Part shown: positions 1-64,000 of the stretch, one piece after another | How the letters are laid out: the number at the start of each line of letters is the position of its first letter | How positions within the stretch are numbered: position 1 is the first letter of the stretch | Assembly: GCF_028728065.1 (NCBI RefSeq) | Contig: NZ_CP117812.1 | Span: 2,232,001-2,296,000, forward strand | Length of the DNA stretch: 64,000 nt | Source of the DNA: Lentisphaera profundi | Lineage (GTDB): Bacteria; Verrucomicrobiota; Lentisphaeria; Lentisphaerales; Lentisphaeraceae | Direction of reading: 5' to 3' | Notes under the pieces: model-generated | The model's input: only the letters and a program-made list of their open reading frames with translations | The model's database searches: none | What the model was told of the DNA's origin: nothing | Made by a program: the position numbers and the translations under genes

Positions 1-2244
1 ATAAACAGTGGAAAAGTTTCGACGCTTATAGCGACGACCACGTAAACCAAGTAGACTGCCTTCATTCAATTCACTATCTAAAATATTGAGGAAAAATACT
101 GTATTATCACTAATAGAAACACGTTCACGACGACCATCGAATAAGTGCTGAATATTTGTCTGGAAACTATCGTGAAGCATATCTGCGTCACTGACGAGAA
201 TCACTTCCGCGTCTTTAGTTCCCTGTTTTAAATGTTTATCACTAATAACGCCCTTAGGCAGGTACTTTTGAAAGGCACTTTTTAACTTTCCTTTCACACG
301 TATCGCTAAAATTTTAGGATCCGTTTCATCAGTGATTTTATGTAAGCTCTCACGACTCTTTAAAGCGTCTTGCCTCTTAATACCTAAATTATTTCGACTA
401 CTCTTCATTAAAATATCATATTCCAAGCCTTTCACAGGACGATAATCTAAGTAGCCCGCATAGGGAACATGCAACTTATTCACGTTCGTAAAGAAAGGCT
501 CATCCATCTTTAAGTTCTCTGGCGTTAAACTGAGCATAAAGGGATTTTCTTTTCCTTTTACCGGTGTTTTTAAATCTTTATCCGCCACCAATTCTTCAGG
601 TACATAACGCACACCCCAAGCTTCCGAGAAACCAAGCAGAGAACTCATCTGTGACATCCGTCCCTTGTGACTCACGCCCTTGTTAAACTTAGCTTCTACT
701 AAAGAGAAATTATCTAAAAAACAAAGAATTTTACCACCCTTCATTAAGTATTGATCCAAGGCATACATCGTCTCTTCAGATAAAGTATCTGGATGAACTA
801 ATACAACCATTTTTACCGTATCTGGAATAACTCGAACTTTAGCCGGCATCTGCAAGAGAGTATAATCGATGCGCATATCTGTGACAATTGACCATTCAGG
901 CTCATCTTTAATACGTCCTGAACTAGGATCTGCTTGCATCCCTACGACAGGTAGCGACGACTGGAACAAAATCACCGGCTTTTCTTTTTTCTGAACCGCA
1001 TACAATAAACGCGTAACATTAAGCTCCATTTGATCTTCTTCATCTGAAGTAAATGCCGGGATTGTCATCACTTTATCTTGATAGGATAAAGCCACACCCA
1101 GATACATCTTTCCCTGCCTTCCCAACTTAATTTCACTCAAGCCATCGAATCTTGCTGAGGTCTCACCAGGACTTCCCACTTGTGGATCAATTACATCTAG
1201 TTTAAGTTTGCCATTTGATTCTTCGGCATACTCACGTAATAAATCTTCTACACGACGAGCTAAGGCTTTTTGCTCCATGCTTACCGCTGGATTACTACGA
1301 GAAAAATAAAAACGAATACGCCCTGGGCTTTCCATTTTTTTAATCGCATTTTTGCTCGAATCACTAAGCGTATAGAGATTATCTTCTGATAAATCGATTC
1401 GTAAGGATACATTTCTAAAAGTCAGGTTGAGAATGACCACACTCACAAAAACAAGGGCTATAACTGCCGCTGTAATAGGTTGGTTGAGTTTATGAGAAGC
1501 TTTACGGCAACGTAAAATAGCCACTGTACTGCCCAAGCCAAACAGCATAATACTGAAGAAATAAATGAAGTCACGTAAATCAAATACCCCTCGTGCTAAA
1601 CTCGCTATATGAGGAATGATACTAAAGAAAATCAAAGTCTCGACTACATCTTGAGGTAAAACACTATTGAGAATAGCTTCTATCCCCAATTGCTGCATCC
1701 CAGCGACCATAAATATCAGCATCAGCAAGAAACTACATATATAACTCGTGACCTGATTTTGAGTCAAGGAGGAGCAAACACCACACAGAGCGAGGCACAT
1801 ACCGCCCAACAATAAGCTGCCACCATAACCAGCAATTAGTCTGCCCGTATCAGGTTCACCCAAATAATAGCTCGTAATCACCATCGGGAAAGTCAATAAT
1901 AAGGCAGTCGCTAAAAAGGCCCAAGCAGCGAGAAATTTCCCTATAACCGCCTGCCACACTGTTACCGGCATCGTCAATAATAATTCTAAGCTTCCGACCC
2001 GATCTTCCTCTGACCACATGCGCATTCCCACGGCCGGAATAAAGAATAAATAAAGATAGGGGTGAAAATCAAAAAGCACCCGCATACTCGCTTCATTGAG
2101 TTTATACCAATCCGCTATCTTAAACGTAAAAATCGCTGAAGTTACCAAAAATGCTAACAGAAAAACATAGGCTAGCGACGAACTAAAATAAGATTTGTAT
2201 TCACGCTTACAGATTGCCTTTACTGAACGTATAAAACTACTCAC
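1..2244 (-). CDS. ABC-2 permease fused to GldG-like domain (partial)
   Basis: The frame is open from a GTG at 2244 to the left edge of the window (748 codons), so the C-terminus is missing. The first ~240 residues are a multi-spanning hydrophobic permease domain; another membrane segment near residues 255-275 leads into a soluble domain typical of GldG-type auxiliary ABC proteins (PF09822-like). In Bacteroidetes GldF (permease) and GldG are separate proteins; here they are one polypeptide. The GTG overlaps the stop of the upstream ATPase gene by 4 nt, so the two are translationally coupled and probably form one exporter in the cytoplasmic membrane. The substrate is unknown. Outside gliding bacteria such systems are usually annotated only as uncharacterised ABC transport proteins, so gliding should not be assumed. 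Confidence 0.82.
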   Translation of the reverse strand, partial: MSSFIRSVKAICKREYKSYFSSSLAYVFLLAFLVTSAIFTFKIADWYKLNEASMRVLFDFHPYLYLFFIPAVGMRMWSEEDRVGSLELLLTMPVTVWQAVIGKFLAAWAFLATALLLTFPMVITSYYLGEPDTGRLIAGYGGSLLLGGMCLALCGVCSSLTQNQVTSYICSFLLMLIFMVAGMQQLGIEAILNSVLPQDVVETLIFFSIIPHIASLARGVFDLRDFIYFFSIMLFGLGSTVAILRCRKASHKLNQPITAAVIALVFVSVVILNLTFRNVSLRIDLSEDNLYTLSDSSKNAIKKMESPGRIRFYFSRSNPAVSMEQKALARRVEDLLREYAEESNGKLKLDVIDPQVGSPGETSARFDGLSEIKLGRQGKMYLGVALSYQDKVMTIPAFTSDEEDQMELNVTRLLYAVQKKEKPVILFQSSLPVVGMQADPSSGRIKDEPEWSIVTDMRIDYTLLQMPAKVRVIPDTVKMVVLVHPDTLSEETMYALDQYLMKGGKILCFLDNFSLVEAKFNKGVSHKGRMSQMSSLLGFSEAWGVRYVPEELVADKDLKTPVKGKENPFMLSLTPENLKMDEPFFTNVNKLHVPYAGYLDYRPVKGLEYDILMKSSRNNLGIKRQDALKSRESLHKITDETDPKILAIRVKGKLKSAFQKYLPKGVISDKHLKQGTKDAEVILVSDADMLHDSFQTNIQHLFDGRRERVSISDNTVFFLNILDSELNEGSLLGLRGRRYKRRNFSTVY

Positions 2245-2966
2245 CAGTCTGCCCCCCCATTACCCAAAGTTAAATCACGGAAATTATCTGCCAATTTATC
2301 TCCACGAGATTTAAAGTCCGACACACTCTCATTGGCCACTATTTCGCCTCGTCTCATGACGATAACCCGCGTGCAAAGCACCTCAACTTCTTCTAAAATA
2401 TGGGTCGAGATCATCACTGCCTTTTCTTGGCCAAAGCCTTCAATGATTTTACGTATTTCAAATTTTTGATTGGGATCCATGCCATCTGTTGGCTCATCTA
2501 AAATTAAAATAGGTGGATCATGCAAAACCGATTGCGCGAAGCAAGTTCTTTGGCGATAGCCTTTTGATAAGGTTCCAATATTCTGATGTGCCACGCGTTC
2601 TAAAAAACATCTTTGAATAACTGAATCCACGGCTGTTTTTCTATCCTTGCCATCTATGCCCCGAAGTTCTGCAGTGAAGTTCAAAAAAGACCTTACCGAC
2701 ATATCGTGATAGAGTGGCGCCGTCTCCGGAAGATAACCTATTTGCGCTTTACAAAACATTTCATTATCACTCATACTCTTACCACAAATCTTGACCTCAC
2801 CCGCACTCGGACTCAAATAGCCCGTAATCATTCTAATCGTAGTGGACTTCCCCGCACCATTGGGGCCAATAAAGCCTAAAATATCACCCTTCTCTACCGT
2901 GAAACTAACATTATTCACCGCTCGGATATCACCAAAGTAACGCACTAAATTATTAACTTCTATCAT
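2241..2966 (-). CDS. ABC transporter ATP-binding protein (GldA/NatA-like)
   Basis: This 241-residue ATPase hydrolyses ATP for the adjacent fused permease. The Walker A motif GPNGAGKST lies near residues 34-42, the signature is the variant LSKGYRQR, and Walker B is ILILDEPTDGMDP. A conserved His sits in the switch region (MISTHILEE). Length and motif order match single-domain ABC-2 exporter ATPases. The ATG at 2966 starts the canonical IEVNNLVRYFG entry strand. The next gene overlaps its stop by 4 nt. The strong similarity to GldA and NatA describes the family only; the exported substrate is not visible. Confidence 0.9.
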   Translation of the reverse strand: MIEVNNLVRYFGDIRAVNNVSFTVEKGDILGFIGPNGAGKSTTIRMITGYLSPSAGEVKICGKSMSDNEMFCKAQIGYLPETAPLYHDMSVRSFLNFTAELRGIDGKDRKTAVDSVIQRCFLERVAHQNIGTLSKGYRQRTCFAQSVLHDPPILILDEPTDGMDPNQKFEIRKIIEGFGQEKAVMISTHILEEVEVLCTRVIVMRRGEIVANESVSDFKSRGDKLADNFRDLTLGNGGADW

Positions 2967-3085
2967 TATTATCCTGCCTAGGTATTGTGCATTTTTTTTA
3001 TCCCGCTAAAATAACACCTATTAACAATTTTGAACTCATTTTGCGTACAATTCTTTGCGCTTATAGCAAATAAAAAGGAAATACA

Positions 3086-4699
3086 ATGGCAGACTTTAGC
3101 TACAGTCCCATCTTCCAGTTTGGGAAAGACGATACTCAATACAAATTCCTTGGTAAAGAGGGCGTAAGCACCGTCACTTTAGGCGATCAAGAATTCCTTA
3201 AAGTAGAACCCGAAGCACTCCAAAAAATGGCTTGCGAAGCTTTCTATGACGTCAGTCATTTCCTGCGCGCAAAACACCTTGATTCCCTTTCGTCCATACT
3301 CCGTGACCCCGAAGCTTCTAAGAATGATAAATTTGTCGCGAGTCAGCTTTTAAAGAATGCCGTTATTGCTGCCCAAAAAGTCCTTCCTTCTTGCCAAGAT
3401 ACCGGCACAGCTATTATCATGGGCAAAAAAGGCGAACGCGTCCTCACTGGCTTTGATGATGCTGAAGCCCTCTCACGTGGCGTCCATGAGATTTACACAA
3501 AAGCGAATTTGCGCTTTTCGCAAGTCGCTCCACTCGATATGTATACAGAGAAAAATACCGGCACTAACCTTCCTGCACAAATTGATATTTACTCAACTCA
3601 GGGCGATGAATACAAATTCCTCATGCTCGCCAAGGGTGGCGGATCTGCAAACAAAACTTACCTCTACCAAAAAACAAAAGCTCTGCTCAACGAAAAGTCG
3701 ATGCTCGAGTTTGTCAGAACACACATCACTGACTTAGGCACCGCCGCATGCCCTCCCTATCACTTGGCTCTCGTTATCGGCGGAACTTCTGCCGAAATGA
3801 ACCTCAAGACAGTCAAACTCGCTTCATCTGGCTACCTCGATAATCTTCCGACTGAAGGTGATATCACTGGACGTGCTTTCCGCGATACTAAGCTCGAAGA
3901 ACAAGTCTTAGATATCTCACGTAAATGTGGCCTCGGCGCACAATTCGGCGGTAAATATTTCTGCCACGACGTTCGCGTTATTCGCCTTCCTCGTCACGGC
4001 GCTTCATGCCCAGTAGGCATGGGCGTTTCTTGCTCTGCCGATCGTAATATCAAAGGCAAAATCACCAAAGAAGGCGTCTTCATTGAACAACTCGAAGAGC
4101 ACCCAGAAACATTCCTTCCTGACACGTCTCACAACCCCGCTGAAAAAGTCGAAGTCATCGACATCGATCTAGATCAACCCATGGCAGATACTTTAGCGAA
4201 ACTCAAAGATTCCCCAGTGATGACACGAGTCAACCTTTCTGGAACAATCATTGTCGCTCGTGATACCGCTCACGCCAAACTACAAGAACGTCTGGATGCA
4301 GGAGAAGATCTTCCCGATTACTTTAAACAATACCCAATATATTATGCGGGTCCCGCAAAAACTCCTGAAGGTCTTGCCTCTGGCTCATTTGGCCCCACAA
4401 CGGCTCAGCGCATGGATCCCTATGTCGCACCTTTCCAAGCTGCCGGCGGGAGCATGATTATGTTGGCAAAAGGCAATCGCACCAAGCAAGTACGCGAAGC
4501 ATGTGGCACTTATGGCGGTTTTTATCTCGGCTCTATTGGCGGACCAGCCGCCATCCTCGGCAGAGATGTCATCACCAAAGTCGAAGTTCAAGAATACGAA
4601 GAACTCGGCATGGAAGCCATTTGGAAAATCCAAGTGAAAGATTTTCCTGCTTTTGTGATCATCAACAACAAGGGCGAAGACTTCTTCGCAGGTATTTAA
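3086..4699 (+). CDS. fumA: Fumarate hydratase, class I (iron-sulfur type)
   Basis: This 537-residue enzyme interconverts fumarate and malate in the TCA cycle. It is the single-chain class I form with an oxygen-sensitive [4Fe-4S] cluster. The N-terminal alpha region carries the cysteine motif [10 protein letters not shown] and the [12 protein letters not shown] stretch; the C-terminal beta region carries [12 protein letters not shown] and the GSIGGPAA segment. Length matches E. coli FumA/FumB (about 548). AAGGAA lies about 8 nt upstream of the ATG. It is transcribed alone, divergently from the ABC genes, and ends at a strong terminator. No frameshift or missing domain is seen. Confidence 0.96.
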
Positions 4700-4745
4700 A
4701 TCCTACTAAATTTCGTTTAAAGCGAGCTCCAAAGCTAGTCTAAAA

Positions 4746-4855
4746 CCACAAAAAAGCCTCCGTAAAAACGGAGGCTTTTTTGATGCTGTGACTGAACTTA
4801 CTTAGTCTTAAATAAGGAAGCTGGCAAACCTTCTTCATTATAGATATTTGAGCCT
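4746..4855. repeat. Left copy of 110-bp direct repeat bracketing the island
   Basis: This segment matches 8222-8331 at about 102 of 110 positions. It contains the terminator and the last codons of a sialate O-acetylesterase gene. The two copies flank the 3.4-kb block of toxin-antitoxin cassettes, insertion sequence and palindromic repeats. Confidence 0.85.
4750..4781 (+). terminator. Rho-independent terminator after fumarase
   Basis: The stem AGCCTCCGT/ACGGAGGCT with a short A-rich loop is followed by T6. The same hairpin, one base different, recurs at 8226-8257 as part of a 110-bp duplicated block, so it may originally have terminated the acetylesterase copy on the opposite strand. With A6 on its other side it can work in both directions. 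Confidence 0.85.
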
Positions 4856-4857
4856 AT
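4798..4857 (-). pseudogene. 3' remnant of a second sialate O-acetylesterase gene
   Basis: On the minus strand the segment reads GSNIYNEEGLPASLFKTK and a TAA stop. The intact acetylesterase at 8274-9893 ends GANLYNKEGLPASLFKTK. Of six codon differences three are synonymous and three conservative or mild, which suggests the copy diverged under selection as a real paralogue before everything upstream of it was lost. No related coding sequence continues beyond 4857. The remnant has no start codon and cannot be expressed. Confidence 0.75.
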
Positions 4858-5065
4858 TAATCCGGCGAGTATATAGAGTAAAAGTGTTAGTAGGGAATGC
4901 TGTAGGCATGGATTAGAGCATATATCCCTTCCTTCAGAACGCTACTGTTCAATTATTTCTCAGCCTTAACTCTCACGAGGCTGTGTGAAAAAGAAATAAT
5001 AAACGAATTAGGGCCTACGACTTTTAGCATACATACAAACTACATGACTCAGAATATCTAAATTG
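4858..5065. other. Non-coding spacer at left edge of island
   Basis: No gene, tRNA or recognisable repeat is seen here. Homology to the acetylesterase gene stops at about 4857 and unrelated AT-rich sequence begins, marking the breakpoint of the island. Confidence 0.5.
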
Positions 5066-5195
5066 TCAGGGCTCACGTGTGAGTCCGCTAGAATGTAGCA
5101 CGCTCCGTCAGGGGCATGAAAATGAGTTCGGAATTAATCCAGAACCCAAGCTTGGGTCCGACACTCTATGCCGGACTCACATCCGCGAGCCCTGA
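5066..5195. mobile_element. 130-bp MITE-like element with imperfect terminal inverted repeats
   Basis: The ends read TCAGGGCTCACGTGTGAGTC and, on the other strand, TCAGGGCTCGCGGATGTGAG, giving about 22-30 bp of imperfect inverted repeat around roughly 85 bp without coding capacity. The interior contains the palindrome ACCCAAGCTTGGGT. No clear target duplication is visible. It could be a miniature inverted-repeat element or a large structured intergenic repeat; a single copy in this window cannot decide. Confidence 0.45.
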
Positions 5196-5203
5196 TTTTT
5201 ATC

Positions 5204-5236
5204 AAATCATTTTTCGTGCGGCTCATGCTTAGAGTC
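5204..5236 (-). repeat. Partial attC-like site after the small membrane-protein gene
   Basis: On the minus strand TAAGCATGAGCCGCA is identical to the start of the attC-like site at 6228-6294, but the rest diverges (it retains a TGATTT..AAATCA stem). It lies just after the 5241 gene, the position expected for that cassette's own site, and looks degenerate or interrupted by the neighbouring MITE-like element. Confidence 0.4.
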
Positions 5237-5240
5237 TTTT

Positions 5241-5471
5241 CTATTTCGTTTTCTTTGTTTTAATTGCTCTAGATATTAAAGATGGTATTGCGGGAATAAT
5301 GAATAAAAATATCATAATCATCATGTGTAAATTTATGATTTCTCTAAAGTTTATTTCTTTCCAATTCTCACCATTTACTTCACCCCTCATAATCATAATA
5401 AAGACTATAACACTCATACAAATGAGGAATGCCATTAGGTAGATTATTAAGATTGATTTCAGAGATTTCAT
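5241..5471 (-). CDS. Small two-helix membrane protein, cassette-borne
   Basis: The 76-residue product starts at an internal ATG (5471, MKSLKSILIIYLMAF) and has two hydrophobic segments separated by a short polar stretch (GEVNGENWKEIN), then ends in a basic tail (KTKKTK). No family is recognised. A longer start at 5543 would run through the attC-like repeat and is unlikely to be used. The gene sits between two attC-like sites in the same orientation as the toxin-antitoxin genes, with hardly any leader and no promoter of its own, as is common for integron cassettes. It may be an immunity or stress peptide, but nothing in the sequence proves a role. Confidence 0.5.
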   Translation of the reverse strand: MKSLKSILIIYLMAFLICMSVIVFIMIMRGEVNGENWKEINFREIINLHMMIMIFLFIIPAIPSLISRAIKTKKTK

Positions 5472-5484
5472 ATCAATTTTATTT

Positions 5485-5551
5485 GCATAAGGACCGAGAT
5501 TAGTGAGATTTTGAGCGAAGCGAAAATCTTCACTGCGACACATGGTTAGCC
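5485..5551 (-). repeat. attC-like recombination site ending the vapBC cassette
   Basis: This 67-bp element on the minus strand starts with GGCTAAC (whose TAA is the vapC stop) and ends with CTTATGC. Its middle is an imperfect hairpin, AGTGAAGATTTT pairing with AAAATCTCACT around a ~10-nt loop, leaving one unpaired A. The start GGCTAAC is the reverse complement of GTTAGCC, the sequence at which the vapBC segment begins, as required if the segment was once a circular integron cassette. Confidence 0.55.
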
Positions 5552-5953
5552 ATTGTTTGAGATAAACAATTGGATAGGTATATGTTTTGAATAATGGTCA
5601 AAATCTTTATCTCTAGTGTATATCATTGCATTTAGTCTACAAGCACATGCACATAATAGAAAGTCTACATGAGAACCTTGAATACCTTTGCGTCTACAGA
5701 TGTTATGAAACTCAGCCGCCTGTTCATAATCTATATCTAAAATTGGTGAATTAGGGAAATAACTGAGTTTTTCTTTTAGTTTCTTAAATTTATGCGGGTC
5801 TGAGTAGCCAGATAGAACTTCTTGTTTTATTGGCCCCAACATAATAATTCTTTGATCTTCGATTAAAGAAGTAAAATCATTTATCACATTATCTTCAGGA
5901 GTACTTCTTCTGAGTGCTAATGACCAAATTACCGTATCTACAATTACTTTCAT
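5546..5953 (-). CDS. vapC: VapC-type PIN-domain toxin
   Basis: The 135-residue PIN-domain ribonuclease is the toxin of a type II system; family members cleave tRNA or rRNA. The acidic metal-binding residues are in place: D6 (VIVDTVIW), E45 (IKQEVLSGY), D97 (HVDFLL) and D115/D117 (YTRDKDFD). Its start overlaps the end of vapB by 4 nt. Its TAA stop lies inside the first box of the attC-like site, which is typical of cassette genes. Nothing suggests inactivation. Confidence 0.88.
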   Translation of the reverse strand: MKVIVDTVIWSLALRRSTPEDNVINDFTSLIEDQRIIMLGPIKQEVLSGYSDPHKFKKLKEKLSYFPNSPILDIDYEQAAEFHNICRRKGIQGSHVDFLLCACACRLNAMIYTRDKDFDHYSKHIPIQLFISNNG

Positions 5954-6147
5954 CTTTTACGGGATTCTTTATAATCGTAATTTTCATCAGGATCCATCTG
6001 ATTAAACAAATCAATAATTTCTAGTTGCTTTCTTCTATTGACAAATTCTCTCAATGCTAGGTTTACAGTTTCTTTTTTAGTTTTTAAATGAGCCACTTGT
6101 TGTGCCTGATTTAAAAGCTTGTTATCTATTGCAAGATTAGTAGCCAT
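5950..6147 (-). CDS. vapB: VapB-type antitoxin
   Basis: The 65-residue protein has the VapB pattern TNLAIDNKLLNQAQQVAHLK followed by a TKKETVNLALREFV helix, which forms the ribbon-helix-helix DNA-binding half, and a charged C-terminal tail that would wrap the toxin. It overlaps vapC by 4 nt and is preceded by its own promoter with a palindromic operator. It should neutralise VapC and repress the pair. Confidence 0.85.
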   Translation of the reverse strand: MATNLAIDNKLLNQAQQVAHLKTKKETVNLALREFVNRRKQLEIIDLFNQMDPDENYDYKESRKR

Positions 6148-6180
6148 GGTATGATCTCTTTTTTATTTCTACACATCATC

Positions 6181-6214
6181 TCACACAATATATAGTGTGA
6201 ACTTTGCAAGTCAA
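6181..6214 (-). promoter_or_regulatory. vapBC promoter and palindromic operator
   Basis: On the minus strand TTGACT (6214-6209) and TATATT (6192-6187) are separated by 16 nt. The perfect inverted repeat TCACAC-N8-GTGTGA (6200-6181) covers the -10 box, an ideal place for autorepression by the VapB-VapC complex. The promoter lies inside the cassette, so the pair does not depend on upstream transcription. Confidence 0.65.
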
Positions 6215-6227
6215 TTATTTTATTTCT

Positions 6228-6294
6228 GGCTAACGACCGAGATTAGTGAGATTTTGAGTGAAGCGAAAATCTTCACTGCGGCTCATGCTTAGGC
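6228..6294 (-). repeat. attC-like recombination site ending the relBE-type cassette
   Basis: This 67-bp element on the minus strand begins GCCTAAGC directly after the toxin stop codon and ends CGTTAGCC. The central hairpin (AGTGAAGATTTT / AAAATCTCACT) with an extra A is shared with the site at 5485-5551; the two are almost identical inside and differ at the outer boxes. The first box GCCTAAG is the complement (apart from its last base) of the TTAGGC that starts this cassette at 6851. The terminal GTTAGCC fits the GTTRRRY core except for one position. Confidence 0.6.
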
Positions 6295-6558
6295 TTATTG
6301 CCCGTATATATCTTTTCGGTGGCCAATTTTGATGATGTAGATCTGTAATTGCTTGTCTTCTATAGAATAAATGATTCTATAATTACCTTGTCTAACTCGA
6401 TATAAATCATCATTTTCACTTAATTTTATATGTCCGAATAAATATGGATTATCTGATAACTCTTCTATTTTTGCAAAGATTTTATTGCGATCTTGATCAG
6501 GGATTTTCCGTAATTCTTTTTCAGTTTTTCTGTGAAAAACAATTTCATATTTATCCAT
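6295..6558 (-). CDS. RelE/ParE-family toxin
   Basis: The 87-residue protein (start ATG at 6558, MDKYEIVFHRKTEKELRKIP) fits the RelE/ParE fold: a basic helix that binds the antitoxin, then a sheet ending in YRVRQGNYRIIYSIED and a C-terminal IIKIGHRKDIYG. RelE toxins cut mRNA on the ribosome, ParE toxins poison gyrase; sequence alone does not separate them here, although YRVRQGNYRIIY is closer to RelE. An upstream in-frame ATG at 6636 lies inside the antitoxin gene and is not needed. It overlaps the antitoxin by 8 nt and ends right at an attC-like site. Confidence 0.83.
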   Translation of the reverse strand: MDKYEIVFHRKTEKELRKIPDQDRNKIFAKIEELSDNPYLFGHIKLSENDDLYRVRQGNYRIIYSIEDKQLQIYIIKIGHRKDIYGQ

Positions 6559-6775
6559 TATTGAACTTTTCCAGCATATCTTTATAAGAAATGAAATCAC
6601 CATCTTTTCTTTCTTCATATGCTTTGATATCTTCAAGATCTTCTAATAATTCATGCCTTAGTGCGAGATCAACTAATTCAGAAATTGATTTTTCACTTTC
6701 TACAGATTTTGCTTTAAGTACTTTATGTAACTTAGGGTCAAAATATATGGTGGTTCTTTTTGTCATAGTAGCCAT
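6551..6775 (-). CDS. Ribbon-helix-helix antitoxin partner of the RelE/ParE toxin
   Basis: The 74-residue protein begins KRTTIYFDPKLHKVLK and continues SEKSISELVDLALRHELLED, the classic ribbon-helix-helix pattern, followed by an acidic tail for toxin binding. Two close ATGs (6775 and 6766) are possible; the first gives MATMTKRTT. It is read from a consensus promoter within the same cassette and should repress it through the inverted repeat around the -10 box. Confidence 0.82.
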   Translation of the reverse strand: MATMTKRTTIYFDPKLHKVLKAKSVESEKSISELVDLALRHELLEDLEDIKAYEERKDGDFISYKDMLEKFNNG

Positions 6776-6801
6776 AATGTTTTCCTTATATTGGTTCTAT
6801 G

Positions 6802-6832
6802 ACATTATATCACCATAATGTTATGATGTCAA
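6802..6832 (-). promoter_or_regulatory. Consensus sigma-70 promoter and operator of the relBE-type pair
   Basis: The minus strand reads TTGACA (6832-6827), a 17-nt spacer and TATAAT (6809-6804): a perfect consensus promoter. The inverted repeat ACATTAT-N6-ATAATGT (6802-6821) overlaps the -10 box and is a likely antitoxin binding site. The cassette boundary TTAGGC lies just upstream (6851-6846). Confidence 0.8.
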
Positions 6833-6881
6833 TTTTTTATTCCAGCCTAATGGCAAGAGCAAGGGTCGTGAAGGGGATTCA

Positions 6882-6889
6882 TTTTATTT
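6882..6889. repeat. Left 8-bp target-site duplication of the IS1595-type element
   Basis: TTTTATTT lies directly outside the left inverted repeat and recurs exactly at 7929-7936 outside the right one. Confidence 0.9.
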
Positions 6890-7928
6890 CACGATTAACC
6901 AGTTAAGAGTGTAAAACTTGATATAGCTATTTTTTAGTAGCATATTAATTACATCTAATAAGGAGATGTATTATGCCTAAGAATAAAGTTCAGTTTCAAG
7001 TTGGAGTTAGCTTTCCAGAATTCATCAAAACTTTTGGAACCGAAGAACAATGTAGTGCTTACCTGGAAAGCTGTAAGTGGCCTAATGGCTTTAAATGTGA
7101 CACATGCGATAGTGATAAGTATTATCGCTATAAATCAGGAAGCCGCACAATCTTTCAATGTAAAGCCTGCCGTAAAAACCATCGCTTAACAGCGGGTACT
7201 TTATTTCATCGAACGAAAGTTCCTCTCCAGAAATGGTTCTTAGCTCTCCATCAAATAAGTCAATCAAAGAACAGTGTTTCAGCATTAGAATTACACCGTC
7301 ACATTGATGTGAACTATAAAACTGCTTGGTTAATAAAGCAGAAAATTATGCAGATGATGTATGAGCAGGACAGTAAGTATAAACTTAAAGGCTTGGTTGA
7401 AATAGACGATGCTTACCTAGGCGGTCGACTGGAAGAAGGTAAACGAGGTAGAGGTTCAGAAAATAAGTCTCCATTTATAGCTGCCGTAGAAACTAACGAA
7501 AATCGGAATCCAGTTTTTGTTAAACTGAGTCCTGTATCGGGTTTTTCTTATGAAGTTATTAAACAATGGGCTATAGATAATCTTGAGGAGAACTGTGATA
7601 CAATTTCAGATGGACTTAGAGGTTTCAGTGCCTTAAAAGAAGTAAGTAATCATAGCGTTTTAGTTACTAGTAAAGCAAAAAAAGAAGAAATAGAAAGTAC
7701 TTTTAAATGGGTCAATACAATTTTAAGTAACATCAAAACCTCAATTTCGGGGACTTTCCACTCTTTAAAATTCGATAAATATGGTTTCAGGTACCTTGCG
7801 GATTTACAGTTTAGGCTCAATAGAAGATTTGACCTCAGGAAAATGTTTTTTGGCTTAATATCTAAAGCTATGGCTACATCACAGAAACCTGTTAAATATC
7901 TTAATACATCGTTAACTGGTTAATCGTG
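6890..7928 (+). mobile_element. Intact IS1595-family insertion sequence, 1039 bp
   Basis: The ends are a perfect 17-bp inverted repeat, CACGATTAACCAGTTAA at 6890-6906 and its complement at 7912-7928. Both are flanked by the 8-bp direct repeat TTTTATTT, the duplication length usual for this family. One transposase gene fills the element and its stop codon lies within the right inverted repeat. Perfect ends, a perfect duplication and an uninterrupted gene suggest a recent, possibly active insertion. It sits about 30 bp outside the start of the relBE-type cassette, within the accessory island. Confidence 0.93.
6973..7923 (+). CDS. IS1595/ISXO2-like transposase
   Basis: The 316-residue transposase catalyses excision and insertion of its element. 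An N-terminal zinc ribbon has paired cysteines (CDTCDSDKY and CKACRKNH, residues ~42-70). The ISXO2-like RNase-H catalytic domain follows, with the first Asp at residue 145 (VEIDDAYLGG), the second in TISDGLRGF, and the late FHSLKFDKYGFRYL segment where the family's third ligand lies. AAGGAG precedes the ATG by 7 nt. No frameshift is present. The TAA is formed by bases of the right inverted repeat. Confidence 0.93.
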   Translation: MPKNKVQFQVGVSFPEFIKTFGTEEQCSAYLESCKWPNGFKCDTCDSDKYYRYKSGSRTIFQCKACRKNHRLTAGTLFHRTKVPLQKWFLALHQISQSKNSVSALELHRHIDVNYKTAWLIKQKIMQMMYEQDSKYKLKGLVEIDDAYLGGRLEEGKRGRGSENKSPFIAAVETNENRNPVFVKLSPVSGFSYEVIKQWAIDNLEENCDTISDGLRGFSALKEVSNHSVLVTSKAKKEEIESTFKWVNTILSNIKTSISGTFHSLKFDKYGFRYLADLQFRLNRRFDLRKMFFGLISKAMATSQKPVKYLNTSLTG

Positions 7929-7936
7929 TTTTATTT
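7929..7936. repeat. Right 8-bp target-site duplication of the IS1595-type element
   Basis: TTTTATTT is an exact copy of 6882-6889. Confidence 0.9.
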
Positions 7937-8014
7937 TAATTATCACTTAAATAGCGGCGATAAAATAAAGGGGTATTCCTTCTTAGGGAAAGTTAATGAC
8001 AAGACCTTTGCCTG

Positions 8015-8170
8015 CGCGGGCGGGGGGAAAAATGGACTTAGTTTTGGCGCTAATATGCGGGCGAGACGCCCGCGGTCCCAGGAGGCTTGCATCGTGGGCG
8101 GAAAAAAATGGACTTAGTTTTGAAGGTGATGCCAAGCTGGTGCTTGGCGTACCCAGGGAGGTAATATACG
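8015..8170. repeat. REP-like palindromic repeat cluster
   Basis: Two related blocks each begin with GGAAAAAxATGGACTTAGTT. The first is followed by the hairpin GCGGGCG-AGA-CGCCCGC and then GGTCCCAGG; the second by CCAAGC-TGGT-GCTTGG and then GTACCCAGG. A further CGGGCGAGACG fragment follows. Small open frames here (for example one reading CGRDARGPRRLAS) only translate the palindrome and are not genes. The second hairpin type reappears, inverted, near 48610. Confidence 0.6.
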
Positions 8171-8221
8171 GGCGAGACGATATATTTTGATTACCTGTGT
8201 GGTAGCACCCTCGCAGCCATG

Positions 8222-8331
8222 CCACAAAAAAGCCTCCGTGAAAACGGAGGCTTTTTTGATGCTGTGACTGAGCTTACTTAGTCTTAAATAAGGAAGCTGG
8301 TAAACCTTCTTTGTTATAGAGGTTTGCGCCT
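8222..8331. repeat. Right copy of 110-bp direct repeat bracketing the island
   Basis: This copy contains the terminator and the last codons of the intact acetylesterase gene; it matches 4746-4855 at about 93%. Confidence 0.85.
8226..8257 (-). terminator. Rho-independent terminator after the acetylesterase gene
   Basis: On the minus strand the stem AGCCTCCGT/ACGGAGGCT with loop TTTC is followed by T6, starting about 17 nt beyond the acetylesterase stop codon. Confidence 0.88.
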
Positions 8332-9893
8332 TTCGCATTGGAAGCCCAAGCGTAACGAACTTCTATGGGTGCTGAAATCTCTGGGTGAGAAACTTCTACA
8401 GAATCTTTAGAGATGATTTTTGCTGTTGCCCATTTCCAAACATTATCAGAACCTTTGATCTGAAAGTGCTTAAGCTCATCTTGAGTTTCAACAACTGGAT
8501 CAAGCAATACTTTTTTGCCCGTCATCAAACCACTGCCCACTTGATCAAATTGAACAATAACTTTGCTCGCTTCAATTTTGTGTGACTTATAAAGTGGGCC
8601 ACTATAAACATGATCCGTTTTTCCGTAGGACGTATGCAAGGCCGATAAGGCGAGGCGTTTACCTGCATCAATTTTATTATGAGGGTGAATATCTTTGGCT
8701 TCACCAATATCATTCAAGACTGCCATACCCGTATTTGGAACTGCAAGAGTCTGGAACTGCTGATAACAAACATTTACCCAACCATCATTATCGACAGGAC
8801 TTTTTGCAGGATCTCTAAACTGAGCTAACTGACACCAGAAAAAATCTAGACGATCCTGACCCCAAGCTGTTCTCCATCCTTCAATAAGAGCAGTGAAATG
8901 CCTTTGATAATTTTCGTTTTGGTAACCAGAATTTGATTCACCCTGATACCAAATAGCACCTTTCACGGCATAGGGAACAAGGGGAGCAATCATACCATTA
9001 TAGAGTGTGGAAGGCAAACGATTACTTTTTGCCGGATCAGAAACCATACGTGGTTTACGCTGATTGAATTTTTTCTTTTCAGCTTTAGCCGCAACTTTTT
9101 TGGCTTCCCACTCAATTAACTTTTTCTCATGAAGTGCTTTTGCTTTTTCAGGTGTCCACCAAGAACTACCCTTTTCGAGCTTAGCTTTTTCTTCTGCATA
9201 AAAAGCCTTGAGTTCATCAGTCGTTTGGTATTTCGGCATGGGAACCCATGGTTCAACCAAAGTGCCGCCCCAAGCACATTTAATAAGTCCTACAGGAACA
9301 TTGAGGGTTTTGCGAAGTTCGCGACCGAAAAAATAACCCGTAGCAGTAAATCCACCATTAGTTTCTGGTGAAACCTGAGCCCAGTCACCATTTATATTTT
9401 CGAGCTCTTTGCCATAAGTCGTTTCTTTTCTAACTTCGATTTGGCGAAAGAGTGGGTCCTTAGCCGTTTCCATTTCGTTTTTTATGTACTCAGCTAAAGG
9501 CATATACTCTTTTTCACGCGTAGGTTTAACGAGCTGCTTGATGGCAAAGTCCATATTAGACTGCCCAGAACAAAGCCAGACTTCACCCACCAAAATATTT
9601 TTAACGCTCAGGTTCTCTGAACCATTTTTAACTTCAAGATTTCTTCCTTCTGCAGAAGCTTCGAGTGAATCAAACTTTACCATCCACTTACCATTTTTAT
9701 CTGCTTTAGCAGATTTTGTTTGACCGGCGAAAGAAACGTCTACAGTACTACCTGCATCAGCCCAACCCCATACAGGAACCGCTTGACCGCGCTGAAGGAC
9801 TGCGCCATCTGAAAAGAGTTGGTGGAGTTTAATTTCAGCTGAAAGTTGAAAAGACGCAACAAGCGCCAATGCCGTTAAAAATAATTTATTCAT
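8274..9893 (-). CDS. Secreted sialate O-acetylesterase (SASA/DUF303 family)
   Basis: This 539-residue enzyme should remove O-acetyl groups from sialic acids or other glycans outside the cytoplasm. It starts with a clean signal peptide (MNKLFLTALALVASFQLSA). The catalytic serine lies in GQSNM (S112), and the second signature GAIWYQGESN follows near the centre. An insertion rich in Lys/Ala (residues ~230-280) looks coiled. Length and motifs match the sialate 9-O-acetylesterase group, common in PVC polysaccharide degraders. It is a single gene with its own terminator. A remnant of a close paralogue is left at 4798. Confidence 0.92.
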   Translation of the reverse strand: MNKLFLTALALVASFQLSAEIKLHQLFSDGAVLQRGQAVPVWGWADAGSTVDVSFAGQTKSAKADKNGKWMVKFDSLEASAEGRNLEVKNGSENLSVKNILVGEVWLCSGQSNMDFAIKQLVKPTREKEYMPLAEYIKNEMETAKDPLFRQIEVRKETTYGKELENINGDWAQVSPETNGGFTATGYFFGRELRKTLNVPVGLIKCAWGGTLVEPWVPMPKYQTTDELKAFYAEEKAKLEKGSSWWTPEKAKALHEKKLIEWEAKKVAAKAEKKKFNQRKPRMVSDPAKSNRLPSTLYNGMIAPLVPYAVKGAIWYQGESNSGYQNENYQRHFTALIEGWRTAWGQDRLDFFWCQLAQFRDPAKSPVDNDGWVNVCYQQFQTLAVPNTGMAVLNDIGEAKDIHPHNKIDAGKRLALSALHTSYGKTDHVYSGPLYKSHKIEASKVIVQFDQVGSGLMTGKKVLLDPVVETQDELKHFQIKGSDNVWKWATAKIISKDSVEVSHPEISAPIEVRYAWASNAKGANLYNKEGLPASLFKTK

Positions 9894-9982
9894 TTATATC
9901 CTTATTCTTTAGTGTGTTTGTGTTATAGGGTATACGTAGATAGACAATACTTTCTGACTTTTCCTTACAGTAAAACAAGTAT

Positions 9983-10014
9983 AAAAGACTGAAATCTAAG
10001 GATCTCAGTCTTTT
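9983..10014 (-). terminator. Terminator after cysK
   Basis: The stem AAAAGACTGA / TCAGTCTTTT lies 13 nt beyond the cysK stop and ends in a T-run on the minus strand. It closes the sixA-trpD-GHL10-cysK operon. Confidence 0.75.
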
Positions 10015-10026
10015 TAAACTTAGCTA

Positions 10027-10953
10027 CTACTTATATTGTTCAAAAAGCCAAGTTGAGAGGTAGCGCTCACCAGTATCAGGAAGGATACAGACGATTTTTT
10101 TACCTTTATTCTCAGGACGCTTAGCCAATTCAAGGGCCGCTGCCATTGCAGCACCACAAGAGATACCACAAAGGATACCTTCTTTTTGAGCTAATTGACG
10201 CGCCGTTTCACCCGCATCATCATCAGACACTTTAATCACTTCGTCTAGTAATTCTGGATCCATAACCCCAGGAATAAAACCAGCGCCAATCCCTTGGATC
10301 TTATGTTTCCCAGGACCTTCACCACTGAGAACCGCAGAAGTAGTTGGTTCTACCGCGACGATCTTGACATTTGGCGTTTCTTTTGCAAAAGTTCTTGCAC
10401 AGCCAGTAATGGTTCCACCTGTTCCGACGCCAGCAACAAAAAAGTCGAAATCGCCATTCATGTCAGCAATAATTTCTTTTGCCGTGGTCACTTCGTGAAT
10501 CGCAGGATTTGACGCGTTTTCAAATTGTTGAGGAACCCAAGCACCCTCAATATCAGCCGCAAGCTCATTTGCTTTATTGATCGCACCCTTCATGCCATCC
10601 GCACCAGGAGTCAAAACCAGCTCAGCACCGAAAATACGCATCAACTGACGACGCTCTACAGACATTGAATCAGGCATACAGAGAATAAGTTTGTAACCAC
10701 GAACAGCACAAGTCATAGCAAGGCCGATACCAGTATTACCAGAGGTAGGCTCAATCACAGTCATACCAGGCTTCAATGTACCATTGGCAACTGCATCATC
10801 AATCATTGCTTTGGCAATACGATCTTTGACACAAAAACCTGGATTAGAAGATTCCGTTTTTGCATAGACTTCGGCATAAGCGCCTTCCGTAAGCTTATTG
10901 ATCTTTACGAGTGGGGTATTCCCACATAATTCGAGGATGTCATTGGCTTTCAT
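10027..10953 (-). CDS. cysK: Cysteine synthase A (O-acetylserine sulfhydrylase)
   Basis: This 308-residue cytoplasmic enzyme makes cysteine from O-acetylserine and sulfide with pyridoxal phosphate. The Schiff-base lysine is K43 in GFCVKDRIAKAM; the family usually has GGSVKDR, so the two residues before the lysine are unusual. The substrate loop PTSGNTGIGLAM, the phosphate-binding GTGGT and the Ser/Cys-rich GISCGAAMAAA are intact. Its ATG overlaps the stop of the upstream hydrolase gene by 4 nt, so it is the last gene of an operon with trpD and sixA. Confidence 0.95.
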   Translation of the reverse strand: MKANDILELCGNTPLVKINKLTEGAYAEVYAKTESSNPGFCVKDRIAKAMIDDAVANGTLKPGMTVIEPTSGNTGIGLAMTCAVRGYKLILCMPDSMSVERRQLMRIFGAELVLTPGADGMKGAINKANELAADIEGAWVPQQFENASNPAIHEVTTAKEIIADMNGDFDFFVAGVGTGGTITGCARTFAKETPNVKIVAVEPTTSAVLSGEGPGKHKIQGIGAGFIPGVMDPELLDEVIKVSDDDAGETARQLAQKEGILCGISCGAAMAAALELAKRPENKGKKIVCILPDTGERYLSTWLFEQYK

Positions 10954-12122
10954 TTTCTATCTCTCCCATAGTTGATGAGTTGTTGTTTTAGGTATGAATT
11001 TTTTTGGATCGCGCCTAGGCTGAAGTGACTAAACCCATGTACTTTGGGATCGTATTCACAGCGCTTCATTTGATTAATAAGTTCTTTCGGTTCGGTACGC
11101 CAAGACGCCAAACCAGGAACAATCTTCTTATTGAGAGGATTTTGCATCTTCCACCAATTCAATAAAGACGAAAAACGTTGTTGAGGAGCCGATTCTGGCC
11201 AATACAGTTGTGGCGACAAATAATCTACCCAACCTTCGCGCAGCCATCTGCGACTATCGCAAGCTAGACTATCAAAAGAACTCGTGCCTTTCACTCCTTT
11301 AGGAAAGCCTGGTTTCCAAATCCCAAAGGGACTTATACCAAACTCAAGCTGAGGTTTAAGTCGCTCAAGGCCTTTGTGTAAACTGTAAACCAAAGTATTG
11401 ACCTGATGACGACGCCACATTTCTTTATCCATGACTTTGCTCGGTTTCGTCTTTAGATAGGCTGAGTATTCTTTAGCATCGGGAAAACCACTCGCGGGCA
11501 AAAAGTCCTTGTAGGGATAAAAATAATCATCTAGATGAATGCCATCAATATCATAACGACGAGCGCAATCTAAAATCACCGTCTGGACATATTGGCGAAC
11601 AGCTTTTGACGCAGGATTGAGCCATACATAACCTTTCTTAAGGTAGATACACCAAGATTTTGCTTTTCGCTGTAGAGAGTTTTTTGCCAAGGGTTCTTTT
11701 ACTGTGGGGTGCTGGACTCGATAGGGATTAAACCAGGCATGAATCTTAAGGCCACGCTTATGGCATTGCTCGATCCAATACTGCAATGGATCATAACCAG
11801 GATACTTGCCTTGCACTCCCGTCAAACGATCCGACCAGGGCTCAAAGGCTGATTTATAGAGTGCGTCGCCATGAGGACGCACTTGAAAAATAATCGTATT
11901 TAACTTGAGTTGCACAGCTAAATTGAGCAATTCTTGGCATTCTTTCTTTTGCTGCAAGACAGTCAAATGCTGTGAACTCGGCCAATCAGTATTGGCGACG
12001 GTCGCAACCCAAGCCGCGCGCATTTTAGTTTGAGCCACAAGTGAAGAAGAGCAGAAAACTAATAGGCATAGAAATATAGATTTTTTCAAAATGCCTACGC
12101 CCTCTTGTTTTAAAATTCGCAT
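10950..12122 (-). CDS. Secreted glycosyl hydrolase-like 10 protein (GHL10/DUF187)
   Basis: The product (about 380-390 residues) matches the GHL10 family (PF02638; YngK-like), predicted TIM-barrel glycosidases of uncertain substrate. Family landmarks are MRAAWVATVANTDWPS at the N-terminus, TIIFQVRPHGDALYKS, the LKIHAWFNPYRV strand, DGIHLDDYFYPY with two acidic residues that are likely catalytic, and FGISPFGIWKPG. The ATG at 12122 has a weak ribosome site; a TTG at 12089 would give MKKSIFLCLLVFCSSSLVAQ, a cleaner signal peptide. The protein is probably periplasmic. Operon with trpD upstream and cysK downstream. Confidence 0.85.
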   Translation of the reverse strand: MRILKQEGVGILKKSIFLCLLVFCSSSLVAQTKMRAAWVATVANTDWPSSQHLTVLQQKKECQELLNLAVQLKLNTIIFQVRPHGDALYKSAFEPWSDRLTGVQGKYPGYDPLQYWIEQCHKRGLKIHAWFNPYRVQHPTVKEPLAKNSLQRKAKSWCIYLKKGYVWLNPASKAVRQYVQTVILDCARRYDIDGIHLDDYFYPYKDFLPASGFPDAKEYSAYLKTKPSKVMDKEMWRRHQVNTLVYSLHKGLERLKPQLEFGISPFGIWKPGFPKGVKGTSSFDSLACDSRRWLREGWVDYLSPQLYWPESAPQQRFSSLLNWWKMQNPLNKKIVPGLASWRTEPKELINQMKRCEYDPKVHGFSHFSLGAIQKNSYLKQQLINYGRDRK

Positions 12123-12129
12123 CTGTCAC

Positions 12130-13149
12130 TTAGGCTTGAGTAGCAGCGCTCAATTTATCTAGTATGGCTAATGCTGAACCACTATCAATAGATTCGATAG
12201 CCAGCTCAATTCCTTGACTTATACTTTGTGCTTTTCCTGCAGAGTAAATCCCCGCACCAGCATTCAGTAGCACCGCATCCCGATAGGCAGATTTTTCACC
12301 TTTCAGCATAACCCGTAGAGCATCTGCATTATACTGGGGTTCACCACCCTGAATATCGCTGAGTGAGGCGGTCTTTAAACCAAAATCTTCGGGACATATC
12401 TGATACTCTTTAATCTCTTGTCCCATGACTTCAAAAACTTTTGTCGGCGCACAAATGGAAATCTCATCCATGCCATCACAGCCGTACACAAATAACATGT
12501 GATCAACGCCAAGTACTTTTGCGCTTTCCGCTAAAACACGACAGTATTGCTCCGAATAAACACCAATGAGACCACGACGAACACCTGCGGGGTTACACAT
12601 CGGCCCCAATAAATTAAACAAGGTCCTAACACCAAGAGTTTTACGCACTTCTATTGTGTGCTTTACTGCAGGGTGAAGCAAGGGTGCAAAAAGAAAAGTC
12701 ATGCCAATATCATCTAAGCATTGCGCCATTTTTTCAGGTGTGATTTGAGTATTAATCCCCAAATGAGAAAGTACGTCTGCACTCCCAGATTTACTAGAAA
12801 AGGCTCTATTACCATGTTTCGCCACACTAACGCCCGCACCCGCAGCCACAAAAGCTGAACTCGTCGATATATTAAACGTGTGATGTCCATCACCACCAGT
12901 ACCCACAATATCAATCGCCTTTGAATCTGAACAAGATACTTTAACGGCTCCTTCGCGCATCACTTGAATACAAGCCGCAAGCTCTTCAGCGGTTTCACCC
13001 TTGGTATGCATAGCCGTAAGCCAGCCTGCCTTTAAAATATCGTTCACTTCGCCTTTGAAAATTTCTTGCATAATTTGACGAGTCAAATCAGCACTCAGAT
13101 TGCGACCTGCGCAAATCTCATTAATGGCTTTTTTTACGGAATCAGACAT
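12130..13149 (-). CDS. trpD: Anthranilate phosphoribosyltransferase
   Basis: This enzyme transfers phosphoribose to anthranilate in tryptophan synthesis. The glycine-rich DIVGTGGDGHHTFNISTSSA motif, the KHGNRAFSSKSGSADVLSHL stretch and the RTLFNLLGPMCNPA loop are intact. I start it at the ATG at 13149 (MSDSVKKAINEI) because AAGGTG lies 8 nt upstream, although a GTG nine bases earlier keeps the frame. It overlaps the sixA stop by 8 nt. No other trp gene is near, so the pathway genes are scattered. Confidence 0.94.
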   Translation of the reverse strand: MSDSVKKAINEICAGRNLSADLTRQIMQEIFKGEVNDILKAGWLTAMHTKGETAEELAACIQVMREGAVKVSCSDSKAIDIVGTGGDGHHTFNISTSSAFVAAGAGVSVAKHGNRAFSSKSGSADVLSHLGINTQITPEKMAQCLDDIGMTFLFAPLLHPAVKHTIEVRKTLGVRTLFNLLGPMCNPAGVRRGLIGVYSEQYCRVLAESAKVLGVDHMLFVYGCDGMDEISICAPTKVFEVMGQEIKEYQICPEDFGLKTASLSDIQGGEPQYNADALRVMLKGEKSAYRDAVLLNAGAGIYSAGKAQSISQGIELAIESIDSGSALAILDKLSAATQA

Positions 13150-13654
13150 GATCACCACACCTTGTTATGACTGGAGAAAAAGCAGAGAGCGTACGAGCCA
13201 CGGCTTTATGATTATTGATATCTAGACGTAAAGCAAAGAAGTCCCCTGAATATATCGGATAGGGGTATTGACCATCTTCACCATGAAAGAGTTGTCCTAA
13301 AATATACGAAATGTCAGGTTCGTGGAGAATCACCATCGCGGCTTGCTGCTTATCTGGATCAAGCCCAGAAAGACAGTTAAGAACATCACTTAAGCCAGCT
13401 CCTGGAAGAAGGCTCGTATCCATGTGAACTGGAATTCCGCCAAGTTGATCCGCAATCATTTCACCACTCATACGAGAACGATTAAAGGGTCCGGTAAAAA
13501 TCCCATGAGGAAAGTATTCCATTTTTTTCATAAACTCGCTTAGGGCAAGAATATCTCGTTCCCCTGCTCCAGAAAGAGGTCTTTCGGCATCGTATTGCAC
13601 ATTTGAATCTTCCAATGCTAAAGCACGAGCATGACGCATAAGGTAGAGGTACAT
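13142..13654 (-). CDS. sixA: SixA-type phosphohistidine phosphatase
   Basis: The 170-residue histidine phosphatase-superfamily protein starts MYLYLMRHARA, with the catalytic RH(A) pair at residues 7-8. It continues with DAERPLSGAGERD and FTGPFNRSRMSGEMIA, giving the second Arg; the C-terminal His lies in ILHEPDISYI. E. coli SixA removes phosphate from histidines in phosphorelay proteins; the substrate here is not visible. It overlaps trpD by 8 nt and sits 3 nt after the preceding gene. Confidence 0.86.
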   Translation of the reverse strand: MYLYLMRHARALALEDSNVQYDAERPLSGAGERDILALSEFMKKMEYFPHGIFTGPFNRSRMSGEMIADQLGGIPVHMDTSLLPGAGLSDVLNCLSGLDPDKQQAAMVILHEPDISYILGQLFHGEDGQYPYPIYSGDFFALRLDINNHKAVARTLSAFSPVITRCGDHV

Positions 13655-13657
13655 CTT

Positions 13658-14695
13658 TTACTGCTCCTGTTTTGAACTAGTTTTCAGCTCAAGTTCATTA
13701 ATGATGTGACTAAGGTAGTCCGCTCCCGCAACGCTATCAGAAATCTCCATTTGTAATACGACCGCAATGACGCGTTTATCTTTTTTCCAAAAATACATGT
13801 GATCAATATGTGTAACGCCGTTTCTCATAGAGCGAACTTCTCTGCCCTGGATGACTGTATTATCATTTAAAAGATATTTGAGTTCTCTAGAGGGAGGATT
13901 TTTCAGCGTATAGTCCATCGCTTGATAATTTTCGATAATCGAATTAGTCACATAATTTTCCGTTTTTTTCAAATCTGTGCCTTTATCGTAAACCTGGATC
14001 ATAACACTTGGTGAAAGCTCCCCTATCAAGCGATATATTTTACAGTTCCTGCCCATTGTTTTCGTCACCACAAGGTCACGAGAATAGGAGATTCGCAGCG
14101 CCTTATCTTCAAAATTTTGAAAGAGGTTCTTACGCATGCTAACTTTCAGCTCTTTGCCGTCACTCAGAATCAACTTACCTTCTTCATCTTCATTTAATTC
14201 AATTTCTTTACCATCGATGATCACCGTATAATTACGACGATTTTTCTTACTCGCAACAGCTATTTCGCGTTGTACAACGTTGGCCACAAACATCGGTTGA
14301 ATATACCACGATCCACCAACATTACTGATGTGGATAGGAAATCCGTACTCCAACATTTTAACACGCGCAATTTGGTGGCGTTTAGTAATCATATTTTCGT
14401 TTATTGTATGAACTTTTCCGCCAAAGCGAAAGGACTCACCTTCTTTGAGCCAATCTATATCGAGTTTGCTAAGTTCGCGTTTGAGCTGATCTTTTTGATC
14501 ATCCGTTTTCTTATCACCACTCCATAAGACTTTTAAATTGTGATGGTCCAAACATAAGGCACGAATACTCGCTTCGTTTTTATCAATCAGGGCATGTACA
14601 AAACGTCGAACTAAAAGTTCCGTTTCAGGCATTTTATCTTCTGCTGAGGCAATTAAGCAGAAGAAGGTGAAAAATATAAATTTCACTTTCGCCAT
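13658..14695 (-). CDS. Secreted protein of unknown function
   Basis: The 345-residue product has a signal peptide (MAKVKFIFFTFFCLIASAED) and no family I recognise. The first part (residues ~20-150) is helical, with LLVRRFVHALIDKNEASIRA reminiscent of small NTF2-like or lumazine-binding folds, and WYIQPMFVANV at its end. The second half (residues ~205-330) is beta-rich and resembles periplasmic stress proteins only loosely. It is the first gene before sixA-trpD and is divergent from the kinase at 14816 across 120 bp. Confidence 0.6.
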   Translation of the reverse strand: MAKVKFIFFTFFCLIASAEDKMPETELLVRRFVHALIDKNEASIRALCLDHHNLKVLWSGDKKTDDQKDQLKRELSKLDIDWLKEGESFRFGGKVHTINENMITKRHQIARVKMLEYGFPIHISNVGGSWYIQPMFVANVVQREIAVASKKNRRNYTVIIDGKEIELNEDEEGKLILSDGKELKVSMRKNLFQNFEDKALRISYSRDLVVTKTMGRNCKIYRLIGELSPSVMIQVYDKGTDLKKTENYVTNSIIENYQAMDYTLKNPPSRELKYLLNDNTVIQGREVRSMRNGVTHIDHMYFWKKDKRVIAVVLQMEISDSVAGADYLSHIINELELKTSSKQEQ

Positions 14696-14815
14696 AAGTC
14701 TAACTCCAGAATTAAATTCAATTCCTAGAACTTAATTGATATTTATATTTTTGTTAGCCCACCTACATTGGTGAGTGCTATAAATAATATTTTTTCTTAA
14801 TAAGGTGAGTCATAA

Positions 14816-15895
14816 TTGACCGATAACTCAATAGATCGTGGAGTTTATTTTCGCTGCAGCTTTTGTTACAGCAATCTAAACGCAGAAAAAAGCTTGATCA
14901 AGAAAAAAATTGCTTGTCCTCATTGCCAGCGACGCGTCAAGGTACCCGACCCTTCTTTCAAGCGCGGACAGCTTATGAAAGACTGGAAAATTGTTCGCCT
15001 TTTGGGCCAAGGTTCCATGGGAGAAGTCTACCAAGTCGAAAATAAAGCTCACCAACAAGGAGCCATGAAAGTAGTACTCAAGAATTGTATTGACGAGCAA
15101 GAAACCCACTACCTACAAGAAGAAGCGAAAATCCTCTTGAAACTAAGGCATAAAAATATTGTCCATGTGCTAGAAGCTGGTTTTGATGATTTCCAATATT
15201 TCTTTGTCCAAGAACTTGTGGTTGGAAGAAATGTCGATAGCACTTTAAAAAAATACGGAAGCTTTAAGGCTCATGACGCCATGCGCATATGCCGTGACGT
15301 CGCACTTGCTTTGGATTATTTATGGCGTGAAGAAAAAGTCATCCACCGCGATATAAAGCCTGAAAATATCATGCTAAGTCGTGAAGGGGCAGTGAAATTA
15401 ATGGATTTAGGCGTGGGTCTTACACATGAACAGGTCAAAACAGAAGGCTATGGAGCCGGCACGCCCTATTACATGAGCCCTGAAATGATTCAAAAACCAT
15501 CGACTTGCGATTTTCGCACCGACATCTATTCACTTGGTATAAGTCTCATTGAAATGATCCAAGGGGAGAAACCCTATGTCGCCACCAAAAGAAACGATGT
15601 CTTTGATAAGATTTTAAAGGAAGATGTGAACTTAAGTCGCTTAAACTGCGGGAGTGAAAGTCAAGATATAATTGGAAAGCTCATTCATCGCGACGCCAAC
15701 AAGCGCCCCTCTTCTTGGCAGGAGACTATTCTACTTCTAGAAAAAATGATCCACCTTGAATCACAAGCCTCCCCCTTGGGCCAGCGCGACCAGGTCTATA
15801 ATCTAGGGCAAGACAAAGCTTTCACGAGTCAATACATCTTGACTCTGATCGGCTTCTTTGCCCTATTAATTATTCTTATTTATACTTTTCTTTAG
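14816..15895 (+). CDS. Membrane Ser/Thr protein kinase with N-terminal zinc ribbon
   Basis: The 359-residue kinase starts at TTG (14816), chosen because AAGGTGAG lies just upstream and no ATG suits. Residues ~13-45 hold two Cys pairs (CSFC...CPHC), a zinc ribbon. The Hanks kinase domain follows: G-loop LLGQGSMGEVYQV, beta-3 Lys in AMKVV, catalytic loop HRDIKPENIM, DLG in place of DFG, and activation-segment GTPYYMSPE. A single C-terminal membrane helix (about residues 340-358) anchors it with the kinase in the cytoplasm and no sensor outside. Its catalytic residues are complete, unlike the two sigma-linked kinases in this window. Confidence 0.9.
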   Translation: MTDNSIDRGVYFRCSFCYSNLNAEKSLIKKKIACPHCQRRVKVPDPSFKRGQLMKDWKIVRLLGQGSMGEVYQVENKAHQQGAMKVVLKNCIDEQETHYLQEEAKILLKLRHKNIVHVLEAGFDDFQYFFVQELVVGRNVDSTLKKYGSFKAHDAMRICRDVALALDYLWREEKVIHRDIKPENIMLSREGAVKLMDLGVGLTHEQVKTEGYGAGTPYYMSPEMIQKPSTCDFRTDIYSLGISLIEMIQGEKPYVATKRNDVFDKILKEDVNLSRLNCGSESQDIIGKLIHRDANKRPSSWQETILLLEKMIHLESQASPLGQRDQVYNLGQDKAFTSQYILTLIGFFALLIILIYTFL

Positions 15896-15907
15896 TACAA
15901 ATCCGCT

Positions 15908-16843
15908 CTACTGCTGAGCTTTACCTTTCTTACTCTGCGCCTTCATCTGTGCAATCTGTCCCTTAACACTCTTCGCTAAAGTCGCCGTCTGACTTTTTGC
16001 GTCAATCGCAATAACTTGATCCATAAGTTTATCGGCTATTGCGAGTACTCCTTCTTGTCTTGGATCATAACAATTGAGCTTCGCCATTAAAGCTTTTTGC
16101 TTATTTTCGCCACTAAGTTTCTTGCTGACAATAAAATCCTCTACCAGCTTTTCTGCTTGAGCTACATCGCCTTTACGTGCAATTTGAGCGACTTTTCCTT
16201 GAAGTACTTTTAAAGAGCTATTAAGCTCCATCGATTTTTTAAAGCCCAGTGAATCCTTGGGGTCTGCAGCAAACATCATTTCTATCTCTGCTTTGTAATG
16301 AGCTTTGAGTTCATCTGGAATTAAACTTAATGCCGCATTTAATTTTTTAGCTTGATTAACTCCCGACTCTTTTTTTGCATCTGCAAAAGCTTTGGCAATG
16401 GTATCCCCCTGTTTAAGCAAAGTCGTGAGATGCATATTATAAGCGCTAGGGCCACCGGCTTGATAACCTGTTTTAGCAAAGGGGCGCCCCTGCGCATCCA
16501 TCAGTAAAATTGTGGGATAACCCTGAATTTTATATTTATTTTTGAGTTCTTCATTCTGAGCCTTAATTTCTGCACTTTGCTCTTTTGATTTTGGATAATC
16601 AATTTCGACTAGTACAAATTTTTCTTTGGCGAAATCACTAAATTCTTTATGATCAAAAACTTCTTTTTTAAGGCGAATACACCAGCCACACCAATCAGAC
16701 CCAGTAAAATCAACCAAGAGGGATTTATTTTCCGCTACTGCTTTTTCTTGAGCGAGGTTAAACTTTGTTTCCCAGCCTTCTCCACCAGCACTTACTGCAA
16801 ACACGATCAAGAAATTAAATGCCAACAACAGTAATTTTTTCAT
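15908..16843 (-). CDS. Exported thioredoxin-like protein
   Basis: The product has a signal peptide (MKKLLLLAFNFLIVFAVSA) and a thioredoxin fold with redox motif WCGWC (within DFTGSDWCGWCIRLKKE) and the cis-Pro strand GYPTILLMDAQGRP. The C-terminal ~170 residues are helical and Lys/Ala-rich with no known domain, and end in SKKGKAQQ. I start it at the ATG at 16843 since AAGGA has correct spacing there; the ATG at 16849 lies too close. It probably acts as a periplasmic disulfide reductase or isomerase. It is convergent with the kinase at 14816. Confidence 0.86.
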   Translation of the reverse strand: MKKLLLLAFNFLIVFAVSAGGEGWETKFNLAQEKAVAENKSLLVDFTGSDWCGWCIRLKKEVFDHKEFSDFAKEKFVLVEIDYPKSKEQSAEIKAQNEELKNKYKIQGYPTILLMDAQGRPFAKTGYQAGGPSAYNMHLTTLLKQGDTIAKAFADAKKESGVNQAKKLNAALSLIPDELKAHYKAEIEMMFAADPKDSLGFKKSMELNSSLKVLQGKVAQIARKGDVAQAEKLVEDFIVSKKLSGENKQKALMAKLNCYDPRQEGVLAIADKLMDQVIAIDAKSQTATLAKSVKGQIAQMKAQSKKGKAQQ

Positions 16844-16849
16844 ATACAT

Positions 16850-17115
16850 CCTTATTTTTATGTTTTGCTAATTATATGCGACTTTAAAAAAAATAACACT
16901 TTGCTCACTCCATGCTTTATATGTTCTATACCGGAAAAAAGCTACAACTACAGCGTAAGTCATTAAACCTTACTGAATAAACTTTTTTATAGACCTTGCT
17001 ATTTTATTACGAAATTGTAAATATATGTATATTATTTACGTAAGTGTAGATAATAATAAATCGAGAACTACTTTTATGGCTATATTTTAATCCTTGTATA
17101 ATTTTTGGAATTACT
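16850..17115. promoter_or_regulatory. Upstream region of the nitrate reductase-like operon with a dyad
   Basis: The divergent spacer contains an AT-rich dyad GTAAATA-N8-TATTTAC at about 17017-17039, a plausible regulator site for the downstream molybdoenzyme operon. No riboswitch is recognised. The assignment rests only on position and symmetry. Confidence 0.3.
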
Positions 17116-18834
17116 ATGGCCGTACAAGAAAGAGTTTTAGTCGATAAAGAAGCCTTGCTTAAATCAATGCTCCAGGAACAGCAGGATTTAACCGTTGTTT
17201 CTGAATTTGCACAGAAACACGCAAATCAGGAAATCCCCCTTCAACAAGAATATTACGAAAGCTTAATTCCTCTTAGTAAACCTGGAGAAGGAGAACAATA
17301 CGCCTTCAAAGTCAATTTAGATGCCTGTACGGGCTGCAAAGCTTGCGTAACTGCTTGCCATAATCTCAATGGTCTTGACGAAGAAGAAACTTGGCGTTCG
17401 GTGGGTCTTTTACGCGGTGGTAACAAAGAAGAAGCTAAGCAGCAGCATGTCACTACTGCCTGCCATCACTGCCTTGAACCCGCTTGTGCAGAAGGTTGCC
17501 CCGTCAATGCCTATGAAAAAGATGAAGTCACTGGTATTGTCAAGCATTTGGATGATCAATGCATCGGTTGCCAATACTGTATTCTCAAATGCCCTTATGA
17601 AGTCCCTCAGTACAACAAGAGACTGGGCATTGTTCGCAAATGTGATATGTGTACCGATCGTTTAGCTGTAGGTGAAGCTCCTGCTTGTGTTCAAGCTTGT
17701 CCAACTAAAGCAATTAGTATCCAAGTGGTCAACAAAGAACAGGTTTTAGAGGAAGCCATGGATAGCGTCGTGGTCCCGGGTGCGCCTAACTCAGAATTTA
17801 CTCAGCCTACCACCACTTTTGTAAGCTCTAAACCCCTTTCCAAAAACATGCTTGGTAGTGATTATTATTCAATCAAACCTCAACATTCGCATCCCCCACT
17901 CGTTGGCATGCTCGTACTGACTCAATTATCAGTGGGCGCTTTTTGTGTCGACACCTTATTTAATCTCTTGAACGATAATAAGCTCATTAATGAAATGCAG
18001 GGCTTTCACTCAATTGTAGCTCTATTATTAGGTATCCTTGCACTAAAAGTCAGTATCTTGCACTTAGGGCGACCAATGTTTGCTTTCCGCGCTTTCCTTG
18101 GTCTTAGAACGTCATGGCTCAGCCGTGAGATTGCTGCTTTCTCTGCTTTTGCGGGTTGCGCAACTCTCTATGCCGCCTTGTTCTGGACGCAACAGATCGA
18201 AGCTTTCGCTGGCCTTACTTTACCTGATTTTCTCAAAGCTGAATCTTTGCGAACTCAACTCAGTCTTGCTGTCGCTATAACGGGGATCATTGGTGTTATC
18301 TGTTCTGTCATGGTTTATGACGACTGTAAAAAAGAATTGTGGCGTGGTTCAATTACGGGACTGAAATTTTTTGGTACCACTATCGTCCTAGGGCTCTCAA
18401 CTATTGTATTAGCTTCTTTGGGAGGTGTTTATTTCCTCAAACCCGAGTTCGCAGCTGAAGTAGTCAAAGTCTATAGCGCCAACTTAGCCATCCTCTTGAT
18501 CATTGCGAGTTTCGCAAAAATGGCCTGGGAAGGAAGTATTTTCCGCCACCTCAAATCTAAAACTTACTCCATGGAAAAACGTTCGGCGATGCTGATGACC
18601 AATCACCTCCTAGTCGCTACTCGCTTACGCTATTTAGCCGGCTTCTTCGGAGGGGTCTTACTCCCCATATTCCTTTATAGCATGAGTCAAAAACCCATCA
18701 TTGAGCTCAATCACCTAATGAATATGTTCCTTGTCGCCATTGGGATTTTTATTTTAACCCTCGTGGGCGAACTCAGCGAACGTTTTTTATTCTTTTCTGC
18801 CATCGTCAGTAAAAAAATGCCGGGAGATGTATAA
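17116..18834 (+). CDS. Fused electron-transfer subunit: four-cluster ferredoxin plus DmsC-like anchor
   Basis: The 572-residue protein joins two parts usually encoded separately. Residues ~60-215 form a DmsB-like iron-sulfur unit with four Cys groups (C71[36 protein letters not shown] and CDMC...CVQACP). Residues ~255-570 are a DmsC/NrfD-type quinol-oxidising membrane domain with about eight helices ([19 protein letters not shown] is typical of DmsC). It should pass electrons from the quinol pool to the molybdenum enzyme encoded next, whose ATG overlaps its stop by one base. No Tat signal is present, so both soluble parts are likely cytoplasmic. Confidence 0.87.
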
Positions 18835-21050
18835 TGAGTAATTCCATCAAAGAAAAAATCAGCAATGTGATCCGTCAATGGGACGGCCCTTTGACCAAGG
18901 AACTCTTACGCGAGCCCGCCAAGTATGGTCTCGGCCAAGTACCTGAGAAATTAAAGCCTGATTCTACCACAACTCTAGTCTGCGGTTTCTGCTCCACCGG
19001 TTGCGGACTCAACGTACACTTAAAAGATGGCGAGGCCGTCAATCTAACTCCCGATACACAATACCCCGTGAATCTCGGCATGGCTTGTCCCAAAGGCTGG
19101 GAAGCCTTAGCTCCTTTGAATGCTAAAGATCGCGCCAAATCCCCAATGATTCGCACCAAAAATGGTAAGCTTGTAGAAGTGGATTGGGATAGCGCCATGA
19201 AACGCATGGTGGCGGAATTTAAAAATGTTCAATCAAAATACGACGATGAAGCCGTCGCTTTTCTCAGCACGGGACAAATCGTCTCCGAAGAAATGGCTTT
19301 CCTTGGTGCCCTCACAAAATTTGGCATGAATATGATTCATGGTGATGGCAATACACGCCAATGTATGGCCACTGCTGTTGTCTCCTACAAGCAGTCGCTT
19401 GGTTTTGATGCACCCCCTTACACCTACAAAGATTTTGAAGAATCGGATGTCATTATTCTTGTCGGCTCCAACCTTTGTATTGCTCACCCCATTATGTGGG
19501 AACGCGTGGCCATGAACAAGCATAATCCCGAAATTGTCGTCATCGATCCTCGCAAAACTGAGACAGCCGTTGCTGGAACTCAACACTACCCCATTGCACC
19601 AAAATCCGATCTCGCCTTCTTTTATGGCCTCGCTAATCAGCTCATTGAACAGGGTTTTATCCAACAAGATTATATTGATAAATACACCAATGGCTTTGAA
19701 GGCTTTGTTGAGCATGTCAAAGAGTACACTCCTGAAAAAGTCGAAGAGGCCAGTGGCATCAAAGCCGATCAACTCCAGAAACTTGTGGATACAATTGCCG
19801 CAGGCAAGCGCGTCTCTTTGTGGTGGACCATGGGAGTTAACCAAAGTCACGAGGGTGTACGTGTTGCGCAAGCCTTGATTAACATTGCTTTAATGACCGG
19901 AAATTTTGGTCGTCCAGGAACTGGGGCCAACTCCATTACTGGTCAATGCAATGCCATGGGATCACGCCTTTTTAGTAACACCACCAATTTACTTGGCGGT
20001 CATGACTTCGCCAATGAGGTTCACCGTACTAAAGTCGCCGATATCACAGGCGTTCCCGTAGATTCGATCCCTGAAAAAATGGGTTGGGCTTATGACCAAA
20101 TCATTGATGGTATTGCTTCAGGTAAAATCAAAGCTCTCTGGGTCATTGCCACCAATTCAGCTCATAGCTGGATTAATCAACAAAGTTTTCGAGACATTAT
20201 CAAAAAGCTCGATTTTCTCGTCGTTCAAGATATGTATCACTCAACCGAAACGGCTGAACTCGCAGATATGATTTTACCCGCTGCCGCATGGGGCGAAAAA
20301 ACAGGGACTTTTATCAACTCTGAACGACGTTACGGCATGGTCAAGAAAGTCAAACGTGCACCAGGCCAAGCACTCTCAGATTTTAATATCTTCAAGCTCG
20401 TCGCCAACTACTGGGGATGCAGTGAAATGTTCAAAAAGTGGACTCATCCTGAAGCCGTTTTTCAAATGCTTAAGGCCTGTACCAAAGATCAGCCATGCGA
20501 TATCAGCGGTATCAAAGATTACCAAATGATTGATAGCTGTGGTGGTATTCAATGGCCTCTACTCGAAGGTGAAGAACTCCAAGATCATGAACGTCGCCTC
20601 TTTGCCGACGGCAAGTTTCATCACCCCGATGGCAAGGCCAAATTCCTTTACGAAGAGCCACGCAAAGCACTAGAAGTTCCTTGCCAAGAATATCCTTCCT
20701 GGTTACTCACTGGTCGTGGTACGTCTTCGCAATGGCACACTCAGACACGCACTAAAAATTCGAGTGTTCTCACTAAGCTTTATCCCAAAGATATTTATGT
20801 GGAAATTAATGCTGTTGAAGCCCGACAATTAAAGATCGAGCCCTCCGAATGGGTTTGGGTCAAATCCCGCCGTGGCAAACTCAAAGCTCGTGCCTGCCCG
20901 AGCTACCATGTCCAAGAAGGACAAGTCTTTATTTCGATGCATTACCCAGAATGCAACTACCTTACTTTTCCTTCCTTTGACCCTTACTCACGTCAGCCTT
21001 CCTATAAAGCTTGTGCCGTCAAAGTAAGCAAAATGGAATACTGGGAATAA
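18834..21050 (+). CDS. nasA: Molybdopterin oxidoreductase, nitrate reductase (NasA/NapA-like)
   Basis: The 738-residue catalytic subunit binds one [4Fe-4S] cluster (C50, C53, C57, C85) and bis-MGD; the likely Mo-ligand cysteine is in [10 protein letters not shown]. The DMSO-reductase-family order is complete: [15 protein letters not shown] and a C-terminal dinucleotide-binding part ([19 protein letters not shown]). A Cys ligand and the absence of a Tat signal favour assimilatory nitrate reductase over DMSO reductase, but a formate dehydrogenase or other role is not excluded. It is coupled to a quinol-oxidising subunit, so electrons come from the membrane rather than NADH. No nitrite reductase or nitrate transporter is present in the window. 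Confidence 0.82.
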
Positions 21051-21051
21051 T

Positions 21052-21083
21052 AAATACGCCAAGGCTTAGGCCTTGGCGTATTT
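21052..21083. terminator. Bidirectional terminator between nasA and the propeller hydrolase
   Basis: A perfect 14-bp stem (AAATACGCCAAGGC / GCCTTGGCGTATTT) with a 4-nt loop lies between convergent genes. Confidence 0.85.
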
Positions 21084-21106
21084 CAGAACTTCAGTTTAAG
21101 TAAAGC

Positions 21107-22594
21107 TTATTTGTATTCTATCATAAGTTTATCTAAAATCGGCTTTGATTTGTTCTCTGTAGTATCTTTGATTTTAAGTTCAAATTGCACTCCATAGGCC
21201 TTTGACAAAGAACTCAGGTCAATAGCTGCAGCTATTTTTTGAACATGCTTAGCAAAACCTGGCGTGTAATCATAGGACTCTTTCACTTCAGCCCAATCTG
21301 TCCAGCGATCAATAACCCCGTCATTACTACTATCAATACCCACTCTGACTTCAACTGATTCCACCCATGGCCCCGGGCTCGTGTAGTCATTTTTCTGCTG
21401 AGTGATGAGTTGGAATTCACCATTAGCAAAGCCAATATCTGGATCTGGGTGGCCTGAGCCAATATGATCACACCATTTAAACTGCTTGTCTAAACTATCG
21501 GACGTAAACCACCCAGTACTCATTTGATGACCCCCAACTGGATCATAATCACCGAACAAGTAGTATTGACCTCCTATCTTGATTGATGCCCAATCTCCAT
21601 AAGCTTCTTGTTCACCTTCATGAATTTCATATCGAGCAATATTACTATCCCAGTCAGGATGCTGTAGCCAATGAGGATGCTTATACTCAGCAAATTTCCC
21701 TGTGGGGCTTGTTCGATTATCAACTGCAGGTGACAGAATCTTGAAATCACTAATTCCGTCCTCACTTACGGCATGTCCTGCCAAAGGAGAATCCCAAGAA
21801 CGCTTATTAGCATCAATCGGACTCCAATCCTCATAAATCACGTGAAACTTACCGTCTTTATCACGAAAAAATGTACAGTCGGAGCCATCAGATGGGTCCT
21901 TAAAGGCCAATCCTTTATTTTCACCTGGCTCACCATCTTTTAAGTTTGAATCAATATAAAGGTGTGGATCTTGATCATTAGGGTAATCATAATAAAAATA
22001 AAATTTGCCATCTACATATTCCGCTGTGGTCATCCAACGCGAAACTTTATCCGTTATCGAACCATAATGCACCCAATTTTTCATATCACGACTATGCCAT
22101 GCATGATAACCACCCTGACTGGCTTTCAAACCACTCGGGGCATTAAATTGATTGGGGTACTTAGTCGTTTTTAATGTCTCATCATAGCCATCTAAGCTTA
22201 CTTCTTCAGCCTGAAAAGCTTTTTGCTGCTTTTTAGTGCCTGCACGATAGCGACCAAATATCCAGTAATCATTAGGTCCTAAGCTCAAAAACACAGGAGC
22301 ATCCCCTAAATTTGAGGGCCCTAGATTCTCCACAGAATTCCAGTTTTGCCATATCGGAGATTGATCGATAGTCAGAGTTTTCAAGTTCTTAGCCTTTTTA
22401 AATTGCTTGATTTTACTCTGATAAAAGGAATCTTTTTCTAAAGGACTCGCCATGCCATTTTTAAATTCTAAATTTTCTTGCTTCGACTGATTTTTTTTCC
22501 AATCTTCATCACTATCAATCAGCCACGTATCTGCCATTGAACTCGCAGCCATAGCTACCAGTAAAGTCGAATAAATCAAAGTTTTATTCATCAT
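21107..22594 (-). CDS. Secreted five-bladed beta-propeller hydrolase-like protein (GH43/GH32 type)
   Basis: The 495-residue protein has a signal peptide (MMNKTLIYSTLLVAMAASSMA) and repeated propeller strands (DYWIFGRYRAG, GGYHAWHSRDMKNWVHYGSI, YVDGKFYFYYDYP, GSDCTFFRDKDGKFHVIYEDW, GGQYYLFGDYDPVGGH). Such Asp/Glu-bearing blades with CTFFRDKDGKFH are typical of GH43/GH32-like clans acting on arabinose-, xylose- or fructose-containing glycans or algal galactans. The exact family cannot be fixed from sequence reading. It is monocistronic and lies next to the sigma/kinase/CBM locus, which suggests joint regulation but does not prove it. Confidence 0.7.
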   Translation of the reverse strand: MMNKTLIYSTLLVAMAASSMADTWLIDSDEDWKKNQSKQENLEFKNGMASPLEKDSFYQSKIKQFKKAKNLKTLTIDQSPIWQNWNSVENLGPSNLGDAPVFLSLGPNDYWIFGRYRAGTKKQQKAFQAEEVSLDGYDETLKTTKYPNQFNAPSGLKASQGGYHAWHSRDMKNWVHYGSITDKVSRWMTTAEYVDGKFYFYYDYPNDQDPHLYIDSNLKDGEPGENKGLAFKDPSDGSDCTFFRDKDGKFHVIYEDWSPIDANKRSWDSPLAGHAVSEDGISDFKILSPAVDNRTSPTGKFAEYKHPHWLQHPDWDSNIARYEIHEGEQEAYGDWASIKIGGQYYLFGDYDPVGGHQMSTGWFTSDSLDKQFKWCDHIGSGHPDPDIGFANGEFQLITQQKNDYTSPGPWVESVEVRVGIDSSNDGVIDRWTDWAEVKESYDYTPGFAKHVQKIAAAIDLSSLSKAYGVQFELKIKDTTENKSKPILDKLMIEYK

Positions 22595-22677
22595 GTCATA
22601 TCCCTATTTATTTAGTTCTTATACTAAGTACGTAAGCTAAAGAAGTTTTTGGATACGGTAAATGCACTTTGAGCCGT

Positions 22678-22698
22678 ATTTCTCTTCACAAGAGAAAT
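22678..22698 (-). terminator. Weak hairpin downstream of the sigma-linked kinase gene
   Basis: The stem ATTTCTCTT / AAGAGAAAT lies 7 nt past the kinase stop but lacks a clear T-run on the minus strand, so it may be a partial terminator or mRNA-stabilising hairpin. Confidence 0.35.
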
Positions 22699-22704
22699 AT
22701 AAAA

Positions 22705-25026
22705 TCACTCTGTCGTGATTTTACGGGATAGGTAATCGAGGTTGAAGCAATTTTTAGTTTTGAACTTCATTCGAAAACTCAGAGTATTCTCTCCCTTAAG
22801 CAAATTCACCGGAAGTTCCACTGTTTGCCAACGCTGCCAAGTCTTGGTCGAGGGCAAAGTCATTTCCTGCGCTACGCCATTGCATTCCATAATGATTACA
22901 GCATCGCCAAAACCCGCTGAATAACGTAGAGAAATCTTTTCTTCCCCCGCTTTATTCGCCTTTAAGGAAAACACCACCTGAGCCTTAACATTCATGTAAA
23001 AGCCGGCTAAAAAACCGCCGGACGTATAATTCGCATGGTCATAATTAACCTTAAGGCCACCAGAAAAATCAGCTTTAATGCCATCATAAATCTTGAGTAA
23101 ATCTTTGCTGAAATCTCGCGAAAATTGTTGTAATTGTTTTTCGGGGATTTGACCATCAAAAATAGTCACATGATTCAAACTCGGTAATTTGAGCAAGGGT
23201 GCTAAATCACGAATCCCCGTATGTTGTAAATCTAAGCGACGTAAATTTAAGCCCGCAAATTCATGAGCATCAACGATTGCGTTATCCGCAATAAACAAAT
23301 CTTTGAAATCTAAATAACGCAAGAGACATAACTTTGTCGTGGGGGAACTTAATTTTTGAAGTTTCGGCCCCCAGAGTACTAAGCGCTCTTGAGTTCGAGT
23401 GATCTCAATCTCAGCGCTATTTGGATAATAATGAAAAATCAGTTCAGTGATTAATTCCGAAAATTCGTCATGATTATTGAACTCATCCGCGTGGTAAGCA
23501 ATCATCAATTCCATAAAAACCGGGAGACTAGAGGCAAACTGAGCCATGACTTTAAATTCTGGAAAGTTTTTCTTCCTATTTTTAAGATCACCTTGTTTGA
23601 GGTGCTTATCATAATAAGGTGCATAAAATATTAAATCTTTTTCGTGACGCAGATAAAATTCAGCAAAACCTTTATAATCCATCGCGATAAAATAGTTAGC
23701 CGCCAAAGCTCGAATAATATAGATATCATCTGGATTTGTTTCATAAGCCGCATGAAGATACTGATTGGATCGTTCTAAGGAAACTTTGGGCGTCATCAGT
23801 AATTGATAATCACGATGTTGCTGATTATCTGCAAAAATCCGATCGACAATTTTTTGGGGTAGACTAGAAATAGATTTTTCTAGATTCTTATTTTGCTCCA
23901 GAGTCTTTTTTAAATCAGCTGCATATTGCTCTGATTTCTCTAAGGCTAATAAAGTTTCGCGTTCACTCTTTTTTATGGCTTGCATGGAAATCAATAATGA
24001 CAGAATGATCATACTGACTGCTGTAGAAATAATGACACAAAGACGACGATTACGCTGCCACAAAAAAGATATTTGAGTTAAAAACCCGGCCTCTTGTGCC
24101 TCGGTTGGATAAGTATTAAGGTAACGACTTATATCACTTTTCAGGGCCTCGACTGAAGGGTAACGATCTTCTTGATCTAGCGCCATCGCTTTGCGAACCA
24201 CAGCTTGTAGACTTGTAGGTATCAGATAATTATCTAAATCATTCGGCACTCCCAGACGACTTTGCTCCAAACGTTTCTCAAGTGTTTTATTCTCTAAACG
24301 CTTAGGTGCTAATATTGTAAATAATAAGGCTCCTAGAGCATATATATCACTAGCTTCATTTTTCTCTTTACCCTCCAATTGTTCGGGAGCCATATAAGCG
24401 GGTGTTCCTTTTGCTTCTCCATACAAGGTACAATGATTGAGCATATCGGCATCAACTTGAAAATGAGTGATATCATCTTGATTGGCCAGGATTTTCCCCA
24501 AACCCCAATCACAAACAATCACTTCCCCATAGGAACCCACCTGAATATTGTCAGGTTTCAGGTCGAGGTGTAAAACTTTACGTGAATGCGCATAAGAAAT
24601 CGCATCACAAATTTTGATGAAAATATCTAATAAGTCACTCTTCTTGTGAACCTCTTGTAGGAATTCTCCCAGGTTCGCTCCCGTTTTGAGCTCCATAGTA
24701 AAAAAAGGTTCGTCTTTACTCGACAAAGCAATTTGGTAGATTTTGATAATATTGGGATGATCCAAGAGCGCGGTAAGTCTGGCTTCACGTATGAAAGCAT
24801 CCCGTAATTCAATTTTCGAGGGGTCATTTAGAGTAGCTCGTGCGATATAACGGTGAGTACTATTACAAAAAACCCGACTGATACTCTTCATTCCGCCTTT
24901 CGCAATTAAGTGAGCCTCACTATAGAATTCCGAAGATCGAGGGAGTTGATCACATAAGAGTGAGTTCACATTTTCCGCAGAATCATAATCCTCGGCTTGC
25001 TCATACAATGAAATAAATTCGTCCAT
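22705..25026 (-). CDS. Transmembrane Hanks-type kinase with LRR and CBM-like sensor
   Basis: The 773-residue protein has a cytoplasmic kinase domain (residues ~35-305), a membrane helix (329-350), a coiled coil, a helical region, a short leucine-rich segment (LDLQHTGIRDLAPLLKLPS) and a C-terminal CBM6/35-like jelly roll (~655-770). The kinase is atypical: GGMK in the G-loop, Ala where the beta-3 Lys is expected (IARATL), HLDLKPDN instead of HRD, and DWG instead of DFG; the alpha-C Glu (FIREARL) and GTPAYMAPEQ are present. Its CBM-like domain (KISLRYSAGFGDAVIIM) is closely related to that of the divergently encoded 1269-residue protein. It follows the sigma gene by 9 nt, forming a sigma/kinase pair. 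Confidence 0.87.
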   Translation of the reverse strand: MDEFISLYEQAEDYDSAENVNSLLCDQLPRSSEFYSEAHLIAKGGMKSISRVFCNSTHRYIARATLNDPSKIELRDAFIREARLTALLDHPNIIKIYQIALSSKDEPFFTMELKTGANLGEFLQEVHKKSDLLDIFIKICDAISYAHSRKVLHLDLKPDNIQVGSYGEVIVCDWGLGKILANQDDITHFQVDADMLNHCTLYGEAKGTPAYMAPEQLEGKEKNEASDIYALGALLFTILAPKRLENKTLEKRLEQSRLGVPNDLDNYLIPTSLQAVVRKAMALDQEDRYPSVEALKSDISRYLNTYPTEAQEAGFLTQISFLWQRNRRLCVIISTAVSMIILSLLISMQAIKKSERETLLALEKSEQYAADLKKTLEQNKNLEKSISSLPQKIVDRIFADNQQHRDYQLLMTPKVSLERSNQYLHAAYETNPDDIYIIRALAANYFIAMDYKGFAEFYLRHEKDLIFYAPYYDKHLKQGDLKNRKKNFPEFKVMAQFASSLPVFMELMIAYHADEFNNHDEFSELITELIFHYYPNSAEIEITRTQERLVLWGPKLQKLSSPTTKLCLLRYLDFKDLFIADNAIVDAHEFAGLNLRRLDLQHTGIRDLAPLLKLPSLNHVTIFDGQIPEKQLQQFSRDFSKDLLKIYDGIKADFSGGLKVNYDHANYTSGGFLAGFYMNVKAQVVFSLKANKAGEEKISLRYSAGFGDAVIIMECNGVAQEMTLPSTKTWQRWQTVELPVNLLKGENTLSFRMKFKTKNCFNLDYLSRKITTE

Positions 25027-25035
25027 CTTTTGTTT

Positions 25036-25635
25036 TTAAAACTCCAGAACTTGACGTAGATTTTTCATCTCAATCAATAAACGATCTTTGACACGACTGC
25101 GCAAAACGTAAACCGTATTGGCAGGTATTTGTAAGTCATCACTAATTTCTTGGGTACTTTTCCCCTTAGAACTCATCAAAAAAACATCGATTGCCTTTCC
25201 TGAAAAAAATTGTCGTAAATGCTCTACTACATGACTCACCATGTAATTAGCCCATTCCTCATCAATGATTTTTTCCACTTGACTTGGTTCAAAATTCTCT
25301 TCATTGAAAAGACTTTCCTCACTGAGAGCCGATTCACGATTTTTTCGTTTCCTATAGCTGCGCATATAGGCTAAGATCCCATTGCGAATCACCACACTCA
25401 ACCAAGTACGAAACTTGATGTCTTGTTTGACTTCATACTGGCCCAATGCCTTCCAAATTTTTAATAATACCTCTTGCTTTAAATCATCATGCAGTTGCTG
25501 AGGAATTTTCATTTTATGTAAAAGCATCTGAATGAAACCTGAGTAATACTCCACAAATTCATTCCAAGCTAATTGATCATTGGGATCTTTAGCTCGCATC
25601 AACAAGGTTTTTCTCGTATTAAACTGATCAGTCAT
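25036..25635 (-). CDS. ECF-type sigma factor paired with a kinase
   Basis: This sigma-70-family regulator is about 199 residues from the ATG at 25635 (MTDQFNTRKTLLMRAKDP). That start aligns with its paralogue at 51402; the upstream ATG at 25674 adds 13 unrelated residues. Region 2 (DDLKQEVLLKIWKAL and KFRTWLSVVIRNGILAYMRS) and region 4 (GKSTQEISDDLQIPANTVYV LRSR-type helix-turn-helix) are intact, with an acidic linker between them. No anti-sigma gene is present; the adjacent kinase gene suggests control by phosphorylation, as known for ECF43-type sigma factors and their kinases. Likely targets are the neighbouring CBM/DUF1080 gene and other polysaccharide genes. Confidence 0.87.
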   Translation of the reverse strand: MTDQFNTRKTLLMRAKDPNDQLAWNEFVEYYSGFIQMLLHKMKIPQQLHDDLKQEVLLKIWKALGQYEVKQDIKFRTWLSVVIRNGILAYMRSYRKRKNRESALSEESLFNEENFEPSQVEKIIDEEWANYMVSHVVEHLRQFFSGKAIDVFLMSSKGKSTQEISDDLQIPANTVYVLRSRVKDRLLIEMKNLRQVLEF

Positions 25636-25809
25636 ATTATAGAATTTACGCTCGCAAGTATTAGGTATTATCACTCATTATACCACATAAAATCATTAGT
25701 ACAGAAAAATAATAACATAAATTGTCTCATGACTGTAAAGAAATCATTATTTACTTGCACTTACATAGTCAACTACAGTAAATTTAATCAATCTAAATAA
25801 GGATACTCT

Positions 25810-28800
25810 ATGAAGATACCAAAAATACAACATTGGCTAGCTTGCAGCTTTCTCTTACTAGTCTTTAGTTCATTCGCCTACACTGACACTAAAGCTAAGA
25901 CTACAGATGCCGTCATATATGAAGCCGAAGATGCGACGATGCATAAACTCAGACATGAAAGTAATCATGAAGGCTTTTCTGGGACAGGTTTCATAGGTGG
26001 TTTCTATAATAATAGCAATGGATTACTCACTTTCAAAATTAAAGCCAAAAAAGCTGGTAAGCAAGATATTACACTTCGTTATTCTGCTGGTTTTGGCGAT
26101 GCGCAAGTTGTACTCGGCATCAATGGCAAGAATCAAGAAATCACCATGAGTACGACCAAAAGTTGGAAGGTATGGGATCATATCAGTCTCCCTATTTCAT
26201 TAAAAAAGGGCGAGAATACCATCACTTTGAAAATGAAAGATGTGACTAATAAATGTATAAATCTTGATTACCTCGCTTTGGGTAAACTGTCAAAAAACAA
26301 AGCCGTCCCTACTCCAATTATAGTAAGTAATTCAGAGCCAACTTTACGCGATGCTTTTTTCAAGCCAGGAGGCTGGGAAGATATTGCTAATGTTAAAGCA
26401 AAAGATAAAAAATTATTAGTCACTCAAGAAGGCACTGGGCTACTCATCAATGGTCGCAAAGGTAAAACTAACAACATCTCTACTAAGAAGCATTATCAAG
26501 ACATTGAATTTCATCTCGAATTTATGCTCGCCAAAAATTCTAATGCCGGTGTCTATTTCATGGGTAGATACGAAATTCAAATTTTTGATTCCTATGGAAA
26601 AGATAAATGGGCTTTCTCTGATTTAGGCGGACTCTATCAACGCTGGCCACCACAACGTGGTGCGGGTGTTCCTGCCAAAGTGAATGCCGCAAAAGCCCCT
26701 GGTGAATGGCAAACTATGGACGTCATTTTCAGAGCTCCACGTTTTGACGAAACTGGTAGAAGAACTGCTCAAGCCTATTTTAAAGAAGTCAAAATCAATG
26801 GCCAAATCGTGCAAGAGAACCTTTATGCTGTTGGACCAACACGTTCATCACAATTTAATGACGAAGCGACTAAAGGTCCAATTATGATTCAAGGTGATCA
26901 TGGTCCCGTGGCTATTCGGAATATGAAAATTAAAGAAATTGATCTTAGTGATATTAAAACAAAGGAATTATCTACTGACGAAAAGCGTCCACTAGCCAAA
27001 AATGGTGACGCCATGGTCGAGATGGTTGAAATGGGCAAAGGGATTTTCCAAAACAAGGGTTGTATCGAGTGTCATAACACCACTACAAATGATCAAATCG
27101 TTAAAACTGGACCGGCCATTTATGGCGTATTTCAGAAAAAACCCCGCAGTATTAAAGTTAAAGAAAGTGCCGAAGATCATCTCGTCGACCTACCAGCAGA
27201 CAAAAGCTATTTATATCAATCATTACGTGAACCCACGGCTCATCTCTCTCTCAATAAAAAAGATGGCGATAAAGCTTTCTTACCCATTATGCCTGCTTTC
27301 ACTCCTGAAATTTTAAAAGACAGCGAAATTGAAGCTCTCTATCATTACCTCATTACTCTAAATCCTGAAAATCTTGCGGGTCCAAGTATTCATTGGCAGA
27401 ATAAGCCTAGTGATCAATACAATATTTGGAAAGATCGTGGTTCAGTCATTGTTCAAGAGCGCCCTAGAGTTCAAAGAACTATTATCCCAGGCACTTCTGC
27501 GCGTAGTTATTTCGTGGGCCTTCCTGGCAATGTGAATTATAGTTTTGATCCACGTACCTTTGGCATCTCAATGATTTGGAATGGTCCTTTCGTCAGTATC
27601 AATGGTATGATGAATGGTCGCGGAAAACCGAGTAGTCTTGGTGATAAGGCAATTCGCTGGAACAAAGGAAATACTGATTTCTTTACACCATACTTGGAAA
27701 GCGGAAAACTACTCGATCGCTCCTTTACTGAGCCGGCTTTAGCTGATTACCATTATGTCTACAAAACTCTTCATTTTGAGGGCGATTACCTCGAAGAAGC
27801 CAGTGAAATAGATAGTGAATTCCTTGGTCTCAGCACCATTAAAAATGAGATTCCTAAATTTTCCTATGATATCGAGGGCAACCGTTTAGACCTAAGTTTT
27901 GAAGTGCGTCGTGATAATAGTATTCATGCCAATTTTGATTTAAAACTCAAACGCAGCCTCAGCCTACATATCCCCAGCAGTAACTTCAGTGATTTCAAAA
28001 CTAGTTTAGGAAAGATCGAAGGTGACAAATGGGTTCTTCCTGCGGGCACACATAAAAACGTTACTTTCTCGGCTAAGCGAAAAGCAAAATTTCAAAATAT
28101 CCATACTGCGGGAATCAAATCTGTCACGAAGGAAAATCTGAATGGACAAAAACTTGCATGGACAAAAGCACAAGATAGTGAACAAGTGAAAGCAGGTATG
28201 TCAAAATCATATACCCTACATAACTTCCCAGCTCCAAAAGGCATAAATGGTCGTAAGCAACTCTTCGAACCCCTTGGTATTGAATTTTTAAATAAAGATA
28301 TAGCATTTGTCACAACAAGAACTGCTGGAGTATGGAAAGTTATCGGTGATAAGTGGTTTCTCTTCTCTGAAGGCCATTACGATTCACTCAACCTCGTCAT
28401 TGAATCAGAAAATTCTATCGTTATTGGTGAAAAGCCAGGACTCACTCGCCTGAGAGATACTGATGGTGATAACTGGGCCGACAAGCGTGAAAATGTTTCA
28501 GATCAATTCCGTTTCTGTGGTAATTACCATGAGTACCTTCATGGACCAATTGCTTACAAAGGTGGATACCTCTACAACCTAAACCTAACTCACAACTTAC
28601 CTTTTAATTACAAAGCTGGTGGTGCATACATGGGGACTGGTGGCGGTCTTAAAGGCTGGATGTGTTATGTCGATAAAGATGGTAATTTCTCAACTTTTGC
28701 CAATGGTTTCAGAAGTCCTGCGGGCCTCGCTTTATCACCAAAGAAAGAAATTATTTACACTGAAAATCAGGGTGAATACGTTGGCACATCAAAGATATTT

Positions 28801-29619
28801 AAAGTCGAAAAAGGTAAATTCTATGGCAACCCAACTGGCTTAGTCGACCTTCCAGGTCTCACCTTTAAAAGCCCTGAGATTCAATGGGACGCGGTAAAAG
28901 ATAAACGTGAACTCGCTATGATTCTCTTACCTCACAATAAAGTTATGAATGCCCCCGGCAATCCCGTCTGGGATAAAACCAAAGGCGCTTTTGGGCCTTT
29001 TGAAGGACAAATGTTTTTGGGAGACCAAACTCAATCATGCATCTATCGCATTGCTCGAGAAACAGTCAATGACATTGATCAAGGTGTAGCTCTTCCTTTT
29101 GCCAATAAACTCGCATCTGGTGTGATGCGTTTAACTTTCAACCCAAAAGATAATAGCCTTTGGGTGGGGCAAACGGGTCGTGGTTGGAGATCTCAAGGTG
29201 GTGCTGAAAGTAGCTTACAAAAAATTACTTTCTCAGGTGAAACACCCGATGCAATTCAAACTATCAAAGTCACTCCGAAAGGCTTTGATATTCACTTTAC
29301 CAAGCCGCAAAAGAATCAAAATTTTGGCTCCATCGATGTGAGCTCATGGTTTTATGTCGATTCTCCTAACTATGGCTCAGCAGAAAAAGGTACTAGGAAT
29401 GAAAGCATAAACTTAGTGACATGGAGTGCTGATCAAAAAACTTGCTCTATACAATTTAAAGAATTTGTTCTCGAGAGCAAAGAAGGAACGACGAATACTT
29501 CGCGAATTTATTTCTTAGATCTAAAGAACACTAAGTTTGGCAAAAGCCAGGGAGCCTTCCTTTCAAAAGCTTATTACACCCTTAACGCCATACCAAAAAA
29601 TAAGTTAAACACTACTTAA
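25810..29619 (+). CDS. Giant secreted CBM-DUF1080-cytochrome c-propeller protein
   Basis: The 1269-residue protein has, in order: a signal peptide (to ~residue 25), a CBM6/35-like domain (~35-158, LRYSAGFGDAQVV), a DUF1080/3-keto-disaccharide hydrolase-like jelly roll (~177-380), a class I cytochrome c domain with one heme site (C418-I-E-C-H422) and an axial Met candidate in PIMPAF, then ~700 residues resembling DUF6797 and the six-bladed propeller of PVC glucose/sorbosone dehydrogenase-like proteins (AFVTTRTAGVWKV, GFRSPAGLALSP). This fusion suggests oxidation or cleavage of keto-sugars at the cell surface with electrons passed through heme. AAGGA precedes the ATG. Single gene with its own terminator. 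Confidence 0.85.
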   Translation: MKIPKIQHWLACSFLLLVFSSFAYTDTKAKTTDAVIYEAEDATMHKLRHESNHEGFSGTGFIGGFYNNSNGLLTFKIKAKKAGKQDITLRYSAGFGDAQVVLGINGKNQEITMSTTKSWKVWDHISLPISLKKGENTITLKMKDVTNKCINLDYLALGKLSKNKAVPTPIIVSNSEPTLRDAFFKPGGWEDIANVKAKDKKLLVTQEGTGLLINGRKGKTNNISTKKHYQDIEFHLEFMLAKNSNAGVYFMGRYEIQIFDSYGKDKWAFSDLGGLYQRWPPQRGAGVPAKVNAAKAPGEWQTMDVIFRAPRFDETGRRTAQAYFKEVKINGQIVQENLYAVGPTRSSQFNDEATKGPIMIQGDHGPVAIRNMKIKEIDLSDIKTKELSTDEKRPLAKNGDAMVEMVEMGKGIFQNKGCIECHNTTTNDQIVKTGPAIYGVFQKKPRSIKVKESAEDHLVDLPADKSYLYQSLREPTAHLSLNKKDGDKAFLPIMPAFTPEILKDSEIEALYHYLITLNPENLAGPSIHWQNKPSDQYNIWKDRGSVIVQERPRVQRTIIPGTSARSYFVGLPGNVNYSFDPRTFGISMIWNGPFVSINGMMNGRGKPSSLGDKAIRWNKGNTDFFTPYLESGKLLDRSFTEPALADYHYVYKTLHFEGDYLEEASEIDSEFLGLSTIKNEIPKFSYDIEGNRLDLSFEVRRDNSIHANFDLKLKRSLSLHIPSSNFSDFKTSLGKIEGDKWVLPAGTHKNVTFSAKRKAKFQNIHTAGIKSVTKENLNGQKLAWTKAQDSEQVKAGMSKSYTLHNFPAPKGINGRKQLFEPLGIEFLNKDIAFVTTRTAGVWKVIGDKWFLFSEGHYDSLNLVIESENSIVIGEKPGLTRLRDTDGDNWADKRENVSDQFRFCGNYHEYLHGPIAYKGGYLYNLNLTHNLPFNYKAGGAYMGTGGGLKGWMCYVDKDGNFSTFANGFRSPAGLALSPKKEIIYTENQGEYVGTSKIFKVEKGKFYGNPTGLVDLPGLTFKSPEIQWDAVKDKRELAMILLPHNKVMNAPGNPVWDKTKGAFGPFEGQMFLGDQTQSCIYRIARETVNDIDQGVALPFANKLASGVMRLTFNPKDNSLWVGQTGRGWRSQGGAESSLQKITFSGETPDAIQTIKVTPKGFDIHFTKPQKNQNFGSIDVSSWFYVDSPNYGSAEKGTRNESINLVTWSADQKTCSIQFKEFVLESKEGTTNTSRIYFLDLKNTKFGKSQGAFLSKAYYTLNAIPKNKLNTT

Positions 29620-29632
29620 ACCTTCATACAAG

Positions 29633-29665
29633 CTAGAGCATTTGCTCTAGTTTGTTTTGTTTTAT
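29633..29665 (+). terminator. Terminator after the giant CBM-cytochrome gene
   Basis: CTAGAGCA/TGCTCTAG hairpin followed by a T-rich tract, 13 nt past the stop codon. Confidence 0.8.
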
Positions 29666-29670
29666 AGTAA

Positions 29671-30954
29671 TTAAACTTTTGCTAAGGCTTGATCAAAATC
29701 GGTTATAATATCTTCGATGGCCTCAATACCTACTGAGACTCTAACAAAGTCAGGCTTGATTCCAATTTCCAGTAAGTTTTCTTCAGTCATTTGCTGATGA
29801 GTTGTTGATGCTGGGTGAATCACTAAAGTTCGCGCATCGCCAACATTGGCTAAATGATAAGCCATTTCTACTGAGTCAATAAATATTTTAGCGCTCTCTA
29901 TCCCTCCTTTAACTCCGAAACCAAATACAGAACCAAAATGATCGGGACTAAAATATTTTCTAGCCATTTCATGGGAACTATGCTTTTTCAGCCCCGTAAA
30001 ATTTACCCAAGAGATTTTTTCGTGCCCCTCAAGATATTTGGCTAATTTAAGCGCATTCTCTGCATGCTTATCTATCCTTAAAGGCAAAGTTTCTAGCCCC
30101 TGAATAAGCTGAAAAGAATTAAAAGGACTTGGGCACATGCCCATATTGCGCATTCCCTCCACTCGTGCCTTAATTATGTAGGCTACATTGCCCATACCTG
30201 GTACATTACCAAGAGCGTCCCAATAAACGAGCCCATGATAACTTTCGTCCGCTTCTGTGAAGTCATTATAACGACCTTGTCCCCAATTAAATTGGCCACT
30301 ATCAATAATAAGGCCCCCAATACTGGTTCCGTGTCCTCCTATCCATTTCGTACAGGAATAAACCACTATATCAACGCCATGCTTAAAAGGCTTAAAGAAA
30401 ATGGGTGCAAAAGTATTATCCAAAATAAACGCGAGCCCTTGGTCATGTACACATTCTGAAATAGCTTCAAAATCAATCACATCACCCTGTGGATTTCCTA
30501 TTGCTTCGGCAAAGACAAGTTTAGTATTGAATTTAATAGCTTGATTAATATTGTCGGCCGTGAAATCTTTTAGGAAAGTCACTTCTATACCAAATTTTTT
30601 GAGTGTGTATCTAAAGAGTGTTTCCGTACCTCCATATAAAGATGCAGAACAGATGATATGATCTCCCGCCGAAGCTAAAGTAGTCACCGCAAGAAATATT
30701 GCCGACATTCCACTTGAACAAGACAAGGCACCCGTCCCTCCTTCAATATCAGTCATTCGTTTTTCAAAAACATCTGTAGTAGGATTCATTAAGCGCGTGT
30801 AGATATTGCCAAATTCACTTAGGGAAAAAAGATTCGCTGCATGCTCACTTGAGTTAAAAGCATAACTCGAAGTCTGATAAATGGGTACCGCAACAGAATT
30901 TGTACTCGGGTCGAATTTAAACGAACTATGAAGCGCTTTACTTTGATCATCCAT
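29671..30954 (-). CDS. metY: O-acetylhomoserine sulfhydrylase (MetY-type)
   Basis: This 427-residue PLP enzyme forms homocysteine from O-acetylhomoserine and sulfide in direct-sulfuration methionine synthesis. PLP-binding K203 lies in YSCTKWIGGHG; the family signatures YTRLMNPTTDVFEKRM, ALSCSSGMSAIF and DNTFAPIFFKPF are intact, and the insert after K203 (SIGGLIIDSG) is that of MetY rather than MetB. It is monocistronic. I looked upstream for a SAM riboswitch and saw none. Confidence 0.93.
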   Translation of the reverse strand: MDDQSKALHSSFKFDPSTNSVAVPIYQTSSYAFNSSEHAANLFSLSEFGNIYTRLMNPTTDVFEKRMTDIEGGTGALSCSSGMSAIFLAVTTLASAGDHIICSASLYGGTETLFRYTLKKFGIEVTFLKDFTADNINQAIKFNTKLVFAEAIGNPQGDVIDFEAISECVHDQGLAFILDNTFAPIFFKPFKHGVDIVVYSCTKWIGGHGTSIGGLIIDSGQFNWGQGRYNDFTEADESYHGLVYWDALGNVPGMGNVAYIIKARVEGMRNMGMCPSPFNSFQLIQGLETLPLRIDKHAENALKLAKYLEGHEKISWVNFTGLKKHSSHEMARKYFSPDHFGSVFGFGVKGGIESAKIFIDSVEMAYHLANVGDARTLVIHPASTTHQQMTEENLLEIGIKPDFVRVSVGIEAIEDIITDFDQALAKV

Positions 30955-31044
30955 GGAAGTAGTTCCTTATTGATTAAATTATGGCTCCACAAATTAATCC
31001 CTCATAAACTTTTTTACGAACTTTATAGATAATGGTAGTTATCG

Positions 31045-31115
31045 TATCTAAGTAGGCAGCACACGCTTTCTACAGTAAAAATCTCATCTAAGCATGTAGT
31101 ACACGCTTTCAGCGT
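31045..31115. repeat. Short direct repeat with hairpin
   Basis: The motif ATCTAAGTAGGCAGCACACGCTTTC at 31056 (17 of its bases plus variants) recurs at 31086 as ATCTAAGCATGTAGTACACGC TTTC; the second copy continues into the hairpin CACGCT-TTC-AGCGTG. The rest of 30955-31250 holds no gene. Confidence 0.45.
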
Positions 31116-31250
31116 GCCGAACCTATCATAAGCTCCGCAGCCCTTCCTTTTTATAAGGATCTATAAACTATTTCACATCAATAGATTACACTCATACATC
31201 CTCAAAGTTCGTCGAAGTACTCAATCGCCCCTACGGCAACGCCTGGGCAC

Positions 31251-31283
31251 AAAAAAAAGCGTATATCAAATGATATACGCTTA
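31251..31283 (-). terminator. Second terminator of the 23S-5S operon
   Basis: On the minus strand GCGTATATCA-TT-TGATATACGC is followed by T8. It is an exact copy of the hairpin at 31400-31431. Confidence 0.9.
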
Positions 31284-31324
31284 GAAATTCGAATCGAATT
31301 CTGAACTAGCCGTACGGTAGTACT

Positions 31325-31390
31325 TCCGGCCTTAGCCGAATTAGCTACATGGTGAATGAATTCTATATAATAGACTCATCCGCCCTTGCG
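31325..31390. repeat. Spacer repeat between rRNA terminators, copy 1
   Basis: A ~66-bp sequence (TCCGGCCTTAGCCGAATTAG then TACATGGTGAATGA and ATAGACTCATCCGCCC) recurs at 31441-31506 with a few substitutions. Together with the duplicated terminator it shows tandem duplication of the operon's tail. Confidence 0.75.
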
Positions 31391-31399
31391 GATATAGAC

Positions 31400-31431
31400 A
31401 AAAAAAAGCGTATATCAAATGATATACGCTC
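31400..31431 (-). terminator. First terminator of the 23S-5S operon
   Basis: On the minus strand a perfect 10-bp stem (GCGTATATCA / TGATATACGC) with a 2-nt loop followed by T8, about 90 nt downstream of 5S rRNA. Confidence 0.92.
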
Positions 31432-31440
31432 TAGAATGTT

Positions 31441-31506
31441 TCCGGTCTTAGCCGAACTACCTACATGGTGAATGATTTCTATATAATAGACTCATCCGCC
31501 CTTGTG
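31441..31506. repeat. Spacer repeat between rRNA terminators, copy 2
   Basis: Second copy of the sequence at 31325-31390, lying between 5S rRNA and the first terminator. Confidence 0.75.
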
Positions 31507-31520
31507 GCAGCAAAAAAAAA

Positions 31521-31636
31521 GGCTGGCAACGACCTGCTCTCCCACAGTCTTAACTGCAGTACCATCGGCGCTGGAGGTCTTAACTACCGAGTTCGGGATG
31601 GGATCGGGTGTGGCTCCTCCGCTGTGGTTACCAGCC
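31521..31636 (-). rRNA. rrf: 5S ribosomal RNA
   Basis: The minus strand begins GGCTGGTAACCACAGCGG and ends GGTCGTTGCCAGCC, so the ends pair in the closing helix. The conserved CCGATCCCATCCCGAACTCG loop lies at the expected distance. Length 116 nt. It follows 23S by about 120 nt. Confidence 0.95.
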
Positions 31637-31757
31637 GGAAAATGTTGGGAAGAAAACTTAGTGTGGAAAGATTAAGATCGCAAACTCGACTTAACTCGAA
31701 TTTGTGTGTGTGCTTATTGTCTTTTTTACTGAGCATTTGAGTGCTAAGTAAAAAAGA

Positions 31758-34678
<2,921 letters not shown>

Positions 34679-34867
34679 AAAAATCTTAAAAAATTAACAT
34701 TTTCGGCGACACACCTATTTCTTACTAAGTCGTTCTATCTTGTATTCTTTGGTTTGCGATCTTGGTATAAATTGTTTCTTACTTTATACTTTGACTCTTT
34801 CATTCTATTGTTTTCTTCCTTTCAATGATCTAAGCTTTTCCACACTTTCGTGGATGCTAAATTGTTT

Positions 34868-34944
34868 TGGTACGCGCACCAGGATTTGAACCTGGGACCT
34901 CATCGTTATCAGCGATGCGCTCTAACCAACTGAGCTATGCGCGT
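34868..34944 (-). tRNA. tRNA-Ile (GAU)
   Basis: 77 nt including an encoded CCA. Acceptor stem ACGCGCA/TGCGCGT, D stem GCTC/GAGC, anticodon loop CTGATAA, T arm CCAGG-TTCAAAT-CCTGG. It lies between tRNA-Ala and 23S, the usual 16S-23S spacer pair. Confidence 0.96.
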
Positions 34945-34951
34945 ATCTAAG

Positions 34952-35025
34952 TGGAGCCTAAGGAATTCGAATCCTTGACCTCCGCCTTGCAAGGGCGGCG
35001 CTCTAGCCAGCTGAGCTAAGGCCCC
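34952..35025 (-). tRNA. tRNA-Ala (UGC)
   Basis: Acceptor stem GGGGCCT/AGGCTCC, anticodon loop CTTGCAA, T arm AAGGA-TTCGAAT-TCCTT. 74 nt counting one unpaired discriminator A. CCA is not encoded, unlike the neighbouring tRNA-Ile. It is the first gene of the rRNA unit: no 16S 3' end precedes it. Confidence 0.95.
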
Positions 35026-35114
35026 TTATAAACGCTAATTTCTAAAGTAAATACATACTCGAGAATTTTGCTTAAATGAACTTATTTCATCGCACACTTT
35101 CGGCGACGGGTTTG

Positions 35115-35142
35115 ATAATACAACAAGAGCTTAATTGCGCAA
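35115..35142 (-). promoter_or_regulatory. Candidate promoter of the tRNA-Ala/Ile-23S-5S unit
   Basis: On the minus strand TTGCGC (35142-35137) and TATTAT (35120-35115) are 16 nt apart, some 90 nt upstream of tRNA-Ala. It is the best match in the 225-bp gap between the tRNA and the next gene, which also shows that this unit must be transcribed without a 16S gene. No box A was found. Confidence 0.35.
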
Positions 35143-35250
35143 ATCACTTTTTCGATTTTTTTCGATTTTTTATCTATCTGCTAAAAAGAAAAGCTGCTGT
35201 ACTTAAGGGAAACGAACGATTGCATCGTGCTTTAAAAACTTATTGCTTGA

Positions 35251-35847
35251 TCACTTATGGAGAACTTCTTGCTTAAAACGTTCTTTCTGTTCAGAGTTCG
35301 CTTTATCCCACCAATGCTTCATTTGAACATAGGGATCATTCTCTCTCATATAATCACGAATAGATTTACGGCTTTTATCTGCGGGCACTAAGGGAAAGAG
35401 AACGGCATCGGATTGGCGAACAATATTGCCAAGATTACTTTTATCTGCCAAGCGCGCCCTCGCCTTATCTTTATTATCCGGAAGCGTTAAGTCAAAGGAA
35501 TAGACTTCATCTTCTACCACATGAGATAAAATAGCGTAAAAACTATCTGAACTCACGCGTGAGTAATCATCTTGATTGAGCTCATCATAAATAGAGTCAA
35601 AATAGGCTTCTATCTCATTATTCCCTTCACCCATTAGCAAAGTCACACTACCGTTTGCCAACAAAGGCATGTTGACCGGTACTTTATTCACTGATTTCAC
35701 AACAATATGTGAAGGCACAATTAATTTAGCCGTAGGAGCACGACCAAAAGGACTCCCCGAGACATTAACTTCTTTCTGGCTCGCACAAGAAAAAAGAAAT
35801 AAAAGAATTAACGCTAGAACTGAACTACGAAGAATAATAAGCGGCAT
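35251..35847 (-). CDS. Lipoprotein of unknown function
   Basis: About 198 residues from the ATG at 35847 (MPLIILRSSVLALILLFLFSC), which overlaps the argJ stop by 23 nt. A lipobox LFLFSC(A) directs lipid attachment. The mature part has PTAKLIVPSHIVVKSVNKVPVNMPLLANGS-like strands (positions ~45-75) and a Lys/Asp-rich tail; no family is recognised. It is the last gene of the rarA-rny-argJ operon. Confidence 0.7.
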   Translation of the reverse strand: MPLIILRSSVLALILLFLFSCASQKEVNVSGSPFGRAPTAKLIVPSHIVVKSVNKVPVNMPLLANGSVTLLMGEGNNEIEAYFDSIYDELNQDDYSRVSSDSFYAILSHVVEDEVYSFDLTLPDNKDKARARLADKSNLGNIVRQSDAVLFPLVPADKSRKSIRDYMRENDPYVQMKHWWDKANSEQKERFKQEVLHK

Positions 35848-36994
35848 TTTCGTCCACATAACCATGTGTTAAATCACATCCATAAGCAGTCGCAGTACCT
35901 TTCCCCAAACCGATTTTCACTTTAAAAACAACTTCTTCTGAATCAATCGACTCACGAAGAGCTTTTTCATCAAAGTCAGTTTTTACGCTATCGACAAAAA
36001 CTGTTACGTCATTCACAATGAGTTCTAGCTTTGCCACGTCTAAATCATTATCAAAACATTTGCCTAGGGCCATTAACATTCGGCCTATATTGGGATCACA
36101 GCCATGAGACATCGTTTTAATCAAAGGCGAGTTAACCATCGCTCGGGCATAAACTTTTGCTTGCTTTTCATCTACAGCTTCTTCGATGATTATTTTCAAA
36201 AGCTTACTTGCCCCTTCACCATCACGAGCTAACATTTCGGTCATACGGATACAGGCCGCTGAAAAACGTTCTTGAAACTCATCTAAATCTACTTTTCCTG
36301 CCAAGCCGTTTGCCATGGCAACCACCGTATCAGACGTTGAAGTATCCGTATCAATAGAGAGCATATTAAAAGATTGATTAACCGACACACGCAGAACTGC
36401 ATCTAAGTCACTCGCTGCGATTTCCGCATCAGTAAAAGCATACACTAGCATCGTCGCCATATTGGGCTCAATCATGCCAGATCCCTTGCCCACAATCGTC
36501 AAAGTATACTTATCACAAGAAATCGAAATGGCTTTTGCATAAGTATCGGTGGTCATAATTCCACGTGCGCCCACAAGTGGGTCAGCACATAAATCAGCTT
36601 TCATTCCGACTAGACCAGCTTCAATTTTTTCTACTGGCAAAGGCACTGCAATCACACCCGTCGAGGACATGATCACTTCATCTTCATTGCAATTAAGTTC
36701 TTCAGAGGCCGCTGCGGACATACGATAAGCACGCTTCACGCCCTCATCACCCGTTCCAACATTAGAAACTCGGGAGTTAACTACTACAGCTTGAAGCTTA
36801 GCTTTTTTTATGATTTCACGACCGGCAATAACAGGTGCGCCAGGTACTAAGTTCCGTGTAAACACGGCTGCGGCTTCAGCAGTTTTTTCAGAATAAAAGA
36901 TGGCTAAATCATCACCCTCTTCTTTAATACCACAATTGCGACTCGCGCAAGTAAAGCCCTTGGGCATTACTGGTTTCTCATCAAAAGTATACAT
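35825..36994 (-). CDS. argJ: Glutamate N-acetyltransferase / ornithine acetyltransferase
   Basis: This 389-residue arginine-pathway enzyme moves the acetyl group from N-acetylornithine to glutamate. Like other ArgJ proteins it self-cleaves: the conserved MIEPNMATMLVYAF holds the A-T junction whose Thr becomes the catalytic N-terminal nucleophile. The oxyanion motif STGVIAVPLP and the C-terminal DLTHGYVDENAAY are intact. It lies 11 nt downstream of the RNase Y-like gene. Confidence 0.95.
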   Translation of the reverse strand: MYTFDEKPVMPKGFTCASRNCGIKEEGDDLAIFYSEKTAEAAAVFTRNLVPGAPVIAGREIIKKAKLQAVVVNSRVSNVGTGDEGVKRAYRMSAAASEELNCNEDEVIMSSTGVIAVPLPVEKIEAGLVGMKADLCADPLVGARGIMTTDTYAKAISISCDKYTLTIVGKGSGMIEPNMATMLVYAFTDAEIAASDLDAVLRVSVNQSFNMLSIDTDTSTSDTVVAMANGLAGKVDLDEFQERFSAACIRMTEMLARDGEGASKLLKIIIEEAVDEKQAKVYARAMVNSPLIKTMSHGCDPNIGRMLMALGKCFDNDLDVAKLELIVNDVTVFVDSVKTDFDEKALRESIDSEEVVFKVKIGLGKGTATAYGCDLTHGYVDENAAYYSS

Positions 36995-37005
36995 TTTATA
37001 ATCTC

Positions 37006-38550
37006 TTAAGGCTGTGCTATAGCTTCAACTCGTAAGTCACGTGACAAAATGAGCTGAACGGCTCCAGGCAAAGTCATTTCTTGTTCAATTTTCTCGGCTA
37101 TCTCGCGTGCTAAAATAGGCATATCGCTATCTTTTACTTTTTCTGGGCGAACAGAAACTAAAACTTCGCGACCTGCTTGCATCACAATACATTCCGAGAT
37201 TTCATCCATATTTTTCATCATTAATTCAATTTGATGAAGACGGTGAACATAGGAATCCATCGCTTCATCTGCTGTACCAGGACGATTCTTACTCACTTGA
37301 ACTGCTACATGAAGCAGACGATCCATGCCATTAGATAAAGTATAAGTATCTTTGTAGTTCACTACTGCAGTACAAAGAGTTTCATCTTCCCCTTCACGAC
37401 GTAAAAAATCTGCGCCCATTTGAGCCGAATTATTTTCTGCTGATTCATCAAAACTCTGTCCAATCGCGTGTAGTAAACCAATGCGCTTTGCCATGCGAAC
37501 ATCCATGCCCATCTCAGCTGCAATTGTACCCATAAGACAGGATACTTCACGCGAAAATTGCATCAAGTTTTGAAAAGCATTAAAGCGATACTTAAGCATC
37601 CCTAACTGACGGTAAATTTTGGTAGTCACTATGCCAATATTTAATTCTTCACAAAGGTAGGTAGCGGATCTCTCTAAATCGCGATCCATCTGCTCAGTAA
37701 CTGAACTTATTACTTCATGGATTCGATTTGGGTGAATACGTCCATCATCAATTAATTGCTCCAAAGCAATGCGCGCCATTTCACGGCGATAAGAATTGAA
37801 ACAAGAAATAACTACCGTTTCAGGGGTATCATCAATAATAATATTAGCGCCTGTCAAAGACTCCAAAGTACGAATATTGCGACCATCGCGACCAATAATA
37901 CGCCCCTTGATCTCATCACTCGGCAAATAAAGCGTGGTTGTCGTACGATCACTTGCACATTCAGCTGAATAACGTTGCATTGCTGACAGTAAAATTTCGC
38001 GGCCTTCTTCAGAAGCCTGACTCTTCATTTCTTTTAAAGCTTGTTTATAGAGATGCGCACACTGATCTTTGGCTTGCTCTTCTGCTTTTTCAAGAATCTG
38101 AGCCTTCGCTTCTTCTACTGTGATAGATGCCAAATCTGACTCACGCTTTATCAAAATTTCTTCTTGCTGACTTAAGAGTTGAGATTTCTGATCCACGTTT
38201 TGCTGTCTCTCTTCAAGTTGATCGAGTCGATCTTGAGTCGAAGTCAAAATTGTTTCAACTCCCTGACGCTCTGATTTCAAGCCTTCACGTTCTTCTTTTA
38301 AGCCTTGACGCTCAAGTTCATGCCTTGCAAGGTTTTCATCAAAAGACTTCTTGGCATCAGCCTTCAGCTCTTTAATTTCTTGCTCAGCTTCATTAATCTT
38401 TTGAGATTTCAGTTCCGCTGCTTGCAGCTTTACTTCTGCTAAAAGTCCTTCTTGATCTTTTTCTAGCTTGCGGAACTTATTTTTAATCAATAAGCTCCCT
38501 ATGATAAAACCGATAGCGATACCAGTTATTAAATATATATAATCGTTCAT
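37006..38550 (-). CDS. rny: RNase Y homologue with a degenerate HD active site
   Basis: The 514-residue protein has full RNase Y architecture: N-terminal membrane helix (residues ~5-22), coiled coil (~25-180), KH domain with GRIIGRDGRNIRTLE (~216-230) and an HD-type domain (~325-430). The HD residues are lost: the family QHS is QFS (F332), LLHDIGK is LLHAIGQ (H361-A362), the GSH His is A376, the AHHGD pair is N398-Y399, and AADAL is VAVQV (V417). The fold and C-terminal IMQAGREVLVSV-like segment remain. It should be membrane-bound and may bind RNA but is unlikely to cut it by the usual two-metal mechanism. Operon rarA-fthC-rny-argJ. Confidence 0.9.
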   Translation of the reverse strand: MNDYIYLITGIAIGFIIGSLLIKNKFRKLEKDQEGLLAEVKLQAAELKSQKINEAEQEIKELKADAKKSFDENLARHELERQGLKEEREGLKSERQGVETILTSTQDRLDQLEERQQNVDQKSQLLSQQEEILIKRESDLASITVEEAKAQILEKAEEQAKDQCAHLYKQALKEMKSQASEEGREILLSAMQRYSAECASDRTTTTLYLPSDEIKGRIIGRDGRNIRTLESLTGANIIIDDTPETVVISCFNSYRREMARIALEQLIDDGRIHPNRIHEVISSVTEQMDRDLERSATYLCEELNIGIVTTKIYRQLGMLKYRFNAFQNLMQFSREVSCLMGTIAAEMGMDVRMAKRIGLLHAIGQSFDESAENNSAQMGADFLRREGEDETLCTAVVNYKDTYTLSNGMDRLLHVAVQVSKNRPGTADEAMDSYVHRLHQIELMMKNMDEISECIVMQAGREVLVSVRPEKVKDSDMPILAREIAEKIEQEMTLPGAVQLILSRDLRVEAIAQP

Positions 38551-38551
38551 T

Positions 38552-39103
38552 TTAAATTATTTGCTTCCTATCACATTTAATCAGCCCGGACGGGCTTAAA
38601 AGAAAATCCATTACGTAATCATGCTCTTCTTTTGGAATTTTTCCAAGTAATTGAAAGTCATGACACACTCCGACTTTAGTGCCTATGGCATATTTTGCCA
38701 ACAAGCGATCATAAAATCCCCCGCCTCTTCCAAGGCGATTTCCTACACGGTCAAATGCGATCCCTGGAATAAAACAAAAATCAATCACGTCTAATTCTTC
38801 GAGTTTCCTTGGTTCCAAAATCCCAAAGGGACCTTCGCGTAAATCCTCTTTTTTACCTGACCATAACGAAAAATCATAGAGTTTTGTGACTTCCTTAAAG
38901 CGAGGCAATAAAATCTGACTCTCAGGAAATAGGCTTAACAGATCAAGCTCCTGTGGGTCCGCGCAATACAGTGCCACTGTTTTATTTTTGAAACTAGTCC
39001 AAGCTTTTAAGCAAGCTTCCAAGTGATCGCAGGTAAAGTCGAGATTTATCTTCCTCGCTATCTCATTTCTCATTTCTTTTCTTAGAAGCTTTTTTTCAGT
39101 CAT
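38552..39103 (-). CDS. 5-formyltetrahydrofolate cyclo-ligase
   Basis: About 183 residues from the ATG at 39103 (MTEKKLLRKEM), preferred because GGGGAAG precedes it; it overlaps rarA by 8 nt. It converts 5-formyl-THF to methenyl-THF using ATP. The family motif IPGIAFDRVGNRLGRGGGFYDR is nearly perfect (residues ~128-149), and KK/R residues at the N-terminus (LLRKEMRNEIARK) match the ATP site. Confidence 0.93.
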   Translation of the reverse strand: MTEKKLLRKEMRNEIARKINLDFTCDHLEACLKAWTSFKNKTVALYCADPQELDLLSLFPESQILLPRFKEVTKLYDFSLWSGKKEDLREGPFGILEPRKLEELDVIDFCFIPGIAFDRVGNRLGRGGGFYDRLLAKYAIGTKVGVCHDFQLLGKIPKEEHDYVMDFLLSPSGLIKCDRKQII

Positions 39104-40373
39104 CTTCCCCACGCAATTTCTTCCAATAATCCATACGCTCTTTTATCTTCTTTTCGTAGCCACGCTCTACTGGCTGATAATACTTTGTCTCCACACCCAT
39201 ATACTCTTGCTTCACATAAGCCTCATCTGAATTATGCGGATAAACATAATTCCCTTCATTTGGATTATATCCCGAACTTCGCGGATCTCGCAAATGCATC
39301 GGGATCGTTTGTGAACGTTGATTGCGCACATCATCTAAGGCTAAATTCACCGCTTTATAAGCCGCATTACTTTTCGGTGCCGTGGCACAGTAAGTCACCG
39401 CTTGGGACAAAATAATCCTCGATTCCGGCATACCCACTATATCAACTGCTTGACTCGCGGACACCGCCAATTGTAGTGCTCTAGGGTCGGCATTGCCCAC
39501 ATCTTCCGAAGCAAAAATCATTATCCTACGAGCAATGAAACGAATATCTTCACCCGCTTCAAGCATATAAGCCAACCAATAAACTGCCGCATCAGGATCA
39601 CTGCCTCGCATACTTTTTATAAAGGCACTCGCCGCGTTGTAATGCGCATCGGCATCATACTTATAGGATTTTACCTGTAAACATTCCTGTAATTCGTCGC
39701 GACCCATCTCCTTTTTATCTGCGGTTTTGATCGCTAATTCTATCACTGTTAAGGCTCTGCGCGCATCGCCTTCACAATTCTCACTCAAATAAGCCAGGGC
39801 CTCATCAGTGAATGAGATCTCAGCATCTAACTCTTTGATTATTCTTGGCATTTTGGCCGCTAATAAAGCTCTAATCTCTGGAGCCTCCAAAGGCTTCAGT
39901 GTAAATATCAAGGAGCGCGACGTCAGTGCCGGCGTCAAATAAAATCCAGGATTATGAGTGGTTGCACCAATAAAACGCACTGTTCCATTCTCAATATCTT
40001 TTAATAAGGAATCTTGTTGTGCTTTATTAAAGCGATGAATTTCATCTACAAACAAAACCGTTTTTCTACCACTAAATTTACGCGCCTCATCGGCTGCCTT
40101 AACCGCTTTGCGAACTTCGCCCACTGAGCTATCAATTGCGGAGAGTGCAATAAAGTCAGCTTCGGTGTGTTTCGAAATAATCGAAGCTAAGCTCGTTTTC
40201 CCCGTGCCTGGAGGTCCCGTGAAAATAATTGAACTAAAACAATCATTTTCAATAGACCTTCTTAATAAAGATCCTTCTGCAGTTAAATGCTCTTGCCCGA
40301 AAAAATCTTCAAAGCCCATAGGTCTTAAACTTGCTGCGAGTGGTTCAATTCGTGGATGATCAAATAAGGACAT
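39096..40373 (-). CDS. rarA: Replication-associated recombination protein RarA (MgsA)
   Basis: This AAA+ clamp-loader-like ATPase acts at stalled replication forks. Walker A is GPPGTGKTSL, Walker B FVDEIHRFNKAQQD, sensor-1 IGATTHNP; the tetramerisation region with ARRIMIFASEDVGNADP and HLRDPRSSGYNPNEGNYVYP is typical. I start it at the ATG at 40373 (MSLFDHPRIEPLAASLRP), with AGGAGT upstream; 11 further residues encoded before it are unrelated to the family. First gene of the operon. Confidence 0.95.
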   Translation of the reverse strand: MSLFDHPRIEPLAASLRPMGFEDFFGQEHLTAEGSLLRRSIENDCFSSIIFTGPPGTGKTSLASIISKHTEADFIALSAIDSSVGEVRKAVKAADEARKFSGRKTVLFVDEIHRFNKAQQDSLLKDIENGTVRFIGATTHNPGFYLTPALTSRSLIFTLKPLEAPEIRALLAAKMPRIIKELDAEISFTDEALAYLSENCEGDARRALTVIELAIKTADKKEMGRDELQECLQVKSYKYDADAHYNAASAFIKSMRGSDPDAAVYWLAYMLEAGEDIRFIARRIMIFASEDVGNADPRALQLAVSASQAVDIVGMPESRIILSQAVTYCATAPKSNAAYKAVNLALDDVRNQRSQTIPMHLRDPRSSGYNPNEGNYVYPHNSDEAYVKQEYMGVETKYYQPVERGYEKKIKERMDYWKKLRGEDD

Positions 40374-40406
40374 AGGAGTTTCAACTTTTAAATTGTTAGA
40401 CAACAA

Positions 40407-40440
40407 GAAAAAAGCCTTTGCGGAAATCGCAAAGGCTTTT
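40407..40440 (-). terminator. Terminator of the three-sulfatase operon
   Basis: The stem AAAAGCCTTTGCG / CGCAAAGGCTTTT with loop ATTTC is followed by T-rich sequence on the minus strand. It lies 42 nt after the sulfatase stop at 40483 and only 33 nt before the rarA start, so the rarA promoter must overlap or lie upstream of it. Confidence 0.82.
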
Positions 40441-40482
40441 AGAAAAGAAGATGAATATTTTATTACATTTGTGCTAAATTTG

Positions 40483-42045
40483 TCATTTCTTCCCCAACAG
40501 TAAATCCGGACGTTTAGAATTATTTTGTTGTTTGTAAACCTTCTTTAAACTCTCAAGGATTTCTGGGTATTTTTCAGAGATCTCATTCTCTTCAAGTGGA
40601 TCTTCTGTAAGTTTATACAAATGAAACTCCCCATTTTTCAAAGCAATGAGTTTCCAGCCATCCTCAGTAATCAAAGTGGCTGAAGCAAATGCTTTTCCGT
40701 AGCGAATAAAAATCCATTCATGGTGCTCTACTTCTCCTCTTCCAAGCAAGGTCGATAAATAAGAAACTGAACCTTTCCCACTTGGGCGCTCCACATGGAG
40801 TAAATCTGCTAAGGTAGCCATGAAATCATAATGAGTCGCCAATTTTTCACTTTTTGAAGATGGTTCAATTTGCCCCGGCCAACGGGCAATCATTGGGCAA
40901 TGAATTCCACCTTGAAAAACAGACCATTTTAAACCCGCCATACCTGCAGCCCCATTAAATGTATCTCCACCATTGGACGTCCTCCATTTATCGTCAGTAA
41001 AATTAGCTTTGCTACCATCAGCCTTTTGTAATTTCCTTGAATTGGATTTTGGCAACTGACGATTTCTATTCATATAATAAGTTTCGTGACCATTATCAGA
41101 GGTAAAAATAACTAGAGTTTTATCATCTAGGTTCAAGGCTTTCAATTCATCCATAATCACTCCAACATGATCATCGAGCATTTTGACCATAGTAGCATAC
41201 TTTTTCTCCGATAGAGTAAGATCGTCTCGTCCCTCATAATCTGGATGCAATTCATTTACGGCTACAGGCCCATGAGGAAGTTGAGTTGGGTGGTAAAGAA
41301 AAAACTTTTTGTTTTTATTTTCCCGAATAAAACTAAGCATTTCTTTAAGAAAAACATCCTGTGAATACCTAAGCCCTCCTGACCCGACGGGTCGAGTTCC
41401 AGATTCAGATGCCTTACCTGCTGTATAGCTAGTATTGCCTTCGAGGTACATTTTTTCACCATTCTTCCAAAGGTATGTCGGGTAAAAACCATGGGCACGG
41501 ACATGGTCATAATAACCCACATAGTGATCCCACCCACGGCGCTGGAGTTGCTTATGCCAAGTCAAAAACCCTTCATCAAGCTTACCAAATTGAGCAGTCT
41601 TATATCCAGCTTTTTGCGCAACTTGAGCTAAAAAAACTTCATGTTTAGGAGTTGCTAATACTTGTTCCCTTTTTTGGGTGAAGGCATCAAAAGTTTTCTT
41701 CCATTGTTCCTCTGATGGTTTTGATTTATCTAGTTTTACTACGTACCCACCCTTTGTATGAGAGCCTGACTTCATTCGACCATCATGCATCCCTGTCAGA
41801 AGACTCCAACGTGCAGGCGCACAATAAGTATTACCATAGTAATTATTAAAGCTCATACCTTCAGCAGCTAGCTTATCAATATGAGGTGTAGTAATAATTT
41901 CTTGTCCTTTATGCCCCAATAAACCCATGCCCAAATCATCTGCATAAATTAAAATAACATTAGGACTCTCATCAGCTAAAACAGTGATATTAGCTGAGCA
42001 AATAGACGCAATTACAACAAATAATACAAAAAATTTATGTATCAT
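40483..42045 (-). CDS. Secreted type I sulfatase 1
   Basis: The 520-residue enzyme has a signal peptide (to ~residue 24) and the S1 sulfatase core. C75 in CAPAR is the residue converted to formylglycine. The metal ligands lie in YADDLGMG and FTSDNGHETYY. It should hydrolyse sulfate esters on polysaccharides outside the cytoplasm; substrate unknown. A long insert between residues ~90 and 145 (KSGSHTKGGYVVKLDKSK) is unusual. It overlaps the preceding sulfatase by 4 nt. Confidence 0.93.
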   Translation of the reverse strand: MIHKFFVLFVVIASICSANITVLADESPNVILIYADDLGMGLLGHKGQEIITTPHIDKLAAEGMSFNNYYGNTYCAPARWSLLTGMHDGRMKSGSHTKGGYVVKLDKSKPSEEQWKKTFDAFTQKREQVLATPKHEVFLAQVAQKAGYKTAQFGKLDEGFLTWHKQLQRRGWDHYVGYYDHVRAHGFYPTYLWKNGEKMYLEGNTSYTAGKASESGTRPVGSGGLRYSQDVFLKEMLSFIRENKNKKFFLYHPTQLPHGPVAVNELHPDYEGRDDLTLSEKKYATMVKMLDDHVGVIMDELKALNLDDKTLVIFTSDNGHETYYMNRNRQLPKSNSRKLQKADGSKANFTDDKWRTSNGGDTFNGAAGMAGLKWSVFQGGIHCPMIARWPGQIEPSSKSEKLATHYDFMATLADLLHVERPSGKGSVSYLSTLLGRGEVEHHEWIFIRYGKAFASATLITEDGWKLIALKNGEFHLYKLTEDPLEENEISEKYPEILESLKKVYKQQNNSKRPDLLLGKK

Positions 42046-43586
42046 TTCTCCCTTGACCCATCGAAACGCAATCCCGCAGATTTGCGAACTTGCTCAAGAA
42101 GCTTTTTCATATCCTCTGCCACTTCAGGGAATTGCTTGATGACATTATTTTGCTCACCCGCATCAGATTCCAAGTCGTAGAGCTCTTGTTTGGCTTTTTT
42201 CTTATTGCCTTTAGAAATATATTTCCATTTACCTTTGCGCACGGCATGATCAGTCTTTCTTGCCTCCTCAAACATGTAGCTTAGGCCTTGGCTATCTTCG
42301 CCGAGGAAGGCAGCTAAGGTATCGCGGCTATCAATCGCCTCGTCTTGGCGCAAGTCATGGCCCACAAGTTCCGCTAGCGAAGTATAGAGATCCACTTGAT
42401 TCACCATGGCATTGGAAACTGCAGGCTTAATTTTTGCCGGCCAGCGAATGATAAAGGGAACGCGAGTTCCACCTTCATAGATCTGATACTTCCCACCGCG
42501 ATAAATTCCGGAGCCATCGTGACCATGATCACTTTCTTTTGTAGAAGTCTTCGTCACCGAACCATCGGCATAGCCATCGTCATAAACAGGACCATTATCA
42601 CTCGAAAAGAAAACAATAGTATTATCTGCCACACCCGCTTCATCGAGAGCTTTCATGAGTGCGCCAGTACTCCAATCGAACTGAACCATCGCATCGCCGC
42701 GCTTACCGAGTTTAGTTTTACCCTGAAAACGGGGATGTGGTGCACGGGGAACGTGAATATCTTGCGAGGCGAAATAAAGGAAAAAAGGTTTATCGCCTTT
42801 GGCTTTTTCTTTAATAAATTCAGTAGCTTTTTCGACAAAAACATCCGCCATTGTTTCATCATCCCAAAGAGCCTTCTTACCACCCGACATAAAGCCGATG
42901 CGGCCAATCCCGTTAATGACTGAGCTATTGTGACCATGAGTACTGGGATAATAAGTCATAAGCTCAGGGTTCATTTTGGCATGACCATATTGAGTCGAAC
43001 CAGGCTTATTTACTGACTCAAGACTTCTCCCTACATAGATAAGGTCATTTGGGTCGTAATTATAAACGCGGTGACCATCGAGATAAACACAGGGAACACG
43101 ATCATTTGTTGATGGCAATAAAAACATTTGATCAAAGCCGATTTCCAGTGGACCGGGCTTCACATCACCATTCCAGTTGGTCTCAACTCCTTTGGCACCA
43201 ATACCCAAATGCCACTTACCGACGACACCGGTTACATAGCCATTTTCGCGAAGCATTTTGGGAAGCGTAGGAATATCTGTTGGAATACTTAGTGGGGCAT
43301 TCGGAGGAAGAATACTGACCCCATGACGAAAGGCATGAACACCCGTGAGCATAGCAAAGCGCGAAGGCGAACAAGTGGCTGCTGAACAGTGACCATCCGT
43401 AAACTGAATCCCACCTTTTGCGAGATTATCAATATTGGGTGTAGGGATCTTTTCTGAGCCATAAACGCCCACATCACCATAACCGACGTCATCACCATAA
43501 ATGAAAATAATATTCGGCTTTTCCGCCGCACTTAAATTTGCGCTTAGCGCAAGCAGAAAAACTCCTGCTGATCGAAATAAGTTCAT
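42042..43586 (-). CDS. Secreted type I sulfatase 2
   Basis: The 514-residue enzyme has a signal peptide (MNLFRSAGVFLLALSANLSA), the formylglycine motif C72SPSRFAMLTG, GDDVGYGDVG and SSDNGPVYDDGY metal sites. The IGKWHLG-type loop reads VGKWHLGIG. It is arylsulfatase-like with no extra domain. It lies in the middle of the three-gene operon, overlapping the first gene by one base and the third by four. Confidence 0.94.
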   Translation of the reverse strand: MNLFRSAGVFLLALSANLSAAEKPNIIFIYGDDVGYGDVGVYGSEKIPTPNIDNLAKGGIQFTDGHCSAATCSPSRFAMLTGVHAFRHGVSILPPNAPLSIPTDIPTLPKMLRENGYVTGVVGKWHLGIGAKGVETNWNGDVKPGPLEIGFDQMFLLPSTNDRVPCVYLDGHRVYNYDPNDLIYVGRSLESVNKPGSTQYGHAKMNPELMTYYPSTHGHNSSVINGIGRIGFMSGGKKALWDDETMADVFVEKATEFIKEKAKGDKPFFLYFASQDIHVPRAPHPRFQGKTKLGKRGDAMVQFDWSTGALMKALDEAGVADNTIVFFSSDNGPVYDDGYADGSVTKTSTKESDHGHDGSGIYRGGKYQIYEGGTRVPFIIRWPAKIKPAVSNAMVNQVDLYTSLAELVGHDLRQDEAIDSRDTLAAFLGEDSQGLSYMFEEARKTDHAVRKGKWKYISKGNKKKAKQELYDLESDAGEQNNVIKQFPEVAEDMKKLLEQVRKSAGLRFDGSREK

Positions 43587-45442
43587 TAACTTTTACCTTT
43601 TTTATTTTTTATTTTTTTGGATTTTTTCTTGGGGCCGAGCGGAGGCATGCCATTCACCAAATAGTCGTGAAATGGTTTCAATTTCCCATCTTTAATTTTA
43701 TAGTTTTTCACGAAGGGAATTAAACGTTTGTTATTGGCACCCATCCAATCTATATAATTGAGAATCTCTAATTCCGCATAAGTATCGGACTGGAGTAAAT
43801 TCTCAAAAACTTTATAGGCTTCTGCGGATTGATTAATCTCAATTAAAGTCCACGCTGCCATAGCTCGCACAGTCTCACTAGGATCATTTAACAAAGGCTC
43901 AACATCTTCTACAACATCAACTTGAGCTCTAAGCATGAAAAGACCACATAAGGCCCAATGACGTACACCACTATCTGGACTCTTTAAGAGTTCTTGCAAT
44001 TCCGCATAAAACTCTGTCTTTTGCTCCAACGCTACTGCCGCTGCCTGCATGTAAGCATCGAGATCATAGAGCTCTTTATTGCGAACGACTTCATAGGGAG
44101 TGATGCCATTTTTCGACGCGCGATGATTGAGTTCCGATTCGGGAATCAAACCAGAATCCAAATGAGCTTGCTGAGCTGAATCCAGCTTCTTTTTCATCGT
44201 CTCAACAATCTGTTTATATTCGGGACTCTGAGCCAAATTATTTAAGCAGAAACTATCCTTGCTTACATCAAAAAGTTCATCTTTGGCCTTGGTCTTAAAA
44301 AAACGACTCTGATTGGCATTGAGTTTCCCATCTTTGTAGGCCTGCTCCCATTCACGCTGCATCGGGATCTTCCACTGATAAGGAAGATGCTGACCGCGCG
44401 GCACATAAGGCATGTAGTTACGCACATACAAAAACTGCTTATCACGAATGGCTCTAGCATTCTCAATTTTCCCATCATTACGCCCACGAAAGTGAAAGAT
44501 ATACTCCGGCTCAGCGGTTTTCTCTGCACCAAGAAAAATTTCTCCTTGATAATTCGAAGGAATTTTGGCTCCCGCAAGCGATAACCACGTAGAAGGCATA
44601 TCAATGAAGCTCACCAGACGATCCACAGTCATACCAGGCTTATCTGCTGGCCAAAGCTCTTTATATTTTTCCGGTATACGTACAATTAAAGGGCAATGTG
44701 TTCCACTATTATACATATAGCGTTTCCCACGCGGCAACGGCCCACCATGATCTGAGTTATAAATTACAATAGTATTTTCAACGAGACCAAGTTCCTCTAA
44801 TTTTGCTAAGGCCACTCCTATGCCTCTATCCATTTTGGTCACATTTTTGTAGTAGTAGCCATAATTCGCTCGAGTATCTGCTGTATCCGGATGATAAGGG
44901 GGGATTTGAACTTTGTCTTTTGGGTAAGTGTGATCCAAGCCCATTGCGCGACTCTCATGTGAGTCCGTATGATTAATTACCTGAAAGAAGGGCTGATTCT
45001 TTTTGAGACTCTCCCAGTTGAGTTTATTAGAATCCCATAGAGTTTTCAAACGTGAATCATCACGAGTATTATAATCACGCTTGGTATGATTCCCTGTAAA
45101 GTAGCCTGCTTTTTTAAGTTGCTGAGGATAGAAAATAACCTTATCCTGAGGCACGGCTACATTGCTACGATGATTATGTCCCGCCATTGAGACCGCATTC
45201 ATTCCTGTAATCCAAGAAGTTCGTGTTGCCGAGCAAACGGCTGCATTTGAATAAGCATGCGTATAACGAAATCCCTCCGTAGCCAGCTTATCAATATTCG
45301 GCGTTATCGCGACTTCGTTTCCGTAACAGCCAATATGGGTCACGTTATTATCTTCACTCGTCAACCACAAAATATTGGGCTTTTCTAAGCTCCAAGCTTG
45401 CGTCCCTATTAGGGCAAAAAATACTAGTACTAATTTATGCAT
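43586..45442 (-). CDS. Secreted type I sulfatase 3 with HEAT-like tail
   Basis: The 618-residue protein has a signal peptide and the sulfatase domain with C70SATR (the CxAxR variant) and TSEDNN in place of the usual DD pair, as in heparan-type and related S1 subfamilies. After residue ~475 there are helical HEAT-like repeats (LKSPDSGVRHWALCGLF, LNDPSETVRAMAAWTLIEI) and a lysine-rich end (KKKSKKIKNKKGKS). First gene of the operon. HEAT tails on PVC sulfatases may help dimerise or attach the enzyme. Confidence 0.92.
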   Translation of the reverse strand: MHKLVLVFFALIGTQAWSLEKPNILWLTSEDNNVTHIGCYGNEVAITPNIDKLATEGFRYTHAYSNAAVCSATRTSWITGMNAVSMAGHNHRSNVAVPQDKVIFYPQQLKKAGYFTGNHTKRDYNTRDDSRLKTLWDSNKLNWESLKKNQPFFQVINHTDSHESRAMGLDHTYPKDKVQIPPYHPDTADTRANYGYYYKNVTKMDRGIGVALAKLEELGLVENTIVIYNSDHGGPLPRGKRYMYNSGTHCPLIVRIPEKYKELWPADKPGMTVDRLVSFIDMPSTWLSLAGAKIPSNYQGEIFLGAEKTAEPEYIFHFRGRNDGKIENARAIRDKQFLYVRNYMPYVPRGQHLPYQWKIPMQREWEQAYKDGKLNANQSRFFKTKAKDELFDVSKDSFCLNNLAQSPEYKQIVETMKKKLDSAQQAHLDSGLIPESELNHRASKNGITPYEVVRNKELYDLDAYMQAAAVALEQKTEFYAELQELLKSPDSGVRHWALCGLFMLRAQVDVVEDVEPLLNDPSETVRAMAAWTLIEINQSAEAYKVFENLLQSDTYAELEILNYIDWMGANNKRLIPFVKNYKIKDGKLKPFHDYLVNGMPPLGPKKKSKKIKNKKGKS

Positions 45443-45650
45443 ACTTTTCCTTTAATTTTATTCACGATTAACCATAACAAGGGGCAAAGCCTCTTAGTCG
45501 CCTGGTCAAGGAATGGCAATTCCTTGCTAGGGGAGCTCGAGGGGGAAGATCCCCTCTCGTACGGGTCGCATCATGCCCTCAATTCTACCTAATCGAGGTT
45601 TTATTTAATATAAACAACAGCTATCAACAACTTAGGTGACTCATCAATGA
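45443..45650. other. Intergenic spacer with a partial IS1595-type terminal repeat
   Basis: CACGATTAACCA at 45463-45474 equals the outer 12 bp of the inverted repeat of the insertion sequence at 6890 and is preceded by TTTTATT, similar to that element's target. Two further hairpins (AAGGAATGGCAATTCCTT, GGGGGAAGATCCCC) follow. No gene is present. Confidence 0.4.
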
Positions 45651-47102
45651 CTATTTTTTATCAGAAGCTTTTTTCTTCTTATTCTTTTTACCTTTCTTAG
45701 ACTTAGAATCTGACTGCTTTTTACCAAATTGTGGATTCTTTGCTGTCGGTACGGGTGCATTCATTTCAGCGCGCCACGCATAAAGTAACTTCTTGAGCTC
45801 AGCCAGCTTCTCGGGCATCGACTCAGCCAAGTTAGTTCGTTCACCCTTATCGTCTTCTAAATTGTAGAGCTCAAAACTGCCATCTTCAAAATATTCATGC
45901 AGCTTCCATTTGCCCGATAACATCGTCGATCCTGGGCGAGTCCTAAACAGCGGATCGCGCCCCTCGTCATTATCCACTGAGTAAGCCTGCAAATATATCG
46001 GAAAATGCCAAAATAAATTGCGTTTTTCAATCCCACTTTCTTGAGTGAGTATTGGCAAGATACTTTTGCCATCGAGAATTTTATCTTGAGGCACAGACAC
46101 TGTCGCAGCATCCAAGAGCGTCGGATAAAAATCCAAGCCAATCACGGGAACATCGCTGCGACTCCCCGCTTTCACTTTTGCAGGCCAAGACACAATCATC
46201 GGCACACGCGTGCCTCCTTCATAGTAGGAGCCTTTACCCGCGCGATAAGGCGCTTGATCAGAAATTTTGTTAATCCCCCCATTATCAGAACTAAAGAGAA
46301 TAATGGTATTTTCACTCAAACCAGATTTATCCAAATAATCCATCAGTTCACCAATATAAATATCCATACCCTCAATCAGAGCCGCATATTTAGGCTGAAT
46401 ACCCGGGACGTCATTATATTTAGCAACTAAATCCATGCGTGGCTGAATCGGTGTGTGCACTTGGTAATAAGCTAAATAAACAAAAAAGTTCTCGCTTTTA
46501 TTAGCCTCAATAAATTTAATCGCTTCGTCAGTGAGACGCTTGGGTAAATGCTCACCTTTAGGTCCCTGCTCAATATTTTTCAGTTTATAAGGTGCAAAGT
46601 ATTTGCCTGTACCTCCTGCATGGCTTCCCCCTACATTTACATCACAACCTTGAGCTTTGGGATCTTCTCCCACATGCCATTTTCCAAAATTACCCGTCTT
46701 ATAGCCCGCTTGCTGAAAGGCGCCCAGAAGTGTCAAATTATCGGGCTGAAGTGAGAGTGTGTTTTTAGTTGGGATGATTTTGCGATCACTCGCTTTTCCT
46801 CGATCAGACTCCCCTACGGTGTAAACTCCATGACGCGTCGCATACTGACCTGATAAGATGCAAGCTCGACTCGGTGCACAATTGGCCGCAGGCGCATAGG
46901 CATTTGTAAACACCATGCCACGAGAGGCTAACTTATCCAAATTGGGGGTTACATATTCCTTGCGACCCATAAAACCCGAATCCATAATGCCGTAATCATC
47001 CGCATTAATATAAATTATATTGGGCTTCTCTTCTGCTTGTGTTGCTAGAACTGCACCAAAGAGCAACACACATATATTGATATATTTCATCATTTTCACC
47101 AT
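45651..47102 (-). CDS. Secreted type I sulfatase 4 with poly-lysine tail
   Basis: The 483-residue enzyme has a signal peptide (ends ~residue 24), C75APSRACILSG, NADDYGIMDSG and FSSDNGGINK metal sites. It ends in a strongly basic tail (SKSKKGKKNKKKKASDKK). It is monocistronic or the second gene after 47164-48519 with a 61-bp gap. Such tails recur on sulfatases 3 and 5 and may bind the acidic polysaccharide or cell envelope. Confidence 0.93.
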   Translation of the reverse strand: MVKMMKYINICVLLFGAVLATQAEEKPNIIYINADDYGIMDSGFMGRKEYVTPNLDKLASRGMVFTNAYAPAANCAPSRACILSGQYATRHGVYTVGESDRGKASDRKIIPTKNTLSLQPDNLTLLGAFQQAGYKTGNFGKWHVGEDPKAQGCDVNVGGSHAGGTGKYFAPYKLKNIEQGPKGEHLPKRLTDEAIKFIEANKSENFFVYLAYYQVHTPIQPRMDLVAKYNDVPGIQPKYAALIEGMDIYIGELMDYLDKSGLSENTIILFSSDNGGINKISDQAPYRAGKGSYYEGGTRVPMIVSWPAKVKAGSRSDVPVIGLDFYPTLLDAATVSVPQDKILDGKSILPILTQESGIEKRNLFWHFPIYLQAYSVDNDEGRDPLFRTRPGSTMLSGKWKLHEYFEDGSFELYNLEDDKGERTNLAESMPEKLAELKKLLYAWRAEMNAPVPTAKNPQFGKKQSDSKSKKGKKNKKKKASDKK

Positions 47103-47163
47103 AAGTTTATTATATATTTTCTAAATTATTTCTTGTCGAGCTCAACAGCGCTCATGAAAAAAG

Positions 47164-48519
47164 TCACTTTTTCTTTCCCCTACTCTTCTTTTTGGTCAGA
47201 CCAAACTTAAATAAGTCACTCTCTGTATGAGTCTTATCAATTAATTTTGCGAACTCAGCAACTTTCTCTGGGTATTGCTTAGCTAGATCATTCTTTTCTG
47301 AGGGGTCATTTTTTAGATTATATAATTCTAAGGGCGCCTTACGGTCCTTATTCACATTGAGACGAATGGCTTTCCATTCATCTTTTAACACCGCTTGTTT
47401 ACCACCCTTTTCATAAAACTCCCAATACAAATAATCATGCTCTTCTTGATTGCCTTCTCCCAATAAAACTAGTAGAATTGAATGACCATCAACTTCGTCA
47501 GGAGTCTCGACTCCAATGAGTTCATTAAAAGTTGGCATCCAATCCCAAAAGGCACTGATCGTATCATTCACTCTTCCTGCTTCAATTTTTCCAGGCCAGC
47601 GAGCTATCATCGGCACACGTACCCCACCTTCATACAAATCACGCTTTTTACCACGTAAATCACCACTCGCTTTAAATTGCTCCAGAGTTCCACCAATACC
47701 ATGAGCCCCGTTATCAGAAGTGAAAATTACCAAAGTTTTTTCATCAATATTAAGTTCTTTCAATAATTCAAAAAGACGTCCGCAATCACGATCCATACGA
47801 CTGATCATCGCTGCTTGAATTCTATGATTCTCCGCCCAAGGCTTGTCCTTATATTGTCCCTGATCAGGAACCTGAAACTTTGTGTGGGGAATCGCATAAG
47901 CGAGATAGAGAAAAAAGGGATTGGCTTTATTTTTACGAATAAAAGAAAAGGCCTCATCAGTACAAAGATCATGAGTGTAGAGCGGCCCCGATTTACCATC
48001 ATTTCCTTTAAGCTCAACTTTCTCAGTATTCCGCCAAACATATTCCGGGTAATAAGTATGAGCACGGCGTTGGCAGAGGTAGCCAAAGAAGTGATCAAAA
48101 CCCTGATTGAGTGGGTGACCTTCCGAATCTAACCAGCCCAAACCCCACTTGCCAATAACTGAAGTTGCATAACCCGCTTTTTTAAATTGTTCCGCTATCG
48201 TCACTTCTTCCGCCCTTAAAGGACGCTGACCATTGGGCTTAAGCTCACCATTTCCACGAATCCAAGCATTTCCTGTATGCTTGCCCGTCAGCAACACACA
48301 ACGCGAAGGGGCACACACTGTGCTTCCTGAATAATGACGCGTAAATTTCGTTCCTTCGCTTGCCATCTTATCTAAATTCGGAGTCTTGATCTTTTCCTGA
48401 CCAAAGCAGCCAAGATCACCGTAACCGAGGTCATCCGTTAAAATGAAAATCACATTGGGCTTATCATTTGCGAAAATCGCAACACTCATTAAAAAAATTA
48501 CCGCTGACAACAACCTCAT
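47164..48519 (-). CDS. Secreted type I sulfatase 5
   Basis: The 451-residue enzyme has a signal peptide (MRLLSAVIFLMSVAIFA), TDDLGYGDLGCFG, C69APSRCVLLTG and FTSDNGAHGIGG. The end TKKKSRGKKK is lysine-rich. It resembles arylsulfatase A-type S1 enzymes. It heads the minus-strand sulfatase series and lies 176 bp from the FecR-LamG gene. Confidence 0.94.
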   Translation of the reverse strand: MRLLSAVIFLMSVAIFANDKPNVIFILTDDLGYGDLGCFGQEKIKTPNLDKMASEGTKFTRHYSGSTVCAPSRCVLLTGKHTGNAWIRGNGELKPNGQRPLRAEEVTIAEQFKKAGYATSVIGKWGLGWLDSEGHPLNQGFDHFFGYLCQRRAHTYYPEYVWRNTEKVELKGNDGKSGPLYTHDLCTDEAFSFIRKNKANPFFLYLAYAIPHTKFQVPDQGQYKDKPWAENHRIQAAMISRMDRDCGRLFELLKELNIDEKTLVIFTSDNGAHGIGGTLEQFKASGDLRGKKRDLYEGGVRVPMIARWPGKIEAGRVNDTISAFWDWMPTFNELIGVETPDEVDGHSILLVLLGEGNQEEHDYLYWEFYEKGGKQAVLKDEWKAIRLNVNKDRKAPLELYNLKNDPSEKNDLAKQYPEKVAEFAKLIDKTHTESDLFKFGLTKKKSRGKKK

Positions 48520-48660
48520 ATTTTTTCCTATCTTTAATTTAAAAGTTATGACTTATTCACAGCCAAACTGAATTCCTTTCAAGTAAAATTAATTAAGTTT
48601 GAAATTTCCTGGGTACGCTGAGCACCAGCTCGGCCTTAGCTCAAAAACTAATCTTTAAAC
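48520..48660. other. Spacer with inverted copy of a REP-like hairpin
   Basis: GGGTACGCTGAGCACCAGCT at about 48610 is the inverted form of the CCAAGCTGGTGCTTGGCGTACCC hairpin unit seen near 8140. No gene is present. Confidence 0.5.
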
Positions 48661-48698
48661 TCAGGCCGAAGGCCGTCAACTCAGGCCGAAGGCCGTCA
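48661..48698 (-). repeat. Linker-hairpin array 1 (at the stop of the FecR-LamG gene)
   Basis: Two cores GGCC-TTC-GGCC with linker TGAGTTGAC on the minus strand. The FecR-LamG stop codon TGA forms the first bases of the array (TGACGGCC). Confidence 0.75.
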
Positions 48699-50225
48699 AT
48701 ACAAAGAATTCCTCTCCATCAGTCGCCGTACTTGTCGAGGCGTCACAGCTGCATTGATGATATATAGCTCATCGAGTTTAGCCCTCAAGAAAGATTTTGG
48801 TCCATCCATTTTGCGACCAAAGGCTACCGGCTTAGAAGCAATTGAATCAATATTTGTTCGTACCTTTTCTCCTTGACTTCCACTCACTGCTTCGAGACGT
48901 CCGTCGATATAATGTCGAATGTGACTGGCTACATCCGCATTATCTCCGCCAATAAACAAGCTCACTACATGATGCCAGCGTCCATCACGTAAATCCGTCT
49001 CACCAATGACATAGCCTTCTTTAAATTCAGTTCGTATTGCCCCCATAACACCATCCTTTGAGCGAGCATTCCAAGCAATCTGCCATTTCTGACCCTTTTC
49101 TCTACTATTTCCCCAAGAGACAAATGAATAATTTTCACCTTTTTTAGCATCCTTTGGGATCTTAATCCAGAACGATACTGTGCGTGGTCGTGAGCCCGAA
49201 ACTCCCTTAAAATTCGTAACTGCCCAATCATTGTCACCATCAAAATCCAGGGCATAACCAAACGCCCCCTCACTAAATTGTGGCCCTTCACTCTTTCCTT
49301 TAGTCATAAGCTCAGCCTTAAAGCGATCGTGAAACTCTCCTCCCGATGCTGTCGGAGTCCAATTAAACTCAGCCTCATTAAAAGGCCAATGTACATAGCT
49401 CAAATCTCTTTTTTCCAATAGATTCGGTAAAGAAGCCATTGGGGCTAAGGCCTTATGCTCAGATTGAATCAGGCCTGCACTTGAAATACTAATACGTTCA
49501 TTATCGATGAGCTTCCTGACATTTTCTTCTGCCATGGGATACACCTCTACTTCACCCTGAATAACTTCCACATCACTTAATCCCCGATCATCAATGCCCA
49601 CCATGAATTCAGTCCCCAAGTCCACAACTTTCCCTCCAGGAATATTCAATACAAAACCAACGGCAACCTGAGGTACATAAACACGAACTTTACCCTTACT
49701 TAAACGTACCCGATTAGAACTCTCCAATTCAAGTGCCGAATTGGCTTCAATATTTAATTCGACTCCAGAATCCAAGGTCAAAGCTAGTTTTTTATCAAAT
49801 ACATACGCGCCTTTCTTCAGCCAATCACCCGATGAATAAATCCCTTCTTCTGTAGAATTCACCCTCGCCAAAAACGGCTCTAAGACTGGCTCTGATGAAT
49901 CAGCATTCACAATAGTCTCAGCTTTTTGAGGACTCGAAACTTGCCAAAAAATTAAAGCTCCTAGAAAAATGGCCGCCATGGAGGCCACTCTATAAATAAA
50001 CGCTCTCGACGCGCTTTTATTGATGATTTTCTCGACTTCTTTTAAGTGGGGTTCAATTGCCTTTAACTGCTCGGAGGCATTCAAAATTTGACCCGTTTCG
50101 TAAAGGTACTCAACAAATTTTTTACTGCGCTGATCATCGCTTGCTAATAACTTTTTAAGCTCTTGTCGCTGATTTTCACTTAAGTCATCCCGTAAATAAG
50201 CTTCTGCTAACTTTTCAATATCCAT
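48696..50225 (-). CDS. FecR-type anti-sigma protein with LamG domain
   Basis: The 509-residue protein has a short cytoplasmic anti-sigma-like helical part (residues 1-75), a membrane helix (~78-97), a FecR domain (~150-235, with GKVVDLGTEFMVGI) and a C-terminal concanavalin A-like LamG domain (~290-505, FDGDNDWAVTNF, RTVSFWIKIP). It starts one base before the end of the ECF sigma gene. Such sigma/FecR-LamG pairs are common in Planctomycetes and Lentisphaerae and are thought to sense glycans and release the sigma factor; the adjacent sulfatases are likely targets. Confidence 0.87.
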   Translation of the reverse strand: MDIEKLAEAYLRDDLSENQRQELKKLLASDDQRSKKFVEYLYETGQILNASEQLKAIEPHLKEVEKIINKSASRAFIYRVASMAAIFLGALIFWQVSSPQKAETIVNADSSEPVLEPFLARVNSTEEGIYSSGDWLKKGAYVFDKKLALTLDSGVELNIEANSALELESSNRVRLSKGKVRVYVPQVAVGFVLNIPGGKVVDLGTEFMVGIDDRGLSDVEVIQGEVEVYPMAEENVRKLIDNERISISSAGLIQSEHKALAPMASLPNLLEKRDLSYVHWPFNEAEFNWTPTASGGEFHDRFKAELMTKGKSEGPQFSEGAFGYALDFDGDNDWAVTNFKGVSGSRPRTVSFWIKIPKDAKKGENYSFVSWGNSREKGQKWQIAWNARSKDGVMGAIRTEFKEGYVIGETDLRDGRWHHVVSLFIGGDNADVASHIRHYIDGRLEAVSGSQGEKVRTNIDSIASKPVAFGRKMDGPKSFLRAKLDELYIINAAVTPRQVRRLMERNSLY

Positions 50226-50764
50226 TAATCGACCTCCGGTAAATTCTCATAGCTACGCGTGCATTTACGCAATTGTTGACGGATACGACTCAACATAATA
50301 TAAATGGAATTCACACTGCGTTTATATTTACTTGCTAGATCTTCGGAACTCTCATGCCCCTGATAACTTGCACTCAATAATTCTAAGGAGCTTTCACTGA
50401 GTTTCGCCATACAATATTTTAAGGCTCGCCCCTGACTTTCTCTCCGTTGAATAAATTTTTCATCCACAAATTGACTCACCCTTTGCTCGATCAAATTAAG
50501 CAGGTCCTCATCTTGAAAAAAGCTCTCTTTCTTCCTGGATCGAATGATATTGAGACACTTGAATCTCACGATCCCTTTCACCCAAGGCAAAACGGCCTTA
50601 TCCTTTTCAAAACTCTCAGCTTTATGATTCACCGTAATCATCGCTTCCTGAACTGCATCTTGCGCCAAATCCCAGTCGCGCAGGATGCTATAAGCAAACG
50701 CCGTCAAAGCATTATGATGGCGAAAGACTTCTCTTAGTAAATCATCTCTAAAGGTTTGCTTCAT
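50225..50764 (-). CDS. ECF sigma factor (Rhodopirellula/Verrucomicrobium-type)
   Basis: The 179-residue regulator has region 2 (YSILRDWDLAQDAVQEAMI, VLPWVKGIVRFKCLNIIRSRK) and region 4 (SEDLASKYKRSVNSIYIMLSRIRQQL). It is coupled to the FecR-LamG gene by a one-base overlap. Its start codon lies only 7 nt from a 210-bp heptanucleotide tandem repeat, so the repeat occupies the region where its promoter and leader should be. In-frame extension into the repeat is blocked by a TGA. Confidence 0.9.
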   Translation of the reverse strand: MKQTFRDDLLREVFRHHNALTAFAYSILRDWDLAQDAVQEAMITVNHKAESFEKDKAVLPWVKGIVRFKCLNIIRSRKKESFFQDEDLLNLIEQRVSQFVDEKFIQRRESQGRALKYCMAKLSESSLELLSASYQGHESSEDLASKYKRSVNSIYIMLSRIRQQLRKCTRSYENLPEVD

Positions 50765-50771
50765 TTTTTTC

Positions 50772-50981
50772 AGTTCTCAGTTCTCAGTTCTCAGGTTTCA
50801 GGTTTCAGGTTTCAGGTTTCAGGTTTCAGGTTTCAGGTTTCAGGTTTCAGGTTTCAGGTTTCAGGTTTCAGGTTTCAGGTTTCAGGTTTCAGGTTTCAGG
50901 TTTCAGGTTTCAGGTTTCAGGTTTCAGGTTTCATGTTTCAGGTTTCAGGTTTCAGGTTTCAGGTTTCAGGTTTCAGGTTTC
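50772..50981. repeat. Heptanucleotide tandem repeat in the ECF sigma 5' region
   Basis: Three copies of AGTTCTC (50772-50792) are followed by 27 copies of AGGTTTC (50793-50981), with a single G to T change near 50933. On the minus strand it reads (CCTGAAA)n up to 7 nt from the ATG at 50764. An open frame through it (repeating FRFQVSG) is an artefact of the 21-nt coding period. Confidence 0.97.
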
Positions 50982-51119
50982 AGGTCTTAGGTTTTGTCAG
51001 GATTCATAATTTAAAATTTAAAATTCATAATTTACAATTGGAGCGTAGCGACTCTTTTACTATTCACCACTAAAACACAAAGCTTTCACTCATTCATAAA
51101 AAATTATCAAAAAAAAACA
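50982..51119. other. AT-rich spacer between two repeat arrays
   Basis: It holds a run of AATT-type motifs (TTTAAAATTTAAAATTCAT) and GGAGCGTAGCGACTC, a degenerate linker-hairpin core. No gene is seen. Confidence 0.5.
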
Positions 51120-51293
51120 CTCTCTCAGCCGAAGGCGGTCTCTCAGCCGAAGGCGGTCTCTCAGCCGAAGGCGGTCTCTCAGCCGAAGGCGGTCTCTCAG
51201 CCGAAGGCGTTCTCTCAGCCGAAGGCGGTCTCTCAGCCGAAGGCGTTCTCTCAGGCCGAAGGCCGTTCTCTCAGGCCGAAGGCCGTCAACTCA
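51120..51293 (-). repeat. Linker-hairpin array 2
   Basis: Nine units on the minus strand. Most are 18 nt with linker TGAGAGACC or TGAGAGAAC and core GCC-TTC-GGC; the outermost two have core GGCC-TTC-GGCC. The 5' end (minus) reads TTGAGTTGACGG and is not at any gene end. It lies between divergent sigma genes, about 110 bp upstream of the 51402 start. Confidence 0.8.
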
Positions 51294-51401
51294 ATAATTA
51301 AGAATTCAAAATTTATAATTAAAAATTATCCCCTCCTAACTTGTACTCATTCCGCTTTATGGTCATTTATACGCCGACTAGAGATAACTACTGGAAACTG
51401 A

Positions 51402-51986
51402 ATGGATAATTGGAACACACGACAAACCTTGCTCATGCGAGCAAAAAACCCCGATGACCAAGCGGCCTGGGAAGAATTTGTTGCCTATTACAAGGGCTTT
51501 CTCAAAGTCGTCATCTATAAAATCAATCCAAGTACTGCCCTCTCAGAAGATTTCCTGCAATCCGTACTCCTAGAAATTTGGCGCAGCCTCCCACGTTTTG
51601 AAGTTGATGTCGAGCGCGCTAAATTCCGCACCTGGCTCTCTGTCTTAGTGCGCAACACCGTGCTCAATCAAATCAAAAAAGAACAGAAGCAAAATAAGAT
51701 CCGCAAAGAACTAGAGCCCCATATTCAGCCCAGCGAACCCGAACTCGATCAAATGGTTCAGCGCGAGTGGGAACTTCATATTTCCCGCTTAGCATTAGAA
51801 AACATCAGCAAAAGATTTACGGGCAAAGCCATGGAGGTCTTCAACATGTCGCTCCAAGGTCAAAGTATCGGCTCTATTTGTAACGAACTAGAGCTCACCC
51901 CTGAATCTGCCTATACATTAAAGAATAGAGTGAAAAAATATCTCGTTCGCGAAATCAAACGACTGCGCAGTGAATTAGAGCAATGA
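51402..51986 (+). CDS. ECF-type sigma factor paired with a kinase (second copy)
   Basis: The 194-residue protein is clearly paralogous to the sigma factor at 25036: both begin with WNTRQTLLMRAKNP or a close variant and share AWEEFVAYYKGF, KFRTWLSVLVRNTVL and a region 4 helix-turn-helix (IGSICNELELTPESAYTLKNR). The following kinase gene overlaps its stop by 4 nt, so the pair is co-translated. Control by phosphorylation is inferred from family precedent, since no anti-sigma protein is encoded. Confidence 0.88.
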   Translation: MDNWNTRQTLLMRAKNPDDQAAWEEFVAYYKGFLKVVIYKINPSTALSEDFLQSVLLEIWRSLPRFEVDVERAKFRTWLSVLVRNTVLNQIKKEQKQNKIRKELEPHIQPSEPELDQMVQREWELHISRLALENISKRFTGKAMEVFNMSLQGQSIGSICNELELTPESAYTLKNRVKKYLVREIKRLRSELEQ

Positions 51987-54169
51987 ACCCCCAAGTTGAA
52001 AATACCGACGAAGACTTACTGCACTCCCTTTTTGCAGAGAGTTGTGAAGACGAAGTTCAGGAAGCACTCGAAGACAATCCCTTCTTTCTCAATTTACAGG
52101 AAAACCAAAAGCGCTATAGCTCACATGAATTGATTGCCTCAGGTGGCATGAAAAATATCTACAAAGTTTTTGATAAAAAAACTGGCCGCCATATTGCCTT
52201 AGCTCGGCTAAAGGACGAAATCCCCGTAGAAGCCTACGAAGCTTTTTTACTCGAAGCCAGGCTCACCTCCCTACTCGAGCATCCCAATATCATTACCGTT
52301 CACGACATTGGCATTAATCACGATGGCAAACCCTACTTTACCATGGAACTCAAAATCGGGGATTCCCTAAAAACTATTATTAGTTCCATTCAGAATCAGC
52401 AAGGCAATTATAAAGAAAAATTCACCCTCCATGAATTGCTCACGATCTTTAGTAAAATTTGTGACGCGGTTTCCTACGCTCATTCACGCTCAGTCATTCA
52501 TTTGGATTTAAAGCCCGGCAATATTCAGATTGGCAGTTTTGGCGAAGTACTCGTCTGCGATTGGGGCCTAGGAAAAGTCATTGGTCATAGCACTTTCGAT
52601 AATTACGAAGACCTTGCCCTCAATCCAGATTTTCTTAATGACATCACCCTCACTGGTCAAATCAAAGGCACCCTCGGCTTTATGGCCCCTGAGCAAGCTG
52701 AAAAAAATGGTGCCAAAACTCCCTTGTGCGACATCTATGCACTGGGTGCTATTCTCTATAGCCTACTCTCGCATCATCCACCTATTGAAGGTTCCAAGGA
52801 TGAAATGCTCAAGCTCACAAAACTTGCGGAAATAGAACCACTCCGTCACAATAGCTTTGGTGACAATATCCCTCAGAGTCTCGCCGCGGTCGCCACTAAA
52901 GCGCTTTCCCTCGATCCCAAGCAGCGTTATCAAAGTGCTTTTGAAATACGTCAAGAAATCGACCTTTTCCTCAAGGGCTTTTCCACCAAAGCCGAACAAG
53001 CTAGCCTCGGCAAAGAATTCCACTTATTCATTAAACGTCATGCCATTTCTTGCTCACTCGCCTTAGCCTTTCTGATCACTGCTCTAATCGGTACCAGTAT
53101 TTTTATTAGAAATCTCAATACGAGTGTCAAAAATGAATTACATGCCCGCGAGATAGCCGAACGTGAAAGTCAGAAAAGTCGTGAATCACAAATGATTGCA
53201 GAACGAGAGAGCCAGCGCAGCCTAGAGGCTTTAGCAATGGCAGAAAGAGCACGCAATCGCAGTAAAGAAGCCATGCTGCTTTTCGAAACCCAGCAGCAAA
53301 AAGCAGAAAAAGCCCTCAGTCTTTATGAGAAAGAAAAAGACTCCCGCAATGACTATGTTCGCGACCTCAGCAAAAAATTCATGGTCCATATCTATAAACT
53401 CACTGATGTCGATGTCTTCACTTCTCCCGTTCAATCCTTAGAACTCGCACTCAAGACTATTTCTCAAATGGAGCACGATCAAAAAGATGCCATTCCAGTA
53501 ATTTTCCTCCAACAAAAGGGCTACATCCAATTCATTATGCAAAACTTTGCGGACGCCGCACAATGCGAATCATCTTTTCCTCAAGTGAAAGCAATGGCCG
53601 CGCTCTGCCTCGATCTTCCTCGTGAAAATAATTTACTTAGGCCCCAAGCCTTTTCCGAATTCTTTCAGCTTTGCTCAAGGGTCCGCTATGGCCACTTCGC
53701 ACCACACATGGCCAGTAAAATGCTCGCTTACGACGGCAGTAAACGCAAAAACATTAAGCACCATAGTCAATTTGTCCATGAGCTCATTAAATTTAGAAAT
53801 CACAATTGGAAAAATGGCCTTTTTGAATTCGATCCCAAAAGCAAACACCTCAAAATATCGGGAAAGAAACTCATCACTATTGGTGCCGTTTATAGCGACC
53901 ACCGCACCGGCTACAAAAACGTTTATTTCTCCTACTTCAGCTATTTAGGACTCCAATCTCTCGATCTCAGCCATAGCGACTTCTTCAAACTCGATGAAAT
54001 CCAAAACCTCAAAATAACCAAGCTCGATATTTCCCATACCCTAGTAACCAACCTACGTCCCCTCGCTGAACTCGCCCGCCTCCAAGAACTCGTCATCAAC
54101 TACGAACAATTCCCCAACAAAACTCTCCAAAACATCCCCTCACATATAAAGATCACCTTTGTTAAATAA
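51983..54169 (+). CDS. Transmembrane Hanks-type kinase with C-terminal LRR (second copy)
   Basis: The 728-residue protein is organised like the 22705 kinase: kinase domain (~45-335), membrane helix (~354-375), a Glu/Arg-rich coiled coil with repeated ERESQxS units (~385-445), a helical part and a short leucine-rich end (LQSLDLSHSDFF, LDISHTLVTNLRPLAELARL). It lacks the CBM-like domain. It shares the atypical residues GGMK, Ala at the beta-3 Lys position (IALARL), HLDLKPGN and DWG. The TAA stop is the first codon of linker-hairpin array 3. Cognate sigma factor directly upstream. Confidence 0.87.
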   Translation: MNPQVENTDEDLLHSLFAESCEDEVQEALEDNPFFLNLQENQKRYSSHELIASGGMKNIYKVFDKKTGRHIALARLKDEIPVEAYEAFLLEARLTSLLEHPNIITVHDIGINHDGKPYFTMELKIGDSLKTIISSIQNQQGNYKEKFTLHELLTIFSKICDAVSYAHSRSVIHLDLKPGNIQIGSFGEVLVCDWGLGKVIGHSTFDNYEDLALNPDFLNDITLTGQIKGTLGFMAPEQAEKNGAKTPLCDIYALGAILYSLLSHHPPIEGSKDEMLKLTKLAEIEPLRHNSFGDNIPQSLAAVATKALSLDPKQRYQSAFEIRQEIDLFLKGFSTKAEQASLGKEFHLFIKRHAISCSLALAFLITALIGTSIFIRNLNTSVKNELHAREIAERESQKSRESQMIAERESQRSLEALAMAERARNRSKEAMLLFETQQQKAEKALSLYEKEKDSRNDYVRDLSKKFMVHIYKLTDVDVFTSPVQSLELALKTISQMEHDQKDAIPVIFLQQKGYIQFIMQNFADAAQCESSFPQVKAMAALCLDLPRENNLLRPQAFSEFFQLCSRVRYGHFAPHMASKMLAYDGSKRKNIKHHSQFVHELIKFRNHNWKNGLFEFDPKSKHLKISGKKLITIGAVYSDHRTGYKNVYFSYFSYLGLQSLDLSHSDFFKLDEIQNLKITKLDISHTLVTNLRPLAELARLQELVINYEQFPNKTLQNIPSHIKITFVK

Positions 54170-54316
54170 GTTCACGAAGCAGAGCTTCTGAGTTGACGGC
54201 CTTTGGCCTGAGTTAACGGAACAAGTTCCTAAGTTCACGGCCTTTGTCCTGAGTTGACGGAACAAGTTCCTGAGTTGACGAAGCAGAGCTTCTGAGTTCA
54301 CGCGCTTTGCGCTGAG
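54167..54316 (+). repeat. Linker-hairpin array 3 (begins at the kinase stop codon)
   Basis: Seven units follow the TAA, which is itself the start of linker TAAGTTCAC. Cores in order: GAAGC-AGA-GCTTC, GGCC-TTT-GGCC, GGAAC-AA-GTTCC, GGCC-TTT-GTCC, GGAAC-AA-GTTCC, GAAGC-AGA-GCTTC, GCGC-TTT-GCGC. Linkers TGAGTTGAC, TGAGTTAAC, TAAGTTCAC, TGAGTTCAC. Only one core has a mismatch. Confidence 0.88.
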
Positions 54317-54341
54317 TAAGTAGTAAGTAGTAAGTAGTAAG
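54317..54341. repeat. TAAGTAG heptanucleotide repeat
   Basis: Three and a half copies of TAAGTAG directly after array 3: another repeat with a 7-nt unit. Confidence 0.85.
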
Positions 54342-54613
54342 AGAAAACCACCGATAAATCGCTGCGCTCTAATTTTAAATGTTTAATTCTCAATTTTAAA
54401 TATCTAAATCTGTTTCAGCTGTAAAATCTCTGCTCAAACTTTCCGTGGATTCAGTGCTTTCCGTGGTTCAATTCTTTACTCTTTAGCAATTCGTTTCATT
54501 CGTGGTTACTTGCTCTACACCATTAAAAATTCAACATTCACAATTTAAAATTATTTCATCTGTACGATCTGTGGTTTAACTCTTATTTCTATACTTAACC
54601 AAGTTCTTGGCAT
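54342..54613. other. Non-coding repeat-rich spacer
   Basis: AT-rich AATT motifs (54366-54410, 54525-54555) and short recurring phrases (CCGTGGTTCAATTC, TTCGTGGTTAC, TCTGTGGTTTAAC) are seen, with one degenerate core (TCGCTGCGCT). No gene is supported. Confidence 0.55.
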
Positions 54614-54733
54614 CTTCTCAGGCCAAGGGCCGTTCTCTCAGCGCAGCGATCTTGAAGCCTAGCGATCTTTCAGCCTAGCGATCTTTCAGCCTAGCGGTCC
54701 TGAAGCGTAGCGGTCCTGAAGCGTAGCGGTCCT
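54614..54733 (-). repeat. Linker-hairpin array 4
   Basis: On the minus strand units carry cores GC-TAC-GC, GC-TAG-GC, GC-TGC-GC and GGCC-CTT-GGCC with linkers such as TGAAAGATC and TTCAGGACC. It faces array 3 across the same intergenic region. The following 54734-54957 holds one more AATT cluster and the leader of the pseudopilin operon. Confidence 0.7.
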
Positions 54734-54957
54734 AAGCTGCTCCCATCATTAAAAATTTAGAATTCAAAATTAATCATTAAAGCGCAGCGCCCGCCCCCTT
54801 AACTTTTTTTAAAATGACTATTTTAATTTTTCAAAGTGCTTTTTTTACACTTTTCTATCACTCACTCCTGCTCAAGCACTTAGCTTGGCACTTGTTTGCA
54901 AGAAGCTTTAATCTTATATTTTAGACAGTTCAGATCTTATATCAATTGAGGATTTCT

Positions 54958-55509
54958 ATGTCCAGTAAAACTTTTAAAAACCATTTCTCACTCATTGAGT
55001 TGCTTGCAGTGATTGCCGTCATGTCCATGCTCATTGCTATTGTCGGTGCCGCCATGAAGCCCAATCCCGTCAATGCTGCAGCCCGCGAACTCTCGGGCAC
55101 TATTTCCAAAGCACGCTCCTACGCCCTGTCTAAAAGAGTTTATACCATAGTGCATATCACTAAACAAGAAGATAAGTTTTCACAGATCGAGCCAATCAAA
55201 ATCTACACAGCACTAACCCCCTCAGTTATTGCAGGCAGCCCGGATACCATCCCTGGATCCACGACCATATACCTTAATAAAGGTGCAAAACTTGATTCCG
55301 GGTCACAAGAAGAGTTCTACTTATGCTTCCATCCAAATGGTGGCATATTACTAGATACGGTAACAGACACATTAACTACTGCCAATGGCGACCGAATTGC
55401 AACTTCTGACGGCAAGTATGTTATAGACATCATTAAACGTGGTAAAACAGAAGAATTGAGAACCCTCTCAATTAATAAATTTACTGGCATGGTTTCATTC
55501 GAGGATTAA
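54958..55509 (+). CDS. Prepilin-like protein (resembles Verru_Chthon cassette protein D)
   Basis: The 183-residue product begins at the ATG at 54958, preceded by TTGAGGA; the in-frame TTG at 54946 is part of that ribosome site. It has a type IV prepilin leader, NHFSLIELLAVIAVMSMLIAI, with Glu at +5 after the cleavage site. The rest is a GspH-like globular part. It is the first of four prepilin-like genes; size and order match the Verru_Chthon D-B-C-A cassettes described in Verrucomicrobium and Chthoniobacter, whose function is unknown. Confidence 0.8.
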   Translation: MSSKTFKNHFSLIELLAVIAVMSMLIAIVGAAMKPNPVNAAARELSGTISKARSYALSKRVYTIVHITKQEDKFSQIEPIKIYTALTPSVIAGSPDTIPGSTTIYLNKGAKLDSGSQEEFYLCFHPNGGILLDTVTDTLTTANGDRIATSDGKYVIDIIKRGKTEELRTLSINKFTGMVSFED

Positions 55510-55511
55510 TT

Positions 55512-56213
55512 ATGATAAAAAAACATTCATTCACTATGGTCGAAGTGATCATTGCTTTAGGCATACTTACTATTGCTATGTTCACCCTTGTTGGCTTACT
55601 CCCTGCAGGACTTCAAAACTCAGAAGAAACTGAACACTCGACTCACGCCCCTCTTGTAGCTAAAACAGTAAATAACTTCTTGGCTCTTTTAGTTAACGGG
55701 GATGACAATTCAACTATTGATGGGGCTTGGAATGGTGGCAACAGTGGTGATGCTGACGGATATGACTCATGGCTACAAAACTACAACTTAGTCACAGAAA
55801 ATCGTACTAATTACACCACATCAAAAGACTCTGAAGCCTTCAGTACTGCTACCGACTTAAAACAAGGCGACTTTTCTGGTGCTGCCATGATACTTCCTAA
55901 TGGTGGTGATTACACTCGTGATCCATCACTCAAAAATCTCACTCTATTCAAACAAAGTAATCTACTCTATGGTGGCTACTATGAGGACACTGTTGACGGT
56001 GTGGTCAATGTACAATACGGGATTAGAATCTGGAACGGTCAACTCGGCATGAATACAACCGCAGGTCAAGGTAACGCTATTTTTACACCACAAGCGAGCG
56101 ATACTGGAGTTCTTTTCACTATAGAAATTTCCTGGCCTCCACAAATGGAGTACCAGCGTCGCATTGCTATGGGCAATTATTATCAATTGGTTACGTACGT
56201 GGAGAAGCACTGA
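55512..56213 (+). CDS. Prepilin-like protein (resembles Verru_Chthon cassette protein B)
   Basis: The 233-residue product has leader KKHSFTMVEVIIALGILTIAMF and a Gly/Asp/Asn-rich body (NGDDNSTIDGAWNGGNSGDA, EISWPPQMEYQRR at the end). It resembles GspI/PilV-like minor pseudopilins in the first 40 residues only. It lies 2 nt after the preceding gene and overlaps the next by one base. Confidence 0.78.
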   Translation: MIKKHSFTMVEVIIALGILTIAMFTLVGLLPAGLQNSEETEHSTHAPLVAKTVNNFLALLVNGDDNSTIDGAWNGGNSGDADGYDSWLQNYNLVTENRTNYTTSKDSEAFSTATDLKQGDFSGAAMILPNGGDYTRDPSLKNLTLFKQSNLLYGGYYEDTVDGVVNVQYGIRIWNGQLGMNTTAGQGNAIFTPQASDTGVLFTIEISWPPQMEYQRRIAMGNYYQLVTYVEKH

Positions 56214-57001
56214 TGAAAAAATATACCCTAATTGAACTGCTTGTGGCCATGGGCATCTTTGCTTTCATGATGTTGCTACTTATGAATTTTTTCAGTATCT
56301 CAACGGATTTATTGGGTCGTGAAACCAATCGTGCTGTAAGCAATTATGAAGCGGGAATTTTTCTTAGCATGATCAAAACAGACTTAGAAAATAGTACGAT
56401 TAATGCAACTTATCAATGGGCATATAAAGATGGCGGATCGGGTTCGGGCCCAGGAACTAATTTGAATAATATAGAAAATCAAACACAAGCTGGCTCCGGT
56501 ATCTCAACTGATTCAGCACTAAGATTCTTTTCCTATACTTATGATAATGATGGAGCCATAAGTAGTTCAACTCGTGTTCAAATCAGTTATGTATATGATA
56601 GTGCTAATTATCGCATTTACCGTTTTGCCTATCCTATAGTTACCGTACCTATAGATTTCGATGACTTAGAAAACTTGAGTAATAATTATGGTGGCATCAT
56701 CCTGGAAGGAGTAGAAGAATTTCGTCTAATGATTTATGGGAATTATGCCACACAAGAAGATTATGATTATACCCCTGGTAGTACTTCAATTCCAAGCACT
56801 AGCTCTGATGGCTCCTTCTATACCGCTGCAGAAGACGCCTCTGCCGCCACTGGTCAAAGCACTGACCCGGACCTCATTAATGTTTATTTGAAAATAAACG
56901 ATAAAAACACCCTTGAGCTTCCTGCTAGCGTGGGAAAAACAAACCAACTATTACAAAGACGACGTCAACTATCCACCCAGATACCGATGGCATATAATTA
57001 G
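56213..57001 (+). CDS. Prepilin-like protein (resembles Verru_Chthon cassette protein C)
   Basis: The 262-residue product starts MKKYTLIELLVAMGIFAFMM, a prepilin leader with E at +5, and has a GspJ-like body. A C-terminal IYLKINDKNTLELP-type strand (INVYLKINDKN) and QLLQRRRQLSTQIP end the protein. One-base overlap with the upstream gene shows translational coupling. Probably a minor pseudopilin. Confidence 0.78.
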   Translation: MKKYTLIELLVAMGIFAFMMLLLMNFFSISTDLLGRETNRAVSNYEAGIFLSMIKTDLENSTINATYQWAYKDGGSGSGPGTNLNNIENQTQAGSGISTDSALRFFSYTYDNDGAISSSTRVQISYVYDSANYRIYRFAYPIVTVPIDFDDLENLSNNYGGIILEGVEEFRLMIYGNYATQEDYDYTPGSTSIPSTSSDGSFYTAAEDASAATGQSTDPDLINVYLKINDKNTLELPASVGKTNQLLQRRRQLSTQIPMAYN

Positions 57002-57010
57002 GAGTATCAT

Positions 57011-59695
57011 ATGAAAAAATTACTAAACAACCGATTCCAAAAAGATGACTCCGGAATTGCCATCATGTTCTCTCTTATGATGCTGGCTGTATTTCTTGTC
57101 TTAGGAATGGGTTTCTCGGCTTATATGACAAATATTCGGCGTGGTGCTGAATTCCAAAAAGACCTCTATTTAAATGATGGTGTTGAAAAGGTAATCCTTG
57201 CCCAAGTAACCGCTGCGATAAAAGGTTTCTTTAGCCCTATTTCAGATTCATCCATAGAGTACTATAATTCGATACCTGAAGCTTCTTCAAGTTTTTTTGG
57301 CGATGCCACCTTTGAGCAAGTGACTCCGGCTACTGGCAATGATGAAGATCATGTATTTAAAACCTGGGGCATTGACAATACTGATGCTAATATTGCAAAC
57401 TCCCTAGTCAACCTCAATTGGATTAACACTCAAGACAACGCCGAAATAGATACCAATTTCAAAGGAAGTTTTTCCTCTCCCACAGGGGCAGACCTTGGCT
57501 GGCAAGAACATAAAGTTAATTCTAACAATGCGAACGACCCCAATTACGCTATTTCTAATTGGTTTATAATTGGTATGTCTGGAAGGCTTGATCCTTTAGT
57601 TTATGATTCCGATTCTGGCTACGATGAACGTGCCCAAGCTGACGACATATCTAAAATAAATCTAAGTAACATAGTCATTGATCCCACTCATGCTAATAAC
57701 TTAACTTCAAAAGATACTGGTGATGTCAACCGTTGGACTAGCCTCACCGATATACATGAGAAGATGCTTGATGGTGGCATCACTAATGACACTGCTTATT
57801 ATGCTTTTTTCCCTATTGATTCGGGAACTAACAGTGACACCAATGAAACACTTGATGGCTCAACAATCCCCACGACTACTGATAAGTCAGGATTAATTAG
57901 TCCTAATGCACTTTTCAACTTAACCAATGTCGCAACATCAACCCCTAATGTCATCGTAAGTTCTATACCTTACCTTAACAATGGAACATTAACTACTGAA
58001 CAAAAAATTCAAATCGCTGCTAATATCCGAGACTATTGCGACCCAGACGACAATGCCGAGAGTGACTATACTACGCCAACCGGGACTCCACCGACATATG
58101 TAGGAAATGAAAAAGTCCCTTACTTAAATAAACTTGTGATTGATTTGGTCGGCTCATGGGGCGACTATGACACCGACGGCGGAAATGACTTCTTAGGCTA
58201 TAAATTAGGCTTTTATGGTGAATTAATTGACTTATATGCATCATCAAAAGCTTCTCAAATGTTAGTGACATTTACAATTAATATTGAAGATGGAGCAAGT
58301 AATACACTTGTGGACGAGAGCTTAAGCCAAACCGCTACAATTAATTTTTCTGCATCCGGTGCAGCGGCTTATATAACAGCAACCACAGCTTTAACTAACT
58401 CTGATTTAGTCAAGGATGTCAGTGGACAAAGTGCAACAGCAAGAATTACCATCACTAACCTTATTTTATTGGACTCAGGAGGATCAAACCTCTATGATTA
58501 TGCTAATATTAATGATAAATGGCCAGATCTTTTCATTGACAATGGAAATACTTTCTCCGTCTCAACTGAGTGTATCGAACCTAAAAATAACCTTTCCACT
58601 TCATCTTGGGAGTTTATTAGCACTCCTGGGGGCGGATATGGTACGGGAGCAGGCAACACTTTTAAAACAGGGCAAAAAAATGACACATGGGCTACCGCAT
58701 ATGCGGCAGTTGCAAACGACCAAAAAGACTATGAGCCTCAAGCATTAGTTAGTGGTGACCCTTTAGATCTCTCTACTAATTACATAAGAAACAATTCTAT
58801 ACAAAATCTTCATGAACTTGGTTATATACATAGATCAATTAATTACCAAACACTCAACTTAATTGAATACAATACTGGAAGTGAAGATGCCTATTTTGGC
58901 CAAGGGGATAACCTCCCTGACTTACCTGGCATTGCAAATTACTCTAATTCTGGAACTGATCAACTGTACACATCTAACTCAGCTAGCGGTGGCGACAGTG
59001 GGGAAGATGCCTCATGGAGCTCAACTGTAACTCTCTCTGATGGTGGTGACAGATCCATACTAAACTATGTAAGTATAGATGGTGCTGAGGAATCAGTTAA
59101 CACCCAAGGCCTCATCAATCCAAATACTTCTCACCCCCACGTCCTAGTAGCACTCTTCTCTGATTTACAAGCTTATCACCCTCACTTAAATGGCCGAGTC
59201 GGAGACCTAGCTGCCGTTTCTAACAAAACAACACAAGATGAAATCACCCAAACTGAATTATATTCCCTTTTAAATCTTTTCCCAGGAATTGATCCTAGTA
59301 ACTACAATAGCTACCCAAGTACGCCTCCTAGTGAAGGATATTTTGATGCCTTTTGGTTTAAAAATCGTGTTAATAACCCACCCAGCTACGGTATTCCTTT
59401 CAAAAAATCCTTAGAAGCAGGCATATTAAATGATAGACAAGCCGAAGTCCTACTCTGTAATACTAGACGATTTGTTAGCGCTAATCGCAACACCTATATT
59501 GGAGCTCTCAGAGCGCGTATTGCAGAAAACATTACTTTAGCTGGAAGTGATATTGCCGACCCGTATGTTGGAGGAGGATCAGAAACTCTAAAACAATTTT
59601 ATTTATTTCGTGAATTAATTGATATTAACTCCACCCCACATAACCCGTCCGATGATATATACCGTGTGAGAACCTTTAAAGAAGTGACCCGTTGA
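57011..59695 (+). CDS. Large GspK-like surface protein (resembles Verru_Chthon cassette protein A)
   Basis: The 894-residue protein starts with DDSGIAIMFSLMMLAVFLVLG, a hydrophobic stretch like that of PilX/GspK-type pseudopilins but without the Glu at +5. The very long rest is rich in Asn, Asp, Ser and Thr, has few Cys and no recognised domain, as expected for an extracellular structural protein. A conserved end (RVRTFKEVTR) and an inner segment (LNDRQAEVLLCNTRRFVSANRN) may be family marks. It is the last of the four cassette genes; the next gene overlaps by one base. Confidence 0.75.
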   Translation: MKKLLNNRFQKDDSGIAIMFSLMMLAVFLVLGMGFSAYMTNIRRGAEFQKDLYLNDGVEKVILAQVTAAIKGFFSPISDSSIEYYNSIPEASSSFFGDATFEQVTPATGNDEDHVFKTWGIDNTDANIANSLVNLNWINTQDNAEIDTNFKGSFSSPTGADLGWQEHKVNSNNANDPNYAISNWFIIGMSGRLDPLVYDSDSGYDERAQADDISKINLSNIVIDPTHANNLTSKDTGDVNRWTSLTDIHEKMLDGGITNDTAYYAFFPIDSGTNSDTNETLDGSTIPTTTDKSGLISPNALFNLTNVATSTPNVIVSSIPYLNNGTLTTEQKIQIAANIRDYCDPDDNAESDYTTPTGTPPTYVGNEKVPYLNKLVIDLVGSWGDYDTDGGNDFLGYKLGFYGELIDLYASSKASQMLVTFTINIEDGASNTLVDESLSQTATINFSASGAAAYITATTALTNSDLVKDVSGQSATARITITNLILLDSGGSNLYDYANINDKWPDLFIDNGNTFSVSTECIEPKNNLSTSSWEFISTPGGGYGTGAGNTFKTGQKNDTWATAYAAVANDQKDYEPQALVSGDPLDLSTNYIRNNSIQNLHELGYIHRSINYQTLNLIEYNTGSEDAYFGQGDNLPDLPGIANYSNSGTDQLYTSNSASGGDSGEDASWSSTVTLSDGGDRSILNYVSIDGAEESVNTQGLINPNTSHPHVLVALFSDLQAYHPHLNGRVGDLAAVSNKTTQDEITQTELYSLLNLFPGIDPSNYNSYPSTPPSEGYFDAFWFKNRVNNPPSYGIPFKKSLEAGILNDRQAEVLLCNTRRFVSANRNTYIGALRARIAENITLAGSDIADPYVGGGSETLKQFYLFRELIDINSTPHNPSDDIYRVRTFKEVTR

Positions 59696-60195
59696 TGAAA
59701 AAAATTATCTATACATTAGTGATATTACTAAGTTCCCAGCTATTGGCTCAAAAAAACATGAAAATTGCATATTCCGATAACCAACTTGAGCAACTGAAGG
59801 CTCTAGAGTTTTTTGAATATAACTATGTGAAAAAAGCAAAAAAAGAATTAACTGAAGTAAAAAAAACTATCACTAAATACGAACGTGGTCTCGCTAAACT
59901 AGCTAAAAAATCTAAAGTCTATAAAACTCGATATGCCGAATTAAAAGAACTCAAAAACGAAGAGAAATCTCACAAAATATTAATACTATACCCAAGTATC
60001 TATACTAAGGCCATTGATTTTTACGTAGCAAATAACTTTGTCGAGCAACAAAAGCACATGAAATTAAAAATGGAACTAGAGAAACAATACAAAGAATTAT
60101 CTAAAAAAGACTTCCCCAATATTGCAGGTGAATATAGCCTATACAAAAAGGGAAAAAAACGCAAACCCTCTAAACGCACGGCCTCTTCAAAGTAA
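59695..60195 (+). CDS. Secreted coiled-coil protein of unknown function
   Basis: About 166 residues from the ATG at 59695, which overlaps the preceding stop by one base. A signal peptide (MKKIIYTLVILLSSQLLAQ) is followed by a mostly Lys/Glu-rich coiled coil and a basic end (KKGKKRKPSKRTASSK). No family is recognised. Its place in the prepilin operon suggests an exported accessory protein. Confidence 0.7.
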   Translation: MKKIIYTLVILLSSQLLAQKNMKIAYSDNQLEQLKALEFFEYNYVKKAKKELTEVKKTITKYERGLAKLAKKSKVYKTRYAELKELKNEEKSHKILILYPSIYTKAIDFYVANNFVEQQKHMKLKMELEKQYKELSKKDFPNIAGEYSLYKKGKKRKPSKRTASSK

Positions 60196-61121
60196 TGCTC
60201 AGAGTTTTAGTTTTTTTTCTATGCTTGAATGTTTGGTCCCAAGGCAGCTTAACTGAAAGCTGTCTTTTTGATTTTGCGCAGGGCATTAAGGCTCAAACAC
60301 TCATTGGCCAAGAAGATCAGTACACAAGCCTTCAACAGCCCCTAGAACGTGCCCAAAGGCTCCATAGTCGCAAAGCGGTCGCTATCAAAAATTACTTGCG
60401 CAAGGCGCAAAACTCCATCGTAGATTTCAGTACTAAGGAAAAAGAACTTCTCAATCAAGCTTCCGCAGAATTGGCCGAGACTTTCAAAGCTTACAAGCTC
60501 GACTTCCCCAAGAAAATCTATTATCTGAAGACTAACGGCAAAGAAGAAGGCGCGCCCTACACACGTAAAAACTTCATCGTTTTCCCTGACTCGAGCCTCA
60601 AAAAAAACTTAGCTGAACTCAAAGAATTACTCGCTCATGAGCTCTTTCATATCCTCAGTCGTTATCATCCCGACTTAAGTACCGAGCTCTACAAAATTAT
60701 TGGCTTTCATTATTGTGGCACCATCAAAGAATCACCCGAACTCAAAGCCATTCGCATTACCAACCCCGACGCCCCTCTGTACCAACACTACATCATGCTC
60801 AAAGACAAGAAGGGTAAAACTTTCCCCGCCATTCCCTTTTTACATCTCAAAATCAAATCACTCAAAGAAGTCGATGATCATTCCGTCTTTCGTCACATGC
60901 AGCTCAGCTTTGTCAAAATTGATTTAAAAAAGCTAAGTACCCTCGGCCCCATTATCCCCGTAGAAGCTATTGCACCCTCACTCTTTAAACAAATTGGTGA
61001 TAATACCCATTATATCATTCACCCCGAAGAAACTATCTCAGATAACTTCGCACAAATCATGTGCGGCATCCCAGCAAAAACCCCCAGGATTCACCATGAA
61101 ATCAAGTCGACGCTACGCTGA
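60195..61121 (+). CDS. Secreted HExxH metalloprotease-like protein
   Basis: The 308-residue protein has a signal peptide (ends ~residue 16) and a zinc-protease motif H148-E-L-F-H152 (LLAHELFHILSRYHP), typical of M-type gluzincins; E or H further on as third ligand cannot be assigned by eye (candidates in HPEETISDNFAQIM). It is the last gene of the prepilin operon, coupled by one base, and could process the exported large protein. Its last codons and stop (CGCTGA) fall in linker-hairpin array 5. Confidence 0.75.
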   Translation: MLRVLVFFLCLNVWSQGSLTESCLFDFAQGIKAQTLIGQEDQYTSLQQPLERAQRLHSRKAVAIKNYLRKAQNSIVDFSTKEKELLNQASAELAETFKAYKLDFPKKIYYLKTNGKEEGAPYTRKNFIVFPDSSLKKNLAELKELLAHELFHILSRYHPDLSTELYKIIGFHYCGTIKESPELKAIRITNPDAPLYQHYIMLKDKKGKTFPAIPFLHLKIKSLKEVDDHSVFRHMQLSFVKIDLKKLSTLGPIIPVEAIAPSLFKQIGDNTHYIIHPEETISDNFAQIMCGIPAKTPRIHHEIKSTLR

Positions 61122-61258
61122 GTTTACGGCCTAAGGGCCTGAGTTTACGCTACGCTGAGTTTACGGCCTAAGGGCCTGAGTTTACGCTACGCTGAGTTGA
61201 CGAAGCAGAGCTTCTGAGTTTACGGCCTAAGGGCCGGAGTTGACGCCAACTAGTTGGC
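61112..61258 (+). repeat. Linker-hairpin array 5 (begins inside the protease gene)
   Basis: The first core GCTACGC ends the coding sequence, and linker TGAGTTTAC begins with the stop codon TGA. Later cores: GGCC-TAAG-GGCC, GC-TAC-GC, GGCC-TAAG-GGCC, GC-TAC-GC, GAAGC-AGA-GCTTC, GGCC-TAAG-GGCC, GCCAAC-TA-GTTGGC. Confidence 0.88.
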
Positions 61259-61307
61259 TAAGAAAAACAAAGTCTTAAACCACCGATCCTACGGATTTAA
61301 ATATATA

Positions 61308-61547
61308 TTCTCAGCGCGAAGCGCGTATTCTCAGCGCGAAGCGCGTATTCTCAGCGCGAAGTGCGTAAACTCAGGCCAAAAGCCGTTCTTTCAGCGTAGC
61401 GGTCTTTCAGCGTAGCGGTCTTTCAGCGTAGCGGTCTTTAGCGTAGCGGTCTTTCAGCGTAGCGGTCTTTAGCGTAGCGGTCTTTAGCGTAGCGGTCTTT
61501 CAGCGTAGCGGTCTTTCAGCGTAGCGGTCTTTCAGCGTAGCGACTCA
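61308..61547 (-). repeat. Linker-hairpin array 6 (ends at the usp stop codon)
   Basis: On the minus strand the array starts with the usp stop TGA (TGAGTCGCTACGC), runs through about ten 16-nt units (linker TGAAAGACC, core GC-TAC-GC, some shortened), a GGC-TTTT-GGCC unit and three 20-nt units (TGAGAATAC, GCGC-TTC-GCGC; one has GCAC). It faces array 5 in the same convergent intergenic region; the 50 bp between them holds no gene. Confidence 0.86.
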
Positions 61548-62426
61548 TTTCACAACCAAAATATCAATTTTCGCATCGTGAATTATATGCCTCACCGTAC
61601 TGCCCGTAATCATTTTCTCGATATTGTGATTAGAAGAGGAACTAACGACAATCAATTCCGCCTTAGTTTCTTCTGCAAATAGATGTATTTGTGCGGAGGG
61701 ATCACCAAAGCGTACATGATGTGGGTAACGCTCTGGCTCGATATTCAGTAAATTATAGAGGCGCCTAAATTGCTGCTCAGCCTCTTTCCGGAATACATCA
61801 TCCGTAATTTGTGTGACACCATCATTGGAACTGAGGTAGCCATCAAAATCAGAATAGTTGATCACCTCGGGCAAAACGTGAATGAATTCTAAGTCCGCTC
61901 CCGTCTGTTGCGCAAATAGCAAAGCTTGAGCCGCCGCTTTTTGACAAGCAGCAGTAAAATCTACCGGGCATAAAATACGTTTTGGTATCCCCGTAAAAGC
62001 CTTATCGGGATGAATCCATACGGGGCCCTCGGCATATTTCACCAGGCGTTCGGCGTGGCTTTTGCCCAACATGTGCATAAAACCCGTACTATGACGGCCT
62101 ATAACAATCAGTGAATTCCCTATTTTTTTTGCAATGCTCGCAAGCTCTTTGGCGGTATTGCCCACACTAATGAGTGGTGCCTCAATCTTGTGATGGCCAT
62201 TATCGGGATAAAGATGCTGAATTTCATCACTTAACTTTATCATTATTTTATCTAAAACTTCATCTGTAGACTTGGGATGCAGCAACTTCACACTGAGGGG
62301 CTCTATGATGTGTACTGGATAAATTAATGCACCAAAAAGCTGACTTAATTTTTGCGCTTCTCGCACAGCTAAACTGAATTGTTTTTTGGAAGTGACGCCC
62401 ACTATGATTGTTTCGATATTTTTCAT
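61545..62426 (-). CDS. Tandem universal stress protein
   Basis: The 293-residue protein consists of two UspA domains (about 1-145 and 147-293). The first ends IVIGRHSTGFMHMLGKSHAERLV and has a nearly normal ATP-binding G-2X-G-9X-G spacing in its Gly residues. The second has VVSSSSNHNIEKMITGSTVRHII, where the first Gly positions are replaced, so it may not bind ATP. It is likely cytoplasmic and stress-linked. Single gene, read toward array 6. Confidence 0.9.
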   Translation of the reverse strand: MKNIETIIVGVTSKKQFSLAVREAQKLSQLFGALIYPVHIIEPLSVKLLHPKSTDEVLDKIMIKLSDEIQHLYPDNGHHKIEAPLISVGNTAKELASIAKKIGNSLIVIGRHSTGFMHMLGKSHAERLVKYAEGPVWIHPDKAFTGIPKRILCPVDFTAACQKAAAQALLFAQQTGADLEFIHVLPEVINYSDFDGYLSSNDGVTQITDDVFRKEAEQQFRRLYNLLNIEPERYPHHVRFGDPSAQIHLFAEETKAELIVVSSSSNHNIEKMITGSTVRHIIHDAKIDILVVK

Positions 62427-62822
62427 CTTTAAAGCTCCTCGTTTTCCTCAATTTATTACATGGAGAATTCAAATACAAAAAAACACCCTCTCCAAAGACT
62501 TAATTTACATAGATTTGTACGCTTCTTAAAAAACACAGAAAACTTATCCGCTGCTAAGCAGCACCAAATGTGCATTCTTTTTATCAAAAATCTTTACCAT
62601 TTATTAATCGCTACCTATTTCCTTGCCTAATAAAACAGGTTATAATCTATACTAATTTGTAAAATCTTACTTGATGAAAAGTGCTCACGTCACTTTTCAT
62701 GCGGAGCCTGCCTGGCTTTTGCTTCGCAAAAGAATGATCAATTTTAAATACACAATTTTTAATTAGAAGCAACAGCGAGTAGTTCAAACTTGGCAGTCAT
62801 CAGCTTAAACCATCTACTACAA
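62427..62822. other. Divergent spacer between usp and cysQ with dyads
   Basis: It holds ATGAAAAGTG-N7-CACTTTTCAT (about 62673-62701) and CTTTTGCTTCGCAAAAG (62717-62733), then an AATT cluster. Upstream motifs TTGCCT/TATAAT (TTATAATC at 62641) could form a promoter. No gene is seen. Confidence 0.4.
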
Positions 62823-63028
62823 TCAGGCCATAGGCGGTCTCTCAGCCGTAGGCGTTCTTTCAGCGCAGCGTTCTTTCAGCCGTAGGCGTTCTTTCAGCGC
62901 AGCGTTCTTTCAGCCGTAGGCGTTCTTTCAGCGCAGCGTTCTTTCAGCGCAGCGTTCTTTCAGCGCAGCGTTCTTTCAGCCGTAGGCGTTCTTTCAGCCG
63001 TAGGCGGTCTTTCAGCGTAGCGTTCTTT
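62823..63028 (-). repeat. Linker-hairpin array 7 (upstream of cysQ)
   Basis: About a dozen units on the minus strand: linkers TGAAAGAAC and TGAAAGACC, cores GC-TGC-GC (10 or fewer), GCC-TAC-GGC and one GC-TAC-GC. Unlike most arrays it lies between divergent genes; its 5' end (63028) is not at a gene end, and its 3' side runs 35 bp from the cysQ start in the leader position. Confidence 0.82.
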
Positions 63029-63062
63029 CTTCTTTAAACCTCACAATAACGAAACTCTATTC

Positions 63063-63806
63063 ATGATAAACGACATAATAAAACTTGCCCGTGAAGCCGG
63101 CGCTAAGATCATGGAGATCTATGCCACTGACTTCGAAGTTTACACCAAAGACGACAAATCTCCCCTTACTGAAGCCGACCAAGCTGCTAACGCAATCATT
63201 TGTGCTGGCTTGCAAGAACTCACTCCAAATATCCCCATCCTCTCTGAAGAAAACAAAACCATTGATTACGCGGATAGAAAAGATTGGACTCAAATGTGGG
63301 TTGTAGATCCCATTGATGGCACCAAAGAGTTTATCAAAAAAAATGGTGAATTCACTGTGAACATCGCCTTAGTAGAGCGCGGCATACCCATTGCCGGCGT
63401 TGTTTATGCTCCTGCCATTGATGATCTTTATTGGGCAGATGAAACGGGTGCCTATAAAAATGGCGATAAATTACCTCTCACGACTAATAACACACCAGAA
63501 AAAGCTCTGACCATTGTGGCCAGCCGCTCACACATGTCTCAAGAAACTCAAGATTATGTCGACTCACTCAAAGCCGGTACCGAATCAATTGAACTCACTT
63601 CTGTGGGTAGCTCACTCAAACTCTGCTACGTTGCCGAAGGCAAAGCGGACCAATACCCTCGCCTCGCCCCCACCATGGAATGGGACACGGCTGCCGCTCA
63701 CGCCGTCGCCCTTCAGGCAGGCAAGGAAGTTCTCGATTTCAAAACACGCAAGCCTCTGCAGTACAACAAAGAAAATCTTCTCAACCCCTGGTTCCTGGTA
63801 AAGTAA
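63063..63806 (+). CDS. cysQ: 3'(2'),5'-bisphosphate nucleotidase
   Basis: The 247-residue enzyme converts PAP/PAPS to AMP/APS in sulfate assimilation, or acts as an inositol monophosphatase-family member. Motifs: DKSPLTEADQAAN (metal/substrate loop), LSEEN (E62-E63), VVDPIDGTKEF (D82-D85) and MEWDTAAAHAV with the last Asp. No signal peptide. Its TAA stop starts linker-hairpin array 8. Confidence 0.94.
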   Translation: MINDIIKLAREAGAKIMEIYATDFEVYTKDDKSPLTEADQAANAIICAGLQELTPNIPILSEENKTIDYADRKDWTQMWVVDPIDGTKEFIKKNGEFTVNIALVERGIPIAGVVYAPAIDDLYWADETGAYKNGDKLPLTTNNTPEKALTIVASRSHMSQETQDYVDSLKAGTESIELTSVGSSLKLCYVAEGKADQYPRLAPTMEWDTAAAHAVALQAGKEVLDFKTRKPLQYNKENLLNPWFLVK

Positions 63807-63878
63807 GGAAGAACGTTCACGAGTGAACTTAAAGTAGAAAGATCGCTGCGCTTAAAGAACGGCGTGACGCCTGAAAGA
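63804..63878 (+). repeat. Linker-hairpin array 8 (begins at the cysQ stop codon)
   Basis: After TAAGGAAGAAC come the cores GTTCAC-GA-GTGAAC, GC-TGC-GC and GGCG-TGA-CGCC with linkers TTAAAGAAC and TGAAAG. It ends 6 nt before the next gene's start. Confidence 0.75.
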
Positions 63879-63883
63879 GAAAA

Positions 63884-64000
63884 ATGGAAGAGAAGATGAT
63901 TCATTATTACGAGAAACTCGAGGTATGGAAACAAACCGTGGATTTGAGTCTTGACATCTACAAGGTCTTACATAATTGCAAAGACTATGGTCTCAGAGAT
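63884..64000 (+). CDS. Four-helix-bundle protein (S23/IVS family), partial
   Basis: 39 residues are visible before the window ends (MEEKMIHYYEKLEVWKQTVD, LSLDIYKVLHNCKDYGLRD). YEKLEVWKQ and the following helix match the family of proteins first seen in intervening sequences of spirochaete 23S rRNA (TIGR02436/PF05635). Most are free-standing, function unknown. It starts just after array 8; AGAGA is a weak ribosome site. Confidence 0.8.
   Translation, partial: MEEKMIHYYEKLEVWKQTVDLSLDIYKVLHNCKDYGLRD

Follow-up and report, generated by a model that had tools for sequence, protein, structure and literature searches.

A CBM35-type domain shared by a sigma-linked membrane kinase and a divergently encoded exported enzyme suggests a glycan-sensing switch in Lentisphaera

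Introduction

Clostridium thermocellum possesses CBM-bearing membrane sensors of the RsgI type, which are paired with sigma factors (SigI) and control CBM-bearing enzymes (PMC4711584). ECF sigma factors can also be coupled to Ser/Thr kinases (STKs). For EcfP/PknT and EcfK/PknS it is established that such an ECF/STK pair works through phosphorylation, and the sigma factors of this group, ECF43, are inactive until phosphorylated because their region 2.2 lacks acidic residues (PMC8999054, PMC13147305). The STK-linked groups outside ECF43 have been proposed but are uncharacterised (PMC8999054). Planctomycete ECF59, ECF61, ECF62 and ECF217 likewise form ECF/STK pairs, and planctomycete STKs commonly carry a periplasmic DUF1080 domain (PMC8999054, PMC11032199). 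DUF1080 proteins have in turn been linked to the hydrolysis of 3-keto-glycosides (PMC9007349).

Here we describe a trio of genes in a 64,000-nucleotide stretch of the Lentisphaera profundi genome (the window, to which all positions refer unless another locus is named), consisting of a membrane kinase, an ECF sigma factor and an exported enzyme, in which kinase and enzyme share a CBM. As in the SigI/RsgI systems (PMC4711584, PMC6056542), a sigma factor is combined with a single-pass membrane sensor whose CBM is extracytoplasmic (by the topology inferred from one transmembrane segment), the putative target is a CBM-bearing enzyme and several parallel sigma/sensor copies exist per genome. RsgI is an anti-sigma factor released by proteolysis (PMC12203970), whereas the sensor here is a kinase; no RsgI N-terminal or anti-sigma domain was detected in it by Pfam, its N-terminus being a protein kinase domain. 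SigI regulons also span many genes whereas one target element was found here, and RsgI sensor domains are of the CBM3, CBM42, PA14 or GH10 kind as opposed to the CBM35 of the window kinase. With EcfP/PknT and EcfK/PknS the locus shares a sigma gene adjoining that of a partly periplasmic transmembrane Ser/Thr kinase, but the ECF43 factors carry STTA/QTTA where the window sigma keeps an acidic region 2.2, and the sensor domain in the window is a CBM. In contrast to the planctomycete DUF1080-STKs, the window kinase has the CBM of the enzyme, not its DUF1080, and the enzyme is its immediate divergent neighbour. A preliminary description of this DNA had presented a sensor that borrows the binding domain of its target as a possibly undescribed logic. 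The use of CBM sensors for CBM-bearing enzymes by SigI/RsgI (PMC4711584) precludes that wording; the logic is akin to that of other regulators, and it is the combination of kinase CBM, ECF sigma and CBM-bearing enzyme that is new.

Results and Discussion

The kinase (773 aa; 22705-25026, minus strand; Pfam Pkinase 2.5e-32; orthologues 56-64% identical) comprises a cytoplasmic kinase domain (residues 36-300), a single transmembrane segment (327-351), a TPR/LRR-like region and a C-terminal CBM35/CBM6-type domain (residues 646-773; 22708-23091, minus strand), the last of these identified by Pfam, BLASTP, alignment and a structural model. With one transmembrane segment, CBM and kinase domain would lie on opposite sides of the membrane. 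The ECF-type sigma factor (25036-25674, minus strand; TIGR02937 2.1e-19, Sigma70_r2 5e-12) is encoded first in the same operon, 9 bp ahead of the kinase gene, and probably starts at the ATG at 25635 rather than at the GTG at 25674, since its orthologues begin at the equivalent Met. The divergent enzyme (1269 aa; 25810-29619, plus strand; orthologues 63-77% identical) contains, according to Pfam, a CBM35 domain (25909-26289, plus strand; also supported by BLASTP and alignment), DUF1080 (3-keto-disaccharide hydrolase), cytochrome c and a C-terminal region with weak resemblance to a DUF7133/GSDH dehydrogenase; TIGR02604 matched weakly. The link of DUF1080 proteins to 3-keto-glycoside hydrolysis (PMC9007349) suggests that a glycoside may be oxidised and cleaved by the enzyme. 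The positions and motifs given in the preliminary description were reproduced, with the sigma gene between the other two, but its label of a surface enzyme was not: the protein looks exported, and its signal-like N-terminus and CxxCH heme site make the periplasm its most likely location. Downstream of the kinase lies a further exported-looking protein (495 aa; 21107-22594, minus strand), which gave no Pfam or NCBIfam match and does not stand beside the trio in other species.

The close match previously noted between the kinase C-terminus and the N-terminal domain of the enzyme was borne out, as BLASTP aligned kinase residues 658-767 with enzyme residues 47-156 over 110 gapless residues (46% identity, 69% positives, E 1e-31). 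Pfam assigned the kinase domain to CBM_6 (E 9e-8; 32.8 bits against a cut-off of 28.9) and the enzyme domain to CBM_35 (1e-10; 42.4 bits against a cut-off of 28) and CBM_6 (1e-6), the kinase CBM of L. marina scoring 20.5 bits, under the curated cut-off. A search of the whole 5.46-Mb genome with the kinase CBM matched that domain itself and, at 5.9e-33, the enzyme next to it, and nothing else; the genome thus has two copies, both at this locus, which excludes chance.

An AlphaFold2 model of the kinase CBM (pLDDT 90) is a CBM35-like beta-sandwich; a model of the enzyme without its CBM (pLDDT 37) was left out. The closest solved fold is the CBM35 of Lmo2446, the Listeria cycloalternan-forming enzyme (4kwu; Z 19.5, rmsd 1.9, 123 residues, 36% identity), followed by CsxA and CITase. 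These three CBM35s have the same fold as the kinase CBM at Z 18-19.5 and 24-36% identity, and each belongs to an enzyme and not to a kinase. The candidate binding residues of Lmo2446 are common to the kinase and enzyme CBMs: H19, W85, W88, N117 and D119 (alignment numbering) are invariant in 10/10 of them and kept in Lmo2446, consistent with a working sugar site, which by comparison with the family these residues would form. The kinase and enzyme CBMs share their fold and likely their site. The N-terminal EAED motif is kept in the enzyme CBMs and, in whole or in part, in the kinase CBMs of a sister genus; it is lost in the Lentisphaera kinase CBMs alone, whose binding may therefore differ from that of the enzyme CBMs. 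This loss favours a variant in which the circuit is the same and the ligands are different, the kinase CBM sensing a soluble oligosaccharide or product and the enzyme CBM binding polymer or having little role. Sigma-dependent control of the enzyme would then stand, and the notion of a common target would fall. The invariance of the putative sugar-site residues in both CBM groups speaks against this variant, which we consider unlikely, though deserving of more weight than the other alternatives discussed below.

One Cys, two residues before the putative binding Asn, is also invariant in 10/10 kinase and enzyme CBMs. It lends something to the idea of feedback on enzyme level, in which the kinase CBM would monitor the enzyme or how far it is occupied, either through competition for one limiting ligand or through contact (perhaps via this Cys). 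Contact between the two CBMs is purely conjectural, however, and the same Cys occurs in the tandem CBMs of an unrelated outgroup enzyme (locus L212), so that it is not special to the pair and we rejected it as a unique feature. We regard such monitoring as highly improbable.

Within its own genome the window kinase is a special case. The sigma factor has 62 genome matches, itself included, and in the surroundings of 60 of these we gathered 53 kinases of at least 550 aa, a sample beyond which the genome may hold others. A CBM_6/35 domain was present in 1/53, the window kinase, and a binding-type domain common to kinase and neighbour was likewise found at this locus only among the 53; the shared domain is no house rule, contrary to any reading of it as a general logic of this genome. 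Most of the other sampled kinases have TPR/LRR-like repeat ends, and a few carry F5/8 type C (one), laminin G (one), Cache (one) or FGE-sulfatase (two) domains. The nearest other kinases (40-41% identity; L. marina, G005) stop where the CBM would begin, which together with its presence in only one of the 53 sampled kinases marks the CBM as an addition to a large standard kinase family. Such a distribution is what would be expected if the duplication of a domain between adjacent genes had no regulatory meaning, with the kinase CBM as only an anchor or passenger and the LRR/TPR region, which other kinases have too, as the sensor. We think this improbable in view of the conservation reported below.

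Other sensors with related features were observed. At locus L090 (4596-9099), the last 238 residues of a 1013-aa kinase that contains laminin-G and LRR parts match the adjacent 424-aa LRR protein (phmmer, 278 bits), a second, non-CBM case of sharing between sensor and neighbour. At locus L038 (9995-12211), a sigma-linked kinase ends in an F5/8 type C (galactose-binding-like) domain, with a transposase gene upstream of its sigma. In the window itself, a run of five sulfatases (40483-48519) is headed by an ECF sigma (50225-50764) and a laminin-G-bearing FecR protein (48696-50225), all on the minus strand (40483-50764). The FecR protein is another sensor with a domain of glycan type, here belonging to the anti-sigma kind. 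A second sigma/Ser-Thr kinase pair (51402-54169, plus strand) diverges from this cluster, and Pfam recognises only the kinase domain in its kinase; an 894-aa protein beyond the pair (57011-59695) gave no Pfam match.

The origin of the two domains was approached by phylogeny. No root could be placed on a first tree, whose three outgroups were remote. Closer outgroups for a second tree, the CBMs of GH141-like beta-helix enzymes, came from profile-searching 289 genomes in the phylum. Against these, the kinase and enzyme CBMs form one group (support 99/98), within which the kinase CBMs (94/95; 98/97 under LG+G4) and the enzyme CBMs (79/78; 92/92) are sister groups, which places the copying far back. 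Pairing of the kinase and enzyme CBM of one species was rejected (p 1.6e-6 and 0.0016), and with it recent gene conversion between the two. A later origin of the enzyme CBM, from that of a Lentisphaera kinase, was disfavoured under each of two models (p-AU 0.085 and 0.024), and the simplest history would be one duplication before the two genera split, followed by loss of the enzyme copy in the sister genus. Of the claim that the sensor borrowed the enzyme's domain, common descent is upheld by the tree, but the direction of transfer is not, as the two groups are sisters. This early parting of the two CBM groups, before the species arose, also fits the variant with different ligands.

The divergent trio is kept in the same layout in three Lentisphaera species (that of the window, G001 and G002), with within-genus identities of 64% for the kinase, 74-75% for the sigma and 76-77% for the enzyme. 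None of the flanking genes in the window was found beside the trio in either G001 or G002; the flanks of these two are similar to one another in gene length. Both genomes also have a second copy of the CBM-bearing enzyme at another site, close to a sigma other than that of the trio. The sister genus (G004, G005) has the trio as well, with the kinase CBM kept (47-48%), but its enzyme lacks the CBM, DUF1080 directly following the signal-like N-terminus. The co-occurrence anticipated in the preliminary description thus holds within Lentisphaera and fails for the enzyme CBM in the sister genus. That the enzyme CBM is dispensable there again favours different ligands, and the persistence of the kinase CBM and of the promoter-like element beside a CBM-less enzyme argues against monitoring of the enzyme. 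Against a mere passenger speak the retention of the CBM in 5/5 kinases from two genera, where its identity (42-69%) is only moderately lower than in the remaining ectodomain (48-71%), and a trio that stays together. A scan of named GTDB genomes turned up no more than Lentisphaera marina and two Lentisphaeraceae/Lentisphaerales MAGs. In MAG G005 (C215; locus L109, 11738-14660), in-frame TAA codons occur in the sigma (one) and kinase (two) genes in otherwise well conserved frames, the enzyme is open and the promoter-like element intact. These stops count against the switch proposed below, and would reflect either decay of the locus or a fault in the assembly. Locus L219 (G283; 5216-10942) encodes an enzyme with similar parts arranged differently (PA14-DUF7133-CBM6/35-DUF1080), directly followed on the same strand by the gene of a Ser/Thr kinase without CBM.

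The intergenic region between sigma and enzyme contains a bipartite promoter-like element, TGTAAAGAA-N15-CACTTACAT (25734-25766, plus strand), 43 bp 5' of the enzyme ATG. Its general form, TGTAAAGAA-N15-CACKTACAT, lies 38-43 bp before the enzyme ATG, and 17/18 of its fixed columns are identical in 4 species, compared with 56/163 in the whole gap-free region (hypergeometric p 3e-8, a value overstated by our having chosen the element after seeing the alignment). An exact match occurs once per genome in 5/5 genomes, the sister genus included, this exactness being partly built in because the element was defined from sites that were later searched. The next-best sites, with 2-3 mismatches, were about as frequent as for a reversed control, no second site indicating a wider regulon rose above chance in the five genomes, and the element was not found at the displaced CBM-bearing enzyme paralogues of two genomes. 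These observations fit a promoter for the linked sigma with a very small regulon. The earlier proposal that the sigma turns on the enzyme gene is thereby strengthened, the promoter role being putative. The element persists in the sister genus despite the absence of a CBM from the enzyme, and the shared domain is accordingly not needed for regulation.

How the kinase would act on the sigma is constrained by region 2.2, which in the window reads HDDLKQEVLLKIW and is alike in the orthologues, with acidic residues kept (DDLKQE). The locus shares with ECF43 the adjacent transmembrane Ser/Thr kinase, but the window sigma shows neither the loss of DAED nor the phosphorylatable Thr (STTA/QTTA) in region 2.2. 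With the acidic region retained, activation as described for ECF43 does not apply here, and any effect of the kinase on the sigma must come about in another way.

Conclusions

Conserved genes together with a conserved promoter-like site suggest a dedicated glycan-sensing switch, probably with a single target, a reading in which we place about even confidence. The kinase would be anchored in the inner membrane, its CBM35 facing the periplasm, where binding of a glycan or oligosaccharide would change the state of the kinase. The kinase would then activate, or cease to restrain, the ECF sigma whose gene immediately precedes its own in the operon, and the sigma would transcribe the divergent enzyme gene from the element at 25734-25766. 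The sister CBM of the enzyme would keep it attached to a glycan of the same kind, which its redox and DUF1080 domains would attack. We further propose, somewhat more tentatively, that sensor and single target enzyme keep sister CBMs since both must read the same glycan, with a kinase and no anti-sigma factor.

Lentisphaera and the planctomycetes possess dozens of sigma/kinase pairs whose signal is unknown. For this one pair the sensor domain, the target gene and a promoter-like element can all be named from sequence, which makes it directly testable. If our proposal is true, the CBM-sensor logic of clostridial RsgI would have a counterpart in kinase-based signalling, and the sensor would report exactly the substrate that will hold the enzyme.

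Follow-up and report, generated by a model that had tools for sequence, protein, structure and literature searches.

Arrays of mini-hairpins on a near-fixed linker in Lentisphaera profundi and Paludibacteraceae, a candidate product of DNA copying guided by shape

The window analysed here, a stretch of 64,000 nucleotides from the genome of the marine bacterium Lentisphaera profundi, carries eight arrays that we interpret as members of one repeat family, in which a near-fixed linker joins DNA mini-hairpins defined by their fold and which would be made by a copying process acting on single-stranded DNA. We give this reading a probability of roughly one half. The typical core usually has a G-C-rich stem, a C-G closing pair and a GNA loop read opposite the linker strand.

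All eight arrays described in the earlier note were recovered, with coordinates exact or off by a few bases, and the 9-nt linker grammar TGARNNNMC that it proposed holds with the variants TAAGTTCAC, the 8-nt TAAAGACC and TTCAGGACC, the last occurring in array 54614-54733. Five arrays were retrieved by a parser that demands chains with at least three TGARNNNMC linkers, Tandem Repeats Finder added two (48658-48699 and 54634-54737), and array 63804-63878 was recognised by eye. Parsed hairpin-array units measure 16-22 nt. The features of the window are the following:

48661..48698, minus strand: hairpin array of two units GGCCTTCGGCC, starting at the TGA stop of ORF 48696-50225 (minus strand; FecR and Laminin_G_3 domains)
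50768..50994, minus strand: 7-nt array (TTTCAGG)n, stopping a few bases 5' of the start codon of ORF 50225-50764 (minus strand)
51120..51293, minus strand: hairpin array with linkers TGAGAGACC and TGAGAGAAC and cores GCCTTCGGC and GGCCTTCGGCC, upstream of the Sigma70_r2-domain gene 51402-51986
54167..54316, plus strand: hairpin array of several core types joined by seven linkers, the first of which opens with the stop codon (TAA) of the protein kinase gene 51983-54169
54614..54733, minus strand: array with variant linkers TGAAAGATC and TTCAGGACC and cores GCTACGC, GCTAGGC, GCTGCGC and GGCCCTTGGCC; units delimited by eye
61112..61258, plus strand: array with cores GCTACGC, GGCCTAAGGGCC, GAAGCAGAGCTTC and GCCAACTAGTTGGC, its first TGA being the stop of ORF 60195-61121
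61308..61547, minus strand: array of GCTACGC units (linkers TGAAAGACC and TAAAGACC) followed by GCGCTTCGCGC-type units, starting at the stop codon (TGA) of the Usp-domain gene 61545-62426 (minus strand)
62823..63028, minus strand: array of GCCTACGGC mixed with GCTGCGC, linker chiefly TGAAAGAAC, flanked by divergent genes
63804..63878, plus strand: degenerate array whose core GTTCACGAGTGAAC lies 8 nt past the stop codon (TAA) of the inositol-monophosphatase-family gene 63063-63806 and is followed by GCTGCGC and GGCGTGACGCC; units delimited by eye

One core of array 61112..61258 sits inside ORF 60195-61121, upstream of its stop. The reverse complement of the 7-nt array 50768..50994 reads TGAAACC / TGAGAAC and thus resembles a 7-nt linker without a core. 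To the initial description of the window we add the rule for the loops, the boundary at stop codons, the 7-nt arrays nearby and further units lying directly beyond the window end.

The self-complementarity of the cores, claimed at the outset, far exceeds that of shuffled controls: 35 of 52 unique cores pooled from three Lentisphaera genomes and one class relative form perfect stems, for a null mean of 3.7 and a maximum of 11 over 5000 shuffles in which the end G and C, both demanded by the search patterns, were kept fixed. Unique cores are reported beside copies because tandem duplication makes units non-independent. The excess recurs among the hand-listed unique cores of the window (12/15; null mean 1.0, maximum 5), in G000 (18/25; mean 1.6, maximum 7) and in Paludibacteraceae with loops of up to 5 (69/83; mean 26, maximum 35), and is weak in G001 alone (6/8; mean 1.7, maximum 6). 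The count of only two mismatched stems proved too low, as the hand list of the window holds three, and outside the window the mismatched core GCCCTTCGTGC has been amplified to 9 copies in the genome. Single-mismatch unique cores comprise 13 A.C and 5 G.T on the linker strand, a bias towards G.T wobble on the GNA strand that is suggestive only.

The loops follow a rule of their own. Three-base-loop copies with a perfect stem carry GNA in 132 of 147 cases, nearly all opposite the linker strand (on either strand, 46/51 copies in G000, 21/21 in G001, 58/68 in G002 and 7/7 in G023), and the same holds on either strand for 143 of 172 Paludibacteraceae copies, for a background share of 11% of 13,221 in 768 kb. 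Counted by unique core, the figures are 16/22 for Lentisphaera with the class relative and 24/46 for Paludibacteraceae. Four-base loops are GNNA in 2 of 24 Lentisphaera copies versus 12 of 20 in Paludibacteraceae, where the third position is a pyrimidine in 7 of the 9 unique GNNA loops, which are therefore mostly not of the RNA type GNRA. DNA mini-hairpins with a GNA loop are extraordinarily stable in vitro, the published rule being a GNA or GNNA loop on at least two G-C pairs, with a Tm of 78 C for GCGAAGC (PMC4686876). Most three-base-loop cores obey this fold rule of d(GCGAAGC); some cores of Paludibacteraceae (GTTTCAC, for example) combine a single G-C pair with a single T-A pair. The mini-hairpins of that literature come from oligonucleotide chemistry and aptamers and, in the cited part of the source, are not presented as a genomic repeat family (PMC4686876). 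Standard nearest-neighbour DNA folding, whose parameters may not hold a special GNA term, gave no extra stability in five array stretches (z from -1.4 to +2.9).

The arrays extend beyond the window. A two-unit pattern (CTGARNNNMCG-core-CTGARNNNMCG) matched 76 times in the whole genome (12 forward, 64 reverse) and 0 times in the reversed control, with the matches concentrated in few genome regions; the three-linker parser found no chain in twenty 20-kb pieces of that replicon, and an early pattern, in which core length was fixed and all linkers were of one kind, had 0 matches in G000 and 1 in the control. In the sampled stretches, the sign of the C2 GC skew flips between 1.3-1.4 Mb and between 2.5-2.6 Mb, which places the window mid-arm, and a link with the replication terminus is not supported.

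A scan of contigs returned at least 120 matches, mostly chance or coding repeats; among the matches listed, Lentisphaera marina and four Paludibacteraceae (Bacteroidota) were kept as real, one of the latter (L139) by eye despite failing the two-core filter, and the family set leaves out other matches that passed the filter, such as L119, L125 and L135. In the four Paludibacteraceae genomes, of gut bacteria unrelated to Lentisphaera, the linker TGAAAGACC is dispersed with many different cores. Since the scan pattern admits 256 linkers, the identity of this 9-mer across phyla could be due to chance. G042 holds 37 unit pairs with linker TGAARGACC and many cores (control 0). A linker-free search, more independent than the 256-linker scan, found other lineages with at least two matches (G737, G617, G580 and G585), of which only G737, from another family of the phylum, fits the grammar, its linkers TGAAGGTAC and TGAGAGTAC both conforming to TGARNNNMC. 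The reversed control of this search was not empty (33 matches in G002, 3 in G001), which would be expected if units hold both the search word and its reverse, as those of locus L397 do.

Of the 76 sites fetched from Paludibacteraceae, 49 fall within ORFs, defined as stop-to-stop frames, and 42 of these 49 have the stop-free strand as sense; the proportion is not a genome-wide rate because loci were fetched for their arrays and because 17 single-unit matches, as well as some orthologous pairs, are counted among the sites. Five host genes could be named by Pfam, among them pheT and a gene of the era type. Protein genes that tolerate palindromic inserts in frame are known from Rickettsia, whose palindromic elements are longer, carry conserved sequence and are not mini-hairpin arrays.

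Array types differ at orthologous sites. The three Lentisphaera carry differing arrays at orthologous places, some of them 7-nt arrays without hairpins, and G001 and G002 have another array type at the place of 51120..51293; in two orthologous gene pairs of Paludibacteraceae, a 7-nt repeat stands in one member where the other has a hairpin array (the first case degenerate, judged by eye). With one genome per species, arrays were identical in three orthologous pairs at 96.0-98.6% identity and already replaced in two pairs at 77-79%, and none of these three close and two distant pairs displayed an insertion event with an exact empty site. Period 7 accounts for 15/21, 8/14, 4/5 and 10/12 of the perfect tandem arrays (at least 3 copies, periods 4-12) at hairpin-array loci, picked for their arrays, and a single period-7 array was found in 768 kb of other G000 DNA. 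Heptanucleotide repeats of TAACTGA are known in Beggiatoaceae, Cyanobacteria and Bacteroidetes (PMC4679880). Like the arrays described here, they are gene-adjacent 7-nt tandem arrays with a patchy distribution over phyla, and TAACTGA rotated reads TGATAAC, near the window heptamer TGAGAAC; unlike the hairpin arrays, they are described without hairpin cores in the cited part of the source, where the string 'palindrom' occurs 0 times (PMC4679880). The hairpin arrays themselves are not heptanucleotide repeats in the sense of a 7-nt unit without core, and true 7-nt arrays adjoin them.

Stop codons mark a boundary for part of the Lentisphaera arrays. A same-strand stop lies at most 100 nt upstream in 16 of 38 array groups, and in 14 of these 16 the first core begins 3-9 nt past it (the exceptions at 15 and 23 nt); with the window arrays at 48698 and 63804, which start 1 and 8 nt past a stop by eye, the first hairpin falls 1-9 nt past the stop in 16 of 18 cases. 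Such a boundary could mean RNA function, and Usp and inositol-monophosphatase-family genes have a palindrome right past the stop in all three species, with differing sequences (by eye). Hairpins selected in RNA at transcript 3' ends, with pairing maintained through compensatory changes (a hypothesis also made for REP elements), might act as terminators, protect mRNA ends or affect the ribosome at the stop codon. We nonetheless judge this explanation unlikely: 22 of the 38 groups (some continuing a group already counted) have no such stop, stems may be as short as 2 bp, a mismatched core was amplified, Paludibacteraceae arrays lie within ORFs, hairpin-free 7-nt arrays occupy some orthologous sites, and the Paludibacteraceae GNNA loops mostly depart from the RNA type.

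The earlier note left a choice between selection on hairpins and a copying mechanism that creates palindromes. Copying is the better supported of the two, because the mismatched core was amplified nine-fold, because 49/76 fetched Paludibacteraceae sites are inside ORFs and because orthologous sites hold different or hairpin-less 7-nt arrays; selection may still act on the post-stop Lentisphaera arrays.

Copying could in principle be the work of a true mobile element, a nuclease or transposase moving hairpin-linker units by recognising the linker, a hypothesis already advanced for RAYTs and REPs. The dispersal of one linker with differing cores at dozens of sites in G042, the grammar-fitting linkers of G737 and the patchy distribution among 295 Bacteroidales genomes (31 matches in G042 and 5 in the next highest, with up to 17 in one genome of the reversed control) speak for it, as do the outer ends of the Paludibacteraceae arrays, GACCG and CTGAAAGA, which look constant by eye under a site-search pattern that demands both. 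Against it, the Y1 transposase profile PF01797 had 0 matches in G042, G039 and G617 and weak ones in G040 (1) and G041 (2), all incomplete MAGs; among its 17 matches in G000, the 8 loci scanned had no array within 1.5 kb; no target-site duplication came to light, and unit number varies in a slippage-like manner. We hold such an element to be rather unlikely, and from these profile searches Y1/RAYT transposases seem not to be required.

REP/RAYT elements are GTAG- and CGTC-tagged palindromes (PMC3733652). The present arrays share with them small palindromes that are numerous, frequently sit 3' of coding regions, in some cases lie within genes, and are suspected to be mobile (PMC3733652), and differ in their head-to-tail order, 9-nt linker, sequence-free cores and abundance in G042, where Y1 went unmatched. 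Neither tag occurs in the parsed units, whose hairpins adjoin TGA and a linker with AC or CC as its last two bases, and the gene context compares with the mostly extragenic, downstream location of REPs as given above (a stop upstream in 16/38 Lentisphaera groups, 49/76 fetched Paludibacteraceae sites intragenic). Other candidates were rejected or found no support: the Rfam matches of the window at gathering threshold were rRNA and tRNA only, CRISPR-like spacers do not fit palindromic cores that recur in different arrays, and a phage vehicle is unsupported, with 0 viral contigs carrying the TGAAAGACC triple array and, by eye, no TGAAAGACC linker in the 9 viral contig matches to the linker-free triple. 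The claim that no named family has this design is contradicted neither by the Rfam scan of the window nor by our searches of the literature, in which no such family was found (most subscription papers lie outside the literature searched).

The simplest copying is neutral replication slippage at microsatellite-like sequence, the palindrome being merely the best-slipping shape, with no spread between loci. Homogenised tandem runs of a single unit, cores that look like hybrids (for instance GCGCTAAGTTCC) and the period-7 excess are consistent with it; however, cores recur across separate arrays, and linker and cores are common to many unlinked loci in Lentisphaera, G023 and Paludibacteraceae, which calls for either convergence or copying from locus to locus. 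The presence of a single linker at many loci is beyond what slippage alone explains, and we consider slippage very improbable as the whole account.

Our preferred reading is a copying process at the DNA level that would combine slippage, template switching at hairpins and copying to new loci, its products being kept where harmless. On single-stranded DNA, mini-hairpins would fold, and the polymerase would pause and slip by one unit, leading to tandem growth. A template switch within the hairpin would recopy one arm from the other, which we propose as the reason why the two arms of a stem change in concert beside an unchanged linker. According to published work, perfect stems can be created and repaired by template switching, in which both arms can change at once as in quasipalindrome mutation; in the cited part of the source, such mutations are not described as building constant-linker tandem arrays (PMC8794818). 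Array pieces would be copied to new loci, with the linker supplying either the common homology or a recognition sequence. A single process, advancing across some 7-9 nt of unpaired template and disregarding hairpins that have folded, would yield both the hairpin and the 7-nt arrays, and arrays would survive only past stops, between genes or in protein loops in the stop-free orientation.

A bolder version, somewhat unlikely in our estimation, is a selfish DNA known by its fold alone: nuclease-resistant single-stranded mini-hairpins on a near-constant linker that would spread within and between phyla and enter even essential genes, their arms recopied so that sequence is free, the same machinery also turning out the 7-nt arrays as a product that lacks hairpins.

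Sequence is what normally defines a repeat family; here the DNA fold is conserved and the sequence largely free. If the proposed copying is correct, covarying stems, usually taken as proof of RNA selection, can arise by copying, and natural genomes would hold hundreds of replicate records of the process. Hairpin repeats would then be tied to the excess of 7-nt tandem repeats, by a mechanism that could be tested in a laboratory strain.

The eight intergenic arrays described in the earlier note, which combine a near-constant 9-nt linker with palindromic cores that vary freely, were found where it had placed them: five were recovered by a parser that chains at least three TGARNNNMC linkers (units of 16-22 nt), two were called by Tandem Repeats Finder and the last was identified by eye. 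A two-unit pattern gave 76 matches in the genome of L. profundi itself (G000; two contigs, 5.46 Mb) and none in the reversed control, with clusters near 0.86, 1.33 and 2.39 Mb on contig C1 and at 2.28-2.34 Mb on contig C2. Further arrays of the same family lie directly past the window end (G000:C2:2296260-2299576 and 2338717-2339809; GCTACGC units and others). The linker was on the minus strand in 64 of the 76 unit pairs, and in sampled stretches GC skew was negative around both the C2 cluster and the C1 cluster at 2.39 Mb; a tie of the strand bias to replication direction is possible.

Core self-complementarity was assessed against shuffles that kept the G and C of the core ends fixed and permuted the inside (5000 rounds). 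Perfect stems were present in 18 of the 25 unique G000 cores (null mean 1.6, maximum 7), and in 35 of 52 (null mean 3.7, maximum 11) after pooling with two other Lentisphaera genomes (G001, G002) and a class relative from another family (G023); at most one mismatch occurred in 49 of these 52, versus 18 in shuffles. G001 by itself was weak (6/8, null maximum 6). Since perfect stems far exceed shuffles, the self-complementarity that the earlier note had remarked is real. Among unique cores with a single mismatch, the linker strand has A.C in 13 and G.T in 5, so that most read as G.T wobble on the opposite strand; the pattern is no more than suggestive.

Three-base loops are mostly GNA on the strand opposite the linker (the GNA strand), usually closed by a C-G pair. 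Counting either strand, GNA was found in 46/51, 21/21, 58/68 and 7/7 perfect-stem triloop copies of G000, G001, G002 and G023, respectively, hence in 132 of 147 pooled copies, 124 of them opposite the linker; in a background of 768 kb taken from elsewhere in G000, GNA made up 11% of 13,221 triloop palindromes. By unique core, the proportion was 16/22. The rule is that published for DNA mini-hairpins: the available text of PMC4686876 describes GNA or GNNA loops with at least two G-C pairs as extraordinarily stable and nuclease-resistant, the GCGAAGC mini-hairpin having a Tm of 78 C. Standard DNA folding parameters revealed no extra stability in five array stretches (z -1.4 to +2.9), which counts against a simple stability argument.

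Among 39 genomes including G000, the linker pattern was abundant in the three Lentisphaera alone (76, 27 and 161 matches); G023 had seven, in one array, and the remaining nine positives had 1-3 each, about the control level. A linker-free pattern (three GCGNAGC words spaced 8-10 nt) was positive in 27 of 387 genomes of the phylum: 17, 13 and 43 matches in the three Lentisphaera, 21 in G737 (other family), 14 in G617 (same class), five in G580, two in G585 and one in each of the others. Its reversed control was not empty (33 in G002, three in G001); the units of locus L397 (G002) hold both the word and its reverse, which would account for matches of this kind. The G737 linkers are TGAAGGTAC, TGAGAGTAC and TGAAGGTTC, of which the first two match TGARNNNMC, a grammar absent from the search pattern; among the four other multi-hit lineages G737 alone fits it, the linkers of G617, G580 and G585 differing. 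G617 carries GTGC-GCA-GCAC and GCGC-GAA-GCGC hairpins separated by 6-nt linkers. Its locus L401 also holds a different array type, in which longer direct repeats carrying GTGCGCAGCAC and GCGCGAAGCGC hairpins lie 3' of a terminator-like hairpin. Mini-hairpin arrays with another, TGGTTGAGA-like linker occur in L427 (a viral-contig record) and L415 (G585).

Searching the linker pattern across contigs gave at least 120 matches, mostly chance or coding repeats; among the matches listed were four rumen or horse Paludibacteraceae (Bacteroidota; G039-G042) with linker TGAAAGACC and palindromic cores. A caveat on the linker common to both phyla is that it was detected by a pattern that favours such linkers. 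Unit pairs numbered 8, 5, 4 and 37 in G039-G042, respectively, with no reversed match in any of them. The fetched loci yielded 214 cores, which fall into 83 types; 69 of these types have perfect stems when loops of up to 5 are allowed (null mean 26, maximum 35 in 2000 shuffles). The cores range from GCTTCGC to GCAGCCAAAGGCTGC around a near-invariant linker, mainly TG[AT]A[AG]GACC. Several 15-nt cores, such as GCTCACTTCGTTCGC, show a symmetric TC/TC mismatch in an otherwise paired stem. GNA was present in 143 of 172 perfect-stem triloop copies, all opposite the linker (24/46 by unique core), some cores having a T-A closing pair. Four-base loops were GNNA in 12 of 20 copies, against 2 of 24 in Lentisphaera; of nine unique GNNA loops in Paludibacteraceae, seven carry a pyrimidine at the third position and are therefore not of the RNA GNRA type. 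In 295 sampled Bacteroidales genomes, 43 were positive (G042 31, next highest 5; reversed control up to 17 in one genome), and the trait is therefore patchy.

For 16 of the 38 Lentisphaera array groups, a gene on the same strand ends within 100 nt upstream. In 14 of these the first core starts 3-9 nt past the stop codon, and in the other two 15 and 23 nt past it; two of the 14 have a further core ahead of the stop. As a rule, the first linker opens with the stop codon itself (TAA, TAG or TGA). With the window arrays at 48698 and 63804, which by eye start 1 and 8 nt past a stop, the total is 16/18; the remaining 22 groups either occupy other intergenic positions or are continuations of groups counted before. 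This boundary may be functional. Of the 76 sites fetched from Paludibacteraceae, 49 were intragenic (stop-to-stop frame of at least 200 codons, 50 codons on either side), the linker strand being antisense in 42 and sense in seven. On inspection of the sequence, a typical unit is stop-free in all frames of its GNA strand, so survival within genes would favour such a bias. Pfam-named hosts are PheT, an Era-type GTPase, a class I tRNA synthetase, a SpoU methylase and a MutS-domain-V protein; the PheT array occupies a loop that is variable in the 29 listed relatives, and the array is absent from all of them.

The three Lentisphaera carry differing arrays at the same intergenic regions. Upstream of the sigma-factor-like gene, G000 has about nine GCCTTCGGC-type units, G002 about a dozen of GCGCTACGCGC type and G001 three; the encoded protein belongs to a large family (56 matches in G001, 66 in G002). 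Between the Usp and inositol-monophosphatase-family genes, G001 has ATTAAAAATTCAACATTCACAATT-rich repeats of roughly 40 bp (L249:8800-9100). Where G000 and G002 carry hairpin arrays, the G001 counterpart is at some sites (AATTTTG)n. In Paludibacteraceae, a hairpin array of G039 has as its counterpart in G041 a degenerate 7-nt repeat, identified by eye, and the counterpart of a four-unit hairpin array within a G041 ORF is (TTTTCGA)n in G039. In three orthologous pairs of 96.0-98.6% identity, the arrays are identical. Perfect tandem arrays near hairpins (at least three copies, periods 4-12, loci picked for hairpin arrays) had period 7 in 15/21, 8/14, 4/5 and 10/12 cases, versus a single period-7 array in 768 kb of G000 elsewhere. 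The heptamer also resembles the linker: TGARAMC (window array 50768-50994) versus TGARAGAMC between many hairpins. In the window, TTTCAGG (50768-50994) and AGTAAGT (54315-54341) arrays adjoin hairpin arrays. TAACTGA heptamers (PMC4679880, available part) resemble this core-less form; the TTTCAGG array also shares a placement described for those repeats, ending a few bases 5' of a start codon.

The arrays vary while keeping their stems, grow in tandem, share modules, are replaced, and are dispersed with a single linker. The earlier note had offered hairpin selection or palindrome-making copying; copying fits better than selection on RNA, given the DNA-chemistry fold rule, the amplification of a mismatched core, the tolerance inside genes and the replacement by hairpin-less 7-mers. 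The active form would be single-stranded DNA. Template switching can create and repair perfect stems (PMC8794818, available part), and dispersal to new loci could proceed by copying of nuclease-resistant single strands or through an enzyme. No insertion event was caught among the compared arrays. A sample of one genome per species cannot show two-arm changes as single events. In the array-rich G042, in G039 and in G617 nothing matched Y1 transposases, and G040 and G041 gave one and two weak matches; incomplete MAGs were among the genomes searched. No array lay within 1.5 kb of the eight Y1 loci scanned of 17 G000 matches; a RAYT hence seems not to be required.

Small palindromes and a 3' location are shared with REPs, whose defining feature, in the available text of PMC3733652, is a GTAG or CGTC tag; the parsed units have neither. 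Fixed-linker, free-core hairpin arrays did not turn up in literature searches on such repeats and on Lentisphaera or mechanism, in a library that covers only a minority of subscription journals. The arrays are real, unusual, and more widespread and rule-bound than the earlier note saw. We rate them as small palindromic repeats in a new form, with a fair chance that they are something categorically different.

Follow-up and report, generated by a model that had tools for sequence, protein, structure and literature searches.

Intervening sequences (IVS) of 23S rRNA genes, as found in Coxiella and Leptospira, carry an S23p ORF within the loop closed by a terminal inverted-repeat stem; they are sporadic and thought to be horizontally acquired (PMC4990558). 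Short tandem repeats close to gene ends have also been described, namely GGGAATC heptamers near stop codons in Xanthomonas and Nostoc (Rehm 2015, PMC4692102) and TAACTGA heptamers that lie close to stop codons or across them in Beggiatoaceae and others (MacGregor 2015, PMC4679880), and the term 'four helix (bundle)' is absent from the main texts of both papers. The Avd protein of diversity-generating retroelements is a structural relative of S23P (PMC10053308), and S23P genes among cas genes have been reported as CRISPR-locus-associated (PMC3936711).

The window studied here is the whole stretch of 64,000 nucleotides at C2:2232001-2296000 of the Lentisphaera profundi genome (G000; 5.46 Mb, two contigs, C1 and C2), and it was compared with the genomes of two sister species of the same genus (G001 and G002). 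Its repeat arrays and the genes next to them are as follows.

48658 to 48699, minus strand: two-unit array over the fecR stop codon (TGA inside TTGACGGCC)
48696 to 50225, minus strand: FecR/Laminin_G_3 protein gene (fecR)
51121 to 51287, minus strand: further array of the family, in the gap between two sigma-factor genes, away from any stop codon
51983 to 54169, plus strand: Ser/Thr protein kinase gene (PF00069), 5' of array 3, its stop residue the same in the two sister species
54167 to 54316, plus strand: array 3, seven units (linker TRAGTTNAC plus palindrome), its first TAA being the kinase stop codon
54634 to 54737, minus strand: array opposing array 3 (convergent partner), ahead of the next gene
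60195 to 61121, plus strand: HExxH-motif protein gene
61110 to 61258, plus strand: array giving the HExxH gene its stop codon, extending downstream
61306 to 61547, minus strand: array from the usp stop codon, opposing the HExxH array
61545 to 62426, minus strand: universal stress protein gene usp (PF00582)
62827 to 63029, minus strand: further array of the family, on the upstream side of cysQ, away from any stop codon
63063 to 63806, plus strand: cysQ gene (TIGR01331)
63804 to 63879, plus strand: left arm array from the cysQ stop codon, running into the S23P gene
63896 to 64000, plus strand: S23P / 23S_rRNA_IVP / four-helix-bundle gene (PF05635, TIGR02436), cut by the end of the window, its stop lying near position 64243

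A first-pass annotation of the window had claimed that five of these arrays begin exactly at stop codons. In the case of the kinase, usp and cysQ genes this proved exact. The kinase gene ends GTT AAA TAA, and TAAGTTCAC-GAAGCAGAGCTTC begins with this TAA, from where the seven units run onward to 54316; usp ends AAA TGA GTC GCTACGC TGAAAGACC and cysQ ends AAG TAA GGAAGAAC followed by a hairpin, both arrays starting exactly at the stop. These three stops fall on the same residue in each of the three species, and therefore the arrays abut natural stops, with no gene truncation. At the other two sites the claim needs rewording. At fecR the linker is truncated (TATTGACGGCC) and its second TGA is the stop of the gene, so that the array overlaps the stop and has no full first unit. 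Regarding the HExxH protein, its C-terminus varies among the three species, and the repeats supply or abut the stop there; 9 nt or more of the array (ACGCTACGC), perhaps 16 nt, belong to the ORF, so that the array reaches inside the gene and supplies its stop. In G001, TTTTGAA heptamers are found instead 3' of the kinase and HExxH genes, and a heptamer supplies the HExxH stop. All five stop-associated arrays are oriented as the upstream gene, as had been claimed. The kinase itself comes from a very large paralogous family, with 109 matches in G001 and 123 in G002.

Across the three genomes, the array unit measures 16-22 nt and consists of a stop-bearing linker, TRA-NNNNNN, followed by a short palindrome of variable sequence. 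More precisely, the linker has 9 nt (T-R-A-R-N-N-N-N-C) and the palindrome after it begins with G. The commonest linkers in a set of 298 chained units were TGAGTTGAC, TGAGTTTAC, TGAAAGAAC and TGAGAATAC, and these 298 units with a common linker held 82 distinct cores, the majority of them perfect palindromes (e.g. GGCC-TTT-GGCC, GGAAC-AA-GTTCC, GAAGC-AGA-GCTTC and GCGC-TTC-GCGC). Though the core sequences vary between units, the stems retain their pairing. Like the GGGAATC and TAACTGA heptamers, the arrays are intergenic, often between aligned ORFs, and some lie near or over stops; unlike in the descriptions of those heptamers, they form inverted arms around S23P genes. With REP/REPIN sequences and their RAYT (PMC3116915) they share hairpin units that are short and often stand in inverted pairs, and they differ from them in having a constant linker, a variable stem and no adjacent RAYT.

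For statements on the whole genome, pattern searches were combined with a 400 kb sample of G000 (20 evenly spaced 20-kb stretches). Tandem-linker matches fell mainly into C2:2.28-2.34 Mb, with minor groups at C1:1.33, 1.58 and 2.39 Mb and at C2:1.45 Mb; the array-dense part of the window is 48-64 kb, and almost no arrays occurred in the 20 sampled stretches. The arrays are thus clustered rather than spread genome-wide, and the earlier genome-wide premise has to be corrected. Two heptamer arrays were seen in this neighborhood as well. One, with 18 copies of ACTGACA (L015:1228-1352), lies a few kb beyond the window, within the array-rich region. The other, with 32 copies of TTTCAGG (window 50768-50994), stops 4 nt short of where a sigma-70-like gene (50225-50764, minus strand) starts; no clear ribosome-binding site is seen between this array and the start, and the copy number could affect the expression of that gene.

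The placement of the arrays was then described statistically, using regions picked by linker pattern, independent of gene position, a linker-based detector and gene calls from a simple hexamer model. Merging left 43 arrays in the three genomes. In these pattern-selected regions, 18 arrays have a gene of the same strand next to their TRA end, and 10 of them begin within 3 nt of its stop codon; arrays placed uniformly within the gap would give 0.83 (P ~1e-11). The ten cases include orthologous sites counted in two species, and therefore about eight are independent. Where the TRA side faces a divergent gene start, 0 of 25 arrays came within 3 nt. Opposite-orientation arrays sharing one gap were convergent, i.e. 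facing each other, in 6 of 6 cases. The arrays are placed at stops precisely and in an oriented manner, and the earlier statement that this is far tighter than random intergenic insertion is supported by these counts.

The last array of the window, at cysQ, leads into a gene that the first-pass annotation had missed, whose ATG is at window position 63896. The protein encoded there scores 126 bits against the Pfam model PF05635 (cut-off 33.8) and 122 against the NCBIfam model TIGR02436 (cut-off 24), and is thus an S23P protein, a family with related solved structures (2gsc, i.e. XCC0516, and 2rld). A search of phages gave no relative of it at E 1e-5. An array of opposite orientation lies 3' of the gene, beyond the window end. 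Four S23P genes were found in G000, all at C2:2.295-2.338 Mb and thus inside the array-rich region; what these copies have in common at the DNA level is mainly the stretch between -21 and +7 around the ORF. Most S23P genes of this bacterial family have tandem repeats at one end, with a unit that differs each time, and these repeats often begin at the S23P stop codon. With a dN/dS of 0.05, S23P is under purifying selection.

At the sites described above, S23P genes are present in some of the three species and absent in others. Directly 3' of usp, an S23P gene is present in G001, within heptamers, and in G002, within arrays; the same gap in G000 holds two facing arrays only. Downstream of cysQ, an S23P gene within arrays is present in G000 and G002, and G001 has a remnant-like unit only. 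The usp-site proteins of G001 and G002 are 26% identical and the cysQ-site proteins of G000 and G002 46%, whereas copies at different sites within one genome are 86-89% identical. The simplest reading of these sequences would be that the usp and cysQ sites were filled independently in different species; within-genome gene conversion of older S23P copies is a possible alternative. In none of the three species was an S23P gene found immediately next to the kinase array, and in G000 none was found at the fecR array. At three of four sites in the genus, left and right arms pair above shuffled controls (HExxH/usp, z -6.6; cysQ, z -6.9 and -3.9), and the G002 cysQ element folds with z -3.7; the arms at the kinase site do not pair above shuffles (z -1.2).

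To see the family more widely, S23P loci from other bacteria were compared with 620 uncurated control ORFs. Among the 80 best relatives, which come from many phyla as best hits to one alignment and are counted without correction for kinship, 44 have a tandem array at the S23P stop, against 37 of the 620 controls (6%; Fisher 1e-25). Arrays occur at the S23P start in 36/80 and at start or stop in 56/80, and none was detected at 24/80. The period is a multiple of 7, mostly as heptamers, in 35 of the 44 stop arrays, and the S23P stop codon is covered by the array in 20 of the 44. The flanks of S23P are inverted repeats of each other, with a median local score of 28 against 15 in controls, and 54/80 loci exceed the 95th percentile of the controls (p = 2e-23); direct similarity between the flanks was not raised in the 80 loci. 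S23P is associated with inverted tandem arms. A same-strand gene lies at most 400 nt before S23P in 67/80 and a same-strand gene follows in 63/80. Starts of the left arm at the upstream stop show a mild excess here (19 against 13.6 expected uniformly), which is mild because the gaps are short in these loci. As a general rule, the idea that repeats carry stops by design was rejected: stop-bearing heptamers are not sense-enriched at S23P stops (23 vs 22 of 42).

Filled and empty sites were also compared. In a four-gene plasmid module of Nostoc, the boundary between genes h2 and h3 is empty in pC052_A and pC052_B (TTTTAG-gtt-ATG and TTCTAG-att-ATG), and filled in pC052_D and pNsp_a by S23P placed exactly from stop to start: TTCTAA-atcaggagtcaggagtcagaagtcaggagtcagaataa-ATG ... 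CTGACTTCTGACTCCTGA-cttctggattctgatt-ATG, the element ends being TTCTAA-atcaggagtcagg...S23P...cctgacttctggattctgatt-ATG. The pC052_D element (L206) folds as a long terminal stem enclosing the ORF (z -4.5). Another S23P sits one gene further in pNsp_c, where the empty form has stop and start overlapping by one base. Further filled/empty pairs are traM/hyp, cas6/cas4 and nrdB/nrdA; at the traM site of pNsp_c, facing arrays without S23P resemble the window kinase gap, and in Anabaena sp. 90 the cas6 stop is located inside the array. In these pairs whole elements thus lie at stops. Seen by module, different Nostoc plasmids (L196, L206, L207) have S23P at different gene boundaries of one four-gene module. 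Plasmids of Anabaena sp. 90 and Pseudanabaena galeata have it between cas6 and cas4, and it is missing there in Dolichospermum UHCC 0315A, whose flanks are 98.8% identical (loci L202, L198 and L204). The reported CRISPR link of the S23P family may partly reflect such insertion.

Altogether, we consider it probable that the arrays belong to small intercistronic elements with an S23P gene at their core, either as terminal arms or as remnants that lack S23P. Counting against this reading are the kinase and fecR arrays at which no S23P gene was found, the kinase arms that do not pair above shuffles, the 24/80 loci with no detected array and the mild excess of left-arm starts at stops in the 80 loci. 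The closest likeness is to the 23S rRNA IVS, with which they share an S23P ORF between terminal inverted repeats able to form a stem (54/80 loci; pC052_D fold z -4.5). Unlike the IVS, the elements lie between protein genes at stop codons, their arms are tandem heptamers or hairpin units, and their S23P is under strong purifying selection. The loci read here are outside the 23S rRNA gene and between protein genes, and therefore they are not classed as rRNA IVS. A further difference concerns diversity-generating retroelements, as neither a reverse transcriptase nor a template/variable repeat was noticed at S23P loci when these were read, short of a systematic search.

Mechanistically, the two arms could pair in the transcript and close the S23P ORF within a stem, as in the 23S rRNA IVS, and we infer that this stem forms and is processed in cells. 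The left edge at a stop codon would mark a boundary where elements insert or are tolerated, and an array lapping into a gene would terminate that gene by its own in-frame stop. The kinase array would then be an element arm without its gene, a remnant. S23P presumably drives mobility or repeat formation; no movement was seen, and no DNA-cutting or DNA-joining enzyme is known in the element. The earlier suggestion of insertion at a stop-codon-like target stands as far as some stop-codon placement goes (filled and empty sites, unrelated S23P at the same stop); the stop codon may act as a boundary either through target choice or through survival of harmless insertions only.

Among other explanations, neutral slippage fares best, although we regard it as unlikely. 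Intergenic tandem repeats would expand up to coding sequence, and stop-bearing units would lap gene ends harmlessly. The array-supplied stops at the HExxH gene and at cas6 in Anabaena fit this, and MacGregor 2015 (PMC4679880) argued likewise for the TAACTGA repeats. However, slippage leaves the S23P association, the inverted arms, the facing pairs and the lack of hugging at start codons unexplained, and related plasmids differ by the presence or absence of whole S23P elements at stops.

Still less credit can be given to the view, also put forward in the first-pass annotation, that the arrays are expanded 3'-end hairpins kept for ending transcription or protecting mRNA 3' ends. Palindromic stems in sense orientation right after stops, whose pairing is maintained while the sequence varies, are what it would predict. 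However, 25 of the 43 arrays are away from 3' ends, and on the sense strand the arrays at 54167, 61110 and 63804 lack the stem plus T-run of an intrinsic terminator. Array 3 moreover folds weakly as RNA (z -1.3) and matched no family in an Rfam search, the stem mismatches show no G-U bias (6 G-U against 12 A-C), and the G001 heptamer arrays occupy the same stops without such stems. The arrays could still contribute to mRNA stability. A further idea, that genes of G000 end in a post-stop hairpin by default, was rejected, as such hairpins are rare at ordinary genes there.

Mobilization as REP/BIME-like elements by a Y1 (RAYT) transposase encoded elsewhere is highly improbable, for although the units are a short linker plus hairpin and Y1_Tnp genes are present in all three genomes, none lies in the array-rich region C2:2.28-2.34 Mb, those at C1:772 kb and G002 C38 adjoin a different repeat, CTGAAGGAACG, and REP stems are conserved, whereas in these units the stem varies (82 cores in 298 units) and conservation is confined to the linker. 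The CTGAAGGAACG repeats next to Y1_Tnp transposase genes (G000 C1:772221, in L062, G000:C1:766001-776000; G002 C38:5601) suggest a separate REP/RAYT-like family in this genus.

Returning to intercistronic elements built around S23P, a wider and more tentative proposal, for which the case stops somewhat short of even, is that S23P genes throughout the bacteria form the core of a mobile class not recognised so far, the intercistronic IVS, which would insert at operon stop codons and make the long-known inverted heptamer arrays; the reported CRISPR-cas links would then partly be insertion at cas boundaries. In the literature searched, whose scope left out bioRxiv and most subscription papers, no prior statement of a connection between S23P, inverted heptamers and stop codons was found. 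The proposal links three loose ends, i.e. the origin of heptamers near stops, the role of S23P genes in operons and the spread of IVS, and under it S23P genes, inverted arms and placement at stop codons are expected to co-occur. If true, this common gene, whose annotation is just 'four helix bundle protein', would mark a small mobile element that leaves operons unbroken.
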